This document shows positions 1-58,693 of a stretch of DNA of 58,693 nucleotides, piece after piece (position 1 is the first letter of the stretch; each line of letters starts with the position of its first letter). Made by a program: the position numbers and the translations under genes. The notes under the pieces are model-generated. The model was given only the letters and a program-made list of their open reading frames with translations, did no database searches and was not told the origin of the DNA. This DNA comes from an uncultured Clostridia bacterium (GTDB taxonomy: Bacteria > Bacillota > Clostridia > Christensenellales > Aristaeellaceae). The stretch lies in contig CALVTQ010000111.1 in NCBI GenBank assembly GCA_944362695.1, forward strand, positions 1 to 58,693. Direction: 5' to 3'.

Positions 1-20
1 CTTTAACGAAAGAAAACGGA

Positions 21-50
21 AAAACAGGGGTTGAAAGGCCCCCGTTTTTT
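21..50. terminator. Rho-independent terminator of an off-window gene
   Basis: AAAAC-A-GGGG pairs with CCCC-C-GTTTT around an 8-base loop and is followed by a T-rich run on the + strand. It presumably ends a gene that lies before the window. The stem has one A/C mismatch. Confidence 0.6.
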
Positions 51-85
51 GCTTTTTCAGACGTTTTATGTTAAAAATGGACAAC

Positions 86-115
86 AAAAAAGTCTGAAAA
101 CCGTTGTTTTCAGAC
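86..115 (-). terminator. Terminator of tRNA-Val
   Basis: On the minus strand a perfect 10-bp stem (GTCTGAAAAC with GTTTTCAGAC) closes a 4-base loop and is followed by six T. It lies a few bases after the CCA end of the tRNA, so it is the natural 3' end of that transcript. Confidence 0.85.
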
Positions 116-121
116 AAATTG

Positions 122-197
122 TGGTGGTCGCAACAGGACTCGAACCTGTGACCCCATCGATGTGAACGATGTGCTCTACCAACTGAGCCATGCGACC
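122..197 (-). tRNA. tRNA-Val, anticodon CAC
   Basis: The minus strand folds as a complete 76-nt tRNA. The acceptor stem GGTCGCA pairs with TGCGACC. The anticodon stem CATCG/CGATG holds the 7-base loop TTCACAT, so the anticodon is CAC, which reads GUG valine codons. The T arm carries GGTTCGAGTCC. The discriminator A and CCA are encoded in the DNA. It has its own promoter and terminator and looks monocistronic. Confidence 0.96.
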
Positions 198-225
198 TTT
201 TCAATTCCGAAGCGCCGGGGATAAT

Positions 226-270
226 GACCGCATCGCGCTTCAACGGTGAACATTATAGCACGATGCGGTC
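226..270. repeat. Perfect 10-bp inverted repeat around the tRNA-Val promoter
   Basis: GACCGCATCG (226-235) and CGATGCGGTC (261-270) are perfect inverted arms. They bracket the -10 box and likely start site of tRNA-Val, and the right arm lies inside the -35/-10 spacer. After one mismatch two further G/C bases match. It could be an operator or a hairpin at the 5' end of the precursor. Confidence 0.7.
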
Positions 271-280
271 TTTGTGTCAA
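252..280 (-). promoter_or_regulatory. Sigma-A promoter of tRNA-Val
   Basis: On the minus strand TTGACA (275-280), a 17-bp spacer and TATAAT (252-257) match the consensus exactly. It lies 55 bp upstream of the tRNA. Confidence 0.9.
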
Positions 281-295
281 CCCCAAATTTCAATT

Positions 296-1264
296 TTATT
301 GCATGGCGGCGTCGAACGCGTCGAAGAACTCCGGGCAGCTCCATCCGCCGCAGCCCACCAGCATGTCGCCCGAGACGCGCAGCTCGAATTGCAGGCTGTT
401 TTGCAGCGTGATCGTGAGGATCTGGTCGCCGCCCGCCGCGTCCACGCGCATGAGCACCGCGTTGTCAAGCAGCGTGTCCATCACGCCGTTCGCCGCGTCG
501 CCCGTGACCGCGCCCACGCCCGAGAGCTCGAGCGCCTCGACCTTGCCGCGCACGTCGAGCGTGTCCTCAAGGCCCTGCCCGCCCGGGCCGCGGCCCGCGT
601 AGCTCACGCGCTGGAACAAGCGCATCGCGCCGCCGACCTGCGCCGCGACAGCCGTCTCGCTGCTCACGCCGCTGACCGCGTAGACCTGTGTGCCCGCGCC
701 CGCGACATTCGTGACACCCGCCGCGAGCTCGTCGGCGCTGAGCAGCGACGGCTGATCCGTCACGCTCGTGATCTGCCCGACGGCCCCGCCGACCTGATCC
801 GCGCCCAGATTTTCGGGATATTTGAGCATGCGGTAAACGCCGCCGTTCACCGCGACGAGCGGGATGTCGCCCGTGCCTTCCTCAAACAGGCTCTCGGCGG
901 GCATGCTCCGCCCGGAACGCACCATCGCGCCGGGGGCCAGCGCCGCCATCGCCGTGCCGCCGTCAATCGCGCCCGTGCCGCCGGCCGCAATCGTGCTGAT
1001 CTGCACGGCGTCGGGCGCGTCCGTCGTGCGAACGGCGTCCACCACGCTCACGGCATCGGGCCGCTGCGTCACAAGCCCGACGCACAGCATCACCGCCGCA
1101 GCGCAGCAGACCGCCGGGATCATGATCCGCGCGGGCGTGCGGCTCGTCTTTTTCGCATCGGCCATCAGCCGGACGCGCCGTTTCATATCGTCGTCTGCGT
1201 GCAGCCCGGCTAGCATTTCATTGGCAATCGGCCCGAGATTGTCGAGCGCCTTCATCTTATTCAC
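296..1264 (-). CDS. Membrane-anchored anti-sigma-like protein
   Basis: This 322-residue protein follows an ECF sigma gene and overlaps it by 8 bases, so it is probably the cognate anti-sigma factor. A short basic cytoplasmic part (1-46) is followed by one membrane segment (about 47-66) and an extracytoplasmic domain of about 255 residues that I cannot assign to a family. I choose a GTG start because AAAGGAGG lies about 8 bases before it; the ATG three codons later is too far from that site. No zinc-binding HxxxCxxC anti-sigma motif is seen, so the role rests on context and topology. Confidence 0.75.
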   Translation of the reverse strand: MNKMKALDNLGPIANEMLAGLHADDDMKRRVRLMADAKKTSRTPARIMIPAVCCAAAVMLCVGLVTQRPDAVSVVDAVRTTDAPDAVQISTIAAGGTGAIDGGTAMAALAPGAMVRSGRSMPAESLFEEGTGDIPLVAVNGGVYRMLKYPENLGADQVGGAVGQITSVTDQPSLLSADELAAGVTNVAGAGTQVYAVSGVSSETAVAAQVGGAMRLFQRVSYAGRGPGGQGLEDTLDVRGKVEALELSGVGAVTGDAANGVMDTLLDNAVLMRVDAAGGDQILTITLQNSLQFELRVSGDMLVGCGGWSCPEFFDAFDAAMQ

Positions 1265-1784
1265 CGGTTGCTTCCTCCTTTAACAGGACTTCCAATTTCT
1301 TCCTCGCGCGGGACAGCCTGCTTGAGATCGTCCCCTCGGGCAGGTTCAGCATTTTCGCGATCTCCGCGATGCCGAAGCCCTGATAGTAGTGCAGCAGAAT
1401 CGTCTCGCGGAAGGACGCCGGCAGCTTGTGCACCGCCCGCATGATCTCGGCCTTCTCCTCGCGCCGCTCGATGTCGTCGTGCGCCGGCATCACGTCCAGC
1501 GCGGGCGAACCGAGCACAACGCGCTTGAGCCACGCCCCGCGCCACAGGTCGCGGCAGCAGTTGACCGTCACGCGCAGCAGCCATGCCTTTTCCTTGCCCG
1601 GCTCGATCAGCTCGCCGTGCGTGTACAGCTTGACGAACACGTCCTGACAGACATCCTCGGCCTTGTGCTTGTCGGCGAGATAAAAATACGCCATGCGCAG
1701 CACGTCGTCGGCATATTCCGCATAGAGCCGCTCAAACTGCTCGCTGAACGCCTCTTTCTGCTCGTCCCGTTGCAATCCTTTCAC
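1257..1784 (-). CDS. ECF-type RNA polymerase sigma factor
   Basis: The 175-residue protein has sigma-70 region 2 at about 18-85 (with DDVLRMAYFYLADKHKAEDV and WLLRVTVNCCRD) and region 4 at about 115-165 (with LPASFRETILLHYYQG and a helix-turn-helix ending GTISSRLSRARKKL). It has no region 1 or 3, as is normal for ECF factors. It should direct RNA polymerase to a small stress or envelope regulon. The downstream overlapping gene encodes a one-pass membrane protein that probably holds it inactive. The start follows an AGGAAGTGAAAGG-type site, and a TTGCGT-N17-TATAAT promoter lies about 75 bp upstream. Confidence 0.93.
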   Translation of the reverse strand: MKGLQRDEQKEAFSEQFERLYAEYADDVLRMAYFYLADKHKAEDVCQDVFVKLYTHGELIEPGKEKAWLLRVTVNCCRDLWRGAWLKRVVLGSPALDVMPAHDDIERREEKAEIMRAVHKLPASFRETILLHYYQGFGIAEIAKMLNLPEGTISSRLSRARKKLEVLLKEEATGE

Positions 1785-1856
1785 TTCCTACCTCTATGGA
1801 TGAAACGAATGAGCGCGCCGTTTTCATCCTTGTTTTTCAAAAAATTTTGCAAAAAC

Positions 1857-1885
1857 ATTATACCCGATTTTCCGCCCGAACGCAA
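1857..1885 (-). promoter_or_regulatory. Promoter of the sigma/anti-sigma operon
   Basis: Minus strand TTGCGT (1880-1885), 17-bp spacer, TATAAT (1857-1862). This is a housekeeping-type promoter; I could not define a separate ECF-type autoregulatory promoter. Confidence 0.7.
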
Positions 1886-1924
1886 CCGCCCGCGAGCGCC
1901 CCCCACGATGGGAAATTCGCCCAC

Positions 1925-1956
1925 AAAAAACGCACGCCCCCGCGCGGGAAGCGTGC
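1925..1956 (-). terminator. Terminator of serS
   Basis: On the minus strand GCACGC and GCGTGC close a GC-rich hairpin followed by GTTTTTTG, 15 bases after the serS stop codon. Confidence 0.85.
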
Positions 1957-1970
1957 ATTGTGCGCGTGAA

Positions 1971-3251
1971 TCAGCGGATGACTTCCTTGCCGCCCATGTA
2001 CGGACGCAGCGCAACCGGGATGCGCACCGAGCCGTCCTCGTTCAGGTTGTTCTCAAGGAACGCGATCAGCATGCGGGGCGGAGCCACGCAGGTGTTGTTG
2101 AGCGTATGCGCGAAGTACTTGCTGCCATCCTTGGCCTTGACGCGGATGCCGAGGCGGCGGGCCTGCGCATCGCCGAGGGTGGAGCAGCTGCCGACCTCGA
2201 AGTACTTCTTCTGGCGCGGGCTCCAGGCCTCCACGTCGCAGCTCTTGACCTTCAGGTCGGCCAGGTCGCCGGAGCAGCACTCCAGCGTGCGCACCGGGAT
2301 ATCCAGCGAGCGGAAGAAGTCGACCGTGTTCTGCCAGAGGCGGTTATACCACATCATGGAATCCTCCGGCTTGCAGACGACGATCATCTCCTGCTTCTCG
2401 AACTGATGGATGCGGTAGACGCCGCGCTCCTCGATGCCGTGCGCGCCGACCTCCTTGCGGAAGCAGGGCGAATAGCTGGTGAGCGTCTGCGGCAGCTCGT
2501 CCTCGGTGAGGATGGTGTCGATGAACTTGCCGATCATCGAGTGCTCGGACGTGCCGATCAGGTACAGGTCCTCGCCCTCGATCTTGTACATCATGTTCTC
2601 CATCTCCGCGAAGCTCATGACGCCGGTGACGACGCCGCCGCGGATCATGTAGGGCGGGATGCAGTAGGTGAAGCCGCGGTCGATCATGAAATCGCGCGCG
2701 TAGGACAGGCACGCGCTGTGCAAGCGCGCGATGTCGCCCTTGAGGTAGTAAAAGCCGTTGCCGGAGGTGCGGCGGGCGCTGTCGATGTCGATGCCGGAGA
2801 GCTTCTCCATGATGTCCACGTGATACGGGATCTCAAAATCCGGCACGACCGGCTCGCCGAAGCGCTCGATCTCCACGTTCTCGCTGTCGTCCTTGCCGAT
2901 CGGGACGGACGGGTCGATGATCTGCGGGATGACCTGCATGCGCTTCTTGATCTCGGCGGCGTATTCCTCCTCGAGCACCTCGAGCTTGGCCAGCTCCTCG
3001 GCGATCTCGGCGACCTTGGCCTTGGCGGCCTCGGCCTCGTTCTTCTTGCCCTGCTTCATCAGGCCGCCGATCTCCTTGGAGATGACCTTGCGCTGGTTGC
3101 GCAGACTGTCGGCCTTCTGCATGGCCTCGCGGTTCTTGCGGTCAAGGTCGATGACCTCGTCCACGAGCACGAGCTTGTCATCCTGGAACTTCTTTTTGAT
3201 ATTCTCGCGCACCACATCGGGCGTTTTGCGGATCAGATTGATATCGATCAT
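1971..3251 (-). CDS. serS: Serine--tRNA ligase
   Basis: This class II synthetase (426 residues) charges tRNA-Ser with serine in the cytoplasm. The N-terminal coiled-coil arm that holds the tRNA long variable arm spans about 30-105. The catalytic core shows motif 2 (FRKEVGAHGIEERG, then HQFEKQE) and motif 3 (NNTCVAPPRMLIAFLENN, ending LRPYMGG). These differ from the common bacterial forms, for example NNT in place of NGSG in motif 3, so it is a divergent subtype, but length and order are normal. The ATG giving MIDINLIRK follows GAAAGGAAG. A long upstream in-frame extension is non-coding read-through. Confidence 0.97.
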   Translation of the reverse strand: MIDINLIRKTPDVVRENIKKKFQDDKLVLVDEVIDLDRKNREAMQKADSLRNQRKVISKEIGGLMKQGKKNEAEAAKAKVAEIAEELAKLEVLEEEYAAEIKKRMQVIPQIIDPSVPIGKDDSENVEIERFGEPVVPDFEIPYHVDIMEKLSGIDIDSARRTSGNGFYYLKGDIARLHSACLSYARDFMIDRGFTYCIPPYMIRGGVVTGVMSFAEMENMMYKIEGEDLYLIGTSEHSMIGKFIDTILTEDELPQTLTSYSPCFRKEVGAHGIEERGVYRIHQFEKQEMIVVCKPEDSMMWYNRLWQNTVDFFRSLDIPVRTLECCSGDLADLKVKSCDVEAWSPRQKKYFEVGSCSTLGDAQARRLGIRVKAKDGSKYFAHTLNNTCVAPPRMLIAFLENNLNEDGSVRIPVALRPYMGGKEVIR

Positions 3252-3326
3252 GGCGTATTCTTCCTTTCTCCCAGAAGGCGGGGCCAACTTGTCCCCCGCG
3301 TGAGCTTCAAAACCTCTACCTGTCGG

Positions 3327-3355
3327 ATTATAGCCCAAATGAACGCTTTTTGCAA
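3327..3355 (-). promoter_or_regulatory. Promoter of serS
   Basis: Minus strand TTGCAA (3350-3355), 17-bp spacer, TATAAT (3327-3332), about 75 bp before the start codon. I found no T-box (no TGGTACCGCG-like sequence) in the leader. Confidence 0.85.
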
Positions 3356-3427
3356 CCTCTGCACGCGATTTTGCCCGCCCGCCGCTGAAATTTTCACGGT
3401 TTTTTGTCCCGCGGCGGCCGTCAAAAA

Positions 3428-3456
3428 TTGACATTCCCCCGCGCATCATGTAAAAT
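3428..3456 (+). promoter_or_regulatory. Promoter of the CofE-like gene
   Basis: TTGACA (3428-3433), 17-bp spacer, TAAAAT (3451-3456). It is divergent from the serS promoter, about 70 bp away. Confidence 0.88.
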
Positions 3457-3575
3457 AGAGAAATCGAAAACGCGCCCGCGCCCCGGCTGTCTTTCATTGA
3501 TAGAATCGGCCGCGCAGGGCAAGATAAACACGCGGGCCGCGCGTCCGCGCGAAAATGAGCCAAGGAGGCCAGATT

Positions 3576-4313
3576 ATGGGCGCATCTCGCAATCAGGAGT
3601 CCGCGCGCCGCGAGAAGGACGGCGTGGTGTATTACGACCGCGGCATCCTCACGGGCAAGGACGGGAAGAAATATCAGCGCTTCGCGATTCAAACGCATTT
3701 TGTGCAGCCGGGCGAGGATCAGGCGGAGCTCGTGCGCAAATACGTGCTGCCGCTGTATCAGCCGGGCGACTGCCTCTCGTTCACTGCGAAGGTCATGGGC
3801 ATGTGTACGAACAACGTGCGCACGCTGGAGGACACGCATCCGGGGTTCTGGGCGAAGTTCCTGGCGCCGTTTGCGGGTCACAACTCGACGGGCATCGGCA
3901 TGCATCAGCCCTATAAGATGCAGCTGGTGATCGAGATCTGCGGCCTGCCGCGCGTGCTGTTTGCGGCGGCGGTGTCGGCGGTCACGCGTCCGTTCGGCAT
4001 CAAGGGTCTGTTTTATAAGATCTGCGGCCACGGCGTGGCGGGCATCGACGGTTTCTACCCGGATTCGTCGTTCGAGGTGTATCACACGATGGGCGTCATC
4101 AACCCGGAGCATCCGGTGGAGCTGTGCGACGCGCTGGAGAAGGCGACGGGCGTGCCGACGGTCGTTATGGACGCCAACGACTTCGACCAGAACCAGCTGG
4201 GCAAGGGCACGAAATTCCCGCTGACCGACGAGCAGATTCAGGACGCGATGAAGGACAACCCGAGCGGACAGGGCGACGAGCTGACGCCGTTCATTCTGAT
4301 TCGGCCGCTGTAA
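3576..4313 (+). CDS. F420-0:gamma-glutamyl ligase-like (CofE-type) protein
   Basis: The 245-residue protein resembles the coenzyme F420:L-glutamate ligase family. Characteristic blocks are an early THFVQPGED, a PGD-containing strand followed by KVMGMCTNNVRTL, and a late VVMDANDFDQNQLG. Firmicutes carry such homologues without F420, and the substrate there is not settled, so I call only the family. The start is the ATG after CAAGGAGGCC; an ATG 21 bases upstream precedes the ribosome binding site and is rejected. It is a single gene with its own promoter and terminator. Confidence 0.8.
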   Translation: MGASRNQESARREKDGVVYYDRGILTGKDGKKYQRFAIQTHFVQPGEDQAELVRKYVLPLYQPGDCLSFTAKVMGMCTNNVRTLEDTHPGFWAKFLAPFAGHNSTGIGMHQPYKMQLVIEICGLPRVLFAAAVSAVTRPFGIKGLFYKICGHGVAGIDGFYPDSSFEVYHTMGVINPEHPVELCDALEKATGVPTVVMDANDFDQNQLGKGTKFPLTDEQIQDAMKDNPSGQGDELTPFILIRPL

Positions 4314-4326
4314 GACGAGACTATAT

Positions 4327-4352
4327 GGGCCTGTCGCGCGCAGGCCCTTTTA
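4327..4352 (+). terminator. Terminator after the CofE-like gene
   Basis: GGGCCTG and CAGGCCC (4327-4333, 4341-4347) form a perfect 7-bp stem followed by TTTT, 14 bases after the stop codon. Confidence 0.9.
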
Positions 4353-4739
4353 ACATGTAAACTTTCGAAAAAGGGGCGAAGCGACGTAAGCCCCGTAACC
4401 CCGTAACCCCCCGTCACCCATTCCCGAACACACGAACCCCCCGACATAACATACCAAGCAACACTTTGGAACTCCGATAAACTTCAAACCAAACAAGTTC
4501 CAATACCCACCAAGTAGCCCCGGGGAGGTCCAGGGGGGCCTCAGCCCACCTGGTCGTTTTAAGGGGGTGAGGGGAATCCAAAGGGGCGAGAGGGGGGAAA
4601 TCGAAATCCCCCCTACGTCCCTTTGGCCCGCGGAGCGCGTAGCCCCCGTTCCCCGCGAAGCGGCGTAACCCCTACGTAACCCCTCGTAACCCCGGTAGCC
4701 CCGGTAACCCCCATCCCCAAAAAGAAAGGAACTCCGGCC
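4353..4739. repeat. Gene-free stretch with degenerate GTAACCCC repeats
   Basis: No supportable gene is present. Short degenerate units related to CGTAACCCC and GGTAGCCCC recur near 4390-4415 and 4660-4715. The motif GCGTAACCCC also occurs inside the R1 repeats described below. The middle holds GGGGAGGTCCAGGGGGGCCT and similar low-complexity runs. It may be a decayed dispersed repeat. The last bases supply the ribosome binding site of the next gene. Confidence 0.6.
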
Positions 4740-5630
4740 ATGTCCATCACAGAGCAGGTCATCATCCTCTTTCTCGTCGTGCTCGTCGGCGTCGTCTGCC
4801 GCAAGCTCGGCTACTTCAACGACGCCACCATCCACGGCGTCACGCAGCTCGTCGTGAACATCACGCTCCCGTGCGTGACGATCTACAACATGCAGCGCCC
4901 GTTTGACACGCAGGTGCTCGTCAACTTCCTTTTGACGCTCGTGCTCACAGCGGTGTTCATCCTCGCCGCGCTCTTTGGCACGATGTTCCTCTTCCGCAGC
5001 CGGCCGCACGCCAAGCTCGCCGTGCTCGCGAATTTGCAGGGCTTCTCCAACTGCGGCTTCATGGGCTATCCGATCATCCTCGCCGTCAACCCGGACTGGA
5101 TGATCTACGCCGTCGCCTACAACATCGCCTTCATCTTCATCTCGTGGACGGTGGGCGTCAGCCTCTACGCGGGCAAGGAAAACATGAGCGTGAAGCGCGC
5201 GCTGCTCAACCCGAACGTGATCTCCTCGGTCATTGGCTTTGCGCTCTTCTGCCTGAACGTCACGCTGCCGGACATCCTTGGCCAGACGCTCTCGCTCGTC
5301 GGCGGGCTGACCACGCCGCTGTCGATGCTGCTCATCGGCACGCGTCTTGTCGGCCTGCGCCCGCGCGAGTTCGCCGATCCGGATTATCACATCACATCGG
5401 CGCTGCGCCTGATCGTGCAGCCGCTGCTCGTCTTTGCGATTCTGCGCATGCTGCCCATCGCGCACGAGGTGAGCGCGACGATCTTCCTGCTCACGGCGAT
5501 GCCCTGCGGCACGCTCACCGTCATGCAGGCCGAGCTCTACGGCGGCGACACGAAATTCGCGGCAAAGGTCGTCGCGTATTCGACGCTCGTGGCGCTGGTG
5601 ACGGTGCCGGTGATGAGCTTTTTGCTGTGA
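4740..5630 (+). CDS. AEC family (auxin efflux carrier-like) transporter
   Basis: The 296-residue protein is hydrophobic throughout, with about ten membrane segments in two halves, as in the AEC family of small-acid exporters. Family signatures visible are the N-terminal VVCRKLGYF, the TLPCVTIYNM segment, GFSNCGFMGYPI in the middle, and the C-terminal MPCGTLTVMQAELYGGD. Homologues export malate, malonate or unknown metabolites, and the substrate here cannot be told. Length is normal for the family. The ATG follows AAAGGAACTCC. A terminator follows 18 bases after the stop, so it is monocistronic. Confidence 0.9.
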   Translation: MSITEQVIILFLVVLVGVVCRKLGYFNDATIHGVTQLVVNITLPCVTIYNMQRPFDTQVLVNFLLTLVLTAVFILAALFGTMFLFRSRPHAKLAVLANLQGFSNCGFMGYPIILAVNPDWMIYAVAYNIAFIFISWTVGVSLYAGKENMSVKRALLNPNVISSVIGFALFCLNVTLPDILGQTLSLVGGLTTPLSMLLIGTRLVGLRPREFADPDYHITSALRLIVQPLLVFAILRMLPIAHEVSATIFLLTAMPCGTLTVMQAELYGGDTKFAAKVVAYSTLVALVTVPVMSFLL

Positions 5631-5647
5631 GGGATTTTGGATGAAAG

Positions 5648-5676
5648 ACAGGCTCCGAAAGGGGTCTGTTTTTTTG
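5648..5676 (+). terminator. Terminator of the AEC transporter gene
   Basis: ACAGGCTCC-GAAA-GGGGTCTGT (9-bp stem, GAAA tetraloop, one G-T pair) followed by seven T. Confidence 0.9.
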
Positions 5677-5840
5677 TTTTTTGGGGGAAGTTTTTTGGGG
5701 TACGGGTGCGGGCAGGCGGGTGTTTTGTGTGATCTTTTTTGGGGAACGGGGGACGGGGTGCGGGGGCGTGTGTGAAAAAAACTAGCCCCGTGATTGACGA
5801 GGCTTGTTTTGGTTGGTGGTGATTGGGGCGTTTTCGGTTT

Positions 5841-6085
5841 GAACCCGTCAGGTAACGCTTCGCTCCCTGACTACATTTGGGGAAAGGCTTCGCCTTTTTG
5901 GGGGTTACGCTAGGCTCTGCCCAGACCCGCAAGGGACGCTGTCCCAACCCCTGTGAGGGCTTTATCCGGTGAACCTTATAGTCGCGCCCTGCGGTCGCTC
6001 GTTAAGGTTCCCGACGCTCCGCCTGCCTTCATCCGCCACTGGCGGCGGCAGACTCCGGTCCCCTTGACCCCATGCGCGCTTCGCG
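5841..6085 (-). repeat. Dispersed 3' repeat R1, copy A
   Basis: A modular noncoding repeat lies immediately 3' of the sugar permease stop codon, in the same orientation as that gene. Read on the minus strand it runs: GCGAAGC-rich lead, GGTCAAGGGG, the M1 element, hairpins GGGAC-AGC-GTCCC and CTGGGC-AGA-GCCTAG, GCGTAACCCCC, GGCGAAGCC, GTAGTCAGGGAG, and GTTACCTGACGGGTTC. Copies B (43789-44011) and C (57217-57385) share these blocks. Coordinates are approximate. Bases 5677-5840 between the AEC terminator and this repeat hold T/G-rich sequence with no supportable gene. Confidence 0.8.
5966..6059 (-). repeat. M1 element, copy A (94 bp)
   Basis: This nested element starts ACCGGAG and ends CCGG when read on the minus strand. 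It contains a CTGCC...GGCAG stem enclosing the hairpin CCGCC-AGT-GGCGG, and a second long stem GGAACCTTA/TAAGGTTC. It is nearly identical to copy C (57244-57337). In copy B the second stem keeps pairing with different bases. Confidence 0.82.
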
Positions 6086-6101
6086 TCTGTATAAGAAGCT
6101 T

Positions 6102-6986
6102 TTAGCCCTTCACGGCGCCCGCGATGACGCCATCGATGATATACTTCTGGCAAGCCAGATACATGATGATAATCGGAATCACGGTAATCATGATACACGC
6201 CATCATCGGGCCCATCTCAACCCGTCCATAGCTTCCCCTGAAGTACTGAATCGCCATCGGGATCGTGCGGTAATGTTTGATATCGAGCACGAGCGTGGGC
6301 AGCAGGTAGTCATTCCACACCCACATGGTCTCCAGAATCGCGGTCGTGATCATCGTCGGCTTGAGGATCGGGAACACGACCTTGAAGAAGATCTGCACGG
6401 GATTACAGCCGTCGATCATCGCCGCTTCCTCGATCGCCACGGGCACGCTCTTCATGAAGCCCGTAAACATGAACACGGCGAGGCCCGCGCCGAACCCCAG
6501 ATACACGATGCAGATATTGAACGGCGTATTCAGCCGCAGCGTATCGGCGGTCTTGCTCAGCGTGAACATGACCATCTGGAACGGCACGACCATCGAGAAC
6601 ACGCACAGCAGATACATCGCCTTCGATATCGCGCTATTCACCCTCGTGATGTACCAGCCGCACATCGAGCAGCACAGCAGGATCAGCAGCACGGACGTGA
6701 TCGTGATCACCGCCGAATACGCGAACGAGCTCAAAAAGTTCATCTTCGTGACGCCGTGGATATAGTTATCCAGCCCCACGAACTTATCGCCCAGCGGCAG
6801 CTCGAACACGCTCGTCGTCGAGATCGCCGTCTCCAGCTTCAGCGAGTTGAGCAGGATCAGCAACACCGGGTACATCCACGCCACCGACAGCAGCGCCAGC
6901 AGCACCGACAGCAGCACGTCGACCACGCGCTTGGTGCCCGACACCGCGCCGTCGTGATACGTCTTTTTCGCGGTCTTCATCATCAC
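6102..6986 (-). CDS. Carbohydrate ABC transporter permease (MalG-like)
   Basis: This 294-residue CUT1-type permease has about six membrane segments. The cytoplasmic EAA loop (EEAAMIDGCNPVQIFFKVVF, near residues 185-205) docks the ATPase. The C-terminus IIDGVIAGAVKG is typical of MalG-type subunits. It is the last gene of the binding protein-permease-permease operon and overlaps the upstream permease by 4 bases. A GTG or the ATG right after it could be the start; AAGGAGG lies 7 bases before the GTG. No ATPase gene is in the cluster, so a shared MsmX-type ATPase elsewhere is likely. Confidence 0.95.
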   Translation of the reverse strand: MMMKTAKKTYHDGAVSGTKRVVDVLLSVLLALLSVAWMYPVLLILLNSLKLETAISTTSVFELPLGDKFVGLDNYIHGVTKMNFLSSFAYSAVITITSVLLILLCCSMCGWYITRVNSAISKAMYLLCVFSMVVPFQMVMFTLSKTADTLRLNTPFNICIVYLGFGAGLAVFMFTGFMKSVPVAIEEAAMIDGCNPVQIFFKVVFPILKPTMITTAILETMWVWNDYLLPTLVLDIKHYRTIPMAIQYFRGSYGRVEMGPMMACIMITVIPIIIMYLACQKYIIDGVIAGAVKG

Positions 6987-7834
6987 TGCTGCACCTCCTT
7001 ACGCCTCGTGAAGAACAGCTGGATCAGCGCAATCGCCACGACCAGCAGGAAGAACACGACCGCCTTCGCCTGGCCCACGCCCTTCCACACCGCGCCCGCG
7101 CGATCGAACACGGTATCATAGATATTCAGCGCGAGCATCTGGCTCGCCTTCGCCGGTTCGCCGCCCGTCAGCGACAGGTTCTGGTCAAACAACTTGAACG
7201 AGTTGGTCAGCGTCAGGAACGTACAGATCGTCACCGACGGCATGACCATCGGGATCTTCACCTTGAACAGCGTCTGCATGCTCGTCGCGCCGTCGATCGA
7301 CGCGGCCTCAAGCAGGTCGCCCGGCACATTCTGCAAGCCGGAGATGTAGATGACCATCATATAGCCGATCTGCTGCCAGCACATCAGGATGATGAGGCCC
7401 CAGAAGCCGTATCGGGCGTCCAGCGCGAGCAGCGGCAATCCGAGGTTGGTCAAAATGCCGTTGAGAAGAATCTGCCAGATATAGCCCAGCACGATGCCGC
7501 CGATCAGGTTGGGCAGGAAGAACACCGTGCGGTAGATGTTCGTGCCCTTCACGCCGCGGGTCAGCGCCAGCGCGAGCACGAACGCGATCACATTGATCAG
7601 GATCGTGGAGACGACCGTGAACGCCGCCGTGAACCAGAACGCGTCCACGAACGTCGGGTCGGCGAACACCTTTGCATAGTTGGAAAGGCCGACGAACGCC
7701 GTCTTTGACACCGTCGTGAACTTATGGAACGACAGATAGATGCCCCACAGGAAGGGGAAGATGAAGCCGATGAAGAACGCCGCCAGCGTCGGCAGCAGGA
7801 ACACCGGCCAGTATTTTTTGATTGCTTTCTCCAT
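6983..7834 (-). CDS. Carbohydrate ABC transporter permease (MalF-like)
   Basis: The 283-residue permease is the MalF-type partner. It has an N-terminal membrane segment, about six membrane spans in all, and the EAA loop LEAASIDGATSMQTLFKVKI near residues 170-190. With the MalG-like subunit it should form the channel for a sugar or oligosaccharide delivered by the binding protein encoded upstream. The 210-base gap to that gene contains a hairpin, which commonly lowers permease expression relative to the binding protein. The ATG follows an AAGGGGGC site. Confidence 0.95.
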   Translation of the reverse strand: MEKAIKKYWPVFLLPTLAAFFIGFIFPFLWGIYLSFHKFTTVSKTAFVGLSNYAKVFADPTFVDAFWFTAAFTVVSTILINVIAFVLALALTRGVKGTNIYRTVFFLPNLIGGIVLGYIWQILLNGILTNLGLPLLALDARYGFWGLIILMCWQQIGYMMVIYISGLQNVPGDLLEAASIDGATSMQTLFKVKIPMVMPSVTICTFLTLTNSFKLFDQNLSLTGGEPAKASQMLALNIYDTVFDRAGAVWKGVGQAKAVVFFLLVVAIALIQLFFTRRKEVQQ

Positions 7835-7990
7835 TCACAAGCCCCCTTATGCTCTGCAGATTCGATGCTTGATCGGCTGCTTATACGGATCTCATATAAA
7901 ACGGGCCGAATGTGCCGCAGATTTTTCGCTTTCGTTCAACGGAAAAGGCACAGCTCCCCGCTTTCATCAGCCCGGCGAGAGCAGGCTCGA

Positions 7991-8020
7991 AAGAAAAGGG
8001 ACGGGCGCAATGCCCGCCCC
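7991..8020 (-). terminator. Intra-operon attenuating hairpin after the binding-protein gene
   Basis: On the minus strand GGGGcGGGC pairs with GCCCGtCCC around a 5-base loop and is followed by TTTTCTT, 25 bases after the binding-protein stop. It probably allows partial read-through into the two permeases. Confidence 0.75.
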
Positions 8021-8044
8021 CTGTGGCGTTGATTTGAGCTATGC

Positions 8045-9313
8045 TTAGTGGCTCAGCGCATACTCGGTGGCCCAGCCATCGACGAACGCGGACACGACAG
8101 CGTCCCAATCGCCCGTGCCGGCAGCATAGGCGGTCAGCGCGGAACCGACGCCGTTCTTCCACTCCTCGGACGGGATGGACGGGAAGTTCCAGGAGACCGG
8201 CTCCTTGCCCGCAGCGGTCATCGCGGTGTCGATGGCGACCAGCGGGTTGGCGGAGGCGTACTCGCCGGTGAAGGTGTCAAACGGCACGACGAAGCCCATG
8301 TCCTGAGACATGCTCTTGCGGCCCTCGTCGGAGGTGATGCACCACTCCATGAAGGCGATGGTGGCGTCGATGTCCTCCTGATCGGCGGAGTTGTTGACGC
8401 ACCAGTAGTTCTCGATGCCGGTGCACAGGCCCTGATTCTCCTCGCCCTCGACGCCGATGTAGATCGGGATCATGGTCAGGTTCTCAGCGCCCAGCGCCTT
8501 GATGTCGTTCCACGCCCAGGTGCCGTTCTGATAGAACACGGCCTCGCCGTTCACGAACTCGGCCACGGCGTCATTGCCGGTCTTGCTCGCCAGCAGCGCG
8601 GGATCGCAGGTGGAATCGGTGATGTACAGATCCCAGATCTGCTTGTAGTTGTCCAGATACGTGCCCTTGATGGCGTCGGTGAAACCGATGCCGTCGGCCT
8701 TGTACTCATAGTAGATGGGCATGTTGGCCAGGTGGGTCTTGAAGCGCCAGTCGGAGCTGCCGTCCATGCCGGCGGAGGTGAAGGCGCCCTTGATGCCCAG
8801 CTCGTCCTTGCGGGCCTGCAGGTCGTCGGCGACTTCCTTCAGCTTGGCGAAGGAGTTGATGTCCTCGGCCTTGTAGCCGGCCTTCTCAAGGATGGTTTTG
8901 TTGGCGATGATGCCGTAGGTCTCGATGACGTAGCCGATGCCCTTGACCGTGCCGTCGTCGCCCTTGAGCGCGAAGGAATCGCTGGTCAGGTGCTCCATGA
9001 GCGCCGTGCCGGAGAGATCGTAGCAGTAGTCAACCCAGTTCGCCAGGCCGACCGGGCCGTTGACCTGGAACAGCGTCGGCGGATCGCTCTTCTCGATCTC
9101 GCTCATCAGCGTCTTCTCATAGTCGCCGGAGGCCGCGGTCACGACCGTCACCGGCACGCCGGTCTGCTCGGTGTAGACCTTGGCCAGCTCCTGCCACTGA
9201 GCATCCTGCTCGGGCTTGAAGTTGAGGTAGTAAACGGAGGCATCCGCACTCGCGGCGACAGCGAAGGTCACCATCAGGCAGATGGCCATCAGCAGGGCAG
9301 CACATTTCTTCAT
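8045..9313 (-). CDS. Extracellular sugar-binding protein of ABC transporter
   Basis: The 422-residue solute-binding protein (family 1) has a signal peptide (1 to about 23, ending VAASA) and then the two-lobed fold with motifs such as YYLNFKPEQ, FVNGEAVFYQNGTWAW and MEWCITSDEGR. It should capture a sugar outside the membrane and pass it to the two permeases. The signal peptide has no lipobox Cys, unlike most Gram-positive binding proteins, so how it stays at the cell is unclear. AAAGGAG precedes the ATG, and a consensus promoter lies about 105 bp upstream. Substrate cannot be predicted. Confidence 0.94.
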   Translation of the reverse strand: MKKCAALLMAICLMVTFAVAASADASVYYLNFKPEQDAQWQELAKVYTEQTGVPVTVVTAASGDYEKTLMSEIEKSDPPTLFQVNGPVGLANWVDYCYDLSGTALMEHLTSDSFALKGDDGTVKGIGYVIETYGIIANKTILEKAGYKAEDINSFAKLKEVADDLQARKDELGIKGAFTSAGMDGSSDWRFKTHLANMPIYYEYKADGIGFTDAIKGTYLDNYKQIWDLYITDSTCDPALLASKTGNDAVAEFVNGEAVFYQNGTWAWNDIKALGAENLTMIPIYIGVEGEENQGLCTGIENYWCVNNSADQEDIDATIAFMEWCITSDEGRKSMSQDMGFVVPFDTFTGEYASANPLVAIDTAMTAAGKEPVSWNFPSIPSEEWKNGVGSALTAYAAGTGDWDAVVSAFVDGWATEYALSH

Positions 9314-9418
9314 ACGGGAAAGCTCCTTTCTTTATTTTGAACGGGCATTCCAGCCCGCTCAGAACTTGTCCGGCAAGCAGCGAAACCCTCGTAAACATTC
9401 GCCACATTGCACAATACC

Positions 9419-9447
9419 ATTATAGATTCCATGAACGGTTTTGTCAA
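9419..9447 (-). promoter_or_regulatory. Promoter of the sugar ABC operon
   Basis: Minus strand TTGACA (9442-9447), 17-bp spacer, TATAAT (9419-9424), an exact consensus. A short palindrome ATCGTTCGAT lies just upstream near 9460-9470 and could be a regulator site. The rest of the 302-base gap (9314-9615) shows no gene that I can support. Confidence 0.9.
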
Positions 9448-9615
9448 CGATGAAATGATCGAACGATAAAATTTTATTCCATTGGTCAATATGCTTGCCA
9501 AACATATGCGTTTTGTGTGTATATATCGCGTCAATCTTTTCCGAAAACGACGGAAATCCGAACATTCGCCGCAAAACGGGTCGAAACATCCCGAAACGCC
9601 CGCGCCCTTCCCGCC

Positions 9616-10977
9616 TCATCCATCGTAAAAACCTATGGCAGCCGCCCGTTTCCGATCGTTCGGCCAGATACTTTTTGTGACGAGCAGGCAAATTCCAAGC
9701 GAAATCGCATCGGACACGCCCTGCGCCGCGATCAGCCCGGCAAGGCCGAACATCCGCGGCAGGATCGCCAGCAGCACGATGAGCACGTAGCCCTGCCTGC
9801 TCGCGCCCGTGATGCCCGCGCGCACGGTCATGCCCATCGCCTGCGTCAGCATGCCGCAGAGCACGACCGCCCCCTGCATGGGCAGCGCGATTCCCTGCAC
9901 GAGAAGCGCCGCCGCGCCGATGGATGCGACCTGTTCCCCCGCGCCGAACGCCAGCAGCACCCGCCGCGCAAGCACCGCCGTCCCCGCGCCGATGACCGTC
10001 AGCGACACGGCGAGCACGCGCATACAAAAAGCATATGCCTGCCGCACGCGATTCATGTCCCCCGCGCCGTAGCACACGCCGCACACCGGCGCAAATCCCT
10101 GCCCGAAGCCGATGATGCCCGAGGACAGCAGCGCCCCCGCGCGCACGGCCAGCCCGATGCCCGAGAGCGCCTCCCGCCCAAAGCGCGCCGCGCACGACGT
10201 CACCATCGCGCCGGACACGGCAAAAAGCCCCTGCCGCAAGAGCGTGGGCAGGCCGGAGCGCATGATCTCTTTGTATATGGAAAGGCTCGGCTTCCCCGGC
10301 ATGACCGACGGGCGCACGCCGGGCTGTTTCTTCCATATATACACGACGAGCGCCGCCAGCGTCGCGCCCTCGCGCACGAGCATGGCTATGCCCGCCGCCT
10401 GCGCGCCCATGTCCGTCGCCCACAGCAGCGCGGCCAGCACGCCGCACCCGCAGACCGCGCCCAGCGAGAACGCCCCGAGGTTCGCGAGCGTCATGCCCTG
10501 CGCGCGAAGGAGCGAGGAGAGCACGAGGCTCGCGCACATGACCGGCCCCGCCGCCAGCAGGCACCGCGCATAAGGCAGCGCTCCCTCCGGCACGCCGCCC
10601 TCCCCCGCCAGCAGCGCGAGCAGCGGCCCCGCGAGCATGAACGCGGGCAGGCACAGGGCCGCCGCGAGCACAACCGCCGTGAGCATGCCCTGCGTCGCGA
10701 CATCGCCCGCGCGCGCCGTGTCGTCTGCGCCGAGCATGCGGCTGACCGCCGAGCCCGCGCCCATGCCCATCGTGAAGCCCACCGCCTGAATCATCGTGAG
10801 GATCGGGAAGCACAGCGCGACGGCTGCGGTCGCCCCGCTCCCCCTGCGCGCGAGCAGAAGCGCATCGAGCAGCGTCCCCGCGCCGGTCGCGAGCATCGCC
10901 CCCATCGACGGCCCGGCCAAGGCCAGCGTGACGCGGCGCACATCGCCCGAAAGCGCATTTTTCGCTGGCACAGCCAT
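9616..10977 (-). CDS. MATE family efflux transporter
   Basis: This 453-residue integral membrane protein has about twelve membrane segments in two homologous halves. MATE features include the N-terminal LALAGPSMGAMLATGAGTLLD, a GMGAGSAVSRMLG block after helix 2, and RQGLFAVSGAMVTS opening the second half. Members export cationic drugs or metabolites by Na+ or H+ antiport, and the substrate is unknown. The start at MAVPAKN follows AAGGAGGG; an upstream in-frame ATG lies ahead of this site. The gene diverges from the ROK kinase gene, with a strong palindrome between them. Sequence is only distantly related to the second MATE protein in this window. Confidence 0.92.
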   Translation of the reverse strand: MAVPAKNALSGDVRRVTLALAGPSMGAMLATGAGTLLDALLLARRGSGATAAVALCFPILTMIQAVGFTMGMGAGSAVSRMLGADDTARAGDVATQGMLTAVVLAAALCLPAFMLAGPLLALLAGEGGVPEGALPYARCLLAAGPVMCASLVLSSLLRAQGMTLANLGAFSLGAVCGCGVLAALLWATDMGAQAAGIAMLVREGATLAALVVYIWKKQPGVRPSVMPGKPSLSIYKEIMRSGLPTLLRQGLFAVSGAMVTSCAARFGREALSGIGLAVRAGALLSSGIIGFGQGFAPVCGVCYGAGDMNRVRQAYAFCMRVLAVSLTVIGAGTAVLARRVLLAFGAGEQVASIGAAALLVQGIALPMQGAVVLCGMLTQAMGMTVRAGITGASRQGYVLIVLLAILPRMFGLAGLIAAQGVSDAISLGICLLVTKSIWPNDRKRAAAIGFYDG

Positions 10978-11033
10978 GCGAAATCCCTCCTTCTTGCGCA
11001 CCATGACGGGCCAGATTCCCGCGTCGCGGCAAT

Positions 11034-11051
11034 GCGGAATTGACGTTCCGC
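11034..11051. promoter_or_regulatory. Palindromic operator candidate between MATE and ROK genes
   Basis: GCGGAA-TTGACG-TTCCGC is a perfect 6-bp inverted repeat. Looser symmetry extends outward (GGCAATGCGGAA / TTCCGCCAATGCC). It lies in the divergent intergenic region, just upstream of the ROK -35 box. Confidence 0.6.
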
Positions 11052-11069
11052 CAATGCCGTGAAAACCGA

Positions 11070-11098
11070 TTGACAGCGGCCCGCCGTTGGTTTATCAT
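11070..11098 (+). promoter_or_regulatory. Promoter of the ROK kinase gene
   Basis: TTGACA (11070-11075), 17-bp spacer, TATCAT (11093-11098). Confidence 0.85.
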
Positions 11099-11186
11099 GG
11101 GATATGCGGAACCTATACTGGGGCTATTCTGCGCAAGGGCGCGCATGCTTATCCCGGCCACATTCCCAGAACAAGGAGGAAATATC

Positions 11187-12074
11187 ATGCTGATCGGAGC
11201 ATTGGAGGCGGGCGGCACCAAAATGGTCTGCTCCATCGGAACGCCCAGGGGCGGCGTGCTTCAGCGCGCGAGCTTCCCGACGCTGACGCCGGAGATCACG
11301 GTGCCTCAGATCGTCGATTTCATCAAAAAGTTTAACGTGGAGGCGCTGGGCATCGGCTCGTTCGGCCCGCTGGATCTCAACCCGAACTCCCCCACGTACG
11401 GCCATATCACCAAGACCCCCAAGAAGGATTGGGAGGGCTATCCGCTCATGCCGGAGCTCGCCCGCCAGCTCGGCGTCCCGACGATGATCGACACGGACGT
11501 CAACGCCGCGGCGCTCGCCGAATACAAGATGGGCGCGGGCATGGGCAAGGGCAGCCTGCTGTATGTCACCGTCGGCACGGGCATCGGCGGCGGCATCGTC
11601 GCGGGCGGCGAGATCGTCCACGGCCTCGTGCATCCCGAGCTGGGCCACATGATTCTCGCCCCGGAGGAGGGCGACCCCATGCCCGACGGCATCTGCCGCT
11701 TCCACAGGCATTGCCTCGAGGGTCTGGCCAGCGGCCCGGCCATCGAGAAGCGCTGGGGCCTGTCCGCCAAGCTGATGACCTACGACCATCCCGCGTGGGA
11801 GCTCGAGGCGACGTATCTGGCGCAGATGTGCGCCAACGCGACGATGATCCTCTCGCCGGAGGTCATCGTGCTCGGCGGCGGCGTCATGCAGCAGACGCAC
11901 CTGTTCCCCCGCATCCGGGAGAAGACGCTCGCGCTGCTGGGCGGCTACGTCGCCAGCGACAAGCTCACGCCCGAGGGCATCGACAGCTACATCGTCCCGC
12001 CCGCGCTGGGCATCAATTCCGGCGTGACGGGCGCGCTGCTGCTGGGCGCGCAGGCCATTGAGCAGCGGGCCTGA
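11187..12074 (+). CDS. ROK family fructokinase-type sugar kinase
   Basis: The 295-residue protein has the ROK kinase layout: phosphate loop EAGGTK at residues 7-12, second ATP segment VGTGIGGGIV, sugar-binding HPELGHM, and a CRFHRHC zinc motif followed by LEGLASGPAIEKRWG. This combination is typical of ScrK/GmuE-type fructokinases rather than DNA-binding ROK repressors, and no N-terminal helix-turn-helix is present. It likely phosphorylates fructose or a related sugar with ATP in the cytoplasm. The ATG follows AAGGAGG. The sugar ABC operon lies nearby, but no shared transcript is evident. Confidence 0.92.
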   Translation: MLIGALEAGGTKMVCSIGTPRGGVLQRASFPTLTPEITVPQIVDFIKKFNVEALGIGSFGPLDLNPNSPTYGHITKTPKKDWEGYPLMPELARQLGVPTMIDTDVNAAALAEYKMGAGMGKGSLLYVTVGTGIGGGIVAGGEIVHGLVHPELGHMILAPEEGDPMPDGICRFHRHCLEGLASGPAIEKRWGLSAKLMTYDHPAWELEATYLAQMCANATMILSPEVIVLGGGVMQQTHLFPRIREKTLALLGGYVASDKLTPEGIDSYIVPPALGINSGVTGALLLGAQAIEQRA

Positions 12075-12276
12075 GACGCGGCGGGCGCTGCGCATGCTGC
12101 GCGATGAGCTGCTCGCGCGCGGGGAAAGCACGCAGGGGCTGTATGTCCCGCGCGGCGAGGCGGGCATGGTGCGCATGATATCGGCGCTGCTTGACATGGG
12201 CGCGGGCGAGGGCGCAGACGAGGCGCTTCGCTCCAGGATCGCGTGGTTTGAGCGCGAATTTCGCCGCCGCGCATGA
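12058..12276 (+). CDS. Small hypothetical protein overlapping the ROK gene
   Basis: A 72-residue basic protein can be read from a TTG start that overlaps the kinase gene by 17 bases. An internal ATG at 12094 would give 60 residues. The sequence is helical and rich in Arg and Leu (LRDELLARG, IAWFEREFRRRA), with no recognised domain. No good ribosome binding site precedes the TTG, so translational coupling would be needed. It fills a stretch that would otherwise be empty. I do not recognise a family. Confidence 0.45.
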   Translation: MSSGPETRRALRMLRDELLARGESTQGLYVPRGEAGMVRMISALLDMGAGEGADEALRSRIAWFEREFRRRA

Positions 12277-12445
12277 GCCGGGAACGGCACACTTCCTGTT
12301 TTTTGACGCGCTTTTTCCGCGCTACATTCGCCCCCGCAATCCACTTATTCCGTTTCACAGCCGTTCGCGTTCATTCGCTTGAAATCGGATGTTGTAAATG
12401 TTACAATCTTTACATCCCCATTTTATAGGAAAGGAAGTGAACGGC

Positions 12446-13603
12446 GTGATCCGCATCAAGGAACTGTTCCGATTGCAGAGCATCAAGCATCTGCGCCTGA
12501 TCGCGGGCCAGGACGGTCTTGAGCATACCGTGACCGCTGCCGTCCTTTTTGAATACGACCCCTCGCGCATCCAGCTCTCCGATTTCTATCGCGGCGACCT
12601 CGTGGTGACGACGCTGGCCTACGCGCGCGGCGATGCGCAGCTCGTCAGCGCCTCGCTCACGGCGCTCATGCGTCAGGGCGTGGCCGGCCTGCTGGTGAAG
12701 ACCGCGTATTTTTCGGAGCTGCCCGCAGAGGTCACGGCACTGGCCAACCGGCTCGGCACGCCGCTTTTCCTGTTCGATGACACGTATCTGGAGGAGGTCA
12801 TCCTCGAGGTCACCGACCTGATTCGCGGCAAGCGGCTGTTCTCTGGCTATGAGCGCGAGCTCGACGAGCTGGTGCGCGGCGACCTGAGCGCAGAGCAGGT
12901 ACGCGAACGCCTGCACCGCATCGACCCGGTCGGCTCGGGGCTGTATCGCGCGATGGCGCTGATCCCGGCAGGGCATCTGATGACGCTCGAGGACGCCGTG
13001 TATGAGCTGATCGCCGGGGATAACACGATTGCCGGGCGCTTCGTGTTTATGGAATGGCGGCGCACGCTGCTGGTGCTCTCACGCGAAAACGAGCAGACCG
13101 CAAAGGAGGACGCGCTGTACCTGATGCGCAAGCTGCTCATCCGCGCGGGCATCGCGGCGCAGGACGTCATCATCGGCGTGAGCGGCGACGCATGCGAACC
13201 GGCCGGCATCCGGCGCGCGCTGTGCGAGGCGTCGTATGCGGCGCGCACGGCGAGGATCACGGGCAAGGTCGAGCTTCGCGCTGCCGACATGGGCATATAC
13301 GCCTATCTGCTGCCGATGAGCGAGAATCCGCATATCTGCGACTGCTGCATGCGCACGATGGGCGCCATCCGCGCCTATGACGCGCAGACCCGCGCGAATC
13401 TGGAGATCACCGCCCGCACGTACGTCCAGCAGGGCATGGAGATCGCCAAGACCGCGAAGGCGCTGTTCCAGCATCCCAACACCGTGCGCTATCGCCTGTC
13501 GAAAATCCAGAAGATCATGGGCATCGAGGACGACGCGATGTTCGCCACGATGCTCAGCCTGACCATGCTGCTGCATCATATTCTCGAGGAGGAGAACCGC
13601 TGA
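12446..13603 (+). CDS. PucR family transcriptional regulator
   Basis: The 385-residue protein has the PucR N-terminal ligand domain (about 1-125, opening IRIKELFRLQSIKHLRLIAG) and the C-terminal PucR-type helix-turn-helix (about 325-380, with KTAKALFQHPNTVRYRLSKI). Such regulators control purine, amino acid or other nitrogen metabolism genes in response to a small ligand. I choose the GTG at 12446, which follows AAAGGAAG; an upstream in-frame ATG lies before that site. The next gene begins 17 bases downstream, so the regulator may be cotranscribed with DUF1653 and azlCD. Confidence 0.9.
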   Translation: MIRIKELFRLQSIKHLRLIAGQDGLEHTVTAAVLFEYDPSRIQLSDFYRGDLVVTTLAYARGDAQLVSASLTALMRQGVAGLLVKTAYFSELPAEVTALANRLGTPLFLFDDTYLEEVILEVTDLIRGKRLFSGYERELDELVRGDLSAEQVRERLHRIDPVGSGLYRAMALIPAGHLMTLEDAVYELIAGDNTIAGRFVFMEWRRTLLVLSRENEQTAKEDALYLMRKLLIRAGIAAQDVIIGVSGDACEPAGIRRALCEASYAARTARITGKVELRAADMGIYAYLLPMSENPHICDCCMRTMGAIRAYDAQTRANLEITARTYVQQGMEIAKTAKALFQHPNTVRYRLSKIQKIMGIEDDAMFATMLSLTMLLHHILEEENR

Positions 13604-13620
13604 ACGGCGGGAGAAAGCAT

Positions 13621-13875
13621 ATGACCGATCTCAACAATCTGCGCATGAAGCCGGGCGATGTCGTCCGGCATTTTAAGGGCAATCGCTATGAAATCCTCTG
13701 CTTCGCCAAGGACAGCGAGACGCAGGAGGACCTCGTCGTCTATCGCGCGCTGTATGGCGAGGGCGGCACATGGGTGCGCCCGCTTGACATGTTCTTCTCG
13801 CCGGTGGACAGGGAAAAATACCCGCATGCGGCGCAGGCGTTCCGCTTTGAGCGGGAGGAGGCGGGCCGTGGCTGA
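13621..13875 (+). CDS. DUF1653 domain protein
   Basis: The 84-residue protein matches the DUF1653 pattern almost end to end: PGDVVRHFKGNRYEIL, DSETQEDLVVYRALYG and TWVRPLDMFFSPVDREKYP. The family is a small beta-rich cytoplasmic domain of unknown function, common in Firmicutes. It overlaps the azlC start by 8 bases, so translation of the two is probably coupled. The ATG follows GGCGGGAGAAAGC. The conserved fold supports a real gene, but the role is not known. Confidence 0.88.
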   Translation: MTDLNNLRMKPGDVVRHFKGNRYEILCFAKDSETQEDLVVYRALYGEGGTWVRPLDMFFSPVDREKYPHAAQAFRFEREEAGRG

Positions 13876-14548
13876 GCAATCCGTCCGCCGCCGCGCGTTT
13901 CTGCTGTCGCTGCCGGTGATGTGCGGGTATCTGTTTCTGGGCACGGCGTTCGGCGCGATGCTGGCGCAGGCGGGCTTCGGCGTGCAGTGGGCGCTGCTGT
14001 GCAGTACGCTGGTGTACGCGGGCAGCCTGCAATTCGTGATGGTGCCGCTGATGGCGGGCGGCTCGCTGGCGGCGGCGTTTCTGACGGCGCTGATGGTCAA
14101 TGCGCGGCATCTGTTCTACGGCCTGTCGTTCATCGAGCGCTTCAAGGGCATGGGCAGGCTGCGGCCGTATATGATCTTTTCGCTGACGGACGAGACGTAT
14201 TCCGTGTTCTGCGGCATGCCGGAGGGCGAGAGCGACGGCGTGATGGTCCGCGTGGCCGCGTATGACCAGCTGTATTGGATCATCGGTTCGGTCGCGGGCG
14301 GGCTGCTGGCGAGCCGGCTTCCGTTCGATCTGACGGGCATCGACTTTTCAATGACGGCGCTGTTTATCGTCATCTGCGTCGAGCGCGCGATGAATGCGGC
14401 TGACCGCATGCCGATGGTGCTGGGCGCGGTGTGCGCGGGCGCGTGCCTGCTGGTGCTCGGGCCGGATAACTTCCTCGCCCCGGCGCTGGCGCTGACGGCG
14501 GCGGCGCTGACGATCCCCCACGTCGCGCGGAAGGGGGCGGGACAATGA
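13868..14548 (+). CDS. azlC: AzlC family branched-chain amino acid exporter, large subunit
   Basis: The 226-residue membrane protein has the AzlC features LPVMCGYLFLGTAFGAMLAQ, YAGSLQFVMVPLM, NARHLFYGLSF and FSLTDETYSVF. With AzlD it forms an exporter of branched-chain amino acids or similar compounds. The GTG start at 13868 follows GGGAGGAGGCGGGCC and overlaps the end of the DUF1653 gene. The reading frame upstream is open but is only a shadow of the DUF1653 gene. The downstream azlD overlaps by 4 bases (ATGA). Confidence 0.94.
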   Translation: MAEQSVRRRAFLLSLPVMCGYLFLGTAFGAMLAQAGFGVQWALLCSTLVYAGSLQFVMVPLMAGGSLAAAFLTALMVNARHLFYGLSFIERFKGMGRLRPYMIFSLTDETYSVFCGMPEGESDGVMVRVAAYDQLYWIIGSVAGGLLASRLPFDLTGIDFSMTALFIVICVERAMNAADRMPMVLGAVCAGACLLVLGPDNFLAPALALTAAALTIPHVARKGAGQ

Positions 14549-14871
14549 GCACTGCGATGCATGCGTTTCTCGTGGTGGCCATCTGCTCGGCCGTGACGAT
14601 CGTGCTGCGCGCCGCGCCGTTCGCGTTTTTCGGCGGAAAGAAGGGCGTGCCGCGCATCGTCGAGGCGCTGGGCAGGACGCTTCCGCCCGCGATCATGGCC
14701 GCGCTGGTCGTGTATTGCCTCAAGAGCGTGCCGTTCGGGACGATGAGCAATGCCGCGTCACAGATCATCGCGGCGGCGTGCGTCGTCGCGCTGCATGTTT
14801 GGAAGCGGAATACGCTGCTGTCCATCGCCGCGGGTACGGCGGTGTATATGATTCTGATCAGAATCATGTGA
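14545..14871 (+). CDS. azlD: AzlD family branched-chain amino acid exporter, small subunit
   Basis: This 108-residue membrane protein has about four hydrophobic segments. The family pattern is visible at TIVLRAAPFAFFGGKKGVPR and LPPAIMAALVVYCLKSV. It overlaps azlC by ATGA and is the small subunit of the AzlCD exporter. Length and position match the usual azlC-azlD pair. It is the last gene of the group that may begin with the PucR regulator, which would then be a candidate local regulator of export. Confidence 0.94.
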   Translation: MSTAMHAFLVVAICSAVTIVLRAAPFAFFGGKKGVPRIVEALGRTLPPAIMAALVVYCLKSVPFGTMSNAASQIIAAACVVALHVWKRNTLLSIAAGTAVYMILIRIM

Positions 14872-15066
14872 CCGCGAGCGCGCAAACCCGTTCTCCCAAT
14901 ACCGCAAAACTGCCGCATCCTCACACCGCAACCCAAACGACGTCTTCCCCACTGGCATTTCCACGGATTTTGTGCTATCATAGTCAGGCAGCCCACAATG
15001 CGGCTGCCTTTGTTGAGCCCGAAAAACAGCCGCTCACCCGGCGTCCGCATAAAGGAGATCCCCCGC

Positions 15067-16065
15067 ATGAACATCATCGCCCGCGCCGCCATCGCGCTCT
15101 ATGACGGCAGTCCCATGGCCCCCGTGTTCCCCACGAAGATGGGCAAGCCCGCCGACGCCGAGGCCGAATACCTCTCCGCCGTCGCCGAGAAGATCATGAC
15201 CGCCGACACCGCGCGCACGACCTGCGTCGAGCCCGGCGGCGCGCAGGAGGAGCTGCTGCGCCGGTTCGTCTCGATGCCGTTTGGCGAGGCCGCGCCCGCG
15301 CTGCTCACCGCCATCGACGAGAGCATGCAGGCGCTCGAGATCCCGCGCGAGGGCTTCGATCTCGCCGTGTTCTCGTTTGACCGCGACAACGACCCGCACC
15401 TGTGCGTCGCGATGCTCCCCTATCGCCGCGCCGTCGTCCACCGCATCGAGCAGACCGATGACGCGCTGACCACCGGCCTGCTCGCGCACGACAACGTGCT
15501 CCCCGCGCCCGGCAGCAAGGCCATCTCCGGCTTCGCCGTCAACCTCTCGACGGGCGACATCCGCCTGCGCGACACCGCCGTGCTCACCAACGTGGGCAAC
15601 CGCCAGCTCTTCGGCGAGGCGATTTTCGCCATGGCCGCCACGCGCTCGGCCAAAGAGGCCGTGCAGGTTGTCGGCGAGATGATCGCGCAGGCCGCGCCGC
15701 AGATGCCCGAGGCCGAGCTCAAGCCCGCCGTCAAGCGCGCGATGGCCAAGTCCATCGAGGAAAAGGGCGTCATCGACGTGCAGGACGTCGCCGAGGAGGT
15801 CTTCCGCAGCGACCCGGAGCGCGAGGCCATTATCGCCGAGGTGCAAAGGCAGATGGAGGCCGAGCAGGTCGAGCCGGTCATCCCCGTCGAAAACAAGCGC
15901 GTCGTCTCCCAGCTCCAAAAGGTCAAGATCAAAACCGACACGGGCGTCTCCATCACGCTCCCCCGCACGCTCGCCGATGACGAGAACAGCTTCGCCGTGG
16001 TCTCAAACGACGACGGCACGATCTCCATCATCATCTCCCGCGTGCTCGAGCTCAAAACCGAATGA
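15067..16065 (+). CDS. 37-kDa nucleoid-associated protein (NdpA/YejK family)
   Basis: The 332-residue soluble protein resembles the 37-kDa nucleoid-associated family: N-terminal IIARAAIALYDGSP, a central VNLSTGDIRLRDTAVLTN, and a charged helical part before a C-terminal beta region (KTDTGVSITLPRT). Family members bind the nucleoid, but their function is not well defined, and Firmicute versions are shorter and more divergent. The ATG follows AAAGGAGATCCCC; the upstream in-frame ATG lies before that site. A terminator follows 6 bases after the stop, so it is a single gene. Confidence 0.75.
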   Translation: MNIIARAAIALYDGSPMAPVFPTKMGKPADAEAEYLSAVAEKIMTADTARTTCVEPGGAQEELLRRFVSMPFGEAAPALLTAIDESMQALEIPREGFDLAVFSFDRDNDPHLCVAMLPYRRAVVHRIEQTDDALTTGLLAHDNVLPAPGSKAISGFAVNLSTGDIRLRDTAVLTNVGNRQLFGEAIFAMAATRSAKEAVQVVGEMIAQAAPQMPEAELKPAVKRAMAKSIEEKGVIDVQDVAEEVFRSDPEREAIIAEVQRQMEAEQVEPVIPVENKRVVSQLQKVKIKTDTGVSITLPRTLADDENSFAVVSNDDGTISIIISRVLELKTE

Positions 16066-16071
16066 AAACAG

Positions 16072-16096
16072 CGCCGGATTCGCTCCGGCGTTTTTT
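16072..16096 (+). terminator. Terminator of the nucleoid-associated gene
   Basis: CGCCGGA-TTCGC-TCCGGCG, a perfect 7-bp stem, followed by six T. Confidence 0.93.
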
Positions 16097-16143
16097 GCAT
16101 ATTGCGCGCCGCCCATCGCATACTATCCGCAGGAGGGATCTGT

Positions 16144-17208
16144 ATGCACACATTCAAAACGGCGATTCTGCTGCTTTTTCTGCTCGCGGCGCTGACCGGC
16201 TGCGCGGCCAGGGGCGCACAGTCGGATGACCCCGCGCTGCCCCAGCCGCAGAACACGCCCGCGCAAACCGCAAACACCGGCGAGCCCGGCACAGGCGCGG
16301 CGTCGCTCGTGCCCCGCAAGCTCGCGCGCGGCGAGGACGGCGTGCCCATCCTGCGCGTATACAACACAGGCACGGACGAGATCGACGAGCTGCCCGTCGA
16401 GGAATACGTGACCTGCGTGCTCGCGGGCGAGATGGCGGGCGATTGGCCGCTCGAGGCGCTCAAGGCGCAGGCGATTCTCGCGCGCACGTTCGTGCTGCAA
16501 TTCGTCAGCGAGAAGACCTCGATGTACGACGGCGCGGACATCTCCACCGACATCCGCGAGGCTCAGGCCTATGACCCCGCAGGCGTCAACGACCGCATCC
16601 GCCAGGCCGTGAGCGAGACGCGCGGCCTCGTATTAAACGCAGGCGGCAAGCTGCCCTATGCGTGGTTCCACGCGCATTCCGGCGGGCTGACCGCGCGCGC
16701 GAAGGAAGGGCTTGACTACGAGAAGGACGAGCCCGGCTACACCCAATGCGTCAAGGGCATGGAAAACGACGAAGCGCCCGCCGAGGCCGCCGAGTGGACG
16801 GCCAGCTTCACGGCGGACGAGGTGCTCGCGGCTGCGGCGGATTCCGGCGCTGCGGTCGAGAGCCTGACGAGCATCTCCATCGGCGAGCGCGGCGAATCGG
16901 GACGCGCCAAGACGCTGCTCATCTCCGGCCGCGAGGTCAGCGCGCCCGCCTTCCGCATCGCCATCGGCTCAACGAAGATGCGCTCATGCCTGCTCACGAG
17001 CCTGCGCGTGGAGGACGGTGAGGTGCGCATGAGCGGCAAGGGCTACGGCCACGGCGTCGGCATGAGCCAGTGGGGTGCGTATGCGATGGCGAAGGCCGGC
17101 AAGACCGCCGAGGACATCGTGCTGCACTACTTCGCTGGCGTGACGATCGACAGGGCTTGGGGCGAAAGCGGTTCGCCCGATGCTTCCCCTTCGCCCGGCA
17201 ATGGATGA
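16144..17208 (+). CDS. SpoIID/LytB-domain lipoprotein
   Basis: The 354-residue protein has a lipoprotein signal (lipobox LTGC near residue 20) and a SpoIID domain at about 85-345. Domain hallmarks are VEEYVTCVLAGEM, LKAQAILARTFVL, YAWFHAHSGG and the C-terminal GYGHGVGMSQWGAYAMA. SpoIID proteins are lytic transglycosylases that cleave denuded peptidoglycan during engulfment; vegetative homologues also act on the wall. Whether this cell sporulates cannot be judged here. The start is the ATG after AGGAGGGATCTGT. A low-complexity Pro/Ala/Thr linker follows the lipobox. Confidence 0.92.
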   Translation: MHTFKTAILLLFLLAALTGCAARGAQSDDPALPQPQNTPAQTANTGEPGTGAASLVPRKLARGEDGVPILRVYNTGTDEIDELPVEEYVTCVLAGEMAGDWPLEALKAQAILARTFVLQFVSEKTSMYDGADISTDIREAQAYDPAGVNDRIRQAVSETRGLVLNAGGKLPYAWFHAHSGGLTARAKEGLDYEKDEPGYTQCVKGMENDEAPAEAAEWTASFTADEVLAAAADSGAAVESLTSISIGERGESGRAKTLLISGREVSAPAFRIAIGSTKMRSCLLTSLRVEDGEVRMSGKGYGHGVGMSQWGAYAMAKAGKTAEDIVLHYFAGVTIDRAWGESGSPDASPSPGNG

Positions 17209-17225
17209 TTTTTTGGGGAACAGCA

Positions 17226-17262
17226 AAACCCCGGCGCGGTTGCGTTCCGTGCCGGGGTGATT
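17226..17262 (+). terminator. Terminator of the SpoIID-like gene
   Basis: CCCCGGC and GCCGGGG close a 15-base loop, followed by TGATTTGTTTTTGG. The T run is interrupted. Upstream A-rich bases could let it act on the minus strand too. Confidence 0.7.
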
Positions 17263-17349
17263 TGTTTTTGGGGAATTTGGGGGATGGGGCGCGGCAGGGA
17301 CCAGTCCTTACACCCCGCTTCGCGCCTGTTTGACGATGCCTTTTCCTGA

Positions 17350-18135
17350 TCAGTGGCAGTGGCAGCCGCCGTCGTCATGATGGCCGCACTCATGCTCGCC
17401 GCAGCCGTGGTCGCCGCAGGCATGCTCATGGTGATGATGGTTGCAATTCGCCGCGGCGTTCTGCGGCAGCTCGCCCCTCAGCAGCGCCTCGACCGCCGCG
17501 TCCGGGTCGCCCGCCACGCCCGCGTAGAGCTTGATGCCCGCGCTCGCCAGCGCCATCTGCGCGCCGCCGCCGATGCCGCCGCAGATCAGAATGTCCGCGC
17601 CGATCACGGAAAGCAGGCCCGCCAGCGCGCCGTGGCCGCTGCCGTTCGTGTCCACAATCTCGCTGGAGAGCACGTTCTTGCCGTCCGTCTCGTAGACCTT
17701 GAACTGCGCCGTGTGGCCGAAGTGCTGGAAAATCGTGCCGTTATCGTAGGTCACCGCAATCTTCATGATGTCCGTCCTCCTGTCGCTCGTCTCGTGATTC
17801 CGTCTGCGCGCGCACCGGTGCGGACAACAGCCCGCCTCGCCCGCGCAGAGCTCATAATCCCCGCCCTCGATGGTCAGGGTCGCCTGCGTCGTCAGAAACA
17901 TCGCGATCTTATGGCGCGCGCTCGCGTAAATCGCCTGCGCCGTCGCCCGCGCCACGCCCATTCTCGCCGCCGCCTGTTCCTGCGTCAGCCCCTCCATATC
18001 CATCAGCCGGATGCACTCGAATTCATCCACCGCCAGCGTCACCGGCGGCTCGTCCTCATCGCGCTGCGGATACGGGCCGAACCGCCTGCACGCGGGCATC
18101 GCGCAGATCCTCCTGCGCTTACACGGCCTTGGCAT
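17350..18135 (-). CDS. DUF134 HTH domain fused to NifX/NafY-type cluster-binding domain
   Basis: One 261-residue frame joins two domains that are usually separate neighbouring genes. Residues 1-105 are a DUF134 DNA-binding domain (PRPCKRRRICAMPACRRFGP, then LTQEQAAARMGVARATAQAI). From about residue 127 follows a dinitrogenase Fe-Mo cofactor-type domain (MKIAVTYDNGTIFQHFGHT, ADILICGGIGGG). The end is a His/Cys-rich tail that could bind metal. An internal AGGAGG stands 9 bases before that MKIAV ATG, so the second domain may also be made alone. I see no nif genes; such proteins occur widely in anaerobes and likely handle an Fe-S or metal cluster. Confidence 0.85.
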   Translation of the reverse strand: MPRPCKRRRICAMPACRRFGPYPQRDEDEPPVTLAVDEFECIRLMDMEGLTQEQAAARMGVARATAQAIYASARHKIAMFLTTQATLTIEGGDYELCAGEAGCCPHRCARRRNHETSDRRTDIMKIAVTYDNGTIFQHFGHTAQFKVYETDGKNVLSSEIVDTNGSGHGALAGLLSVIGADILICGGIGGGAQMALASAGIKLYAGVAGDPDAAVEALLRGELPQNAAANCNHHHHEHACGDHGCGEHECGHHDDGGCHCH

Positions 18136-18163
18136 CGTGCTCGCCTCGATTCGCGTTATTTCT

Positions 18164-18181
18164 GGCATATGCCGGATATCC
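18164..18181. promoter_or_regulatory. Tandem palindromes downstream of the DUF134 promoter
   Basis: GGCATATGCC (18164-18173) abuts GGATATCC (18174-18181). Both are perfect palindromes and lie between the -10 box and the gene start, where a repressor would block transcription. Autoregulation by the DUF134 domain is an inference. Confidence 0.6.
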
Positions 18182-18184
18182 CGT

Positions 18185-18213
18185 ATTATACACGGCGGCG
18201 GCGCGCCTGTCAA
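18185..18213 (-). promoter_or_regulatory. Promoter of the DUF134-NifX fusion gene
   Basis: Minus strand TTGACA (18208-18213), 17-bp spacer, TATAAT (18185-18190), an exact consensus. Confidence 0.9.
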
Positions 18214-18229
18214 CAGGAAAATTGCGCGC

Positions 18230-18262
18230 AAAAAAGAGGCCTGCCGCGCGGGCAGACCCCTC
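18230..18262 (-). terminator. Terminator of the large secreted-protein gene
   Basis: Minus strand hairpin with CTGCC/GGCAG at its core and GAGG...CCTC at its base, followed by TTTTTTG, 10 bases after the stop codon. Confidence 0.85.
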
Positions 18263-18271
18263 ATATTCGCT

Positions 18272-19882
18272 TTACTCGCCTTCGATTCGGCTCTCGTATT
18301 TCTCGAACACCGCCTCGAACTCAGCAGCCCAGGCCTCGCCGTTCGCGTTGACCGTCTCGCCCAGCGCATTGAGCTCCTCGTCGCTGCTCGTGCCGTAGTC
18401 GACCAGCTCCACGTCCGGCAGACCGGCGTAATCCGAGCTGACGATCTCGCTGGTCACCTTCGCGCTCTTGATGCCCGCCTCCGGCATCGTGTACGACGTC
18501 TCCGTGACCATGGCGAAATCATCCCCGGACTTGGCGCTCATCGCGTTCACAGCGGCCTCAACGGACACGCTCTGGCCGTAGCCAAGGGGCATTTCGTAGG
18601 TCATGGTCATGGCCTCGGTCTCGCCGCCGTTCGCGTTGAGGCTGGACTCATCGGTGAAGGCGACCAGCATCGCCTCGTCCAGCACGTTCATCGACATGCT
18701 GCCCTCGGTCTTCAAGCCCGGCAGGCCGTCGTTCGTGGTGAAGGCCGACACCGTCACGTTCAGCGCCGCGGAGATCATCTCGCCGCCGCTGACGATGGAC
18801 AGCTCGCCCTTGACGTGGCCCGGCTCGGTCTCGGTGACAGCGGACGCGGAGCCGTTGAAGACGAAGCCGTCGGTCAGCGCGCCGGTGGCCGCATCGCTGA
18901 TCGTGATATAGGCCATGTCGCCCTCGCCCAGCGTGCTCTTGCCGATGTAGATGCGCAGCTGCTCGCCGCTTTCGGTGATCTGAAGCAGGCAGTAGAGCAG
19001 CCTGTTGTCCTCGTCAAAGCCCATCACGAACAGCGCCGGGTTCATCTCCTCGGCGGCGAGCTCGTCCAGCATCTGGCGCAGCGCGGCGCACAGCTCCTCG
19101 TCGGTGATGTCGCTGGTGCTCATGCCCACGCCCTCGCAGAAGCCCTTCTTGAACAGCGGCAGGCAGAACTCGTCCTTCTCCAGCACGTCAAGCAGCGCGG
19201 TCAGCACGCCGGCGATTTCCTTGCTGCCGAAGGTGTAGACGATCGCCTTGTCGGCATAGGGCACGAGATCCTCCTCGGCGACATCGGTGATCAGCTGCGG
19301 CTCGAGCGTCCCCACGTAATTGACGAGGGCGTCGGCGTAGGGCGCAAGCACAGCGCCGATCTGCTGCACGGCGGCGCTCAGCTGCTGCGCCATCTGCGGC
19401 AGCGCCGTCTCCCAATCCGTATGGAGCAGCTCGACGGCCATCGCGGCGGTCGCCTCATCCAGACCGAGTCCATCCACGAGCAGGCTCTGCCAGCCGATGA
19501 ACAGGCCCTTGCCCGGCATCAGCCGCTCGGAGCGCAGCGTCACGCCATCCAGCGTCACGTCGATCGCGCCGTCGATGCTCACGCCGTCCAGCGTGAAGGC
19601 CGCATCCACGCGCGCGCCGTTCTCGATCTTCACGACGCCCGCCTCAATCACCATGGCGGCGAGCGCTTCCTTCAGCGCGGCGGTCTGGTCCTCGGCGACA
19701 CCCAGCGCCGCGGCGTCCATATCCATGCTGGCCGTGCCCTTGTAAGAGATGTACTTGCCCGCGTTGAACGCATCCAGCACCAGCGCGCTGTTCACCTCGC
19801 CCGGCACATACAGCTCCGCGGAGGCCACGCCCATGCTCAGGAGCATCGCCAGCGCCAGAAGCAGCGAAACGATTTTCTTCAT
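18272..19882 (-). CDS. Large secreted protein of unknown function
   Basis: The 536-residue protein begins with a clear signal peptide (MKKIVSLLLALAMLLSMGVA, cleavage near residue 23 after ASA). The rest is acidic and predicted beta-rich, with Ala/Asp/Glu-rich segments and several TxxGSxS-like strands. It has no lipobox, anchor or LPXTG. I recognise no catalytic motif. Its shape, with repeated strand pairs such as VKGELSIVSGGEMISAALNV, suggests a lipoprotein-like carrier or surface fold, but that is only a guess. The ATG follows AAGGAG. It has its own promoter and terminator. Confidence 0.8.
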   Translation of the reverse strand: MKKIVSLLLALAMLLSMGVASAELYVPGEVNSALVLDAFNAGKYISYKGTASMDMDAAALGVAEDQTAALKEALAAMVIEAGVVKIENGARVDAAFTLDGVSIDGAIDVTLDGVTLRSERLMPGKGLFIGWQSLLVDGLGLDEATAAMAVELLHTDWETALPQMAQQLSAAVQQIGAVLAPYADALVNYVGTLEPQLITDVAEEDLVPYADKAIVYTFGSKEIAGVLTALLDVLEKDEFCLPLFKKGFCEGVGMSTSDITDEELCAALRQMLDELAAEEMNPALFVMGFDEDNRLLYCLLQITESGEQLRIYIGKSTLGEGDMAYITISDAATGALTDGFVFNGSASAVTETEPGHVKGELSIVSGGEMISAALNVTVSAFTTNDGLPGLKTEGSMSMNVLDEAMLVAFTDESSLNANGGETEAMTMTYEMPLGYGQSVSVEAAVNAMSAKSGDDFAMVTETSYTMPEAGIKSAKVTSEIVSSDYAGLPDVELVDYGTSSDEELNALGETVNANGEAWAAEFEAVFEKYESRIEGE

Positions 19883-19948
19883 GTACTTTGTTCTCCTTCC
19901 ATATTTTTCGTTCTTCATCACATTGTCCCCATGTTGAACGCTGTATTC

Positions 19949-19978
19949 ATTATACAGGAGCGCGCGCCCGGTTGTCAA
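19949..19978 (-). promoter_or_regulatory. Promoter of the large secreted-protein gene
   Basis: Minus strand TTGACA (19973-19978), 18-bp spacer, TATAAT (19949-19954). Confidence 0.85.
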
Positions 19979-20084
19979 CTACATACGCGCCGAACCCTCG
20001 CGCCGAAACGGTCTCTTTCGTGCGGTTTATCACACGGAAAATGCGCAGTGCGGCGGTCGCTTTGTCCCAAAAAAGACACCGCTA

Positions 20085-20114
20085 TTGACAGCCGCACAAT
20101 TTCGCCCTTATAAT
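20085..20114 (+). promoter_or_regulatory. Promoter of the GntR regulator gene
   Basis: TTGACA (20085-20090), 18-bp spacer, TATAAT (20109-20114), 48 bp before the start codon. Confidence 0.87.
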
Positions 20115-20162
20115 ATTTACATTATCCGTCAATTTGCCCTCACCGACGACAGGAGGCCGCCG

Positions 20163-20882
20163 ATGAACACCTCGCCCGCGACAGACCGGATCTACGACAC
20201 CCTCGCCGGGGAAATCCTGCGCTTTGAGCACAAGCCCGGCGACCTTTTGAGCGAAAATCTGCTCTGCCAGCGCTTCTCCCTCTCGCGCACGCCCATCCGC
20301 AGCATATTGCAGCGCCTTCAGGAAAACGGCCTGGTGCGCATCGTTCCCCAGCGCGGCAGCATCGTCACACGCCTTGACCTGTTCGCCGTCTGCCAGCTGC
20401 TCTATGGCCGCCTGGCCGTGGAGAGCGCGGTGCTGCGCGATTTCATCGGCATCTGCACGCCCGAGCAGGAAGCCCTCGTGCGCGACGCCCTGTGCCGCAT
20501 GCACGACGCCGCCCGGCCCTTCTTCGCCGACAAGGCGCATTTTGACGCGGCCCCCTTCCTTCACGCCGACCATGACATGCATACCATCTGGTTTGACGCC
20601 TGCCGCAAGCCCTATCTCTGGCAGCGCCTCTCCGGCGTCCATTCCAGCTACACGCGCTTCAGCATGCTCGACGTCATCAGCGGCGCGAACGTCGCCGATG
20701 TGCTCGAGGATCACGAGCAGATGCTCTCCCTCATCGCCTCCCATAACCCCGACGGCGTGCAGGAGCTCATGTACCGCCACCTCTACGGCGGCCTGCGCAG
20801 GCTCGCGGGCAAGATCACCACGGAATACGCGGGCTACTTCGAGCCCATCGACGAGGATGAGCTGCGCGCCGCGCTCCCCTGA
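20163..20882 (+). CDS. GntR family transcriptional regulator, FadR/FCD type
   Basis: The 239-residue protein has an N-terminal winged helix (about 8-75; GDLLSENLLCQRFSLSRTPI, LQENGLVRIVPQRGSIV) and an all-helical C-terminal ligand domain of the FCD type (about 85-225) with metal-binding-type His and Asp residues (HADHDMH). Such regulators sense carboxylic or sugar acids. The ATG follows AGGAGGCCGCCG; a longer upstream reading starts inside the promoter and is rejected. No clear target genes are adjacent: the neighbours upstream run the other way, and the gene downstream has its own promoter. Confidence 0.92.
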   Translation: MNTSPATDRIYDTLAGEILRFEHKPGDLLSENLLCQRFSLSRTPIRSILQRLQENGLVRIVPQRGSIVTRLDLFAVCQLLYGRLAVESAVLRDFIGICTPEQEALVRDALCRMHDAARPFFADKAHFDAAPFLHADHDMHTIWFDACRKPYLWQRLSGVHSSYTRFSMLDVISGANVADVLEDHEQMLSLIASHNPDGVQELMYRHLYGGLRRLAGKITTEYAGYFEPIDEDELRAALP

Positions 20883-20992
20883 AGCATTTTCTTCGCGCAT
20901 TTTTCCTTTGCACGCCCCGCGCGCCCGTTTCCTATATTCTATACGCCATGCACGGCACATGTCCGCCGCGCATTTTATTTTTATGATATACC

Positions 20993-21021
20993 TTGACAGA
21001 CGATGTATGTCGTGCTATACT
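20993..21021 (+). promoter_or_regulatory. Promoter and possible PadR operator
   Basis: TTGACA (20993-20998), 17-bp spacer, TATACT (21016-21021). The spacer contains ACGA-TGTATG-TCGT, an inverted repeat in the position expected for autorepression by the PadR protein encoded just downstream. Confidence 0.8.
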
Positions 21022-21043
21022 CTATCTCGACGGAGGTGAGGAT

Positions 21044-21385
21044 ATGCTCAATTCATCGGATGTGCTCAGGGGTTACACCGATACCATCATCCTCGCGCAG
21101 CTCGCCCACGGCGACAGCTACGGCTACGTCATCAGCAGGAATGTGCAGAATATCACCGGCGGCGTGCTCTCGCTCAAGGAGGCGACGCTGTATACCACGT
21201 TCAGGCGGCTGGAGTCCGCGGGCGTGATCGAATCCTACTGGGGCGACGAGCAGGGCGGCGCGAGAAGGCGATACTATCACTTGACGGACGAAGGACACCG
21301 TCTTTATGAGGAAAACAAACGCGATTGGCTCACGTACAGCGCAATGATCAACCAACTGATCGGAATGGAGGAGCAGGAATCATGA
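21044..21385 (+). CDS. PadR family transcriptional regulator
   Basis: The 113-residue protein is a typical short PadR winged helix: SDVLRGYTDTIILAQLAHGD, then SYGYVISRNV, the recognition part LKEATLYTTFRRLESAGVI, and the wing GGARRRYYHLTDEG. PadR proteins of this class are local repressors. The ATG lies after GGAGGTGAGGAT. It overlaps the next gene by ATGA, and PadR plus HAAS-domain membrane or envelope genes is a recurring Firmicute pairing. It likely represses its own operon in response to an envelope or drug signal. Confidence 0.94.
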   Translation: MLNSSDVLRGYTDTIILAQLAHGDSYGYVISRNVQNITGGVLSLKEATLYTTFRRLESAGVIESYWGDEQGGARRRYYHLTDEGHRLYEENKRDWLTYSAMINQLIGMEEQES

Positions 21386-23109
21386 AAAATTACAAGCTGA
21401 TCCGCAGCATGATCGACGAGGCGTTTTCGGGCATGCCGATGACGGCGGAGAATCTCGCCCTGCGCGACGAGATGCTCGCCAACGCGCAGGATCGCTATGA
21501 GGACGCCATCGCCGCGGGCAAGAGCGAGAGCGCCGCAGCCGCCGATGTCATGGCCTCGCTGGGCGACGTTCGCGGTCTGCTCGAGCAGATGAACGCGCAG
21601 AAGACCGGCAGCGACGCTGAGCCCGCCGGTGCGCAGCCCGATGCCGCACCCGACGCCCCGAAGGCCGCGCCGCAGAACGATCTCGGCGACGCGCTGGGCA
21701 AGGCGTTCGGCGCGCTGGGCGATATCGGGCGTGCGGTCGTGCCGCAGACGAAGAAATTCATGCGGGATGTGGACAAGGCGACCGGCGGCGCGCTGGGCGA
21801 CATCGGCCGCGCCGTCAACAAGGGCATGCGCGATGCGCAGAAGGCCGCGGGCGAGGTCATCGACAAGATGAGCGGCGATGCGGGCGAGCTGGTCTTCGAC
21901 TTCGGCGGCAGCCGCAAGGAAGCGCAGCCCGCCGCCAGGACGCCGCAGGAGCTGCGCGATGAGGCCGCAGACCTGCGCGCGCAGGCCGAGATCAAGCAGG
22001 CCGTCGACGATCAGGAGGGCGCGCGCCAGCTCCGCGCCAAGGCGTACGCGCTCGAGACGCAGGCCGACGCGATGGAGCAGGCCGAAGCGATGCGCGCGGC
22101 ACAGGCGCAGGCCGAGCACGAGAGCGCGCAGGAGGCCGCCCGCCGCACCGCCGAGACGCTCGAGGACGCCATCAACGGCATGGAATCCGGCATGCCGGAC
22201 GCCGGGGACGCCTTCACCGGCGCGGTTGACGACATCACAAGGGACGCCGAGGACGCCGCGAGCGACGCGCAGTACACGAAAACCGACGCCCCGTTCACAG
22301 GCAGCCAGTCCTTCAGCCCCGCCGGCCTGCACGACATCGACATCCAGTGCGACGCGGTGAACGTCAACCTTGTCCCCAGCGAGACCGGCATGATCGACGT
22401 GACGTGGAGCGTGCGCGAGGCCGCGCCGGTCATCCGCATGGAGGGCCACAAGCTCATCGTGCGCCGCCGCAGCGCCGACGCGATTTCCTCCCTGTTCTCG
22501 ATCTTCCAGCGCGACGGCGGCGAGATCACCGTCTGCGTCCCGCGCGGCTACGGCGTCAGCTGCAAGGCCGGCACGCGCTCCGGCGCGATCCAGCTGCGCG
22601 GCATCGACTGCGACGACATCAAGTTCAACTCGACCAGCGGCTCCATCCACATCGAGCCGGACGCCCGCGTGCGCGCCGGGACGATCGACGCCTCGACCGT
22701 ATCGGGCTGCATCACCGTCTCCGCCTGCGCCGAGGACATCAACACGCAGACCGTCTCCGGCAGCACGTTCATCTCCTGCGACGCCATCGACATCGAGGCG
22801 GACACCGTCTCCGGCAATGTCCACGTCGAGGGCGCGTGCGACAGCTGCGACGTGGACGGCGTGAGCGCCGACGTGGAGCTGCTCTTCACCGTCGTGCCGG
22901 GCAAGAAGGTCGAGATCAACACGGTCTCCGGCTCCGCGCGCGTGGCGCTCCCGGGCGACATCCGCGGCTTTGTCGCCGAGCTGCACGGCATGATGGGCGC
23001 AAACGAAAACGCCATCATCAACGAGTTCGGCCCCAACCGCTACGGCACGTGCGCCCTGCCCATCAAGATGGACACGCTCAGCGGCAAGCTCATGATCACC
23101 CGCCTGTGA
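21382..23109 (+). CDS. HAAS-like / DUF4097 beta-solenoid protein
   Basis: The 575-residue protein begins with a helical HAAS (DUF1700-like) segment (1-75), then an Ala/Pro linker. Two copies of a short LGDIGRAV motif follow, then a long Ala/Glu/Gln helical or coiled-coil stretch (about 185-290), and a DUF4097-type right-handed beta-helix (about 300-575; repeated TVSGxxxVxxxC-like rungs). No signal peptide or membrane helix is visible, which is unusual because HAAS-DUF4097 proteins often have membrane spans. It overlaps padR by ATGA, and the following two small genes encode membrane proteins that could supply anchorage. Confidence 0.82.
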   Translation: MKNYKLIRSMIDEAFSGMPMTAENLALRDEMLANAQDRYEDAIAAGKSESAAAADVMASLGDVRGLLEQMNAQKTGSDAEPAGAQPDAAPDAPKAAPQNDLGDALGKAFGALGDIGRAVVPQTKKFMRDVDKATGGALGDIGRAVNKGMRDAQKAAGEVIDKMSGDAGELVFDFGGSRKEAQPAARTPQELRDEAADLRAQAEIKQAVDDQEGARQLRAKAYALETQADAMEQAEAMRAAQAQAEHESAQEAARRTAETLEDAINGMESGMPDAGDAFTGAVDDITRDAEDAASDAQYTKTDAPFTGSQSFSPAGLHDIDIQCDAVNVNLVPSETGMIDVTWSVREAAPVIRMEGHKLIVRRRSADAISSLFSIFQRDGGEITVCVPRGYGVSCKAGTRSGAIQLRGIDCDDIKFNSTSGSIHIEPDARVRAGTIDASTVSGCITVSACAEDINTQTVSGSTFISCDAIDIEADTVSGNVHVEGACDSCDVDGVSADVELLFTVVPGKKVEINTVSGSARVALPGDIRGFVAELHGMMGANENAIINEFGPNRYGTCALPIKMDTLSGKLMITRL

Positions 23110-23163
23110 AAGATGCGGACATAAAATAACGGCGAATCGCCGGTTCGGAAAGGAATTTGCATC

Positions 23164-23355
23164 ATGGATCAAGTCAAAAACGCGCTTGCGCTGTTCATCG
23201 GCGGCAGGCTGCTCATCGAGGGCCAGGGCCGCACGTTCGTGAAGGTGCCCATCTGGCTCACGGCGCTGGGCGTGGTGTGGAGCTTCAAGCTCGCGGTCGT
23301 CACATTCCTGCTCATCATCGCCTTCGGCATGAAGGCCAGCATCGTCAAGGCGTAA
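23164..23355 (+). CDS. Small membrane protein, DUF4342-like (first)
   Basis: The 63-residue protein has a polar N-terminus, the segment GRTFVKVPIWL and a hydrophobic region at about 29-57. It resembles the C-terminal half of DUF4342-type small proteins, which lie next to PadR/HAAS/DUF4097 genes in other Firmicutes. GGAAAGGAATTTGC precedes the ATG. It lies 54 bases after the HAAS-DUF4097 gene and 12 before the next, so it is in that operon. Function is unknown; it may anchor or modulate the DUF4097 protein. Confidence 0.75.
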   Translation: MDQVKNALALFIGGRLLIEGQGRTFVKVPIWLTALGVVWSFKLAVVTFLLIIAFGMKASIVKA

Positions 23356-23367
23356 GGAGGGATCGTC

Positions 23368-23583
23368 ATGGATTTTGAAGAGATCAAGCGGAATCTTTTG
23401 AGCGCGCTCAGCCGCCTGCTCGCCACGCGCGTGATCGTCACCTCCGCGCATGAGAAGGTCGCCGACCTGCCCGCGCTCTATGTGCTCGCCGCGGCGCTGC
23501 TCGCCCCGTGGCTGACGCTGACCGTCGCGGCGCTGGGCCTTGTGACGCATCACAGCCTGCGCCTTGAGACCGAGGCCATGTAA
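23368..23583 (+). CDS. Small membrane protein, DUF4342-like (second)
   Basis: The 71-residue protein has an amphipathic N-terminus, VTSAHEKVADLPALYVLAAA and a hydrophobic segment around 37-58 containing LLAPWLTLTVAALGLV, a pattern like that of DUF4342 membrane ends. AAGGAGG precedes the ATG. It is the last gene of the PadR operon. It and the preceding protein are related in layout but not closely in sequence. Role unknown. Confidence 0.75.
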   Translation: MDFEEIKRNLLSALSRLLATRVIVTSAHEKVADLPALYVLAAALLAPWLTLTVAALGLVTHHSLRLETEAM

Positions 23584-23641
23584 AATACAAAAACAACGGC
23601 GCTGCCTCTGCGGGGGCGGCGTCTTTCCTTTTGCCGCATGC

Positions 23642-23667
23642 AAAAAACCGGAGGCACACGCCCCCGG
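23642..23667. terminator. Bidirectional terminator between convergent genes
   Basis: CCGGAGGC-ACAC-GCCCCCGG (one mismatch) is flanked by six A on the left and TTTCGTTTTTT on the right. It can serve both the PadR operon and the L,D-transpeptidase gene. Confidence 0.85.
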
Positions 23668-23692
23668 CTTTCGTTTTTTATTTATTCATTCG

Positions 23693-25255
23693 TCAATACT
23701 CGAACATCGCCAGCACATCGGCAGGCACGTCATAGCCGATGTCCTCGGCCATCGTCGTGTACTGCTCGCGCAGCGTCTCCAGGCGCAGCGGTGCGAAGCA
23801 GTACGGGCAGGGCGTCAGGTCCTTGTACGTGTCCTGCGCGAGGTCGCCGTATGTGAACCCGCCCTCAAGCGGCAGGAAGCGCTCCTTGACGCCCGAGCAG
23901 TTCTGGTCGAGGTGGTAGTTGCTGCCGCCGTTGGGATTGCGGTACAGCGGCGCCGCGCGGTCGGGGATTTCCGGGTCGTACATCTCGCGGCCGTACTGAT
24001 CCCAGATAAACACGCGCGTGTTCATCTCCATGTTCTCCCAGAGCCAGTACATGTTCTGCCCCTGCGGATTCTTGTATCGCTGCACGCGTATGCAGGCGTG
24101 GCTCGCCTTGAAGCCCAGCCGCGCCTCGTATTTTTCATAGAACTTCGTGCCGTCCGCCGCGAGGTCGTGCAGCACCTCGTGAATGAGCGTGCCGCCGTTG
24201 ATGCGCAGCGCGTATTTGCCGATGGCGCGCCCGCCGGAGTGGAAATCGCCCATCCAGCTGACGATCAGGTATTCGCCCGCCGGCGTCTCGAGGTAATTCT
24301 TCGTCTCCGTGTTCTTGCCCGTGGAGACGAGCAGCTCGCCGGTGATCCGCCCGTCCTCAAAGATGTACATCTTCTGGCGCAGCTTGTCCACCAGCAGCGC
24401 GTATTTCGTCGCGGGCTCCACCGTCTTGAGCACGCTCGTGCGGACATAGCCCTGTATCTTTTTCGCGTTCAGGCTCATCATGTAGTCGCTCTCGGTGTTG
24501 AGCGCGTCGTTGGAATACGCCTCGATGAGCACATAGCCGTCGCCGTCGGTGTCCTCCTCGAGCACATGCACGCCCTGGCTCTGGCCGTGGAGCTGGCCCG
24601 CGCAGTTGCCCTTGTAGGGCGTGCGCGCGCCGCCGGGCTCAAACGTCGGATAGACGTGCTCCTTCTGCTCGACCTCCAGCACCGTGATCGGCTGCATCAT
24701 CAGGTCCCATATCGCCTGCTGATGCTCGGGATTTTTGAGGTCGTAGGCGTCCGGGTCCATGTCCCAGAAGCTCGTGGCATACGGCACAGCGTCCTCCGGC
24801 ACGACGCCGTCCCACGTCTGCGCCTCCTCGAAGACCATGCCCTCGATGTCCAGCACATTGTCGTCATGCTCGGCCTCGGTCGCGAAAATGTGCAGCGCGA
24901 GGCTCTGTGCATCGCTCTGCTCGCCCGCGCCGTTTGTCAGCGTCACGCGAACGGTGTATTCGCCGGGGGCGGGCTTTTCGCCGTCCAGCGCGCCGTCCCA
25001 CGTCACGCGCCCCGCGCCCGCCGCGACGCTCTTCTGCGCGATGACGCCCGCGCGCTCGCCGCTCTCGCTTATCAGCTCCGCGCAGATCACGCCATCCTCG
25101 CCCGCGTCGTAATCAAAATACCAGCCGTCTCCGGCGACAAGGCTCACGCCCTCCCCCGCCACGCCGCTGAGCTCCGGCTCGGCCAGAGCGGGCATCGCCG
25201 CCAGCGTGAGCAGCAGCATGAGCAGGGAAAGCATGCGTCTTTTCATGGTCATCAT
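23693..25255 (-). CDS. Secreted L,D-transpeptidase (YkuD) with Cys-containing tail
   Basis: The 520-residue protein has a signal peptide (to about residue 25) and a beta-rich N-terminal region. A YkuD domain follows at roughly 295-440, with the start strand KYALLVDKLRQKMYIF and the catalytic motif SHACIRV (Cys near residue 387, preceded by HEVL). YkuD enzymes cross-link peptidoglycan 3-3 or attach proteins to stem peptides. The C-terminal 90 residues hold YRNPNGGSNYH and a CPYC pair, perhaps a small metal or substrate domain. The usual SHGC is SHAC here. Two adjacent ATGs fit the site GAAAGGACGT. Confidence 0.9.
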   Translation of the reverse strand: MMTMKRRMLSLLMLLLTLAAMPALAEPELSGVAGEGVSLVAGDGWYFDYDAGEDGVICAELISESGERAGVIAQKSVAAGAGRVTWDGALDGEKPAPGEYTVRVTLTNGAGEQSDAQSLALHIFATEAEHDDNVLDIEGMVFEEAQTWDGVVPEDAVPYATSFWDMDPDAYDLKNPEHQQAIWDLMMQPITVLEVEQKEHVYPTFEPGGARTPYKGNCAGQLHGQSQGVHVLEEDTDGDGYVLIEAYSNDALNTESDYMMSLNAKKIQGYVRTSVLKTVEPATKYALLVDKLRQKMYIFEDGRITGELLVSTGKNTETKNYLETPAGEYLIVSWMGDFHSGGRAIGKYALRINGGTLIHEVLHDLAADGTKFYEKYEARLGFKASHACIRVQRYKNPQGQNMYWLWENMEMNTRVFIWDQYGREMYDPEIPDRAAPLYRNPNGGSNYHLDQNCSGVKERFLPLEGGFTYGDLAQDTYKDLTPCPYCFAPLRLETLREQYTTMAEDIGYDVPADVLAMFEY

Positions 25256-25306
25256 ATACGTCCTTTCCATATGAAACAAGAGATGATGCGGTCGATCCCC
25301 GCGCGC

Positions 25307-25341
25307 AAAAAGGGGCTGCGGCGCATGGCGCTGACAGCCTC
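25307..25341 (-). terminator. Terminator of the zinc-ribbon/PG-binding gene
   Basis: On the minus strand AGAGGCTGTCAGCGC and GCGCCGCAGCCCCT pair imperfectly and are followed by TTTTTGCG, about 15 bases after the stop codon. Confidence 0.65.
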
Positions 25342-25357
25342 TTTCGTGTGTGTTTGC

Positions 25358-26080
25358 TTAGCCCGGCAGGTCGAGAATGTCGCCCGGCTGCACCTGCGGC
25401 GTCGTCTGCGGTCTGGGCGTGACGCTCGCCTCGTTGAACAGCGCCTCGAGCGTCATCTTGCCCGCGATGCCGTCGTCGTCCAGGCCGTGCTCCTTCTGGA
25501 AGTTCTTGACCGCCGTCTCCGTGCCCGTGCCGAAGTTGCCGTCCGTCGCGCCGGTCAGGTATCCCAGCTCCGCAAGCGCGACCTGCATGATGACGACGTC
25601 CTCGCTCCTGTCGCCCTTGCGCAGCGTCTTGTATTCGACCTCGACGGGCGCGGGCGTGGGCGTGATCTCGATGTAGGGCGTGGGCGTGGTCACCGGGCGC
25701 TCGGCGGGAACCGGCGTGGGCGTCGCCGCGCCGAAGACCACCAGCGTGCCGGGGTTCACCGTGTTCTGCGCGATCGGGTTGGGCGTCGTGTTCGCCGGAG
25801 CAGGCCCGCCCGCCGCGAACATGCTGCGCACGATCATCACGATGATGACCACGAGGATGAGGATCAGGCCGAACGCCACGATCATCGGCGTCAGGTCGGC
25901 CTTCTTGCTCTTGCCCTTGCCTCGGCTGCCCTTGGCGTAGGCCGTCGTCTTCTTGGCGCGCGGGGCAGCGCCTTCGCCGCCCTTGGACGCGCTGTCCGCG
26001 GCACCGGCCAGGCTCGAGCCGCAAACCGGGCAGATATTCGAACCGTCTGGGATCTTGCTGTCACAGCGGGGACAAAACAT
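25358..26080 (-). CDS. Zinc-ribbon / single-pass membrane / peptidoglycan-binding protein
   Basis: In 240 residues three parts are joined. A zinc ribbon (CPRC at 3-6 and CPVC near 17-20) and a basic Lys/Gly linker lie inside the cell. One membrane helix follows (about 66-88), then a Thr/Pro-rich stalk (repeated TPTP). A PG_binding_1 domain (about 150-210; LRKGDRSEDVVIMQVALAEL, GYLTGATDGNFGTGTETAVK) lies outside. It could tie a cytoplasmic partner to the wall. The start is the ATG after AAGGAGGGTTGACC; a TTG six bases upstream is too close to the site. Stalk style matches the VanY and L,D-transpeptidase proteins nearby. Confidence 0.88.
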   Translation of the reverse strand: MFCPRCDSKIPDGSNICPVCGSSLAGAADSASKGGEGAAPRAKKTTAYAKGSRGKGKSKKADLTPMIVAFGLILILVVIIVMIVRSMFAAGGPAPANTTPNPIAQNTVNPGTLVVFGAATPTPVPAERPVTTPTPYIEITPTPAPVEVEYKTLRKGDRSEDVVIMQVALAELGYLTGATDGNFGTGTETAVKNFQKEHGLDDDGIAGKMTLEALFNEASVTPRPQTTPQVQPGDILDLPG

Positions 26081-26234
26081 GGTCAACCCTCCTTAATGGG
26101 TATGCTTGTACTACCTTATAGTATAAACCAGATGCCGCGCGGATTGCAAGGGTTTTGCCAAATTCCGCCGTTTCCGGTGCAATTTTGGCGTCCGCATGCC
26201 TATACATATGCGCCGCATACGCCGTTTCATGCCA

Positions 26235-26687
26235 TCACCTGCGCGCCATGGCGAGCCTGCCGCGCGCATCCAGCGAGCAAAGCGCCGCCGCAAGCGACAT
26301 GCGCAGCGCCCCGGTCAGCGCGTCGTCCCCGCCGCCCGCGTCGATGCTCCCGCGCGCGATGCCCGCCGTTATCGCCTCAAGCTCCGTGCAAAAGTGCATG
26401 TAGCCCGCCTGCGCGCCGTCCTCGCCCAGCCACGAAAGCAGCGTGGCGATGTCCTCCATGCTCATCGCCTGCTTGAGCACAGCGATTTCCAGCAGCAGCG
26501 CCAGGTGCTCCCTGTCGTATTTCTTGCCCGACGGGCGCGGCAGAAGGCCCATCTTGACGTAGTTGTTGACCATCGCCTTGGTGATGCCCCCAAGCGGAAG
26601 CGCCCGCTCGGTCAGCGTCACCACCTGATCCATGTAAAGCCCGATGTCCGGCAGCGTCTCCCACGCCGGCAGGGTGATCTCCTTCAT
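26235..26687 (-). CDS. DUF1836 protein (MerR-like HTH)
   Basis: The 150-residue protein has the DUF1836 pattern LPDIGLYMDQVVTLTERAL, ITKAMVNNYVKMGLLPRP, KKYDREHLALLLEIAVLKQ and IATLLSWL. The first part is a MerR-type helix-turn-helix, so DNA binding is likely, but targets are unknown. GGAGGAACGCGC precedes the ATG. It is divergent from feoAB. No downstream partner is transcribed with it. The upstream gap (26688-26907) contains the feoAB promoter and operator. Confidence 0.88.
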   Translation of the reverse strand: MKEITLPAWETLPDIGLYMDQVVTLTERALPLGGITKAMVNNYVKMGLLPRPSGKKYDREHLALLLEIAVLKQAMSMEDIATLLSWLGEDGAQAGYMHFCTELEAITAGIARGSIDAGGGDDALTGALRMSLAAALCSLDARGRLAMARR

Positions 26688-26795
26688 GCGCGTTCCTCCG
26701 ATTCGTTTGTCTTATTATATCATATTTTTTTATTCAGTCAAACCGATCGCATGTGCCAGAAAACAATTTCCTATCGTTTTTGTGTAATTTGAGAC

Positions 26796-26824
26796 TTTAC
26801 AACCGCGCGCCGTTAGGATATTCT
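26796..26824 (+). promoter_or_regulatory. Promoter of feoAB
   Basis: TTTACA (26796-26801), 17-bp spacer, TATTCT (26819-26824), about 85 bp before the start codon. Confidence 0.75.
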
Positions 26825-26827
26825 ATC
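26812..26827. promoter_or_regulatory. Iron-box candidate overlapping the feoAB -10
   Basis: GTTAG-GATATT-CTATC is one base from the inverted repeat GTTAG-N6-CTAAC found at the DUF3793 promoter. It covers the -10 box, a classic repressor position. A DtxR/IdeR-like iron repressor is the likely reader, by inference. Confidence 0.6.
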
Positions 26828-26907
26828 GTCACACAGACAAATGCGCTCATGCGGCGCATACCATCATATACGGGTTCGCGGCAGATGCCGCGCAAGGAGA
26901 GATCAGC

Positions 26908-29283
26908 ATGACACTGGATCAACTGAGCATCGGCAAGAGCGCCGTCATCCGCACGGTCGGCGGCGAGGGCGCGCTTCGCCAGCACTTCCTCGATATGGGC
27001 GTCATCCCCGGCGCGGAGATCACGCTCGTCAAATTCGCGCCGATGGGCGACCCGATGGAGCTGCGCATCCACGGCTACGAGCTGACGCTGCGCGTGGCCG
27101 ACGCCAAGCAGATCGAGATCGACAGCATCCACAGCCACGAGAAGGGCGACAAGACCGACGTGACCGCGCCGGTCGTGCCGGATGACAAGATCCCCTCGCC
27201 CCACCCCGGCCTCGGCGAGGGCGGCAAATATCACGTCAAGGCCGGCGAAAACCCGCTGCCCGAGGGCACGAAGCTCACCTTCGCGCTCGCCGGCAACCAG
27301 AACTGCGGCAAGACGACGCTCTTTAACCAGCTGACCGGCTCATCCCAGCACGTGGGCAACTTCCCCGGCGTGACGGTCGACCGCAAGGACGGCATCATCC
27401 GCGGCCGGGCGAATACGCTGGTCACCGACCTGCCGGGCATCTATTCGCTCTCCCCCTACACCGGCGAGGAGATCGTCACCCGCCAGTTCATATTGGGCGA
27501 GAAGCCGCGCGGCATCATCAACATCGTCGACGCCACCAACATCGAGCGCAACCTGTATCTCACCATGCAGCTCATGGAGCTGGATACCCCGATGGTGCTC
27601 GCGCTGAACATGATGGACGAGGTGCGCCAGAACGGCGGCTCCATCCGCGTCAACGACATGGAGGCCATGCTCGGCATACCGGTCATCCCGATCTCCGCGG
27701 CCAAGAACGAGGGCATCGACGAGCTGGTCGACCACGCGCTGCACGTCGCCCAGTATCAGGAGCGCCCCGGCCGCAACGACTTCTGCGACGCCGAGGGCGA
27801 GGGCGCGGCGGTTCACCGCTGCCTGCACGGCCTGATGCACCTGATCGAGGATCACGCCAGGGACGCGGGCATCCCGGTGCGCTTTGCGGCGAGCAAGCTG
27901 GCCGAGGGCGATTCGCTCATCATGGAGCAGCTCGGCCTTGACGACAACGAGCGCGAGACCGTCGAGCACATCATCGTGCAGATGGAGCAGGAGCGCGGCC
28001 TCGACCGCGCGGCGGCGATTGCCGACATGCGCTTCCGCTTCATCCGCAAAATCTGCGACCAGACGGTCGTCCCGCCCAAGGAGAGCCGCGAGCACGCGCG
28101 CAGCGAGAAGCTCGACCGCATCCTGACCGGCAGGCACACGGCCATCCCGGCGTTCATCGCGATCATGGGCCTCGTGTTCTATCTGACGTTCAACGTCGTG
28201 GGCGCGCTGCTCTCGGAGTGGATGGAGGCGCTGATCGGCTGGCTGACGGGCGTGGCCGACGCGGGCCTCACCGCCGCGGGCGTCAATTCCGTGCTGCACT
28301 CGCTGATCATCGACGGCATATTCGAGGGCGTGGGCAGCGTCTTGGGCTTCCTGCCGCATATCGTGACGCTGTTCTTCTTCCTGTCGATGCTCGAGGACAG
28401 CGGCTACATGGCGCGCGTGGCGTTCGTGATGGACAAGCTGCTGCGCAAGATCGGCCTTTCCGGGCGCAGCATCGTGCCGATGCTCGTGGGCTTTGGCTGC
28501 ACGGTGCCGGGCGTGATGGCCACGCGCACGCTCCCCTCCGAGCGCGACCGCAAGATGACGATCCTGCTGACGCCGTTCATGTCCTGCTCGGCGAAGCTGC
28601 CGATTTACGCGTTCTTCTGCGCGGTGTTCTTCCCGAAATACACGGCGTTTGTGATGATCGCGCTGTACGTGCTGGGCATCCTCATGGGCATCGTCTCGGC
28701 GGTTGTGCTTAGAAAGACGATGTTCGCGGGCGAGCCCGTGCCGTTCGTCATGGAGCTGCCCAACTACCGCATGCCGGGCGCCAAGAACGTGGCGCAGCTG
28801 CTCTGGGACAAGGCGAAGGACTTCCTGCAGCGCGCGTTCACGGTCATCTTCGTGGCGACGATCATGATCTGGTTCCTTCAGACGTTCAACATTCACCTTC
28901 AGATCGTGGCGGACAGCTCGCAGAGCATCCTCGCGTCGCTGGCGGGCCTGCTCGCGCCCATCTTCGCGCCGCTGGGCATGGGCGACTGGCGCATCTGCGT
29001 GGCGCTGATCACGGGCTTCATGGCCAAGGAGAGCGTGGTCACGACGCTGATCGTGCTCTTTGGCTCGGAGGCGGTGCTGCTCTCCTCGCTCAGCCCGCTG
29101 GCTGCGGCGACGATGCTGGTGTTCTGCCTGCTGTATACACCGTGCGTCGCGGCGATCACGGCGGTCAAGCGCGAGCTCGGCGGCAAGTGGGCGCTGGGCG
29201 TAGCGCTTAGCCAGTGCGCGATTGCGTGGGTCGTGGCGTTCGCGTTCCGGCTGATCGGGCTGCTGCTCGGGTTTGGAGGTTAA
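26908..29283 (+). CDS. feoB: FeoA-FeoB fusion, ferrous iron transporter
   Basis: The 791-residue protein fuses a FeoA SH3-like domain (1-75; LSIGKSAVIRTVGGEG) to FeoB. The G domain starts near 125, with the P-loop GNQNCGKTT (129-137), the G3 motif DLPGIYSLSPYT and G4-type NMMDE. Helical and membrane parts follow from about 410 to the end, with the Gate-type motifs GFGCTVPGVMATRT and AKESVVTTL. It imports Fe2+ with GTP-dependent gating. The Gln in the P-loop replaces the common Pro. The ATG follows AAGGAG. The upstream GTTAG box suggests iron repression, and a Cys-rich partner gene follows directly. Confidence 0.97.
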   Translation: MTLDQLSIGKSAVIRTVGGEGALRQHFLDMGVIPGAEITLVKFAPMGDPMELRIHGYELTLRVADAKQIEIDSIHSHEKGDKTDVTAPVVPDDKIPSPHPGLGEGGKYHVKAGENPLPEGTKLTFALAGNQNCGKTTLFNQLTGSSQHVGNFPGVTVDRKDGIIRGRANTLVTDLPGIYSLSPYTGEEIVTRQFILGEKPRGIINIVDATNIERNLYLTMQLMELDTPMVLALNMMDEVRQNGGSIRVNDMEAMLGIPVIPISAAKNEGIDELVDHALHVAQYQERPGRNDFCDAEGEGAAVHRCLHGLMHLIEDHARDAGIPVRFAASKLAEGDSLIMEQLGLDDNERETVEHIIVQMEQERGLDRAAAIADMRFRFIRKICDQTVVPPKESREHARSEKLDRILTGRHTAIPAFIAIMGLVFYLTFNVVGALLSEWMEALIGWLTGVADAGLTAAGVNSVLHSLIIDGIFEGVGSVLGFLPHIVTLFFFLSMLEDSGYMARVAFVMDKLLRKIGLSGRSIVPMLVGFGCTVPGVMATRTLPSERDRKMTILLTPFMSCSAKLPIYAFFCAVFFPKYTAFVMIALYVLGILMGIVSAVVLRKTMFAGEPVPFVMELPNYRMPGAKNVAQLLWDKAKDFLQRAFTVIFVATIMIWFLQTFNIHLQIVADSSQSILASLAGLLAPIFAPLGMGDWRICVALITGFMAKESVVTTLIVLFGSEAVLLSSLSPLAAATMLVFCLLYTPCVAAITAVKRELGGKWALGVALSQCAIAWVVAFAFRLIGLLLGFGG

Positions 29284-29285
29284 AT

Positions 29286-29423
29286 ATGGCTTCTGTGATT
29301 GTGGCGGCGCTGCTCGCCGCGGCGGTCATCGCGGCGGTCGTCGTGATCCGCAAAAAGAAATTGCTCGGCAAGTGCGGCGGCAATTGCGACGGCTGCGCGA
29401 TGAACTGCAAGAAAAACGGCTGA
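29286..29423 (+). CDS. FeoB-associated Cys-rich membrane protein
   Basis: The 45-residue protein starts 2 bases after the feoB stop. One membrane helix (about 3-22) is followed by basic residues and a compact Cys cluster CGGNCDGCAMNC. This is the pattern of the short FeoB-associated Cys-rich proteins that often end Feo operons. It may pass or bind Fe2+ at the inner face. It is shorter than the 60-residue usual cut-off and easily missed. Confidence 0.9.
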   Translation: MASVIVAALLAAAVIAAVVVIRKKKLLGKCGGNCDGCAMNCKKNG

Positions 29424-29453
29424 TCGCTGCGTTTTTCTCAAAATCGAATCTTT

Positions 29454-29490
29454 CCGTTCCCCGATGCTTTTCTTCGGGGGACGGTTTTTT
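29454..29490 (+). terminator. Terminator of the feo operon
   Basis: CCGTTCCCCGA and TCGGGGGACGG form an 11-bp stem with one mismatch, followed by six T. A homologous terminator stands at the same place before R2 copy B. Confidence 0.9.
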
Positions 29491-29500
29491 ATTGCATATC

Positions 29501-29646
29501 GGAACTTTTTTCGCTCTGGCGGAGCCGGTGACGGAGCCCCCTTCGGGGTCTCCCGATGCGTTTTTTGCTTTAGCCCGGCGCAGCTTTACTGTCGCCGCAG
29601 CCTTTGTGCCGGGCCCCATGTGCGGCTTGGGTGGGCGGGGGTACGG
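29501..29646 (+). repeat. Dispersed repeat R2, copy A
   Basis: About 145 bp matches 57575-57722 in blocks such as CGCTCTG, GGAGCC, CCTTCGGG, TGCGTTTTTTGCTTTAGCCC, GGCGCAGC and GGGGGTACGG. Both copies directly follow a strong terminator, so the terminator may be part of the unit. It contains its own short hairpin. No gene is coded here. It lies 3' of the feo operon in the same orientation. Confidence 0.78.
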
Positions 29647-29771
29647 ACTTGGTGAGCGGGGCGTTTTCATCCTGTCGCAGCGCTGTGCAAAGCGATACTT
29701 GATCTATTCCCACCCACCGCCCTTTTGGTTACACCCCTCCGGCATGCTTCGCATGCCACCTCCCTCTCCGG

Positions 29772-30090
29772 GGGAGAAGCAACGCAACTTTACATATGGT
29801 GAAACTTTTCCGCTCTGGTGCAGCTTTGCCTTTAAGGGTAACGCTCCACGCCGTAACCCCGGTAGCCCCTATTGTCCCTAGTAGGGGGAACATTGTGACG
29901 TTAAGCGAAGCGAGCCCTCTCCGTCAGCCTGCGGCTGACACCTCTCCCAAAGGGAGAGGCAAGTATAGCTTTTTAGTATTGAAACTTTTTCGTTCTGGCG
30001 CTGCTTTGCATTTATCATCATTATCTACCGCGAGCGCAGCAGCCCTCTCCGTCAGCCTTCGCCTGCCACCTCGCGAGACCAGCCCTGTAT
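29772..30090. repeat. Composite repeat region R3
   Basis: Gene-free sequence with duplicated pieces: GAAACTTTTCCGCTCTGG near 29801 and GAAACTTTTTCGTTCTGG near 29981, and CCCTCTCCGTCAGCC near 29914 and 30043. The first of the latter continues into the hairpins AGCCTGCGGCT and CTCTCCCAAAGGGAGAG. The CTCTCC...GGAGAG type resembles palindromic repeats common in gut Clostridia genomes, from general familiarity only. With R2 and the adjoining spacers it accounts for most of the 740-base gap between the feo operon and the VanY gene. Confidence 0.7.
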
Positions 30091-30106
30091 AAGCGTCCTC
30101 ACCCAA

Positions 30107-30139
30107 CAAAAAACAGACCCCGCCAAAGGCAGAGCCTGT
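30107..30139 (-). terminator. Terminator of the acyltransferase-VanY operon
   Basis: Minus strand ACAGGCTCTGCC-TTT-GGCGGGGTCTGT, a 12-bp stem with G-T pairs, followed by TTTTTTG, 25 bases after the VanY stop. Confidence 0.88.
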
Positions 30140-30163
30140 TTCTGTGCGATTCATTCTGCTTCC

Positions 30164-31381
30164 TTATTCCTCGTCCTTCTCCGGCATCAGCCCCATGTGC
30201 TCGCAGTATTCCTCCAAGCACCAATCGTTGCGCACCATCACCTGCGCCGCCTCGACGCCGACGTAGCGGAAATGCCACGACTCCGCGATGAAGCCCGTGA
30301 TCTTGCGCTTCTCCTCGGTGAAGCGGACGACGAAGCCGTATTCGTGGCAGTGCTTGTGCAGCCACTTCTGCTGCTCGGTGCCGGTGAAGCTGACGCCCGG
30401 CACGGTGATGTCAAAGGCGAGGCCGGTCTGGTGCTCGCTCGTGCCGGCGGGCGCGACCGTGTTGTATGTCGCGGACAGGCACTTGGAGCGCGACCAGTCC
30501 GGGTAGTTCTTCTGGTATTCAGCGGCGGAATTGTCCACGAGGCGCTGCTGCTCGCTGTATGTGCGGTAGGCAGACGAGATCTGGAAGTTGTCAAGGCCGT
30601 CCGCCTGCGCCGCCTCGAGCATCGTGCGCAGCGCAAGCGCCGCCGTCTCGTTGGCCTGCGTGCCCTCGTATTTGATCTTGCAGACGCTCGAGGGGATCAC
30701 GTCCTCCAGATCGACCAGATCGCTCGGGCGCTGGCCCTTGTCCATCGGGTATTCGCGGTTGACCAGCATCAGGAAGTCCGTCGGCGGGGCCTCGTCCATG
30801 GAAAGCGCCTGACCGCCGTTGATTACCTCGAACGTGTTCTTGCCCGCGACGCCGTCCGCCGTCAGCGAGTTGACCGACTGGAACGCCATCAGCGCGTCCG
30901 CCGTGTCGTTGCCGAATATGCCGTCCGCCTCGCCGTCCAGATACCCCAGCTCGATCAGCTTTTCCTGCATCTGGCGCACCTGCTCGCCCTTGGCGCCCTT
31001 GCGCAGAACCGGAACGGGCGATGGCGTCGGCACGGGCGACGGCGTGGGCACGGGCGTGGGCGTGAGCGCCGGGTCGGGCGTGGGCAGAAGCTCCTCGCCG
31101 CCGAAGCCGTACTGCGCGCCGAACGGGGCGTAAATCGCGGGCGTCGGCGTGATCGTCGGCACGGGCGTGGGCGTGGGCTCGGGCGTCGCGCTCGGCACGG
31201 CCGTCGGCACGATCTCCTGCGCCGTGGGCATCAGCTTCGTCGACAGCGCGCACAGCAGGACGATCATCACCACCGCAGCCGCAGCGATCAGCGTGCGTAG
31301 AAGCGGCGTGAGCGCGGCGCGTCTCTTTCGGGACGGCATGCGCGCCGTCCGCTCCGGTGTCCTTTCGATGTTGACCGACAT
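30164..31381 (-). CDS. Membrane-anchored D,D-carboxypeptidase (VanY/M15B) with PG-binding domain
   Basis: The 405-residue protein has one membrane helix (about 27-47), a Thr/Pro stalk, a PG_binding_1 domain (about 150-215) and an M15B peptidase domain (about 245-395). The zinc and catalytic pattern is clear: [23 protein letters not shown] and ESWHFRYVG. It should remove the terminal D-Ala from stem pentapeptides on the outer face. It is the last gene of a four-gene operon, 10 bases after an SGNH-like gene, which ties it to the acyltransferase module. AAAGGAGG precedes the ATG. Confidence 0.94.
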
Positions 31382-31391
31382 AGGTCCTCCT

Positions 31392-32468
31392 TTATTGATC
31401 CCCGCGCGGCTCGTAGATCCACCCGCCCGCGTCGATGAGCGCATGCGCCCATGCGTCGAGCTGCGCCGTGGCCGCGTCGAGCTGCCCGCGCGATACCACG
31501 AGCCCGTCGCCCGACGCGATGCACGCGACGATCTCCTCGTTGATCCACTCGCCGTAGTGCAGCGTGTCCTTGTAATTGCGCATGTTAAGCACCCAATCCT
31601 CGCGCGCCGAGAAGTCGTATATGCACACGTTGGGATAGGCGCTCAGCGCGTCATAGCAAATCCCGCGCAGCGTCAGCATGGCGTCAAGCGTCCCCCTGGA
31701 GAGCATCGTCGACCACTCCGCCGCCGAATAAGGCGGGAAGAAGAAGTCAAACTGCGTGTCCGGGTGCGCCTCGATGAACGGGATGAGGTGCGTCTGTATG
31801 TTCTGCGTGCAGATGTCCGCGCGCGCGTCCGCCGCAAGCATCTCTTCCGGCTGCGGCGGGGTGAACTGCGCGTCGTACAGCCCGATGAGGCCGTATTCGT
31901 CGCCCGCGTTCGCCCAGTTGTACATGCTGTCGCGGATGGTGTCGTCCTGCCTCTGCCCCCATGCGCGCAGGCAGCGCGGCATGAACGAGGCGAGCACGGA
32001 GCGGTTGAGCCAGTAGTGCACGTCGTTGAATATGTTGCCGTCGTAGAGATACAGCGGCATCTCGGTCGGCGTCTCGTCGAGCTCGCCGATGAAGGAATAC
32101 ACGTCGAGGCCGTAGACGATGCGCCGCATGTCGTGCGTGTCAAACGCCAGGTTCATGAGCAGCGCGTGGCTGTATGCCGTGCCGCCGGACGAGCAGAGCT
32201 TGATGAAGCGCCCGCCGAGCAGCTCGTCCATCTGCGACGGGCGGAAGTTCTCGGTCACCGATGTGCCGACGATGGCGCTGTCGTAGTCGTAGCTGCGCGC
32301 AATGCCCGCGTTGGCGTAGACCTGCGTCGTCTTGTCGATCGGCGGCATGTAGCGCGTCGCCAGCCGGTAGACCTGAAACGGATCGACGTATATCACCGCC
32401 GCGCTGAGCACGAGCAGCGCGCAGACGAGCGTCCCCAGCGTCAGCAGGCCCCAAGTCTTTCTTTTCAT
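31392..32468 (-). CDS. SGNH-like acyltransferase partner, paralogue 2
   Basis: The 358-residue protein has an N-terminal membrane helix (about 7-27) followed by YVDPFQVYR, then an extracytoplasmic domain. SGNH/AlgJ-like features are [15 protein letters not shown] (nucleophile Ser region) and, near the C-terminus, [13 protein letters not shown] with a D-x-x-H arrangement. It pairs with the MBOAT protein, as DltD pairs with DltB or AlgJ/AlgX with AlgI. It is a paralogue of the product of 33932-35023: NAGIA(R/K)[12 protein letters not shown] and FFPPYS recur in both. It lies 12 bases after the MBOAT gene. Confidence 0.8.
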
Positions 32469-32480
32469 GCTTGCACCGAA

Positions 32481-33914
32481 TCAGAAGTTGAAGTAGAGGA
32501 AGACGCTGACCCGCGAGAGCGACAGCGTGACATAGAGGATCAGCACGACGGTGAGCGCCGCGTTTGCGAGCGTGGGCTTAAAGTCCATCGTCTTTTCATA
32601 CGTATTGCGCAGGCCGAGGCAGGCAAACAGCGACAGCGCATACCAGACCATCATGTACAGCGCATTGTAGCCCGGATGGAAGCCGCCCGGCAGAGCGAAC
32701 GCCGAGGTGATCGACTCGCGCAGGGGCCCAAAGTCCATCATGAACATCGACTTGACGATGGCCATCGCGTCGGCCATGCTCGTGGCGCGGAAGAACACCC
32801 ACGCCACCACGACGAACCCGAACGTCAGCAGCCATTGCAGCGCCGGATGCAGCGCGTCGTATTGCTTTTTGAATATGCGGTAGAGCACGCTCGCCGCGCC
32901 GTGCATCAGGCCCCACAAAAGGAACAGCCAGCCCGCGCCGTGCCACAGGCCCGAGGCGAGGAAGACGATCATCAGGTTCACGCAGGTTCGCACCTGCCCC
33001 TTGCGGCTGCCGCCCAGCGGGAAGTAGATGTACTGCGTCAGAAACCGCGAGAGCGTCATGTGCCAGCGCTGCCAGAACTCGCGGATGTTCATCGCCTTGT
33101 AGGGCGAGTTGAAGTTGAGCGGGATCTTGATGTTGAACATCAGGCCCACGCCGGTCGCCACGTCGCAGTAGCCGGAGAAGTCGAAGTAGAGCTGGAGCGT
33201 GTAGCCCACGGCGACGAACCACGCCTCGGCGGTGTTGAGCGTCATGGCCTCGGCAAAGCCCGCCTCGACCGCGACGCCGAACGTGTCGGCCACGATGACC
33301 TTCTTAAACAGACCGAGCGCGAAGGCGTACAGGCCCGGCGCGAAGTTGTCAAAGTTGAAATGCCGGTTTTTGGCGTCGGCAAACTGCGGCACGATCTCGC
33401 TGTGCAGAACGATCGGGCCGGCGACCAGCTGCGGGAAGAACGTCACGAACAGCGCGTAGTCCAGGATGTTGTAGCGCGGCACCGTGCGCTTGTAGCTGTC
33501 GATCACGTAGGAGAGCTGCTGGAATGTGAAGAACGATATGCCCAGCGGCAGCACGAGGTGATTGAGCGTGAAGCTCGTGCCGAAGAAGCCGTTGAGGTTC
33601 TCGCAGAAGAAGTCGTGATACTTGAAATAAAAGAGCACGCCGAGGTTGAGCCCAAGGCCGGTGAGCATCAGCGGCAGGCGCACGAGCTTCTTGTCCGCCA
33701 TGAGCATGAGCTGGGAGAGCGCGTAGTTGACCAGTATGCTCACCACGATGATCGGCACGTAGCTCGGGTTGTTGTAGCCGTAAAACAGGAACGAGGCGAG
33801 CACGAGGAAGAGCTTGTTGAGCGGCACGCGCTCGGGCAGCTTGCCCAGCAGGAAGTAGCCCAGCAGCGTCAGCGGCAGGAAGGCCAGCATGAAGACGTAG
33901 GAATTGAACAGCAT
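32481..33914 (-). CDS. MBOAT family membrane O-acyltransferase (AlgI/DltB-like)
   Basis: The 477-residue protein has about ten membrane segments. Family signatures are FKYHDFFCEN, LVLPLGISFFTFQQLSYVID, FVTFFPQLVAGPI, the NIREFWQRWHMTLS block and the catalytic His segment GLWHGAGWLFLLWG. It should take an acyl group from a cytoplasmic donor and pass it across the membrane to an SGNH partner, which modifies a surface polymer. Two partner paralogues flank it in the operon with gaps of 17 and 12 bases. The ATG follows AAGGAG. No dltA/dltC-type carrier genes are in the window, so the donor is unknown. Confidence 0.93.
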   Translation of the reverse strand: MLFNSYVFMLAFLPLTLLGYFLLGKLPERVPLNKLFLVLASFLFYGYNNPSYVPIIVVSILVNYALSQLMLMADKKLVRLPLMLTGLGLNLGVLFYFKYHDFFCENLNGFFGTSFTLNHLVLPLGISFFTFQQLSYVIDSYKRTVPRYNILDYALFVTFFPQLVAGPIVLHSEIVPQFADAKNRHFNFDNFAPGLYAFALGLFKKVIVADTFGVAVEAGFAEAMTLNTAEAWFVAVGYTLQLYFDFSGYCDVATGVGLMFNIKIPLNFNSPYKAMNIREFWQRWHMTLSRFLTQYIYFPLGGSRKGQVRTCVNLMIVFLASGLWHGAGWLFLLWGLMHGAASVLYRIFKKQYDALHPALQWLLTFGFVVVAWVFFRATSMADAMAIVKSMFMMDFGPLRESITSAFALPGGFHPGYNALYMMVWYALSLFACLGLRNTYEKTMDFKPTLANAALTVVLILYVTLSLSRVSVFLYFNF

Positions 33915-33931
33915 AGCGGTGCTCCTTCGTT

Positions 33932-35023
33932 TTACTTGGAATCGGCCGGGAAGGCGTCGGGCCACGCGCCGGCCGCATGGACATAGGCGACATACTCGCG
34001 GATGACGGCGTTGTTTGCCTTGATCTGCGCGGGATCGGTGATCTCGAATTCGCCGGAAGCCATCGCCTGCGCCATCGCGTCGTTGATGTCCGGGCCATAA
34101 TGCGACGTGTCGATGTAATGGTCAAGATCGAGAATCCACTCGAGGTTCGCCTGAAAATCGAATATGCGCACGTTGTCATAGCCAAGGAGCGCGCGCACGA
34201 CGGCCTCCTTCTGGTTCATGTGGTATTGCATCTCGCCCGCCTGATCGAATTCGACCCAGCGCACGAGCGAATACGGCGGGAAGAAGAACGTGAACTGTGT
34301 GTCCGGGTGCGCCTCGATGAACGGCAGGATGTTGTGCTCGACGTTGAGCATGGTCTGCTGGCTCATTCCGGCGGCCTCATCCTCGCCCGCGACCGCCTCG
34401 CGCGGCTCGCCCGGCCCGGTGAAGGTCACGTTTTTCAGCACGGCGTCGCGGCCATAGGGGTACATATCGCCCCACGTGTACATGGTGTCGCGCTGCTGCG
34501 GATCGGTCCGCCCCCAGGAGGCGAGGCAGCGCGGGATGTAGTCGGTGAGCACGCTGACGTTGAACCAGTAGCGCACGTCGTTGAAGATGTCGCTGTCGTA
34601 GAGGTAGTCCGGCATTTCGCACTTGGGCGTGGTGTAAAAATACGTGAACAGTTCGATGTCGATGCCGTAGAGCACGCGCCTGATGTCGTGCGCGGCGAAG
34701 GCCATCTCCATCATCTGCCTGTGGTTATAGGGCGAACCGGCATTGATGGGCAGCTTGACGAAGCGCCCGCCGAAGAGCGAATCGAGCTGGCTGGGGCGGA
34801 AATTTTCGGTCATCGACGAGCCGATCATCACGCTGTCATATTCGTAGGATTTGGCGATGCCCGCGTTGGAATAGATCTGCGTGCCGTTGGCGATGGGCGG
34901 CGTGAAATGCTCCGCCTGATGGTAGACCTCGAACGGGTCGATGAACACGACCAGACCGACCATCGCGCCGAGCGTGCCGATGAGCAGCGTCAGGGTCAGC
35001 GCAGCCCATGTTTTTCGCGTCAT
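33932..35023 (-). CDS. SGNH-like acyltransferase partner, paralogue 1
   Basis: The 363-residue protein opens the operon. A membrane helix (about 7-28) leads into FIDPFEVYH, as in paralogue 2. The domain carries [15 protein letters not shown] (nucleophile region), LYDSDIFNDVRYWF, and a C-terminal DTSHYGPDIND that can give the Asp-His pair. It probably transfers the acyl group delivered by MBOAT to a wall polymer or stem peptide. It is more divergent from DltD than from its paralogue, so the target cannot be named. AAGGAGAAGCCTAT precedes the ATG. Confidence 0.8.
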   Translation of the reverse strand: MTRKTWAALTLTLLIGTLGAMVGLVVFIDPFEVYHQAEHFTPPIANGTQIYSNAGIAKSYEYDSVMIGSSMTENFRPSQLDSLFGGRFVKLPINAGSPYNHRQMMEMAFAAHDIRRVLYGIDIELFTYFYTTPKCEMPDYLYDSDIFNDVRYWFNVSVLTDYIPRCLASWGRTDPQQRDTMYTWGDMYPYGRDAVLKNVTFTGPGEPREAVAGEDEAAGMSQQTMLNVEHNILPFIEAHPDTQFTFFFPPYSLVRWVEFDQAGEMQYHMNQKEAVVRALLGYDNVRIFDFQANLEWILDLDHYIDTSHYGPDINDAMAQAMASGEFEITDPAQIKANNAVIREYVAYVHAAGAWPDAFPADSK

Positions 35024-35077
35024 ATAGGCTTCTCCTTGGAATCGTGATGCTGACAAATGAACAAATTATAGCATCTT

Positions 35078-35106
35078 ATTATACACCATTTCATTTGCCG
35101 TGTAAA
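35078..35106 (-). promoter_or_regulatory. Promoter of the MBOAT/SGNH/VanY operon
   Basis: Minus strand TTTACA (35101-35106), 17-bp spacer, TATAAT (35078-35083). A second TATAAT lies at 35065-35070 but has a poor -35. Confidence 0.8.
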
Positions 35107-35140
35107 CCATCGCTTGCGCGGCGCGCGTTTCGCGGGCGTA

Positions 35141-35170
35141 AAGAAAAGGGCTGCGGCAAGCATGCAGCCC
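35141..35170 (-). terminator. Terminator of the three-repeat L,D-transpeptidase gene
   Basis: Minus strand GGGCTGC and GCAGCCC close a 9-base loop, followed by TTTTCTT, 18 bases after the stop codon. Confidence 0.85.
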
Positions 35171-35188
35171 ATCGAATTTCCCTCCCGC

Positions 35189-36907
35189 TCACCCCACGCT
35201 ATCGACGACCGGCACCAAATCCGGCGTCATCGTCTCCTCGGGCGCGGGCGTTCCCGCCGCCTCAACAGGCGCGGGCGTCACATCCGGCGCATCAGTCGCC
35301 TCCGGCGTCGGGCTTGCCGCCGGTTCCATCCCCTCTGCAGCCACAGCCGCATCGGAGAACAGCACGCTCTGCGTCGCCTGCCCCGCCGCGCCGTCAACCG
35401 TCAGGCCGTTGCGCGCCTGAAACGCCTCGACCGCCTTGATCGTGCCGCCGTAGTAGCCGCCGGTGACCGTGCCGTGGTAATAGCCCAGCTCCGCCAGGCG
35501 CATCTGCACCATGTAGACGTCCTCGCCCTCGCGCCCGCGGTAGAGCGTGCGGTATTCCGCAGGCCAGTTCTCGCGCGCATACGTCGGCGTGGGCGTCGGC
35601 TCGGGGAGCGGGTTCTCGCGCAGGGTGCTTTGGTTGAGCGTGGGCTTGAGCGTCATCGTGTATTCGGGGTCGTATTCGCCCTCGTAGACGGTGATGATCG
35701 TGCCCTCCGCGCAGTTGTCGTAGATCCACTTCGCGTCGCTGACCAAAAGGCGCACGCAGCCGTGCGAGGCGGGCGTGCCCAGCTGCTCAAAGGAATTGAC
35801 CGCGAGCGTGCGCTCGTCCGGCTCGGTGTAGAGCACGGAGTGGAACGCGTTGGCCGGGTCGATGCGCGTGAGGTACTGCGCGTGGCTGCCCCAGGTCGGG
35901 AAGTAGCCCCAACGCGCGCGCTTTTTGGGCATGATCGTCGTGCCCAGCGGCGTGGGATACCTGTCCGTGCCGGTCGAGCAGATCATCTCGCGCACGAGCA
36001 CCGTGTATTCGCCGTTCGCGTCGTATGTGAACGCGCGCACGATCTGGTTGGCGACATCGACCATGAGCGTGTATTTGGCGGACGGCGCAGCGGCCTTCTC
36101 CTCGTCCGCGCTGCGTGCATCGTCGGAGAAAAGAAGCGTCTGCGTGTCCTCGCCCGCGATGCCGTCGGCGGACAGGCCGTTGTGCTCCTGAAATGCACGC
36201 ACGGCGCGCTGCGTGGCGTCGTAGTAGCCGCCGGAGACCTTCGCGTCGAAAAAGCCCAGCTCTCCAAGGCGCGTCTGCACGGCGCGCACCAGCTCGCCGG
36301 AGTCGCCGTAGCGCAGAATCCGCCTGTATGCAAAGGGCGTGGGCGCGGGCGTCGGCGAGGGCGTGGCGTAGGGCGCGCTGCCGTCGCGGGCGATGGCCTC
36401 CGCGCTGAACATGCGCTGCCACGTGGCCGCGTCGACCTTGCCCGTCTGCGAAAGGCCGTTCATGCCCTGAAAGCGCCGTGCCGCCGCCTGCGTGCCCTCC
36501 AGGAAGTCGCCGGAGAGCTTGCCGTGGTAATACCCAAGGTCGGTAAAGCGCTGCTGGGCGAGCAGAACCTCGTCGCCGCTGTCGCCGTATTGCAGCGTGG
36601 CGGTGAGCGGCGGTACGGGCGTGGCCGTCGGCTCGGGCGTTGGCTCGGGCGTTGGCTCGGGCGTGATTTCCTCGCCGGGGACGTCCTCCTCGATGAAGAA
36701 CTCGCCCAGATACGCCGTCGGGCCGGGCGTCGCGCCGTCGGGCGTCGGTGCGGGCGTCGTGCCGGGCGGCATGAGCGTGACCGTGCCGTCGTCGCCCATC
36801 ATCAAAACGCCGTTCTCGTCCTCCCAGAGCACCGTCTGGGCGCACGCGGGCAGCGTAAACAGCGTCACGAGCAGAAAGAAGATCAATGTGCGTTTGATAT
36901 GGAACAT
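35189..36907 (-). CDS. Secreted L,D-transpeptidase with three peptidoglycan-binding domains
   Basis: The 572-residue protein has a signal peptide (1 to about 23; ends LPACAQ, so either type I or a weak lipobox). After a Pro/Thr stalk come PG_binding_1 domain 1 (about 108-168), domain 2 (about 198-260), a YkuD domain (about 285-410, catalytic SHGCVRL near 379) and PG_binding_1 domain 3 (about 455-515), then another Pro/Thr tail. Each binding domain holds an LGY/F-Y motif. It should form 3-3 cross-links or attach proteins to the wall. Having the catalytic domain between binding repeats is notable. A promoter lies about 100 bp upstream. Confidence 0.94.
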   Translation of the reverse strand: MFHIKRTLIFFLLVTLFTLPACAQTVLWEDENGVLMMGDDGTVTLMPPGTTPAPTPDGATPGPTAYLGEFFIEEDVPGEEITPEPTPEPTPEPTATPVPPLTATLQYGDSGDEVLLAQQRFTDLGYYHGKLSGDFLEGTQAAARRFQGMNGLSQTGKVDAATWQRMFSAEAIARDGSAPYATPSPTPAPTPFAYRRILRYGDSGELVRAVQTRLGELGFFDAKVSGGYYDATQRAVRAFQEHNGLSADGIAGEDTQTLLFSDDARSADEEKAAAPSAKYTLMVDVANQIVRAFTYDANGEYTVLVREMICSTGTDRYPTPLGTTIMPKKRARWGYFPTWGSHAQYLTRIDPANAFHSVLYTEPDERTLAVNSFEQLGTPASHGCVRLLVSDAKWIYDNCAEGTIITVYEGEYDPEYTMTLKPTLNQSTLRENPLPEPTPTPTYARENWPAEYRTLYRGREGEDVYMVQMRLAELGYYHGTVTGGYYGGTIKAVEAFQARNGLTVDGAAGQATQSVLFSDAAVAAEGMEPAASPTPEATDAPDVTPAPVEAAGTPAPEETMTPDLVPVVDSVG

Positions 36908-37004
36908 GGGAGCCTCCCAAATGACGGATCAGAATCGCGGCGCAGCCGCCTTTTGCATAAAAGACGAAAGGCATCGCGCGATTCTTCCCTGTGCGGTATG
37001 GAAA

Positions 37005-37034
37005 AGTATAGCATAAAGCCGCACGGGATTTCAA
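37005..37034 (-). promoter_or_regulatory. Promoter of the three-repeat L,D-transpeptidase gene
   Basis: Minus strand TTGAAA (37029-37034), 18-bp spacer, TATACT (37005-37010). Confidence 0.7.
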
Positions 37035-37080
37035 GGCGGCGAAAGGCTTGGCGCGCATGCGTTTTTCCGATGCAGCGCGC

Positions 37081-37117
37081 AAAAAAGGGACCGCCGGAAA
37101 ATTCCGACAGTCCCTTT
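37081..37117 (-). terminator. Terminator of the HtrA gene
   Basis: Minus strand AAAGGGACTGTCGGAA pairs with TTCCGGCGGTCCCTTT and is followed by more T, about 20 bases after the stop codon. Confidence 0.9.
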
Positions 37118-37135
37118 CTCTATGAGCCCTATCGC

Positions 37136-38314
37136 TTAATTCGTGGTTTCGACCTCGGTCGGCTGCGGGATGACGATCTCAAGCGTCGTCTCCTTGCCGT
37201 TGCGGTCGACGACGACCTCGACCACGTCGCCCGGCGTCTGCTTGGCCTTGACGGCGTTCAGGTCGTCGGCGGTCTTAACCTCCTCGCCCGCAAAGCCGGT
37301 GATGATGTCGCCGGTGCGCAGGCCCGCACGCTCGGCGGCGGAGAACTGGCTGACCTCGATGATGTAGACGCCCACCGGCATCTGGTACTGCTCGGCCATC
37401 GTCTCGTTGACGTCGGTGATGGTGATGCCCAGCATGATCTGGCTGCCCTTGGTCTGGTCCTCCAGCGCCTCCGGGTCGTTGATCATGGTGGTGATGAGCT
37501 CCTTGAAGTTCTCAATCGGGATGGCGTAGCCGATGTTCTGCGTGCTCGCGTTGCGGGCGTAGACCACGCCGATCAGGTTGCCGTAGGAGTCGAACAGGCC
37601 GCCGCCGGAGTTGCCGGGGTTGACCGCCGCGTCCGTCTGGATGGCGTTGATGGTCACGTCGTCGATGGTGACCTCCTGCTCGAGGGCGGAGATGATGCCC
37701 GCGGTCACGGAGCCGTGGATCAGGCCGGTCGGGTTGCCGATGGCTACGGCCAGCTCGCCGATCTCAAGCTGCGTGCTGTCGGCGAAGGCCGCCGGGACAA
37801 GGCCCTTGGCGTCGATCTTGATGACGGCGATGTCGTTGCTCTCGCTGGTGCCCACGACGCTCGCCTCGTAGGTCTCCTCCTCGCCCTCGCCGTCGGCGGG
37901 CAGGACGTAAACGGTGATCTTGTCCGCGCCGGAGATGACGTGGTTGTTGGTGACGATGTAGCCGTCCTCGGAGATGATCACGCCGGAGCCGTAGCCGACC
38001 TGCGTGTACTCGCGCTGCTGCGGCTGGCGGCCGTAGGGATAGCCGTAGCCGTAGCCGAAGAACATGTCAAACGGGCTGTAATAGCTGCTGCCGCTGTCGC
38101 TGTATGTGACCTTCGATTCGATCTCGATGGCGACGACGCTCGGGCGGCACTTGGCGGCGATCTCCGTCATGGAAAGCGCGTCTTCGGGCGTCGCGGCCTC
38201 GATCACGCTGAAGTGCTTGTCCTCGGCGCTCGCGGCGGCCAGGCTCAGGGTCATGACGAGCGCCAGCGCGACGGCCAGCGCGGTGATGCGGCGGATGAAT
38301 GTGGTGTTACGCAT
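37136..38314 (-). CDS. htrA: HtrA-type S1C serine protease with PDZ domain
   Basis: The 392-residue protein has an N-terminal export signal or anchor (about 8-30), a trypsin-like domain with the triad His125 (TNNHVI), Asp161 (SNDIAVI) and Ser236 (NPGNSGGGL), and one PDZ domain (about 285-385). HtrA enzymes degrade or refold misfolded exported proteins. A Gly/Tyr-rich insert (FGYGYGYPYGR, about 86-96) precedes the protease core. AAAGGAG precedes the ATG. A weak promoter with TATAAT at 38417-38422 lies upstream. It sits in the wall-enzyme block and may serve its exported proteins. Confidence 0.95.
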   Translation of the reverse strand: MRNTTFIRRITALAVALALVMTLSLAAASAEDKHFSVIEAATPEDALSMTEIAAKCRPSVVAIEIESKVTYSDSGSSYYSPFDMFFGYGYGYPYGRQPQQREYTQVGYGSGVIISEDGYIVTNNHVISGADKITVYVLPADGEGEEETYEASVVGTSESNDIAVIKIDAKGLVPAAFADSTQLEIGELAVAIGNPTGLIHGSVTAGIISALEQEVTIDDVTINAIQTDAAVNPGNSGGGLFDSYGNLIGVVYARNASTQNIGYAIPIENFKELITTMINDPEALEDQTKGSQIMLGITITDVNETMAEQYQMPVGVYIIEVSQFSAAERAGLRTGDIITGFAGEEVKTADDLNAVKAKQTPGDVVEVVVDRNGKETTLEIVIPQPTEVETTN

Positions 38315-38496
38315 AGAAACGATCTCCTTTCGTGAGATGAACCGGGCAAAGCCGGTGAAAAATAGTGCTTCGGGTCGCCCGCTTCATGCGGGGCCCTGCC
38401 TTTCGGCGATGGTTGTATTATACGGGGTTCTTTTGGAGGAAAAACGAGCAGATTTAGAAAAGATTGAGCAAATATTGTGAACGCAATGTGACACGT

Positions 38497-39702
38497 TCAA
38501 TGCGCTGCGTTCATGCAGGCAAAGCCGAGCGCGAGCAGCTCAAAGCCCGCGTTCATCAGCGGCGGATTTTTCCGCACGAGCATCACGCCGTTGGTCATCA
38601 CGCCCACGCCCGCGTCGCGCACGGGGTCGGCGAAAAGCTCCGCGCACATGCCGTAGGCCACGCCCTGATGCCCCACGGGGTCAAAGCCGCCAAACACGCC
38701 CGGCAGAAACGCCGCGTTCAGCCCGCGATGGCATGCGCCGATGCCCCCGATGCCGTCCTGCGCCGTGCGCATCATATCAAGCGACCTCCCGCTGAGCACG
38801 CCCATGCGCCCGTCGTCCGCCAGAAGCCGGACAAGTCGCCCCATGCCCGCGCTGTCTGTGATCATCCGCCCCGCCGCGATGAGGTAATCCCTCTGCGGGT
38901 CGAGGCCCGGCGCGGGTCTTTGGCTCACAGCCGCCGCGTCGTATTTTTTCTTTGGGGGAAGCAGCGGCAGGCGCACGCCGTAGCCGTCCGCCAGATCCTC
39001 GCGGGGCTCAATCAGCGACGGCGCGTAGCTCGCGCGCATGGAAAGCGGCCCGAACACGCAGCGCTGCATGATGGCCTCAAATGTCTCGCCCGCGGCGGCT
39101 TCCATGACGCAGCCCATGACGCCCGCGCCGAGGTTGGTGTAATGGAAGGTCTCGCCGGGCGCGCGGTCAAGCCAGTTCTGCCTGTCGCCGAGCAGCTCGC
39201 CCACGGTGCAGCCCGCCTGCATGCCGCGCGTGCCGTAATTGCCCTCGTCGCATATGCCCGACGTGTGCGTGAGCAGCATGCGCGATGTGATCGCGGCGTC
39301 CGGGTGACGCGGGTTGCGCACGGCAAAGCCCAGATAATCGGACACATCGCGGTCGAGGTCGAGCGCGCCCTGTTCCATCAGCGAAAGCGCGCCGAAGGCC
39401 ATCACCAGCTTGCTCACCGACGCCACGCGGAAGCACGTCTTTTCGGTCACAGGCACGCGCGGACGCAGCCTTGCGTATCCGTGCGTGAACACGTCGCATC
39501 CCCCGCCTGGGTGGCAGAGCACCACGCTCGCGCCGACAGCGCCGTATTTTTTCAGCACGCGGACTGCAAGCTGACCAAACGCCTCGCGGCTTTTCGCGTC
39601 GAGCGTGCCGCCCTCGCCCATGCGCATGTCCGGCAGCGTGTTTGCGATCTGCGCGGCACGTGTGCGCAGCGCGGCGAGCTCCTGCGGCGTGGGATTTTTC
39701 AT
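38497..39702 (-). CDS. Serine hydrolase, class C beta-lactamase family
   Basis: The 401-residue protein has the SxxK motif (VASVSKLV) and the YxN motif (YTN in HYTNLGAG), plus LLTHTSGI and a late GHQGVAYG region in place of the KTG strand. This is the general beta-lactamase/esterase fold. No signal peptide is seen, so it is probably cytoplasmic, and an esterase or D-aminopeptidase role is as likely as lactamase. I choose the second ATG, 9 bases after AAGGAGG; the first abuts that site. It is divergent from the amidohydrolase gene. Confidence 0.88.
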   Translation of the reverse strand: MKNPTPQELAALRTRAAQIANTLPDMRMGEGGTLDAKSREAFGQLAVRVLKKYGAVGASVVLCHPGGGCDVFTHGYARLRPRVPVTEKTCFRVASVSKLVMAFGALSLMEQGALDLDRDVSDYLGFAVRNPRHPDAAITSRMLLTHTSGICDEGNYGTRGMQAGCTVGELLGDRQNWLDRAPGETFHYTNLGAGVMGCVMEAAAGETFEAIMQRCVFGPLSMRASYAPSLIEPREDLADGYGVRLPLLPPKKKYDAAAVSQRPAPGLDPQRDYLIAAGRMITDSAGMGRLVRLLADDGRMGVLSGRSLDMMRTAQDGIGGIGACHRGLNAAFLPGVFGGFDPVGHQGVAYGMCAELFADPVRDAGVGVMTNGVMLVRKNPPLMNAGFELLALGFACMNAAH

Positions 39703-39901
39703 CGGGCGCATCCTCCTTCGAATCGTGAACGGCGTTATTGTACCCCGCGCGCGGCGGGCTTGTCAATGACCGCGCCCAATCTTCGCGATTGCATCTATGC
39801 CAAACGGGGCAAAATGTGGTATCATCATGGTATGAAGAAACCGCCGCGCGCATACGCTCTTTGTCATACGCGCGGCCATCGCCACCGAAGGAGGAACAGC
39901 G

Positions 39902-41473
39902 ATGAAGACGATCTACGAAAACGGCACGATCCTCGCGCGCGGCGGCATCGCGCAGGCGCTCGTCACCGACGGCGAACGCATCTTGGGCGTCGGAAATCTC
40001 GACGATATGCGCGCGCTCGCGGGCAAGGATGCCGTGCAAATCGACCTCGAAGGCCGCACGCTCGCCCCGGCGTTCATCGACCCGCACAGCCACTTCATGG
40101 CCGTCGCCAACAGCATGCTCCAGCTCGACCTCGCCGATCTGCACAGCCTCGACGAGCTCAAAGCCCGCATCGCCGCGTATCTGGACGGCAGGAATCTCGC
40201 GCCCGGCGACTTCCTCGTCGGCACGGGCTTCGATCCGCAGGACATGGGCGGCTGGCCGGGCCTCGATGCGCTCGACGCGGTCGCGGGCGGCTATGCGCTC
40301 GTCCTGCAGCACAAGAGCGGCCACGCGGCGATGGCCTCGAGCATCGCGCTGACCAAAATGGGCATCACAACAGACACCCCCGACCCCGACGGCGGGCGCA
40401 TCGGCAGGGAGAACGGCAAACTGACCGGCTATTTGGAGGAAAATGCCTTCCTCAACGCGCAGCACGCCTTCCCCGTGCCGGACATGGACGCGCTGATGGA
40501 CGCCGTCGTGCGCGCGCAGAGGCTCTATGCCGGCCACGGCATCGCGACCGTGCAGGAGGGCCTGATGATGGCGCAGATGCTGCCGATGTATCAGGAGATG
40601 ATGCGCCGCGGCATCCTCACGCTCGACGTCGTGGGCTACCCGACGCCGCAGGACTACGCCGCGTTCGCCGATGCCCTGCCGGGCTGCGTGGGCAAGTACA
40701 GCGGCCACGTGAAGATCGGCGGCCTCAAGCTCATCCTCGACGGCTCGCCGCAGGCCCGCACGGCCTACATGAGCGCGCCCTACGCAAACGCGGACGACGG
40801 CTACCGCGGCTATCCGGCGATGGCGGACGCGGACATCGTCGCCGCGCTGATGCAGGCGGACAGGCTGGGCACGCAGGTGCTCATGCACTGCAACGGCGAC
40901 GCGGCGGCGCAGCAGATGATCGACGCATGCCGCGCGGCACAGGCAAACGGCGCGGACCTTTCCAAAATCCGCCCGGTGATGATCCACGCGCAGACGCTTC
41001 GCCCGGATCAGATGAAGGAACTGCCCGCGCTGCACATCACGCCGTCGTTCTTCGTGGCGCACGTGTATCACTGGGGCGACATCCACATCGAAAACCTCGG
41101 CATGGCGCGCGCATCGGGCATCAGCGGCCTGGCCAGCGCGAAGGCCCTTAGCCTGCCGTTCACGCTGCATCAGGACGCGCCGGTCATCAAGCCCGACATG
41201 CTCGAGACCATGTGGTGCGCGTGCGTGCGCAGGACGAAGCGCGGCGTGACGCTCGGCGAAGGCGAGAAGATCGACGCCAAAACCGCGTTTGACGCCGTGA
41301 CGAAGAACGCCGCGATGCAGTACGGCGAGGCGGACAAGGGCGAGCTCGCGCCGGGCATGCGCGCGGACATGACCATTCTCTCCGGCAATCCGCTCACCAC
41401 GCCCGCCGACGCGCTGCGCACGATCCGCGTGGAGCGCACGATCGCGGGCGGCAGGACGGTTTACGCCCGGTAA
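39902..41473 (+). CDS. Amidohydrolase family protein (YtcJ-like)
   Basis: The 523-residue protein has the metal-dependent amidohydrolase layout of the YtcJ group. The N-terminal beta sandwich is followed by AFIDPHSHF (first metal His pair), a Lys in the HVKIGGLKLILDGS strand, HCNGDAA, and a late LHQDAPV with the Asp ligand. The C-terminus ends in GMRADMTILSGNPL, typical of the family. Members hydrolyse N-substituted formamides or other C-N bonds, and the substrate here is unknown. GAAGGAGG precedes the ATG. The MgtC-like gene follows 32 bases later and may be cotranscribed. Confidence 0.93.
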   Translation: MKTIYENGTILARGGIAQALVTDGERILGVGNLDDMRALAGKDAVQIDLEGRTLAPAFIDPHSHFMAVANSMLQLDLADLHSLDELKARIAAYLDGRNLAPGDFLVGTGFDPQDMGGWPGLDALDAVAGGYALVLQHKSGHAAMASSIALTKMGITTDTPDPDGGRIGRENGKLTGYLEENAFLNAQHAFPVPDMDALMDAVVRAQRLYAGHGIATVQEGLMMAQMLPMYQEMMRRGILTLDVVGYPTPQDYAAFADALPGCVGKYSGHVKIGGLKLILDGSPQARTAYMSAPYANADDGYRGYPAMADADIVAALMQADRLGTQVLMHCNGDAAAQQMIDACRAAQANGADLSKIRPVMIHAQTLRPDQMKELPALHITPSFFVAHVYHWGDIHIENLGMARASGISGLASAKALSLPFTLHQDAPVIKPDMLETMWCACVRRTKRGVTLGEGEKIDAKTAFDAVTKNAAMQYGEADKGELAPGMRADMTILSGNPLTTPADALRTIRVERTIAGGRTVYAR

Positions 41474-41505
41474 CGCGAATACGCCAACAGAAAGGAGGCG
41501 GGGCG

Positions 41506-42213
41506 ATGAACGCGATCGGCCAATTCGGACAGCCGCTTTCGGTTTGGGTGATCCTGCTGCGCATGGCGGTGGCGGTGGCCATCGGCGGCGCAATCGGCAT
41601 CGACAGGGAGATCAAGAACCGCCCGGCGGGCATGCGCACGCACGTGCTTGTGTGCGTGGGCGCGGCGCTGGTGGCGCTCATCGAGTATCAGACGGTGGCG
41701 TGCGTGGTGTCGCTCAACCACGGCGAGGGCATCGGCGTGAGCATGGGGCGCATCACGGCGGGCGTCGTGTCGGGCGTGGGCTTCCTGGGCGCGGGCACGA
41801 TCTTCATGAGCAAGCATCGCATATCGGGCCTGACGACGGCGGCGTCGCTGTGGTGCACGGCGTGCATCGGGCTGGCGGCGGGCTTCGGCTTCCACGCGAT
41901 GGCGATTGCGGCGGGCGTGCTGGTGCTCGTCGTGCTGCGCGTGATGCAGCGCGTCGTGCACGTGCACACGTTCAAGGGCATCGAGGTGCAGTTCTGGCAC
42001 AGGGCCGAGACGCTGCCCTTCCTCAACGACTACTTCGCCAAGGCCGGCATCAGGGTGCTCGACGTCGATTTCCACGCCGAGACCAAGCCCGAGGGCAATC
42101 TGTACACCAACATCTATCTGCTCTCGATCCCCAATTCGACGACGTATGTCGACATCATCGGCACGCTGTCCGAGCATCCGAATGTTCGGGCGGTGAGGAC
42201 GCGGAATGTGTGA
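41506..42213 (+). CDS. MgtC/SapB family membrane protein
   Basis: The 235-residue protein has about four to five N-terminal membrane segments with the MgtC pattern AIGIDREIKNRPAGMRTHVLV, GVVSGVGFLGAGTIF and GLTTAASLWCTACIGLAAGFG. A soluble C-terminal domain of about 80 residues follows. MgtC relatives influence Mg2+ homeostasis, membrane potential or acid tolerance, and the exact role varies. AAAGGAGG precedes the ATG. It follows the amidohydrolase gene by 32 bases with no terminator between them. The iron-regulated DUF3793 gene downstream has its own promoter. Confidence 0.93.
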   Translation: MNAIGQFGQPLSVWVILLRMAVAVAIGGAIGIDREIKNRPAGMRTHVLVCVGAALVALIEYQTVACVVSLNHGEGIGVSMGRITAGVVSGVGFLGAGTIFMSKHRISGLTTAASLWCTACIGLAAGFGFHAMAIAAGVLVLVVLRVMQRVVHVHTFKGIEVQFWHRAETLPFLNDYFAKAGIRVLDVDFHAETKPEGNLYTNIYLLSIPNSTTYVDIIGTLSEHPNVRAVRTRNV

Positions 42214-42390
42214 GCTGGCGTTTTCCGCCGCCCGAAGCCGCGCCGTGCTGTCTTTGTCATGATACGAAAAAGCATAAAGCAAACGGGACGCGTCCAGATC
42301 AGCTTGGGCGCGCACCGTTTCGCTTTGGCCGTTCTTTTGGCGAACTTTTCCCCCGCGCCGCCATGCCCCCATTCCACGAAAAAATCCCCC

Positions 42391-42420
42391 TTGACACCTG
42401 CCCCCACATCATGCTAAACT
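42391..42420 (+). promoter_or_regulatory. Promoter of the DUF3793 gene
   Basis: TTGACA (42391-42396), 18-bp spacer, TAAACT (42415-42420). The operator at 42428 covers the expected start site. Confidence 0.8.
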
Positions 42421-42427
42421 GTCATTA

Positions 42428-42443
42428 GTTAGTTCATTCTAAC
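42428..42443. promoter_or_regulatory. Iron-box candidate 1 upstream of DUF3793
   Basis: GTTAG-TTCATT-CTAAC, a perfect 5-bp inverted repeat with a 6-base centre, starts 8 bases after the -10. The layout resembles DtxR/IdeR-family sites. A near copy overlaps the feoAB -10. Confidence 0.68.
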
Positions 42444-42515
42444 ACATATGCATATTCCCCCCGCCCGCACCCCACCGCCGCGCGCATCCGCCACGGCGCT
42501 TTCTTCTCCCCATAT

Positions 42516-42531
42516 GTTAGTTAGAACAAAC
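42516..42531. promoter_or_regulatory. Iron-box candidate 2 upstream of DUF3793
   Basis: GTTAG-TTAGAA-CAAAC differs from the first box by one base and lies 24 bases before the start codon. It also reads as TGTT-AGTTAG-AACA. Two boxes on one leader suggest cooperative repression. Confidence 0.6.
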
Positions 42532-42554
42532 TTATCTTCAAAGGAGGCCCATCC

Positions 42555-43100
42555 ATGAGCGACGAATGTATCATCCGCTACTGCGCGCCGACGCTGGCGA
42601 GCATCAAGACCGGCAGCCTGTTCACATGCCCGTTCGACAGCCGCGACGCGATGCTGTGCGCCGTGCGCGCGTTCAACCGGCGCATGACGGGACGCGGGCT
42701 GTGCATGCTCCCGCTGCGCTGGAAGGATGGCGCGTGCCTTCTGTATCTCTACCGCCCCGGCATGCTCGCGCGCGACCTGACCGACTGCGACGCCTGTGCG
42801 CTGCTGCGCGCCTGCGGCTATCCCTGCGGCGACGTGAGCGGCTGCATCCGGCGGCTGATGGCGCGGCTTGCGGCGGGCGAGGGCTTCCCGCACGAGATCG
42901 GGCTGTTCCTGAGCTACCCGCCGGAGGACGTGCGCGGGTTCATGGAGGGCCTGCCCGCCAAGTGCACCGGCATCTGGAAGGTCTACGGCGACGAGGCGCG
43001 CGCGCAGCGCGTATTCGCCAAGTACAGGAAATGCCGCGACGTATACATGCGCAAGTGGAGCGAGGGCCGCAGCGTCGAGCGGCTGACCGTCGCCGTGTGA
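42555..43100 (+). CDS. DUF3793 protein, likely iron-responsive
   Basis: The 181-residue protein matches the DUF3793 pattern: an N-terminal YCAPTLASIKTGSLF, a central HEIGLFLSYPPEDVRGFMEG, and a C-terminal GIWKVYGDEARAQRVFAKY followed by KCRDVY. The family is found in anaerobic Firmicutes, often near iron, heme or flavodoxin genes; its biochemical role is not established. It contains at least nine Cys, including CDACALLRACGYPCG. Two GTTAG boxes and a consensus -35 upstream fit control by an iron repressor. AAAGGAGG precedes the ATG. Confidence 0.9.
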   Translation: MSDECIIRYCAPTLASIKTGSLFTCPFDSRDAMLCAVRAFNRRMTGRGLCMLPLRWKDGACLLYLYRPGMLARDLTDCDACALLRACGYPCGDVSGCIRRLMARLAAGEGFPHEIGLFLSYPPEDVRGFMEGLPAKCTGIWKVYGDEARAQRVFAKYRKCRDVYMRKWSEGRSVERLTVAV

Positions 43101-43160
43101 GCCGCCCTTGCGCATGGGATTTTCGCCGTGTATAATGGATGCAAAAAGGGAGGCGGGAGC

Positions 43161-43601
43161 ATGGACATCCGCATCATGCGCATCGGGGATTACGGCGAGG
43201 TTTACGCGCTGTGGCGCGCCTGCGCGGGCATGGGGCTCAATGCCGCCGACGACACGCGCGAGGGCATCGCGCGCTTTCTGGCCCGCAACCCGGACACGTG
43301 CTTCGTCGCCGGGGACGGCGGGCGCATCGCGGGCGTCATTCTCGCCGGGCACGACGGGCGGCGCAGGCACATCTACCACCTCGCCGTGCGCCCGGACAGC
43401 AGGCGTCGCGGCATTGGCGCGCAGCTCGTCGAGGCGGCCCTCACCGCGCTCTCCGCGCAGGGCATCGCGAAGGTGTCGCTCGTGGCCTTTGCGCGCAACG
43501 CGGAGGGCAACGCATTCTGGGCGCGGATGGGCTTCGGCGCGCGCGAGGATTTGTGTTACAGGGACAGGGTGCTTATCGACGCCGAGCGGATGGACACGTG
43601 A
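43161..43601 (+). CDS. GNAT family N-acetyltransferase
   Basis: The 146-residue protein has the GNAT fold: an early IRIMRIGDYGEVYALWRAC, the central strand HIYHLAVRPDSRRRGIGAQL with the acetyl-CoA loop R-R-G-I-G-A, and a late ARNAEGNAFWARMGFGAR. It should acetylate a small amine or a protein N-terminus, and the substrate cannot be told. AAAGGGAGGCGGGAGC precedes the ATG. It lies 60 bases after the DUF3793 gene with no terminator between, so it may share its iron-controlled transcript. Confidence 0.92.
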   Translation: MDIRIMRIGDYGEVYALWRACAGMGLNAADDTREGIARFLARNPDTCFVAGDGGRIAGVILAGHDGRRRHIYHLAVRPDSRRRGIGAQLVEAALTALSAQGIAKVSLVAFARNAEGNAFWARMGFGAREDLCYRDRVLIDAERMDT

Positions 43602-43710
43602 TTTTTGGGGATGCGCGGGGCTTGGCGGCGATGGGCGGTAAGCTGCTTCTCGTGAGGATGCGCAGCCGTTTACCGAAAACTGAACTTCGCTGAAAATATG
43701 CCGCATAAAA

Positions 43711-43756
43711 AACGGGGCGCGCCCATGTTGCTTTGGGTGCGTCCCGGTTGGTTTTT
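43711..43756. terminator. Terminator between GNAT gene and R1 copy B
   Basis: AACGGGGCGCGCCCA pairs with TGGGTGCGTCCCGGTT (a few mismatches) around an 8-base loop, with a T run to the right and A run to the left. Confidence 0.75.
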
Positions 43757-43788
43757 GGGGTTGTGATGAATCGGGGCTTTGGCGCGCT

Positions 43789-44011
43789 GAACCCGTCAGG
43801 TAACGCTTCGCATTCCGGGAAACTTTATAGTCGCGCAAGCGCTCCTTAAAGTTTCCGACGCTCCGCCTGCCTTCATCCGCCACTGGCGGCGGCAGGCTCC
43901 GGTCCCTGACTACTTTTTTGGAGATTGGCTTCGCCATTTTTGGGGTTACGCTGGGGCAGCCCCAGACCCCGCAAGGGGATGATCCCCTTGACCCCGGTTC
44001 GCTTCGCGCGC
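43789..44011 (-). repeat. Dispersed 3' repeat R1, copy B
   Basis: It lies directly 3' of galM in galM orientation. It has the R1 blocks of copy A, but the M1 element sits elsewhere: between GTAGTCAGGG and AATGCGAAGCGTTACC instead of after GGTCAAGGGG. The unoccupied position reads GGTCAAGGGG-ATCATCCCC. Its hairpins GGGGAT-C-ATCCCC and CTGGGG-CTG-CCCCAG keep pairing with bases different from copy A. Confidence 0.82.
43815..43903 (-). repeat. M1 element, copy B (89 bp)
   Basis: Read on the minus strand it starts ACCGGAG and ends TTTCCCGG. The first half is almost identical to copies A and C, including CCGCC-AGT-GGCGG. The second stem is GGAAACTTTA/TAAAGTTTCC, against GGAACCTTA/TAAGGTTCC in the others, so both sides changed together. 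Its apical loop is the shorter GCGC-TT-GCGC. Confidence 0.83.
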
Positions 44012-44024
44012 TTAAAGAAACTTT

Positions 44025-45077
44025 TTACAGCGTGCCGAAGGCATAGATCGTCGTGGTATCGTACTTCTCGCCCGGGCGCAGCGTGGTCGTGCCGGGGAAG
44101 TGCGGATGATGCGGCGTATCCGGGAAGTGCTGCGTCTCCAGGCACAGGCCGGAGTACTTGCCGTAATGGACGCCGCCCTTGCCGCCTTCCATATCGGTCG
44201 TGCACGCGGTGTACAGCTGGCAGCCCGGCTGATCGGTGATGACCTCCATCTTCCTGCCGCTCATCGGCTCCACGAGCGTCGCCGCGAGGCCGAACGCCAT
44301 GCCCTTATTGAGCACGTAATTGTGATCATAGCCGCCCGCCATCTTCATCAGCGGCGTGCAGTCCGTCAGCACCAGGCCGTCGCCCAGCCTCTTGCACGCG
44401 CGCATGTCAAACGGCGTCCCCGCGACCGCCGCATAGTCGCCCGTGGGGATCAGCCCCTTGCGGACCGCCGTGATCGCGTCGGCGTACATCGTCAGCTCAT
44501 GCCCGGCGATGCTGCCCGCGGCCTGGCCCGCGAGGTTGAAGTAGCTGTGGTTCGTCATGTTCAGCAGCGTCGGCTTGTCCGTCGTCGCCTCATAGCGGAT
44601 CGTCAGCGCGCACGCGTCGCTCCACGTGAACGTCACGCTCACGTCGACCGTGCCGGGGTAGCCCTCCTCGCCGTCGGGGCTGACGTAGTGCATCTTCACC
44701 GCGTCCTGGCCCTCGCCCGCGATCTCCTCGGCCTCCCAGAGCACCGCCGAGAACACGCCGTGCAGATGGTTGGGGCCGTCGTTCGGCTCGAGCTGATAGA
44801 CCTTGCCGTCGATCTCGAAGCGCGCGTCCGCGATGCGGTTGCCGAACCTGCCGATGGTGTCGCCCATGCAGCTGTGGTCGGCGACGTAGCCCTCCAGCGT
44901 GTCGCAGCCCAGCGCCACGTCCTCGAGCTTGCCGTCCTTATCCGGCACGACGATGTTCGTCACGATCGCGCCGTAGGTGATCACGCTCACCGACGCGCCG
45001 CACGCGTTCGTCATCGTATACATCGACACCTCGCGTCCGTCCGCGAGCTTGCCGAACGGCTTTTTGCAAATCGCCAT
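44025..45077 (-). CDS. galM: Aldose 1-epimerase (galactose mutarotase)
   Basis: The 350-residue cytoplasmic enzyme interconverts alpha and beta anomers of galactose or glucose. Family motifs are GRFGNRIADARFEIDG (near 75-90), the NHLHG catalytic His region, NMTNHSYFNLAG, and the late ETQHFPDTPHH with the general base Glu. Length matches GalM. GGGAGGAACATTCC precedes the ATG. No other Leloir genes are nearby. An R1 repeat follows the stop codon at once, and no ordinary terminator is seen between them. Confidence 0.97.
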   Translation of the reverse strand: MAICKKPFGKLADGREVSMYTMTNACGASVSVITYGAIVTNIVVPDKDGKLEDVALGCDTLEGYVADHSCMGDTIGRFGNRIADARFEIDGKVYQLEPNDGPNHLHGVFSAVLWEAEEIAGEGQDAVKMHYVSPDGEEGYPGTVDVSVTFTWSDACALTIRYEATTDKPTLLNMTNHSYFNLAGQAAGSIAGHELTMYADAITAVRKGLIPTGDYAAVAGTPFDMRACKRLGDGLVLTDCTPLMKMAGGYDHNYVLNKGMAFGLAATLVEPMSGRKMEVITDQPGCQLYTACTTDMEGGKGGVHYGKYSGLCLETQHFPDTPHHPHFPGTTTLRPGEKYDTTTIYAFGTL

Positions 45078-45177
45078 TGGAATGTTCCTCCCGTTCCCGG
45101 CGGGCTATTTTCCGCCGCTTATATGTTGTAATTTCTGCGCGGACGGCGCATTTCCCTGCCCGCGCCGCAAAATATCA

Positions 45178-45615
45178 TCACGCGCGGTGAAGCCTTTGCG
45201 CGAGCTCGGCCATCGCCTGCGCGCTCCAATCCTCGCCGAGCATGCACAGCCCGTCAAACAGCAGCTTTTCCCCCGCCGCGTCAAGGCCGTCCTTGCATCG
45301 CGCGGCCAGCCCGCGCAGCGCGTCGAGCAGATCGAGCTTGCCCGCGCGCGTCGCTTCGTCGAGCCGGTCAAGTTCGCCAAAGTCGTAAGCCGACGTGCGC
45401 TCGCAGGGGTGCGCGCAACCGGCGCAGTTCGGCGCGAAATACGCCTTGACATCGCGCGCCTGCTCAAGATACTCGCGTGCGCCGCCTTCGGTCGAGCCTT
45501 CCGCCGTCAGCGCGCGCTTGAGCAGCGCCATGAGCGCGTCCGTGTGCTCGTCGTAGCGGGCCGTCTTCGCCAGACCGACCGCCGCGCCCGCCATCTGCAA
45601 ATCAAATTCGTTCAT
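45178..45615 (-). CDS. Helical protein with CxxCxxxC motif, unknown function
   Basis: The 145-residue protein is helical, with one Cys cluster (PNCAGCAHPC, near residue 60) that could bind a metal or Fe-S cluster. The motif and the neighbouring ferredoxin, rubredoxin and Crp/Fnr genes suggest a part in anaerobic redox or nitrosative stress chemistry, perhaps related to hybrid-cluster protein systems, but I do not recognise the family. GGAGGACGC precedes the ATG. A strong terminator separates it from the ferredoxin gene upstream, so expression needs read-through or another promoter. Confidence 0.7.
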   Translation of the reverse strand: MNEFDLQMAGAAVGLAKTARYDEHTDALMALLKRALTAEGSTEGGAREYLEQARDVKAYFAPNCAGCAHPCERTSAYDFGELDRLDEATRAGKLDLLDALRGLAARCKDGLDAAGEKLLFDGLCMLGEDWSAQAMAELAQRLHRA

Positions 45616-45634
45616 GCGTCCTCCGATTGCGCAA

Positions 45635-45668
45635 AAAACGGCCGCGAAGCGCCCATGCCCCGCGGCCG
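45635..45668 (-). terminator. Terminator of the rubredoxin-ferredoxin operon
   Basis: Minus strand CGGCCGCG and CGCGGCCG close a 12-base loop, followed by TTTTTTGCG, a few bases after the ferredoxin stop codon. Confidence 0.92.
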
Positions 45669-45675
45669 TTTCTGT

Positions 45676-46362
45676 TCACTTAGCGATCAGCCGCCCATCC
45701 GTGCCGATGACGGCGACGGTCAGCGGAATCTCCTTGCCGCTCATCCCGATGGCGCGGCGTACGGCGCTCAGCAGCCCGCCGCAGCAGGGCACCTCCATGC
45801 GCGCGAGCGTGATGCCCGCGATGTCGCTGCGCCTGAAGATCTCGGCCAGCTTGGGCGCGTAGTCCTCGTCGAGCTTGGGACAGCCCATGAGCGTCACGCG
45901 CCCGTCCATGAATTCGGCATGGAAATCGCCGTAGGCAAACGCGGTGCAGTCCGCCGCGATGAGCAGCTGCGCGCCCCGATAGTAAGGCGCGGTCAGCGGC
46001 GCGAGGCGAAGCTGAACCGGCCAATTGGCCAGGCGGCTCGGCGCGGGGCTGCCCTTTTTCGCGGTGTCATGCGCGATGGCGCGCGATGCCGTCCCCGGGC
46101 AGGCGCACGCAGGCTTTTCGCCCTTTTGTCCCTTCGCGGCGAGCACGGCGGCCTCGTCGTATGCCGGGGCCTCGCGCTCCTCGAACGTGATGGCGCCGGC
46201 GGGGCAGGCGGGCAGGCAGTCGCCCAGCCCGTCGCAGTAATCCTCGCGGGTGAGGCGGGCCTTGCCGCCGCTCATTTCGATCGCGCCCTCGTGACAGGCC
46301 GCAGCGCACGCGCCGCAGCCGTTGCATTTTTCCTCGTCGATACGGATGATGCGTCTGATCAA
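45676..46362 (-). CDS. 2x[4Fe-4S] ferredoxin-domain protein
   Basis: The 228-residue protein has two cluster motifs in the first 60 residues: CNGCGACAAACHEG and CDGLGDCLPACPAG (the latter slightly atypical). A longer C-terminal domain follows with further Cys (DCTAFAYG, MGCPKLDED, VPCCGGL). Such proteins usually sit beside hybrid-cluster protein or rubredoxin genes and pass electrons. The start is a TTG, 8 bases after GGAGG, which gives LIRRIIRIDEEKC; no ATG fits. It lies 18 bases after rubredoxin and before a terminator, so the two form an operon. Confidence 0.9.
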   Translation of the reverse strand: MIRRIIRIDEEKCNGCGACAAACHEGAIEMSGGKARLTREDYCDGLGDCLPACPAGAITFEEREAPAYDEAAVLAAKGQKGEKPACACPGTASRAIAHDTAKKGSPAPSRLANWPVQLRLAPLTAPYYRGAQLLIAADCTAFAYGDFHAEFMDGRVTLMGCPKLDEDYAPKLAEIFRRSDIAGITLARMEVPCCGGLLSAVRRAIGMSGKEIPLTVAVIGTDGRLIAK

Positions 46363-46380
46363 GCGTGGTTCCTCCGCGAA

Positions 46381-46536
46381 TTACGCCTCGGAGAACTGGT
46401 CCTTGCCCACGCCGCACAGCGGGCAGACAAAGTCGTCCGGCAGGTCCTCAAACTTGGTGCCGGCGGGAATGCCGTTATCGGGATCGCCCACGGTCTCGTC
46501 GTACTCCCAGCCGCAAACGTCGCAAACATATTTCAT
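46381..46536 (-). CDS. Rubredoxin
   Basis: This 51-residue protein is complete. It begins [13 protein letters not shown] and contains the second pair in [13 protein letters not shown], giving the Cys4 iron site; [14 protein letters not shown] is the classical middle. It carries one electron and commonly feeds flavodiiron proteins; the flavodiiron gene lies 5 kb away. GAAAGGAG precedes the ATG. Its small size makes it easy to miss. It is the first gene of the operon divergent from crp/fnr. Confidence 0.96.
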
Positions 46537-46571
46537 AATGGTCAATCTCCTTTCGCGCAGGGCTTTCCGCC

Positions 46572-46600
46572 TTGCAATTCTGCTTATACTATACTATAAT
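46572..46600 (+). promoter_or_regulatory. Promoter of the Crp/Fnr gene
   Basis: TTGCAA (46572-46577), 17-bp spacer, TATAAT (46595-46600). The same AT-rich stretch (TATACTATACTATAAT) may also serve the divergent rubredoxin operon. Confidence 0.75.
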
Positions 46601-46615
46601 AGAGCGGAAAAGTAA

Positions 46616-46629
46616 GTTGGATTTCCAAC
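46616..46629. promoter_or_regulatory. Palindromic Crp/Fnr operator candidate
   Basis: GTTGGA-TT-TCCAAC is a perfect inverted repeat between the -10 and the start codon of the Crp/Fnr gene. Its size and symmetry suit a Crp/Fnr dimer. It may act on both divergent transcripts. Confidence 0.7.
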
Positions 46630-46644
46630 AAAGGGGACGATTTT

Positions 46645-47298
46645 TTGAATTTTTCCGCCCTTACAGCATGCCCGCTCTTCGCGGGGATTGATACGCGCGA
46701 ATTGAGCGGCCTGCTCTCCTGCATGAACGCCGCCGAAAAGCGCTTTGCGCGCGGGGAGATCATCTTCCGCGCGGGCGAGCCGCTCACGCGCTTCGGCGTG
46801 CTTTTGTCCGGCAGCGTGACGATCTCGCGCGAGGACGTCAGCGGCGCAAGGAGCGTGCTGGGCGTCTTCCGCGCGCCGGAGCTGTTCGCCGAGACATTCG
46901 CCTTCGCCGAGCCGGACGTGTCGCCCGTGACCGTCGCCGCCAACGAGGACAGCGCCGCGCTCCTGCTCGACTGCCGCCGCATCGCCTCGCCGTGCGCGAA
47001 GGGCTGCGCGTGCCACCGTCTGCTTTCCCAAAATCTGCTTGAAAACTTCGCGCGCAAGAACCTGCTGCTCAACCAGAAGATCGAGTGCATGAGCCAGCGC
47101 ACCACGCGCGAAAAGCTGCTCACGTATCTGCAAATCGAGGCGCAGCACGCCGGGAGCAGGCGCTTCCCCGCCGCAATGGACAGGCAGACGCTCGCGGACT
47201 ATCTGGGCGTGGAGCGCTCGGCGATGTGCGCGCAGATCGGCCAGCTCAAAAAGGAGGGCGTCATCAGGGCGGACCGCAAGTTCTTTGAATTGCTGTGA
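46645..47298 (+). CDS. Crp/Fnr family transcriptional regulator
   Basis: The 217-residue protein has a cyclic-nucleotide-binding-type beta barrel (about 10-120), a dimer helix and a C-terminal winged helix (about 160-215; DRQTLADYLGVERSAMCAQIGQ). The Cys group CAKGCACHR near 115-122 could hold a cluster or heme-related sensor. Crp/Fnr proteins beside rubredoxin and ferredoxin genes often control NO or redox defence. The start is TTG, about 9 bases after AAGGGG; no ATG fits. Its own leader holds a perfect palindrome, suggesting autoregulation. Confidence 0.92.
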   Translation: MNFSALTACPLFAGIDTRELSGLLSCMNAAEKRFARGEIIFRAGEPLTRFGVLLSGSVTISREDVSGARSVLGVFRAPELFAETFAFAEPDVSPVTVAANEDSAALLLDCRRIASPCAKGCACHRLLSQNLLENFARKNLLLNQKIECMSQRTTREKLLTYLQIEAQHAGSRRFPAAMDRQTLADYLGVERSAMCAQIGQLKKEGVIRADRKFFELL

Positions 47299-47321
47299 GG
47301 CGTTTGAAAGGCGGCGCTTTT

Positions 47322-47789
47322 TCATGCGATATTCAGGATTTCCAGACCGCGACGGCGCGCATAGCCGACCGTATACGCCGTCCCGCCCGTTGTGCGGGTC
47401 AGATAGCAGATGCACGCGCTGCTGTGATCGACGAGATGCCTGTTTCGCCTGAACATACAGTCGCGCGTGTAATCCCTCTGCAAAACGACAACCTTGTCCG
47501 CACGCGCTTTGATTTGTTCATATAAAATACGATCCGCCGCCCGCCATGCGTCGGCCTGCGTGATGCACGGGATCACGAGAATCAGCCGAATCTGCGGATA
47601 CTGCGATTTCATGCTCAAAGTTGTCAGTGCCGCCATCGTGTCGAACCCGAGCGCCCCGCCTGCGCCAAAATACCGATATCCCCTTTCGATCAGCCCGCCG
47701 ACGGCCATCGCAAGCCGCTCGCTCAGCAAATCGACCTGACCATCCGGGATGTACCTGTGTCCGGTGAAGCACGCCGTCTGATTTTTCAT
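47322..47789 (-). CDS. SLOG/YpsA-like (DUF1273-type) nucleotide-binding protein
   Basis: The 155-residue protein has the pattern of the SLOG superfamily: an opening CFTGHRYIP, the GAGGALGFDTMAA loop, LILVIPC, and a C-terminal CICYLTRTTGGTAYTVGYA. SLOG proteins bind nucleotides or derived ligands. YpsA-like members have roles in cell division or phage-related contexts, and the role here is not known. GGAGGAAAGAC precedes the ATG. It is divergent from the XRE regulator, with a perfect palindrome between, so the regulator likely controls it. Convergent end with crp/fnr. Confidence 0.85.
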   Translation of the reverse strand: MKNQTACFTGHRYIPDGQVDLLSERLAMAVGGLIERGYRYFGAGGALGFDTMAALTTLSMKSQYPQIRLILVIPCITQADAWRAADRILYEQIKARADKVVVLQRDYTRDCMFRRNRHLVDHSSACICYLTRTTGGTAYTVGYARRRGLEILNIA

Positions 47790-47825
47790 GTCTTTCCTCC
47801 GCTTTTTGCCCATTATATCGCGTTC

Positions 47826-47843
47826 TGTTGATTTAAGTCAACA
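47826..47843. promoter_or_regulatory. Operator candidate between SLOG and XRE genes
   Basis: TGTTGA-TTTAAG-TCAACA, a perfect 6-bp inverted repeat in the divergent region. A related half site TGTTGTTGA overlaps the XRE -10 box (TATAAT, 47875-47880). Confidence 0.65.
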
Positions 47844-47906
47844 ATGCGCGATTCATCGTTTCGTCTGTTGTTGATATAATGTAACAGAAGAAGCAGAGGT
47901 GAGACG

Positions 47907-48242
47907 ATGAAGGACGCAGAGCTGTGCCTTGCCGAGATCGGCAAGCGAATCATTGCGCGCCGCAGGAAGCTGGGCATGACGCAGGAAGACCTCGCGGAAA
48001 AGGCCGATGTCACGTCGCAATGCGTTTCCTATGCGGAGGCGGGCAAGCGCGCGATGCGTCCTGAGAATCTGCTGAAGATTTCCGCCGCGCTCGGGGTCAG
48101 CGCCGATTATCTGCTTACCGGCGAGATCATTGACAAGGATCAGCTGATCCTCTCCGACAAGCTGCGCAAGCTCACCCCGCAGCAGGTGCGCATCGTGGAG
48201 AGCATCATCGACGAATGTTGCGCGCTCTTTGCGCAGGAATAA
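47907..48242 (+). CDS. XRE family transcriptional regulator
   Basis: The 111-residue protein has an HTH_3 domain (about 10-72; KRIIARRRKLGMTQEDLAEK, SQCVSYAEAGKRAMRPENLL, SAALGVSADYLLTG) and a short helical C-terminus. It is a typical small repressor. AGAGGTGAGACG precedes the ATG. It diverges from the SLOG gene, and the TGTTGA palindrome between them is its likely site. A terminator follows 16 bases after the stop codon, so it is monocistronic. Confidence 0.93.
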   Translation: MKDAELCLAEIGKRIIARRRKLGMTQEDLAEKADVTSQCVSYAEAGKRAMRPENLLKISAALGVSADYLLTGEIIDKDQLILSDKLRKLTPQQVRIVESIIDECCALFAQE

Positions 48243-48257
48243 AAATCACGCAAAAAG

Positions 48258-48291
48258 ACCGCTTTCGGCAGCGCCGCCGCAAGCGGTTTTT
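48258..48291 (+). terminator. Terminator of the XRE gene
   Basis: ACCGCTT and AAGCGGT close a GC-rich loop, followed by TTTTTG. Confidence 0.8.
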
Positions 48292-48316
48292 GATTTGCTT
48301 TGCCGGGCCGCGCCCG

Positions 48317-49219
48317 TCACTTCTTCCGCCTCAGCTTCGCCACAAAGAATCCCTCGTAGAGCTGCGTCGGCATGACGCAAAGCGTTCCCGGTATCTTCGT
48401 GGGCAGCGCCGGCACGTCCTCAAACCCGGTGAGCTCCAGCGGCACGACCTCCGCGCCCCAGCTGACTGCCCGGCGCACAATCGCCTCGTTCTCGCGCTCC
48501 AAAATCGAGCAGGTCGAGTAGATCATCTCATGGCCGGGGCGCAGCAGCTTGAGCGCCTTATTAAGCAGCGCCGCCTGCGCCTTCGTCGTCTTGGCGAGGT
48601 TCGCGTCGTTGAAATTGCCCTTCGACTTCGGATTGCCCAGCTGCACCGTCCCGCTGCCGGAGCACGGCGCGTCGAGCAGAATCCTGTCGAACCTGAACAG
48701 GTCGTCCAGCTGCCCCGCGTCCGCCGTCATCACGGTCACATGCGAGGCGCCCTGCCGCTCGACGTTGTATTTGAGCCGCTCGGCGCGGATCTTATTCTTT
48801 TCGCACGCGGTGATCATCGCGCCGTTGCCCGTGAGCGCGGCGATCTGCGTCGTCTTGCCGCCGGGGGCCGCCGCCATGTCCAGCACGTTTTCCCCCGCCT
48901 GCGCGCCCAGAAACAGCGCCGGGATCATCGACGAGAGGCTCTGCATGTACACCGCGCCGCGCTCGTAAAGCGGAAGCGCCGTCACCGCGTCCTCGCGCGC
49001 ATCGGTCAGAATCACCGCGTCGGCGTACCACGGCACGCCCTGCATTCCGATGCCCGCCGCCGCCAGCTCCGCGCGCGTCTGCTGTGCGTCGCCCCGAAGC
49101 GGGTTGATGCGCAGCGTCGCGGCGCGCCTCGCGGCGAACCCCTGTGCGATCTGCGCGGTGATTTCCTCCCCGTACTGCCCGAGCAGCAGCTTCTCCAAAA
49201 ACGGCGCCATGCCCTCCAT
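48317..49219 (-). CDS. RsmB/RsmF-type rRNA m5C methyltransferase
   Basis: The 300-residue protein has the SAM-binding motif DMAAAPGGKTTQIA (near 107), the catalytic region LLDAPCSGSGTVQ (motif IV Pro-Cys) and YSTCSI (motif VI Cys), the two-cysteine signature of NOL1/NOP2/Sun RNA m5C methyltransferases. It likely methylates a cytosine in 16S rRNA, but the exact base cannot be told. There is no NusB-like N-terminal domain and no C-terminal PUA extension, so it is a short form. GGGAGGGACGCGC precedes the chosen ATG. Upstream in-frame codons lie before the ribosome binding site and are excluded. Confidence 0.94.
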   Translation of the reverse strand: MEGMAPFLEKLLLGQYGEEITAQIAQGFAARRAATLRINPLRGDAQQTRAELAAAGIGMQGVPWYADAVILTDAREDAVTALPLYERGAVYMQSLSSMIPALFLGAQAGENVLDMAAAPGGKTTQIAALTGNGAMITACEKNKIRAERLKYNVERQGASHVTVMTADAGQLDDLFRFDRILLDAPCSGSGTVQLGNPKSKGNFNDANLAKTTKAQAALLNKALKLLRPGHEMIYSTCSILERENEAIVRRAVSWGAEVVPLELTGFEDVPALPTKIPGTLCVMPTQLYEGFFVAKLRRKK

Positions 49220-49281
49220 GCGCGTCCCTCCCGAGTCGTTTTTTCCCATTATACCACACGGCGCGGGAAAAATCAGCATGC

Positions 49282-49313
49282 AAAAAGCGCGCCCGTGTCA
49301 TGCACGAACGCGC
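49282..49313 (-). terminator. Terminator of the YczE-like gene
   Basis: Minus strand GCGCG-TT-CGTG...CACG-GG-CGCGC followed by TTTTTGC, 9 bases after the stop codon. Confidence 0.85.
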
Positions 49314-49321
49314 CTCGCCGT

Positions 49322-49969
49322 TTATTCAAAGAAGGGCTTCACGCGCTCGCCGATGCCCGTGATCATCGGCCCGAGGCAGAAGCTGGTGACGATCGTCACC
49401 ACGCCGATGGTCGAGCCCAGCACGAAGCCGATCGTCAGCGCGGACACGTCCCAGATCATGCGCACGCGGCGGTACGCGCCCTTCTTCATGTTCGCGGAGA
49501 TGATGACCGGCAGAGCGTCATACGGCGCGCTGCCCAGATCGACGACCATGTAAAACGACACCGCGATCATGAACAGGATGATCGCCGGGATGAACAGCAG
49601 GATGCGCCCCGCCATGCCCAGCGTGAACAGCCCCGGAATGAAGCCGAAGACCCACATGAACGCGTCGGCGATGTAGCCCACGAGCACCATGTTCGCCAGC
49701 GTGCCGATGCCGATCTGGCTGATGTCATAGCGGATCACCAGCAGCATGAGCACCGTGTTGAGCGCGAGCTGACACGTGCCGAACGATATCCCCGTCAGGC
49801 CGCTGATGCCCAGGCTCACCGTGGAGCACGGATCGGTGCCGAACTCGATGATGCGGAAGACCGCCACGCACAGGCCCATCGCCGACACAGCCGCCAGCAG
49901 CGCGGCAATCCTTCTGCCAAGGCGCGGACGCGTGAGGCACGCGGTGACGCCCGTCAATTTGCTAAGCAT
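49322..49969 (-). CDS. YczE/YyaS/YitT family membrane protein
   Basis: The 215-residue protein has about five to six membrane segments, with the family pattern FGTDPCSTVSLGISGLTGISFGTCQ, repeated later as VVDLGSAPYDALPVIIS. Function is unknown; YczE is linked in Bacillus to surfactin-type export, but that cannot be carried over. I choose the ATG giving MLSKLTG, which has GAGGAA about 7 bases before it; an ATG 15 bases upstream has a poor site. It lies 39 bases downstream of the MATE gene and may be in the same transcript. Confidence 0.88.
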   Translation of the reverse strand: MLSKLTGVTACLTRPRLGRRIAALLAAVSAMGLCVAVFRIIEFGTDPCSTVSLGISGLTGISFGTCQLALNTVLMLLVIRYDISQIGIGTLANMVLVGYIADAFMWVFGFIPGLFTLGMAGRILLFIPAIILFMIAVSFYMVVDLGSAPYDALPVIISANMKKGAYRRVRMIWDVSALTIGFVLGSTIGVVTIVTSFCLGPMITGIGERVKPFFE

Positions 49970-50008
49970 AATCGTATTCCTCATTTTTCTTTGTGTCCTA
50001 TGGATATG

Positions 50009-51379
50009 TTACTCGCCGTGGCGCGTTTGAAGCCGCCCGCGCAGCACGCGGTCGATCGCCAGCCTGTACACGCATATGCTCGCCGCCGGGCCGACGATGT
50101 CGGAGATCGGCTCGGCATAAAACGCCGCGCGCGCCCCGAATATCGCAGGCAGGATGAACAGCGCCGCGAAGTAGACCGCCTTGCGGAAGAACGACAGCGC
50201 GAACGAGAGCCGCACCTGTCCCAGCGCCGTGAAGCCGTCCACGATCTCGTACTGCACGCCCAGCGGGATGATCGCCAGCGTGCACACGTGTATCGCCCAG
50301 AGCGACGGCTCCGCCGCCAGCGGGTCGCTTGTAAACAGACGCACGAACAGCGGCCCGGCGGCGTGCGAGAGCAGCATCAGTACCGCCGCATATCCCGCGC
50401 ACAGGATCATGATGATCTTCTGCGCCGATTTGACGCGCTCCATCTTCATCGCGCCGTAGTTAAACGCCAAAATTGGTTGGGTTCCTCCGGAGATTCCGCC
50501 CATGGGCATGGTGACCACGAGCATGAAGCTCTGCGCAATGGTCGCGCAGGTGATGAGCGCGTCGCCCTGCTCCGGCCCGCCGTAGGCCTTGAGCACCGCG
50601 TTCATGGCGATGATCATGGCGTTGTCGATGGCGATGATGGAAAACGGCGAAAAGCCCAGCGTCAGCACGCGGCCCGCGATGTCCGCATGCGGCCTGCCGG
50701 GTTTCAATCGCACCGGCACGCTTCTGCCCATCAAAAAGATCACCGCGCCCGCCGCGCTCGCCATTTGCGAGAGCACCGTCGCCAGCGCCGCGCCGCGCAC
50801 GCCCATGCCCAGCGCGAAGATGAACACCGGGTCAAGCGCGATGTTGAGGACAGCGCCCAGCATCACAAGCCCCATCGCCACGCGCGCAAAGCCCTGCGCC
50901 ACGATGAATTGGTTGAGCCCCGTCGCCAGCAGCGCGAAGACCGTGCCCGCGATGTAGACCGAAAAATACGCCTCGGCGTAGGGGTACGTCGCCTCGCTCA
51001 CGCCGAACACGCGCAGCATCGGCCCGCGCAGCAGATACCCGCCCACGGTCAAAACCGCCGCTAAGCCCAGCAGCAGCGACAGACAGGTCGAGAGAATCCG
51101 CCCGGCCTCGCTATCGCGCCCCTCGCCCATGCGCAGGCTCATCAGCGGCGCACCGCCGACCGCGACCCAGAACGCCGCCGACCCGATCATCGTGAGCACA
51201 GGCCCGCACACGCCCACGCCCGCCAGCGCCAGCGAGCCCGCGCCGGGGATGTGGCCGATGTACATGCGGTCGACGATGGAATAGAGCACCGAGACGAACT
51301 GCGCCAGCATCGACGGCGCGGCCATGCGCACCACGAGACGCCGGATGCCGTCCCGCCCCAGATCGTTTTCCAGCTTCAC
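50009..51379 (-). CDS. MATE family efflux transporter (second)
   Basis: The 456-residue protein has about twelve membrane helices and MATE signatures LVVRMAAPSMLAQFVSVLYS, IVDRMYIGHIPG, GGAPLMSLRMGEG and, in the second half, FSIIAIDNAMIIAMNAVLK. It is related to NorM/DinF-type drug exporters. I choose GTG (VKLEND) about 7 bases after AGGGA; an upstream ATG adding ten residues is possible. It differs from the first MATE protein in this window, so the two are not a recent duplication. The last helices end in a basic tail. Confidence 0.92.
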   Translation of the reverse strand: MKLENDLGRDGIRRLVVRMAAPSMLAQFVSVLYSIVDRMYIGHIPGAGSLALAGVGVCGPVLTMIGSAAFWVAVGGAPLMSLRMGEGRDSEAGRILSTCLSLLLGLAAVLTVGGYLLRGPMLRVFGVSEATYPYAEAYFSVYIAGTVFALLATGLNQFIVAQGFARVAMGLVMLGAVLNIALDPVFIFALGMGVRGAALATVLSQMASAAGAVIFLMGRSVPVRLKPGRPHADIAGRVLTLGFSPFSIIAIDNAMIIAMNAVLKAYGGPEQGDALITCATIAQSFMLVVTMPMGGISGGTQPILAFNYGAMKMERVKSAQKIIMILCAGYAAVLMLLSHAAGPLFVRLFTSDPLAAEPSLWAIHVCTLAIIPLGVQYEIVDGFTALGQVRLSFALSFFRKAVYFAALFILPAIFGARAAFYAEPISDIVGPAASICVYRLAIDRVLRGRLQTRHGE

Positions 51380-51594
51380 AACATTCCCTGACCTTTCGGC
51401 TAAACCCATTTTTGCGATGCTTACTATATCGCAGGGCGCGTGTGCTGTCAAGCCGATTTTCCGCGCAGATTTTCCCAACCGGCGCGGTGCGAAATTCCCA
51501 TGTTTACGGCGAATCCTGTAAACCCCTTTCGGGCAGAATACGCATATCCTGCGTTAAATTTGCGTTCAGGCGGCCCCTCGCGCGCAAATGGGGG

Positions 51595-51623
51595 TTGACA
51601 AGGCGGCAAAAACGCGCTAATGT
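51595..51623 (+). promoter_or_regulatory. Promoter of the flavodiiron gene
   Basis: TTGACA (51595-51600), 17-bp spacer, TAATGT (51618-51623). Confidence 0.75.
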
Positions 51624-51664
51624 GCAATATGGCAAATCGCTTGTTTTAGAAAGGATGAATGACG

Positions 51665-52825
51665 ATGGAAATCGCAAAGGATATCCGCTATATCGGCGTG
51701 AACGATCATGAGGTCGACCTCTTTGAGGGACAGTACGTTGTGCCCAACGGCATGTCCTATAATTCTTACGTGATTCTCGGCGAAAAGGTCGCCGTCATGG
51801 ATACCGCCGACGCGCACTTCGGCGACGAATGGATGGCCAATCTCGAGGCTGCGCTCGCGGGCCGCACGCCGGACTACCTCGTCGTGCACCACATGGAGCC
51901 GGATCACTCCGCCAACATCGCGCGCTTCATGGAGAAATACCCCGCCGCGCAGGTCGCCGCCAGCGCCAAGGCGTTCGCGATGATGAAGAATTTCTTCGGC
52001 GACGACTTCGCCGCCCGCCGCGTGACCCTCGCCGAGGGCAGCGAGCTTAATCTGGGCAATCACACGCTCAAGTTCATCGCCGCGCCGATGGTGCATTGGC
52101 CGGAGGTCGTCATGAGCTACGACACGGCGACGAAGACCGTCTTCTCCGCCGACGCGTTCGGCAAGTTCGGCGCGCTGGACGTCGAGGATGAGGACGGCTG
52201 GGCGTGCGAGGCGAGGCGCTATTACATGGGCATCGTCGGCAAGTACGGCGTGCAGGTGCAGGGCGTGCTGGTCAAGCTCGCCGGGCTTGAGATCGAGCGC
52301 ATCTGCCCGCTCCACGGCCCGGTGCTCACGGAGAACCTTTCCTATTACATTGACCTGTATAAGACCTGGAGCAGCTACGAGCCGGAGGACAGGGGCGTGA
52401 CCATCGCCGTCGCCTCGATCTACGGCCACACGATGGAGGCCGCAAAGCTCCTCGCCGAGCGCCTCAAGGCGAAGGGCTGCGAGAAGGTCTCCGTGTTCGA
52501 CCTCGCGCGCGACGATATGGCCGAGGCCGTCGAGGACGCCTTCCGCTATGACCGCCTCGTGCTCGCCAGCAGCACCTACAACGCCGACATGTTCCCGTGC
52601 ATGAAGGCCTTCCTGCACGCGCTGACCGAGCGCAATTTCCAGAAGCGCACCGTCGCGTTCATGGAGAACGGCAGCTGGGCGCCGATGTCGGGCAAGGCCA
52701 TGCGCGCCATGATCGAGGGCTGCAAGAACGTCATCGTCTGCGAAAACGCCGTCAAGATCAATTCCGCGCTCGCCGAGGACAGCCGCGCCCAGATCGAGGC
52801 GCTGGCCGGCGAGCTGACCGCCTGA
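51665..52825 (+). CDS. fprA: Flavodiiron protein (FprA-type)
   Basis: The 386-residue protein joins a metallo-beta-lactamase-fold diiron domain (about 1-245) to a flavodoxin domain (about 250-386; ASIYGHTMEAAK, ASSTYNADMFP, NGSWAPMSGKAM). Diiron ligands are visible as HHMEPDHS (His76, Glu78, Asp80, His81), the later VHWPE, SADAFG and LHGPV. It reduces O2 to water or NO to N2O with electrons from rubredoxin, protecting an anaerobe. I choose the second ATG, about 9 bases after AAAGGA. It has its own promoter and terminator. The rubredoxin is encoded 5 kb upstream. Confidence 0.96.
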   Translation: MEIAKDIRYIGVNDHEVDLFEGQYVVPNGMSYNSYVILGEKVAVMDTADAHFGDEWMANLEAALAGRTPDYLVVHHMEPDHSANIARFMEKYPAAQVAASAKAFAMMKNFFGDDFAARRVTLAEGSELNLGNHTLKFIAAPMVHWPEVVMSYDTATKTVFSADAFGKFGALDVEDEDGWACEARRYYMGIVGKYGVQVQGVLVKLAGLEIERICPLHGPVLTENLSYYIDLYKTWSSYEPEDRGVTIAVASIYGHTMEAAKLLAERLKAKGCEKVSVFDLARDDMAEAVEDAFRYDRLVLASSTYNADMFPCMKAFLHALTERNFQKRTVAFMENGSWAPMSGKAMRAMIEGCKNVIVCENAVKINSALAEDSRAQIEALAGELTA

Positions 52826-52846
52826 TCGGAGCAAAAACACATATCC

Positions 52847-52878
52847 GCCGCAGGGACACATACGCCCTGCGGCTTTTT
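52847..52878 (+). terminator. Terminator of the flavodiiron gene
   Basis: GCCGCAGGG and CCCTGCGGC form a perfect 9-bp stem followed by five T. Confidence 0.93.
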
Positions 52879-52973
52879 GATGCATATTGTCATTGACACC
52901 CGCCGCGCATCCCGATATAATGAAGCCAAAGAAGCCATATATTTCCGTCACCCCCCGAAAGGAGATGCACGGC

Positions 52974-54305
52974 ATGAAGAAAATGCTGACCCTGATCGCG
53001 CTGTTCGCGGCCATCTGTCTGGCGTTCGGCGCATGCGCGGAGAGCGAGCGGCCTGCGGACGCCAGGACGCCGTATTGCCGCAACGAGGCACATTGGGACG
53101 GCGACGGCCTTGACCACTATCGCCCCCAATCCTGCTGGACGACCGGCCATTTTAACTGCGACGGCATGAACCACGAGAAAGCCCCGTGCAAGCTGCACCG
53201 CCACTACAACTGCGATGGCCGCGAGCACCTGAGCGCCAGCTGTGGCGCGCCGGGCCATTTCACGTGCGACCGCAAGGAGCACGCGCCCGCGGCCTGCGGC
53301 ATCGCCGGGCATTGCGTCAGCGACGATCTCAAGCACACGCTCGCCTCCTGCGGCCTGCATTACAGATGCGAGGGCGGCAAGCACGGCGCGGCGAGCTGCG
53401 GCATCGAGGGCCACACGGTCTGCGACGGCCTGACGCACGAGCGCGCGGTCTGCGGCAAGGCGCGCCACTACGCCTGCGACGGTCTGACGCATGAGACCGC
53501 CGCCTGCGGCCTCGCCCGCCATTGCGTCTCCGACGGCCTTGATCACACGCCGGCGGCCTGCGGCACGGAGGGCCATTATAACTGCGACGAGCGCAAGCAC
53601 GTGCCCGCGGCCTGCGGCATCGCCGGGCATTACGCCTGCGAGCCGGGGCGGCATACCGGCAAGGTCATCAGCGGCTACTGCAACGCCGTCCCCAAGCACG
53701 TCGTCTGCGAGGGCAACCCCGAGCATTACTGCGACCCGGCCTACGGCGGCTGCGGCAAGACGTATGCCTGCTCCCGCTCCAATGCGCATACGGCGTGCAG
53801 GATGTGCGGCCTGCTGTGGTGCGACCGCTCGCTCGGCGCGCATAAGACACCCTGCGACGTCCCGGAGCACAGGCCCTGCGTCTACACGCTCAACGGCAAG
53901 GAATACAACATCGAGGAGCACAGCACGACGTGCGAGCTGTGCGGCGACCTCAAGTGCGCCCGCGAAGCCCACGGCCTCGGCGTGTGCGTGAGCATCTGCG
54001 AGGCCTGCGGCGGCCCGGAGCTCTACGGGTATAACCACTTCAACGTCGATTGCGAGCACTACTGGTGCACGACGCCCGGCCCGCACGGCGTGTGGTGCAA
54101 CGCCTGCGAAGCGTATGTCTGCGAACCGGCATGCATGCATGTGGCGACCGACGAGCTGGTGTTCTACTATGCGCCCGAAGCCGCCGAGCTCAAGCTCAAG
54201 ACGCTCAAGCCGCTGCCCGCGCAGCCCGTGAGCGTGTATGATCTGCTGCGCATGAAGGAGGACCCGTCGCTGCCGATGTATCCCCTGCGCTATCCCGTCC
54301 AGTGA
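52974..54305 (+). CDS. Exported Cys/His-rich tandem-repeat protein
   Basis: The 443-residue protein starts with a signal peptide (MKKMLTLIALFAAICLAF, then GAC, so either a lipoprotein or type I cut). Residues about 58-230 hold ten tandem units of 18 residues with the pattern (G/R)HxxCDxxxHxxAxCGxx, giving regularly spaced Cys and His. The rest (to about 385) has paired Cys knuckles such as CRMCGLLWC, CELCGDLKC and CNACEAYVC. The C-terminal 50 residues lack Cys. The likely role is metal binding or a disulfide-rich surface rod; I know no named family. AAAGGAG precedes the ATG. It is flanked by terminators, so it stands alone. Confidence 0.9.
   Translation: MKKMLTLIALFAAICLAFGACAESERPADARTPYCRNEAHWDGDGLDHYRPQSCWTTGHFNCDGMNHEKAPCKLHRHYNCDGREHLSASCGAPGHFTCDRKEHAPAACGIAGHCVSDDLKHTLASCGLHYRCEGGKHGAASCGIEGHTVCDGLTHERAVCGKARHYACDGLTHETAACGLARHCVSDGLDHTPAACGTEGHYNCDERKHVPAACGIAGHYACEPGRHTGKVISGYCNAVPKHVVCEGNPEHYCDPAYGGCGKTYACSRSNAHTACRMCGLLWCDRSLGAHKTPCDVPEHRPCVYTLNGKEYNIEEHSTTCELCGDLKCAREAHGLGVCVSICEACGGPELYGYNHFNVDCEHYWCTTPGPHGVWCNACEAYVCEPACMHVATDELVFYYAPEAAELKLKTLKPLPAQPVSVYDLLRMKEDPSLPMYPLRYPVQ
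53145..53665 (+). repeat. Ten 54-bp units coding the Cys/His repeat
   Basis: The in-frame 54-base units are degenerate at the DNA level but share GCGACGGC and GCCTGCGGC cores. Two units (near 53310 and 53520) have HCVSD, with the first Cys moved two residues, in place of HxxCD; the fifth unit lacks the leading Gly-His. The spread of changes suggests an old array under selection on the protein. Confidence 0.85.
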
Positions 54306-54317
54306 ACCGGTCACACA

Positions 54318-54349
54318 GCCCCTTTCCCGCGCGGAGAGGGGCTTTTTTT
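54318..54349 (+). terminator. Terminator of the Cys/His repeat gene
   Basis: GCCCCTTTC pairs with GAGAGGGGC, followed by seven T. Confidence 0.92.
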
Positions 54350-54364
54350 CATATGTATGCATAG

Positions 54365-54397
54365 AAAAAGCCCGCCCCGCAACTTGCCCGGAGCGGG
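54365..54397 (-). terminator. Terminator of the glycosyltransferase gene
   Basis: Minus strand CCCGCTCCGG and CGGGGCGGGC-type arms around a 7- to 8-base loop, followed by TTTTTC, about 12 bases after the stop codon. Confidence 0.85.
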
Positions 54398-54409
54398 TCG
54401 TATTGCCTG

Positions 54410-55219
54410 TCACGGCAGGTCCTTGGCCACGGCGACCAGATATGAATAAATCTGAAGCTTGTAGCGCTCGTAGAGGCCCAAATCCATGTAGAGCTTGCGG
54501 TAGTAGCGAAAGAGCGACGCCTTGGCGGAGAGCACCTTCGCAGGCGAGACCGCCGTGGAGAGCGACTTCTTCTTGCGGCGCTGGTAGTAGTAAACCGGCG
54601 TGCGCATCGAGCAGAAGCGCTCGGCGTAGCTGATGTATTCCAGATTGAACAGCAGATCCTCCGACCACGCGAATTCCTCGTTGCAGCGGATGCCGTGCTC
54701 CATGATGATGTCGCGCCGGTAGAGCTTGTTCCACATGACGCCGAAGTAGAAGCTCGCGGGCTCCTCCATCAGGTGGCGCGCGAACTGCGCCTTGTCCATC
54801 GTCGTGTCCGGCGGCAGGAAGCCGAAGACGTGAACGCTGCCGTCCGCGGGCACCTGGCAGTAGTGGCAGACGAGCAGGTCGCTTTCCGTCTCCTCCATGC
54901 GCTCGACCATCAGGCGCGTGGCGTTGACGTCGAGATAGTCGTCCGCATCCACGAATTGCAGATACTTGCCCGAGGCGCGCTCGATGGCGACATTGCGCGT
55001 GCCGGAAACGCCCGTGTTCTCCTTGTCGATGAGCACGAAGCGCTTGTCAAGGCGCGTGTACATGCGGCAGATCTCCGGGCTCGAGTCGCTGGAACCGTCG
55101 TTGACGAGCAGCACCTCGATGTTCTGATAGCGCTGGCGCTTGATCGACTCCAGACACGGCACAAGGTCAATCGCCGCATTGTAAATCGGCACGATGATGG
55201 ATACGAGCGGACTGTCCAT
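54410..55219 (-). CDS. Family 2 glycosyltransferase
   Basis: The 269-residue protein has the GT-A fold start VSIIVPIYNAAIDLVPCLES, the nucleotide-sugar segment VLLVNDGSSDSSPEIC, the NTGVSGTRNVAIERASG loop and the DxD motif DADD (VDADDYLD). It should move a sugar from a nucleotide donor to a surface polysaccharide or lipid; the acceptor is unknown. No membrane helix is present, so it acts at the inner face. GAAAGGAAG precedes the ATG, about 10 bases away. No other polysaccharide genes are adjacent. Confidence 0.95.
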   Translation of the reverse strand: MDSPLVSIIVPIYNAAIDLVPCLESIKRQRYQNIEVLLVNDGSSDSSPEICRMYTRLDKRFVLIDKENTGVSGTRNVAIERASGKYLQFVDADDYLDVNATRLMVERMEETESDLLVCHYCQVPADGSVHVFGFLPPDTTMDKAQFARHLMEEPASFYFGVMWNKLYRRDIIMEHGIRCNEEFAWSEDLLFNLEYISYAERFCSMRTPVYYYQRRKKKSLSTAVSPAKVLSAKASLFRYYRKLYMDLGLYERYKLQIYSYLVAVAKDLP

Positions 55220-55402
55220 GCGTTCACTTCCTTTCGCGTCGGATTGATTATAGCATAATTCGACAGGGATTGCAAACATACATCGTAATAAATGACCGAA
55301 ATCGGGCCGACATTCTGTTTTTAAGCAGAAAATACTGCTCATTTTGCGCACGCGCCCGCCGCAGGCAGCCGTTTCCGCCGCCAAAAAAAAGCATGGCGGC
55401 GT

Positions 55403-55431
55403 TTGACAAAAGCGGCGCGCGGATGTATGAT
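55403..55431 (+). promoter_or_regulatory. Promoter of the tandem transaminase operon
   Basis: TTGACA (55403-55408), 17-bp spacer, TATGAT (55426-55431), about 28 bp before the start. Confidence 0.85.
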
Positions 55432-55459
55432 AGGGGCATCAAAAGAGAGGAGTATGGCC

Positions 55460-56323
55460 GTGAAGAATATCGCGTATTATAACGGCAGGATCGCCGCCAT
55501 TGAGGATATGATGATCCCGATGAACGACCGCGCGTGCTACTTCGCCGACGGCGTGTACGACGCCATGTTCACCGTGAACCACGTGCCGCTGTCGCTTGAT
55601 GACCACCTCGCCCGGTTCTATCGCTCTGCACGGCGCATCGACATCGAGATTCCGATGCCCTATGACGAGCTGCGCGCGATGGTTGTGGATTTCTGTAAAC
55701 GGGTCGATAGCCCCGACGCGATGGCCTATGTGCAGGTGAGCCGGGGCGTGGGCATGCGCAATCACCCGTATAAGGGCGCGCAGAGCGGCCCGAGCCTGTG
55801 GGTGTGGGTCAAGCCGGACGGCCTCGACCCGATGATGAGGGAATATGCCTGCATCACGGCGGAGGATACGCGCTATCTGATGTGCGACGTGAAGACGATC
55901 AACCTGCTGCCCAGCGTCATGTACGCCCAGCGCGCCGAGGAAGCGGGCTGCGATGAGACGATTCTGCATCGCGGCGAGCGCGTGACCGAATGTGCGCACA
56001 GCAATGTGCATATTCTAAAGGACGGCACGTTCATCACTGCGCCGTGCGATAACCTGATTTTGCCCGGCATCACGAGGGCGCACCGCATCGCCCAGTGCAA
56101 GGAAATGGGCATCCCGGTGGAGGAAAGGCCGTTCACCGTGAGCGAGATGATGGACGCCGACGAGATCTTCTTTACGAGCGCGAGCGCGCTTTGCTGCCGC
56201 GTGACGATGATCGACGGAAAGCGCGTGGGCGGCAGGGACACCGCGCTCATCCGTAAAATCCAGCAGGCCGCATGGGACGAGGCGATTGCCGAGGCGGGCA
56301 TCGCGCCGGTTCCCTTCAAATAA
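55460..56323 (+). CDS. dat: D-amino acid transaminase-like, class IV (first copy)
   Basis: The 287-residue PLP enzyme matches the class IV fold, closest in pattern to D-amino acid transaminase: NDRACYFADGVYDAMF, RGVGMRNHPYKG, the catalytic Lys in DVKTINLLPSVMYAQ, and the PLP-binding TECAHSNVHI. It likely makes D-Glu or D-Ala for peptidoglycan from 2-oxo acids. I choose GTG at 55460, since it gives the VKNIAYYNG start seen in the paralogue, and the ATG six bases upstream abuts AGGAGT. The second copy begins 30 bases after this stop, in the same operon. Confidence 0.9.
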   Translation: MKNIAYYNGRIAAIEDMMIPMNDRACYFADGVYDAMFTVNHVPLSLDDHLARFYRSARRIDIEIPMPYDELRAMVVDFCKRVDSPDAMAYVQVSRGVGMRNHPYKGAQSGPSLWVWVKPDGLDPMMREYACITAEDTRYLMCDVKTINLLPSVMYAQRAEEAGCDETILHRGERVTECAHSNVHILKDGTFITAPCDNLILPGITRAHRIAQCKEMGIPVEERPFTVSEMMDADEIFFTSASALCCRVTMIDGKRVGGRDTALIRKIQQAAWDEAIAEAGIAPVPFK

Positions 56324-56353
56324 CGAATTATGACCGAAAGGCGGAATGGGAAG

Positions 56354-57205
56354 ATGAAGAATATCGCGTATTACAACGGAAAGACCGGCCCGATCGAGGA
56401 AATGACCGTGCCGATGAACGACCGCGCGTGCTACTTCGGCGACGGCGTGTATGACGCGACGTGCGTGGTCAACCATGTGCCGATGGCGTTTGACGACCAT
56501 ATCGACCGCATCTACCGCAGCGCGAAGATGATCGACATCGACATCCCGATGGAAAAGGCCGAGATGAAGCGCATTTTGCAGGGGCTCGTCGATCAGGTCG
56601 AGGGCGATTGCCATATGCTGTATTGGCAGGTGACGCGCGGCGTGGGCATGCGCAATCACCCGTACAAGGGCGCGCAGAGCGGCCCGAGCCTGTGGGCGTT
56701 CGTCAAGCCGCAGGTGATGCGCGATGTGTTCGGCGCGTATAAGTGCGTGACCGTGGAGGATACGCGCTTCCTCCATTGCAATATCAAGACGATCAACCTG
56801 CTGCCCGCCGTGATGGCGAATCAGAAGGCCGAGGCCGCCGGATGCGACGAGGCGATCTTCCATCGCGGCGAGCGCGTGACCGAGTGCTCGCACAGCAATG
56901 TGCACATCATCACGAACGGCACGCTGAAGACCGCGCCCGCCGATAACCTGATCCTGCCGGGCATCACGCGCGCGCATATCCTCAAGATCTGCGAGAAGGT
57001 CGGGATTCCGGTCGTGGAGGCGCCGTTCACGATCGAGGAAATGATGCGCGCCGATGAGGTGTTCTTCTCCAGCTCCAGCGCACTGACGTGCAGGATTAAG
57101 GAGATCGACGGCAAGCCGGTCGGGATGAAGGATGAGAAGACGTTTGCCATGATCCGTGACGCGTATCAGGCAGAGCTGGAAGCCGAGTGCGGCAAGCGTA
57201 AATAA
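56354..57205 (+). CDS. dat: D-amino acid transaminase-like, class IV (second copy)
   Basis: The 283-residue paralogue keeps all active-site parts: RACYFGDGVYDATC, RGVGMRNHPYKG, the Lys in NIKTINLLPAVMANQ and TECSHSNVHI. The two genes are clearly tandem duplicates but have diverged over most of their length, with different substrate-side loops (LSLDDHLARF against MAFDDHIDRI). The ATG giving MKNIAYYNG is preceded by a weak GGGAAG, so coupling with the first gene is likely. Function may be split between D-Ala and another D-amino acid, by inference. R1 copy C follows the stop codon. Confidence 0.9.
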   Translation: MKNIAYYNGKTGPIEEMTVPMNDRACYFGDGVYDATCVVNHVPMAFDDHIDRIYRSAKMIDIDIPMEKAEMKRILQGLVDQVEGDCHMLYWQVTRGVGMRNHPYKGAQSGPSLWAFVKPQVMRDVFGAYKCVTVEDTRFLHCNIKTINLLPAVMANQKAEAAGCDEAIFHRGERVTECSHSNVHIITNGTLKTAPADNLILPGITRAHILKICEKVGIPVVEAPFTIEEMMRADEVFFSSSSALTCRIKEIDGKPVGMKDEKTFAMIRDAYQAELEAECGKRK

Positions 57206-57216
57206 GCCGCTTTAGA

Positions 57217-57385
57217 GGCGCGAAGCGAAGCAGGGTCAAGGGGACCGGAGCCTGCCGCCGCCAGTGGCGGATGAAGGCAGGCGGAGCGTCGGGAACCTTA
57301 ACGAGCGACCGAAGGGCGCGACTATAAGGTTCCCCGGATCAGCGTCCCTTGTAGGGTTTGGGGCAAAGCCCCAACGTAACCCCCG
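57217..57385 (+). repeat. Dispersed 3' repeat R1, copy C
   Basis: It follows the second transaminase gene by 12 bases in the same orientation. Order: GCGCGAAGCGAAGC, GGTCAAGGGG, M1, ATCAGCGTCCC, the hairpin TTGGGGC-AAA-GCCCCAA, GTAACCCCC. The right part of R1 (GGCGAAGCC, GTAGTCAGGG, GTTACCTGACGGG) is missing, so this copy is truncated. The hairpin is the counterpart of CTGGGG-CTG-CCCCAG in copy B. Confidence 0.82.
57244..57337 (+). repeat. M1 element, copy C (94 bp)
   Basis: It starts ACCGGAGCC and ends TTCCCCGG. It is inserted at the same point as copy A (after GGTCAAGGGG). Only a few bases differ from copy A, including C/A in the apical loop. The stem GGGAACCTTA pairs with TAAGGTTCCC without mismatch. 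Confidence 0.83.
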
Positions 57386-57518
57386 TTCCCCACACCATCA
57401 AAAACCTGCCCCACCCCCACCCACGCAGCCGCGAAATGGCCGCGGCTTCAGGCGCGGGCTAAGAGCGGGACGGGTTCAAGCGCACCCCGCCCCAACGCGC
57501 TCCAACCAAAAACCCCCG

Positions 57519-57559
57519 CCCCCGGACGCACCGCAATGCGTATCCGGGGGACGTTTTTT
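57519..57559 (+). terminator. Terminator linked to R2 copy B
   Basis: CCCCCGG-ACGCA and TGCGT-ATCCGGGGG pair across a short loop, followed by ACGTTTTTTG. It resembles the terminator ahead of R2 copy A in sequence and in distance to the repeat. It may also act on the minus strand. Bases 57386-57518 hold a GCCGCG hairpin and C-rich runs with no supportable gene. Confidence 0.85.
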
Positions 57560-57574
57560 GTTTATTGCGAATTG

Positions 57575-57722
57575 AAACTTTTCCGCTCTGTCGGGAGCCG
57601 GTCACAGAGCCCCTTCGGGTCTCTCCGCTGCGTTTTTTGCTTTAGCCCGGCGCAGCCTGATCTGCCGCCGAAAGTTTTCCGCCGGGCGCCCATGCGCGGC
57701 CTGACTGCGCGCGGGGGTACGG
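57575..57722 (+). repeat. Dispersed repeat R2, copy B
   Basis: It matches 29501-29646 in AACTTTT, CGCTCTG, GAGCCGGT, CCCCTTCGGG, TGCGTTTTTTGCTTTAGCCCGGCGCAG and GCGGGGGTACGG. It lies between the second transaminase/R1 copy C and the convergent hypothetical gene. A short hairpin with GAGCCCCTTCGGGTCTC forms within it. Confidence 0.78.
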
Positions 57723-57750
57723 CCGGCTCTGCGCGCATCGCGGCTTTTCC

Positions 57751-58179
57751 TCACCTCGCCGCAGCCCGCTCCCCCTTGCCTTCCGCCCTGCCGATCGCCC
57801 GCTCCAAATCGCGCAGGAGCAGGCCGTCGCTTCCCGTGATCTGCCCGCGCGTGAGCGAGAACGCCCCTGCAAGGCATAGCCGCGCGATGCCCACGCGCAC
57901 GAGCGCCGGGATGAGCTGCGAGAGCCGCAGCCATGCGCTGTCGCACGCGCGCACGGGCGAGCCGTTTTCGCCGTAGAGCGCCGCGATTTCAAGGCGGTAT
58001 CGCGCGTGCAGCTTCGCCTCAAGGCGCTCGGCGAGCTCGGGCGTGGTGAACGGATTTCTGGCGAGCATCCGGCGCGCCGCCGCCACGTCCGCAAAGACGC
58101 CCGACGCACATTCGCGGCGCGTGTACGGCGCGAGAAGAAGCAGGATGCGCTCGGCATCGGTATGAATTTCGCTCAGCAT
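57751..58179 (-). CDS. Hypothetical protein, helical
   Basis: The 142-residue protein is basic and mostly helical, with RYRLEIAALYGE and LRLSQLIPALVRVGIARLCL. I do not recognise a domain. AGGAGGACATGCC precedes the chosen ATG. A much longer upstream reading, beginning in the tRNA-Gly gene, is an artefact of translating tRNA antisense and is rejected. Downstream it converges on R2 copy B. Arg-rich sequence and a good ribosome binding site support a real but unknown gene. Confidence 0.65.
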   Translation of the reverse strand: MLSEIHTDAERILLLLAPYTRRECASGVFADVAAARRMLARNPFTTPELAERLEAKLHARYRLEIAALYGENGSPVRACDSAWLRLSQLIPALVRVGIARLCLAGAFSLTRGQITGSDGLLLRDLERAIGRAEGKGERAAAR

Positions 58180-58336
58180 GGCATGTCCTCCTGAAAGCCT
58201 CGATTTCGTATTGCAGCATATGCCCCCGCGCGCGGCAAAAGAACGCCGGGCGGGAATAATTGTCCGCATATAAACGCAAAATAGATCGGGGACACCGACC
58301 GAGCCAAAGTTTTCGGCAACAATTGCAGCCGGGATA

Positions 58337-58365
58337 TTGACAATCCAGCCAAATTTGGATAGAAT
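58337..58365 (+). promoter_or_regulatory. Promoter of the tRNA-Gly/tuf transcript
   Basis: TTGACA (58337-58342), 17-bp spacer, TAGAAT (58360-58365), 30 bp before the tRNA. Confidence 0.85.
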
Positions 58366-58395
58366 ATGGTTGAATACTCCGGTTGACAGCCCTGT

Positions 58396-58469
58396 GCAGG
58401 TGTAGTTTAATGGCAGAACTTCAGCTTCCCAAGCTGATCGCGTGGGTTCGATTCCCATCACCTGCTCCA
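58396..58469 (+). tRNA. tRNA-Gly, anticodon CCC
   Basis: The 74-nt tRNA has acceptor stem GCAGGTG/CACCTGC, an anticodon stem TCAGC/GCTGA around TTCCCAA, so anticodon CCC, which reads GGG. The T arm contains GGTTCGATTCC. Discriminator U and CCA are encoded. It lies 70 bp upstream of tuf, with a shared promoter and no terminator between, so it is probably cut from the tuf transcript. Confidence 0.96.
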
Positions 58470-58539
58470 CAGCGACCACCGACAATTCGGCGGGCCGCAG
58501 CAACAACTGTCAGCCGAAATTATCGAGGAGGTTATTCCA

Positions 58540-58693
58540 ATGGCGAAGCAGAAATTCGAGCGCACCAAGCCGCACGTCAACATCGGCACGATCGGCCACG
58601 TTGACCACGGCAAGACGACCCTGACGGCGGCCATCACGATGGTGCTGTCCACCTTCGGCGACGCGCAGGCGATGCGCTATGACGACATCGACA
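58540..58693 (+). CDS. tuf: Elongation factor Tu, 5' part only
   Basis: The gene runs off the window after about 51 codons. It opens with [20 protein letters not shown] and the G1 P-loop GHVDHGKTT, which identify EF-Tu, the GTPase that brings aminoacyl-tRNA to the ribosome. GAGGAGGTTATTCCA precedes the ATG. It is linked with tRNA-Gly upstream. Confidence 0.97.

Follow-up and report, generated by a model that had tools for sequence, protein, structure and literature searches.

A repeated, mobile and structured non-coding element, M1, in gut Clostridia

Elements of the IS200/IS605 family (Y1, HUH) carry two subterminal hairpins that mark their ends, and they insert without target duplication. 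REPINs are pairs of inverted REPs. PMC3733652 describes the REP itself as a palindrome of 20-40 bp with a GTAG or CGTC tag, and states that the CGTC REPs are also without a known transposase. How such palindromic repeats multiply without a dedicated transposase is a question raised for CGTC REPs in that paper (PMC3733652), and M1, the element described here, offers a concrete case of it. M1 is about 95 nt long, non-coding and without an internal gene, and the family to which it belongs is abundant, structurally conserved and spread over several families of gut Clostridia. Naming its mobiliser would either extend single-strand transposition to hosts without an obvious transposase or reveal RNA-mediated spread.

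Three copies of M1 lie in the window, by which we mean the whole 58,693-nt stretch of DNA analysed (Table 1), each just downstream of an ORF on the same strand. They had been picked out in an earlier note on this DNA, and a covariance model recovers all three at those places with scores of 89.9 to 99.9 bits; its matches, which include the preceding GGG and the final A, span 5965-6062 (-), 43814-43906 (-) and 57241-57338 (+). The ends of M1 are uncertain by 1-2 nt, and the coordinates of the inserted stretches are approximate to that extent.

Table 1. Positions of M1 copies, uninterrupted sites and structural parts of copy C in the window
Feature	Position	Strand	Remarks
M1 copy A	5965..6059	-	within R1 behind GGTCAAGGGG; GGG at 6060-6062 stands before the inserted stretch
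M1 copy B	43814..43903	-	within R1 behind GTAGTCAGGG; GGG at 43904-43906 stands before it
M1 copy C	57244..57338	+	within R1 behind GGTCAAGGGG; GGG at 57241-57243 stands before it
Left hairpin, copy C	57243..57290	+	short basal helix, to which the last G before M1 belongs; 3x3 GRA/GRA internal loop
Right hairpin, copy C	57291..57334	+	10-bp lower helix; conserved GAG/CGAC tandem G.A region
3' tail CGGA, copy C	57335..57338	+	
Empty site in R1 of copy B	43970..43999	-	GGTCAAGGGG/ATCATCCCC, junction 43984/43983; matches the filled sites of A and C
Empty site in R1 of copy A	5855..5876	-	GTAGTCAGGG/AGCGAAGCG, junction 5865/5864; matches the filled site of B
Empty R2 repeat	29939..29958	-	CTCTCCCTTTGGG/AGAGGTG, junction 29946/29945; M1 at this point in 7 copies elsewhere

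These three copies are by no means the only ones. The genome of origin (GCA_944362695.1) contains at least 42 by the covariance model and gives 49 BLAST matches when fragments are included. BLAST also matched M1 in 16 of 24 congeners (two of the 16 weakly), and relatives that share its architecture are present in other families as well as in a Ruminococcus bromii isolate, each lineage having its own distinct subfamily. Our best reading is that small non-autonomous mobile elements of this kind form a family widespread in Clostridia, of which M1 is the local branch. Screening of 16 loci at E up to 1 gave no curated Rfam 15 model that overlapped M1, and the single pattern used on a viral contig collection gave no match. 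In the literature searched, which included few subscription journals and was seen in part, we found no description of M1; four core motifs of M1 are absent from the full texts examined, and the portions seen of PMC10589994 have no bearing on it.

The claim that copies A and B supply each other's empty site in R1 proved real, with uninterrupted read-through at both points. Neither the number of copies nor the flanks, of which uninterrupted versions exist, refute the earlier note. The R2 repeat tells the same kind of story: its left half precedes M1 in seven tabulated copies of the same genome, and its right half follows unchanged behind M1 in five of the seven. Target duplications, which the earlier note had proposed to look for in the flanks, were not found in the empty/filled pairs of R2 and R1 in this genome or of R1 in congener G021, and some pairs show one extra base at the right junction. 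GGG stands directly before M1 in 30 of 31 tabulated own-genome copies, while the left contexts of these copies comprise 13 different nine-base strings, which by our reading would reduce to about six unlike sites. M1 thus inserts 3' of a short fixed motif without target duplication (ends within 1-2 nt) and in a fixed orientation relative to the target; the sites, as we read them, mostly appear to be the 5' arm of palindromic intergenic repeats, after a G-run. The copies start with ACCGGAG or close variants and end in CGGA (28/31) or CGGG (3/31), and the similarity between the two ends is confined to ACCGGAG versus TCCGGGG. At the gene beside copy C, the covariance model found M1 at none of 14 orthologous loci in congeners.

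Directly before M1 stands a base that has its pairing partner inside the element, and the two positions covary (G-C in 22 and C-G in 3 of 25 congener copies). We first read this as an IS608-like target-guide code, with GGG matched by GTC and GGC by GTG or GCG. Where copies in congener G005 have a C before M1, this C is missing from comparable empty sites (AAAGGG/AACTGG; an R5 empty site), and G021 has both the GGG and the GGC type within one repeat context; the base may therefore be carried by the element.

On one strand, M1 folds into two adjacent hairpins followed by a 4-nt tail, so the covarying hairpin recognised earlier was genuine but too small a description: both hairpins covary. Above the features listed in Table 1, the left hairpin of copy C continues with a 7-bp helix, a 1x5 internal loop, a 5-bp helix and an AGT triloop; its right hairpin has a conserved bulged A and a variable apical stem; the right-hairpin loop of copy B is CTTG. 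As previously reported, the second stem does change on both sides (GGAACCTTA/TAAGGTTCC against GGAAACTTTA/TAAAGTTTCC), and compensatory change keeps the structure. The covariation is very strong: among 25 congener copies aligned without regard to structure, 98.2% of cells are paired and 18 of 34 pairs change on both sides, and the two-sided cells number 60, where shuffles give 11.8 and slid controls never exceed 13. G.T exceeds A.C at paired cells (32 versus 5, with 21 of the G.T in one column; 34 versus 10 in a broad set), which indicates that one strand carries the structure. Copy identity together with this covariation excludes chance as the source of the repeats, and the observation of a repeated, mobile and structured element is confirmed; the mobile, non-coding character claimed earlier is supported, at a length of about 95 nt.

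Imperfect hairpins thus lie near both ends of a one-strand structure whose stems covary while loops and bulges stay fixed, which suggests that whatever moves or uses M1 reads the folded single strand, be it DNA or RNA. We favour the reading, with a probability of roughly one half, that M1 is a new family of non-autonomous mobile elements whose folded single strand is moved in trans, by a logic most like that of IS200/IS605. In this scheme, the folded strand would be the substrate of an enzyme that acts in trans, recognises the conserved loops and bulges and not the letters of the stems, cuts the strand at two positions at the foot of the structure and joins it again on the 3' side of a G-run. 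In its favour we also count the excess of M1 in RAYT-bearing genomes of the family of R. bromii, described below. Against it stand several M1-rich, nearly complete genomes without a Y1 or RAYT match, and the left basal helix, which is given by RNA energy rules but missed by DNA rules.

The latter observation bears on a different route, in which M1 moves via an RNA intermediate: M1 would be a small structured RNA that returns to DNA by reverse transcription or enters G-runs by reverse splicing, with the host supplying the reverse transcriptase or other machinery. Folded as RNA, copy C has a minimum-free-energy structure (z=-3.5) in which the left hairpin with its basal helix, and likewise the lower right helix, agree exactly with the covarying model, whereas the basal helix is missing from the DNA fold (z=-2.7). 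The 3x3 GRA/GRA loop and the tandem G.A are motifs typical of RNA, the commonest apical loop, G(CUUG)C, is a stable RNA tetraloop (33/205, in copies that are kin, so that loop counts are not independent), and the position of the three window copies just behind same-strand ORFs fits as well. However, C(GNA)G triloops, which are stable in DNA, are also common among the apical loops, and insertion without duplication is equally expected from single-strand DNA. We regard an RNA route as rather unlikely, if the most substantial of the alternatives.

A resident Y1 or RAYT transposase was sought by profile, neighbourhood and half-element scans, none of which supported one, apart from an association in the family of R. 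bromii. Pfam Y1_Tnp had no match in the genome of origin (83% complete), in G011 (96%) or in G021, G179, G085 and G067 (94-97%), absences that are to be read with the possible incompleteness of metagenome-assembled genomes in mind. The presence of Y1 does not follow that of M1 within the genus (10/17 M1-matching genomes, the genome of origin included, versus 5/8 without M1). A RAYT profile built from five proteins matched 6 of 34 genomes at E<=0.01; the M1-bearing congeners among them are only G003, G009 and G019, and the match in G019 has a stop codon. The RAYT-type transposase that the earlier note proposed to look for has no match in the genome of origin, nor in several M1-rich relatives, and most M1-rich genomes of the genus lack it. 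All 77 Y1/RAYT loci retrieved, with flanks up to 1.5 kb, were free of M1; they represent about 70 distinct places, seven of which were retrieved twice, and several of the Y1 matches are weak. The half-element scan returned one chance-like half-motif. An autonomous parent with separated ends was likewise absent among the half matches followed in eight stretches of the genome of origin; these are decayed or divergent M1 copies, or copies split by a small hairpin, with no long insert between the halves.

RAYT transposases might nevertheless move M1 as an unusual two-hairpin REP, their present absence reflecting loss or incomplete assembly, since metagenome-assembled genomes often miss mobile genes. 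In the family of R. bromii, M1 occurs in 18/27 genomes with RAYT versus 25/93 without (p=2.4e-4; 9e-5 to 1.6e-3 at other cut-offs, counting genomes as independent and ignoring kinship), and 12 of 14 listed Ruminococcus-type copies begin with GTAG, the tag of RAYT REPs (PMC3733652). Yet 9 of the 18 genomes of this family with at least three M1 copies (E<=1e-6) lack RAYT at E<=1e-9, and at least six RAYT genes have a different 23-nt GTAG REP pair of their own within the match span. By our reading, three Ruminococcus-type copies of one genome (L142, L146, L158) sit inside such REPs, which would produce the association indirectly. The association may be indirect, yet an intact REP of the scanned pattern flanked only 1 of 20 M1 loci in this family. 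Given also the 0/77 count and the RAYT-poor M1-rich congeners, we consider movement by RAYT improbable. IS110, taken as a control in the same family, is not associated with M1 (M1 in 3/17 genomes with it versus 40/103 without, p=0.11) and was rejected as mobiliser.

Slightly more doubtful still is the proposal that M1 is a mobile structured RNA of about 95 nt with two conserved, covarying hairpins, itself the transposing form, which would need no dedicated DNA transposase and would insert into G-run hairpins through reverse splicing or reverse transcription; it would then be, to our knowledge, the smallest RNA-mobilised element in bacteria. Finally, although nearly identical R1 flanks surround many G021 copies and no R1 was seen by eye behind the gene orthologous to that beside copy C in 14 congeners, it is very unlikely that M1 is passive cargo of R1 and R2 composites that duplicate or convert, as a single genome holds M1 at more than one R1 point, in R2 and in further contexts alongside uninterrupted R1 and R2, and two G021 copies (L272 and L279, neither perfectly clean) have M1 inside M1. 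Some repeated contexts of R1 with M1 may still have been copied as composites, so not every copy represents an independent insertion.

Of the earlier interpretation, the mobility holds, but the suggestion that M1 is REP- or MITE-like and depends on a transposase encoded elsewhere gains no clear support: M1 is neither a REP as described in PMC3733652 nor a classical MITE, and its own genome has no Y1 or RAYT match. With the GTAG and CGTC REPs of PMC3733652, M1 shares its nature as an intergenic palindromic repeat present in many copies, some inside other palindromes. In contrast to them, it measures about 95-115 nt, consists of two unlike tandem hairpins instead of a single palindrome, keeps its internal loops and bulges while its stems covary, and has no GTAG or CGTC tag that holds throughout the family; the main text of that paper contains neither the word Firmicutes nor Clostridi. 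REPINs (PMC3116915) resemble M1 as short mobile DNA linked to hairpins, but the hairpins of M1 have different sequences, and neither is an inverted copy of the other. Like classical MITEs, M1 is small, non-coding, repeated and mobile, but it shows no target duplication and no long terminal inverted repeats. From IS200/IS605-type elements, M1 differs in the missing Y1 match in its own genome and several M1-rich relatives, in the lack of an autonomous parent among the stretches followed, in its insertion motif, a G-run, and in the direct adjacency of its two hairpins. It resembles them in its end hairpins, its strand-specific structure, its insertion beside a short motif without duplication and its lack of an internal gene, a likeness of logic that need not mean membership.

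M1, a non-coding element of ~95 nt with two hairpins, is in our reading mobile and a conserved folded single strand (about 93% probability). The earlier note had described three copies in the window; direct reading and alignment bear this out, with covariance model scores of 89.9 to 99.9 bits. Its claim of reciprocal empty sites also holds: the repeat R1 hosting copy B is unbroken after GGTCAAGGGG, and that hosting copy A is unbroken after GTAGTCAGGG. The gene adjoining copy C has an orthologue in 14 of the 15 congeners (same genus) searched. By covariance model M1 is present at this gene in its own genome only (1/15 loci), and repeat R1 was not seen by eye in the 290 bases after each of the 14 congener orthologues (L359-L372), from which both M1 and R1 beside copy C appear to have arrived in the own lineage. 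R1 itself looks lineage-specific. Two tandem paralogous genes in this part of the window encode proteins 60% identical, which we take, by recognition, to be aminotransferase-like, and are adjacent in several congeners too.

Coordinates of M1 copies and associated features
Feature	Position	Strand	Context	Basis
M1 copy A	window 5965-6059	minus	within repeat R1, after GGTCAAGGGG	direct reading and alignment
M1 copy B	window 43814-43903	minus	within repeat R1, after GTAGTCAGGG	direct reading and alignment
M1 copy C	window 57244-57338	plus	within repeat R1, after GGTCAAGGGG	direct reading and alignment
Repeat R1	window 57200-57550		hairpin chain hosting M1	
Tandem paralogue	window 55445-56299			
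Tandem paralogue	window 56330-57202			
Nested hairpin	L247:1669-1819		own genome	
Nested hairpin	L247:2456-2605		own genome	
Nested hairpin	L248:1696-1847		own genome	
Nested hairpin	L030		own genome	

Insertion sites were compared across the 31 own-genome copies with fetched flanks and intact ends. The triplet before the ACCGGAG-type start is GGG in 30 and GGA in one, and the element ends in CGGA in 28 and CGGG in three. Their nine-base left contexts take 13 forms, several being variants of one R1 site; by reading, these would represent about six unlike sites. The cleanest pair lies in another host repeat, R2, which is empty in the window (CTCTCCCTTTGGG/AGAGGTG, the slash marking the junction) and filled elsewhere (CTCTCCCTCTGGG-M1-AGAGGTG). 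An R1 pair reads CCAGGGG/CAATGTCCC when empty and CAAGGGG-M1-CAATGTCCC when filled, and other pairs have one extra base at the right junction or lack two G on the left. Because of these differences, the ends of M1 are fixed only to 1-2 nt. No empty/filled pair compared has a target duplication. In genome G021, two copies sit inside another M1 (L272, L279), neither perfectly clean, and many share a nearly identical R1 flank; the latter may be copies of a composite.

Some contexts are more unusual. At four places in the own genome, the terminal loop of the left hairpin of M1 holds a further hairpin of ~55 nt, which itself resembles that left hairpin (see table). M1-like copies in three genera (L098, L085, L083) have an inverted piece on one side and, on the other, a 3' tRNA part that is duplicated; in L098 and L083 this arrangement directly follows an intact tRNA gene. 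In family f10 (L090, L099, L104), several lie between long inverted repeats, for example GCCGCTTTTTTCTCT and AGAGAAAAAAGCGGC, an arrangement resembling a large hairpin with M1 in its loop.

The own genome (2.93 Mb, 174 contigs, 83% complete) yields 49 BLAST matches, fragments included, to copy C with flanks, and at least 42 copies by covariance model R2 (150 of 1811 candidates scored). BLAST matches occur in 17 of 41 genomes. Besides the own genome these are 16 of the 24 congeners, two of them (G006, G012) each with a single weak match that covers little beyond the left hairpin loop region; the 16 genomes taken from the order's other families gave none. Twenty-five congener copies served to build covariance model R1, which detects relatives in 10 of 200 genomes of the order, own included, across four families. 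A degenerate pattern matches at least 111 stretches of genome contigs, and none in viral contigs; the 80 listed carry titles such as Clostridia, Ruminococcus and Oscillospiraceae and include the isolate Ruminococcus bromii 5AMG. Model R2 counts are 51 in G021, 50 in G011, 28 in G179, 22 in G067, 12 in G105, seven in R. bromii, six each in G085 and G101, and three in G123; in the family of R. bromii, 43/120 genomes match at E<=0.001. M1-M1 joints run head-to-tail at contig ends of genome G000 (L016, L017, L019), where tandem arrays probably broke the assembly.

In a structure-free MAFFT alignment of the 25 congener copies, a 34-pair model pairs 98.2% of cells and changes on both sides in 18 pairs (60 two-sided cells; shuffles give 11.8 and slid controls no more than 13). 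The structure was drawn by eye from the same sequences, which biases the paired percentage in its favour; more weight therefore rests on the two-sided changes. A second alignment, of 74 diverse copies, was made on the model and hence leans towards it; 90.1% of its cells are paired, and two-sided cells number 603, compared with 174 after shuffling and no more than 135 after sliding. In the left hairpin the basal helix is joined through a 3x3 GRA/GRA loop to a helix of 7 bp, and this through a 1x5 loop to one of 5 bp, capped by a three-base loop. Of the 209 distinct copies retrieved by a motif scan, 194 have AGT or TGT as this loop. The right hairpin is built on a long lower helix and further contains tandem G.A, a bulged A and an apical stem free to vary, whose two sides change together. 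At paired cells G.T outnumbers A.C: the structure-free alignment has 32 G.T, 21 of them in a single column, and 5 A.C, and the second alignment has 34 and 10, besides 216 other mismatched cells. The strand as written is thus the one on which the structure functions.

The enzyme class that moves M1 is much less sure than its mobility. Transposition as single-stranded DNA in the manner of IS200/IS605 fits best, at roughly even odds: hairpins towards both ends, a junction at a G-run and no duplication all agree with it. Movement via an RNA intermediate ranks next and seems unlikely. An RNA fold of copy C reproduces the covarying model exactly in the lower right helix and throughout the left hairpin, down to the basal helix, and is similar in the apical right part (z -3.5); a DNA fold has both hairpins without the basal helix (z -2.7).

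For single-strand DNA transposition, the candidate movers are the Y1 and RAYT transposases. Pfam Y1_Tnp has no match in the own genome, itself 83% complete, or in several nearly complete M1-rich genomes, among them G011, G021, G179 and G067; it matches 15/31 genomes of a set of relatives and 7/15 of a second set. Within the genus, Y1 matches of any strength occur in 10/17 M1-matching genomes versus 5/8 others, so there is no link. A RAYT profile built from five proteins matches 6/34 genomes. No M1 lies at the fetched Y1/RAYT loci (0/47 and 0/30; ~70 distinct places, seven fetched twice, some being weak Y1 matches), and a scan of these 77 for separated M1 halves gave one chance-like hit. In the family of R. 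bromii, M1 occurs in 18/27 RAYT genomes (E<=1e-9) versus 25/93 others (p=2.4e-4, kinship ignored); 9 of 18 genomes with at least three M1 copies and E<=1e-6 have no RAYT at E<=1e-9. This co-occurrence possibly has an indirect cause in the RAYTs' own GTAG REPs: their pattern is found in 11 of 20 RAYT loci scanned, and three Ruminococcus-type copies of one genome are placed, as we read them, within REPs of this type, following GTAGGG (L142, L146, L158). Against this, an intact REP of the pattern flanks only one of 20 family M1 loci. IS110 was rejected as the mover, showing no association in this family (M1 in 3/17 versus 40/103, p=0.11, kinship ignored).

Six RAYT loci of the family (L328, L330, L331, L334, L340, L345) have a facing 23-nt GTAG-type REP pair inside the RAYT match span, uninterrupted by a stop in all except L328, which has one; a related protein from another family (L122) has the matching peptide VGANCVRP. 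Judging from the match spans, these RAYT genes would each contain a REP pair of their own in the coding sequence.

We do not assign M1 to the IS200/IS605, REP or MITE families, as at least one defining feature of each was tested and not found for it. Rfam 15 has no matching family at 16 loci, and four core M1 motifs are absent from the literature text searched. GTAG and CGTC REPs are palindromes of 20-40 bp in a survey whose main text lacks the words Firmicutes and Clostridi (PMC3733652). On these grounds, we regard M1 as a new member of a kind already known, the small structured non-autonomous mobile elements.
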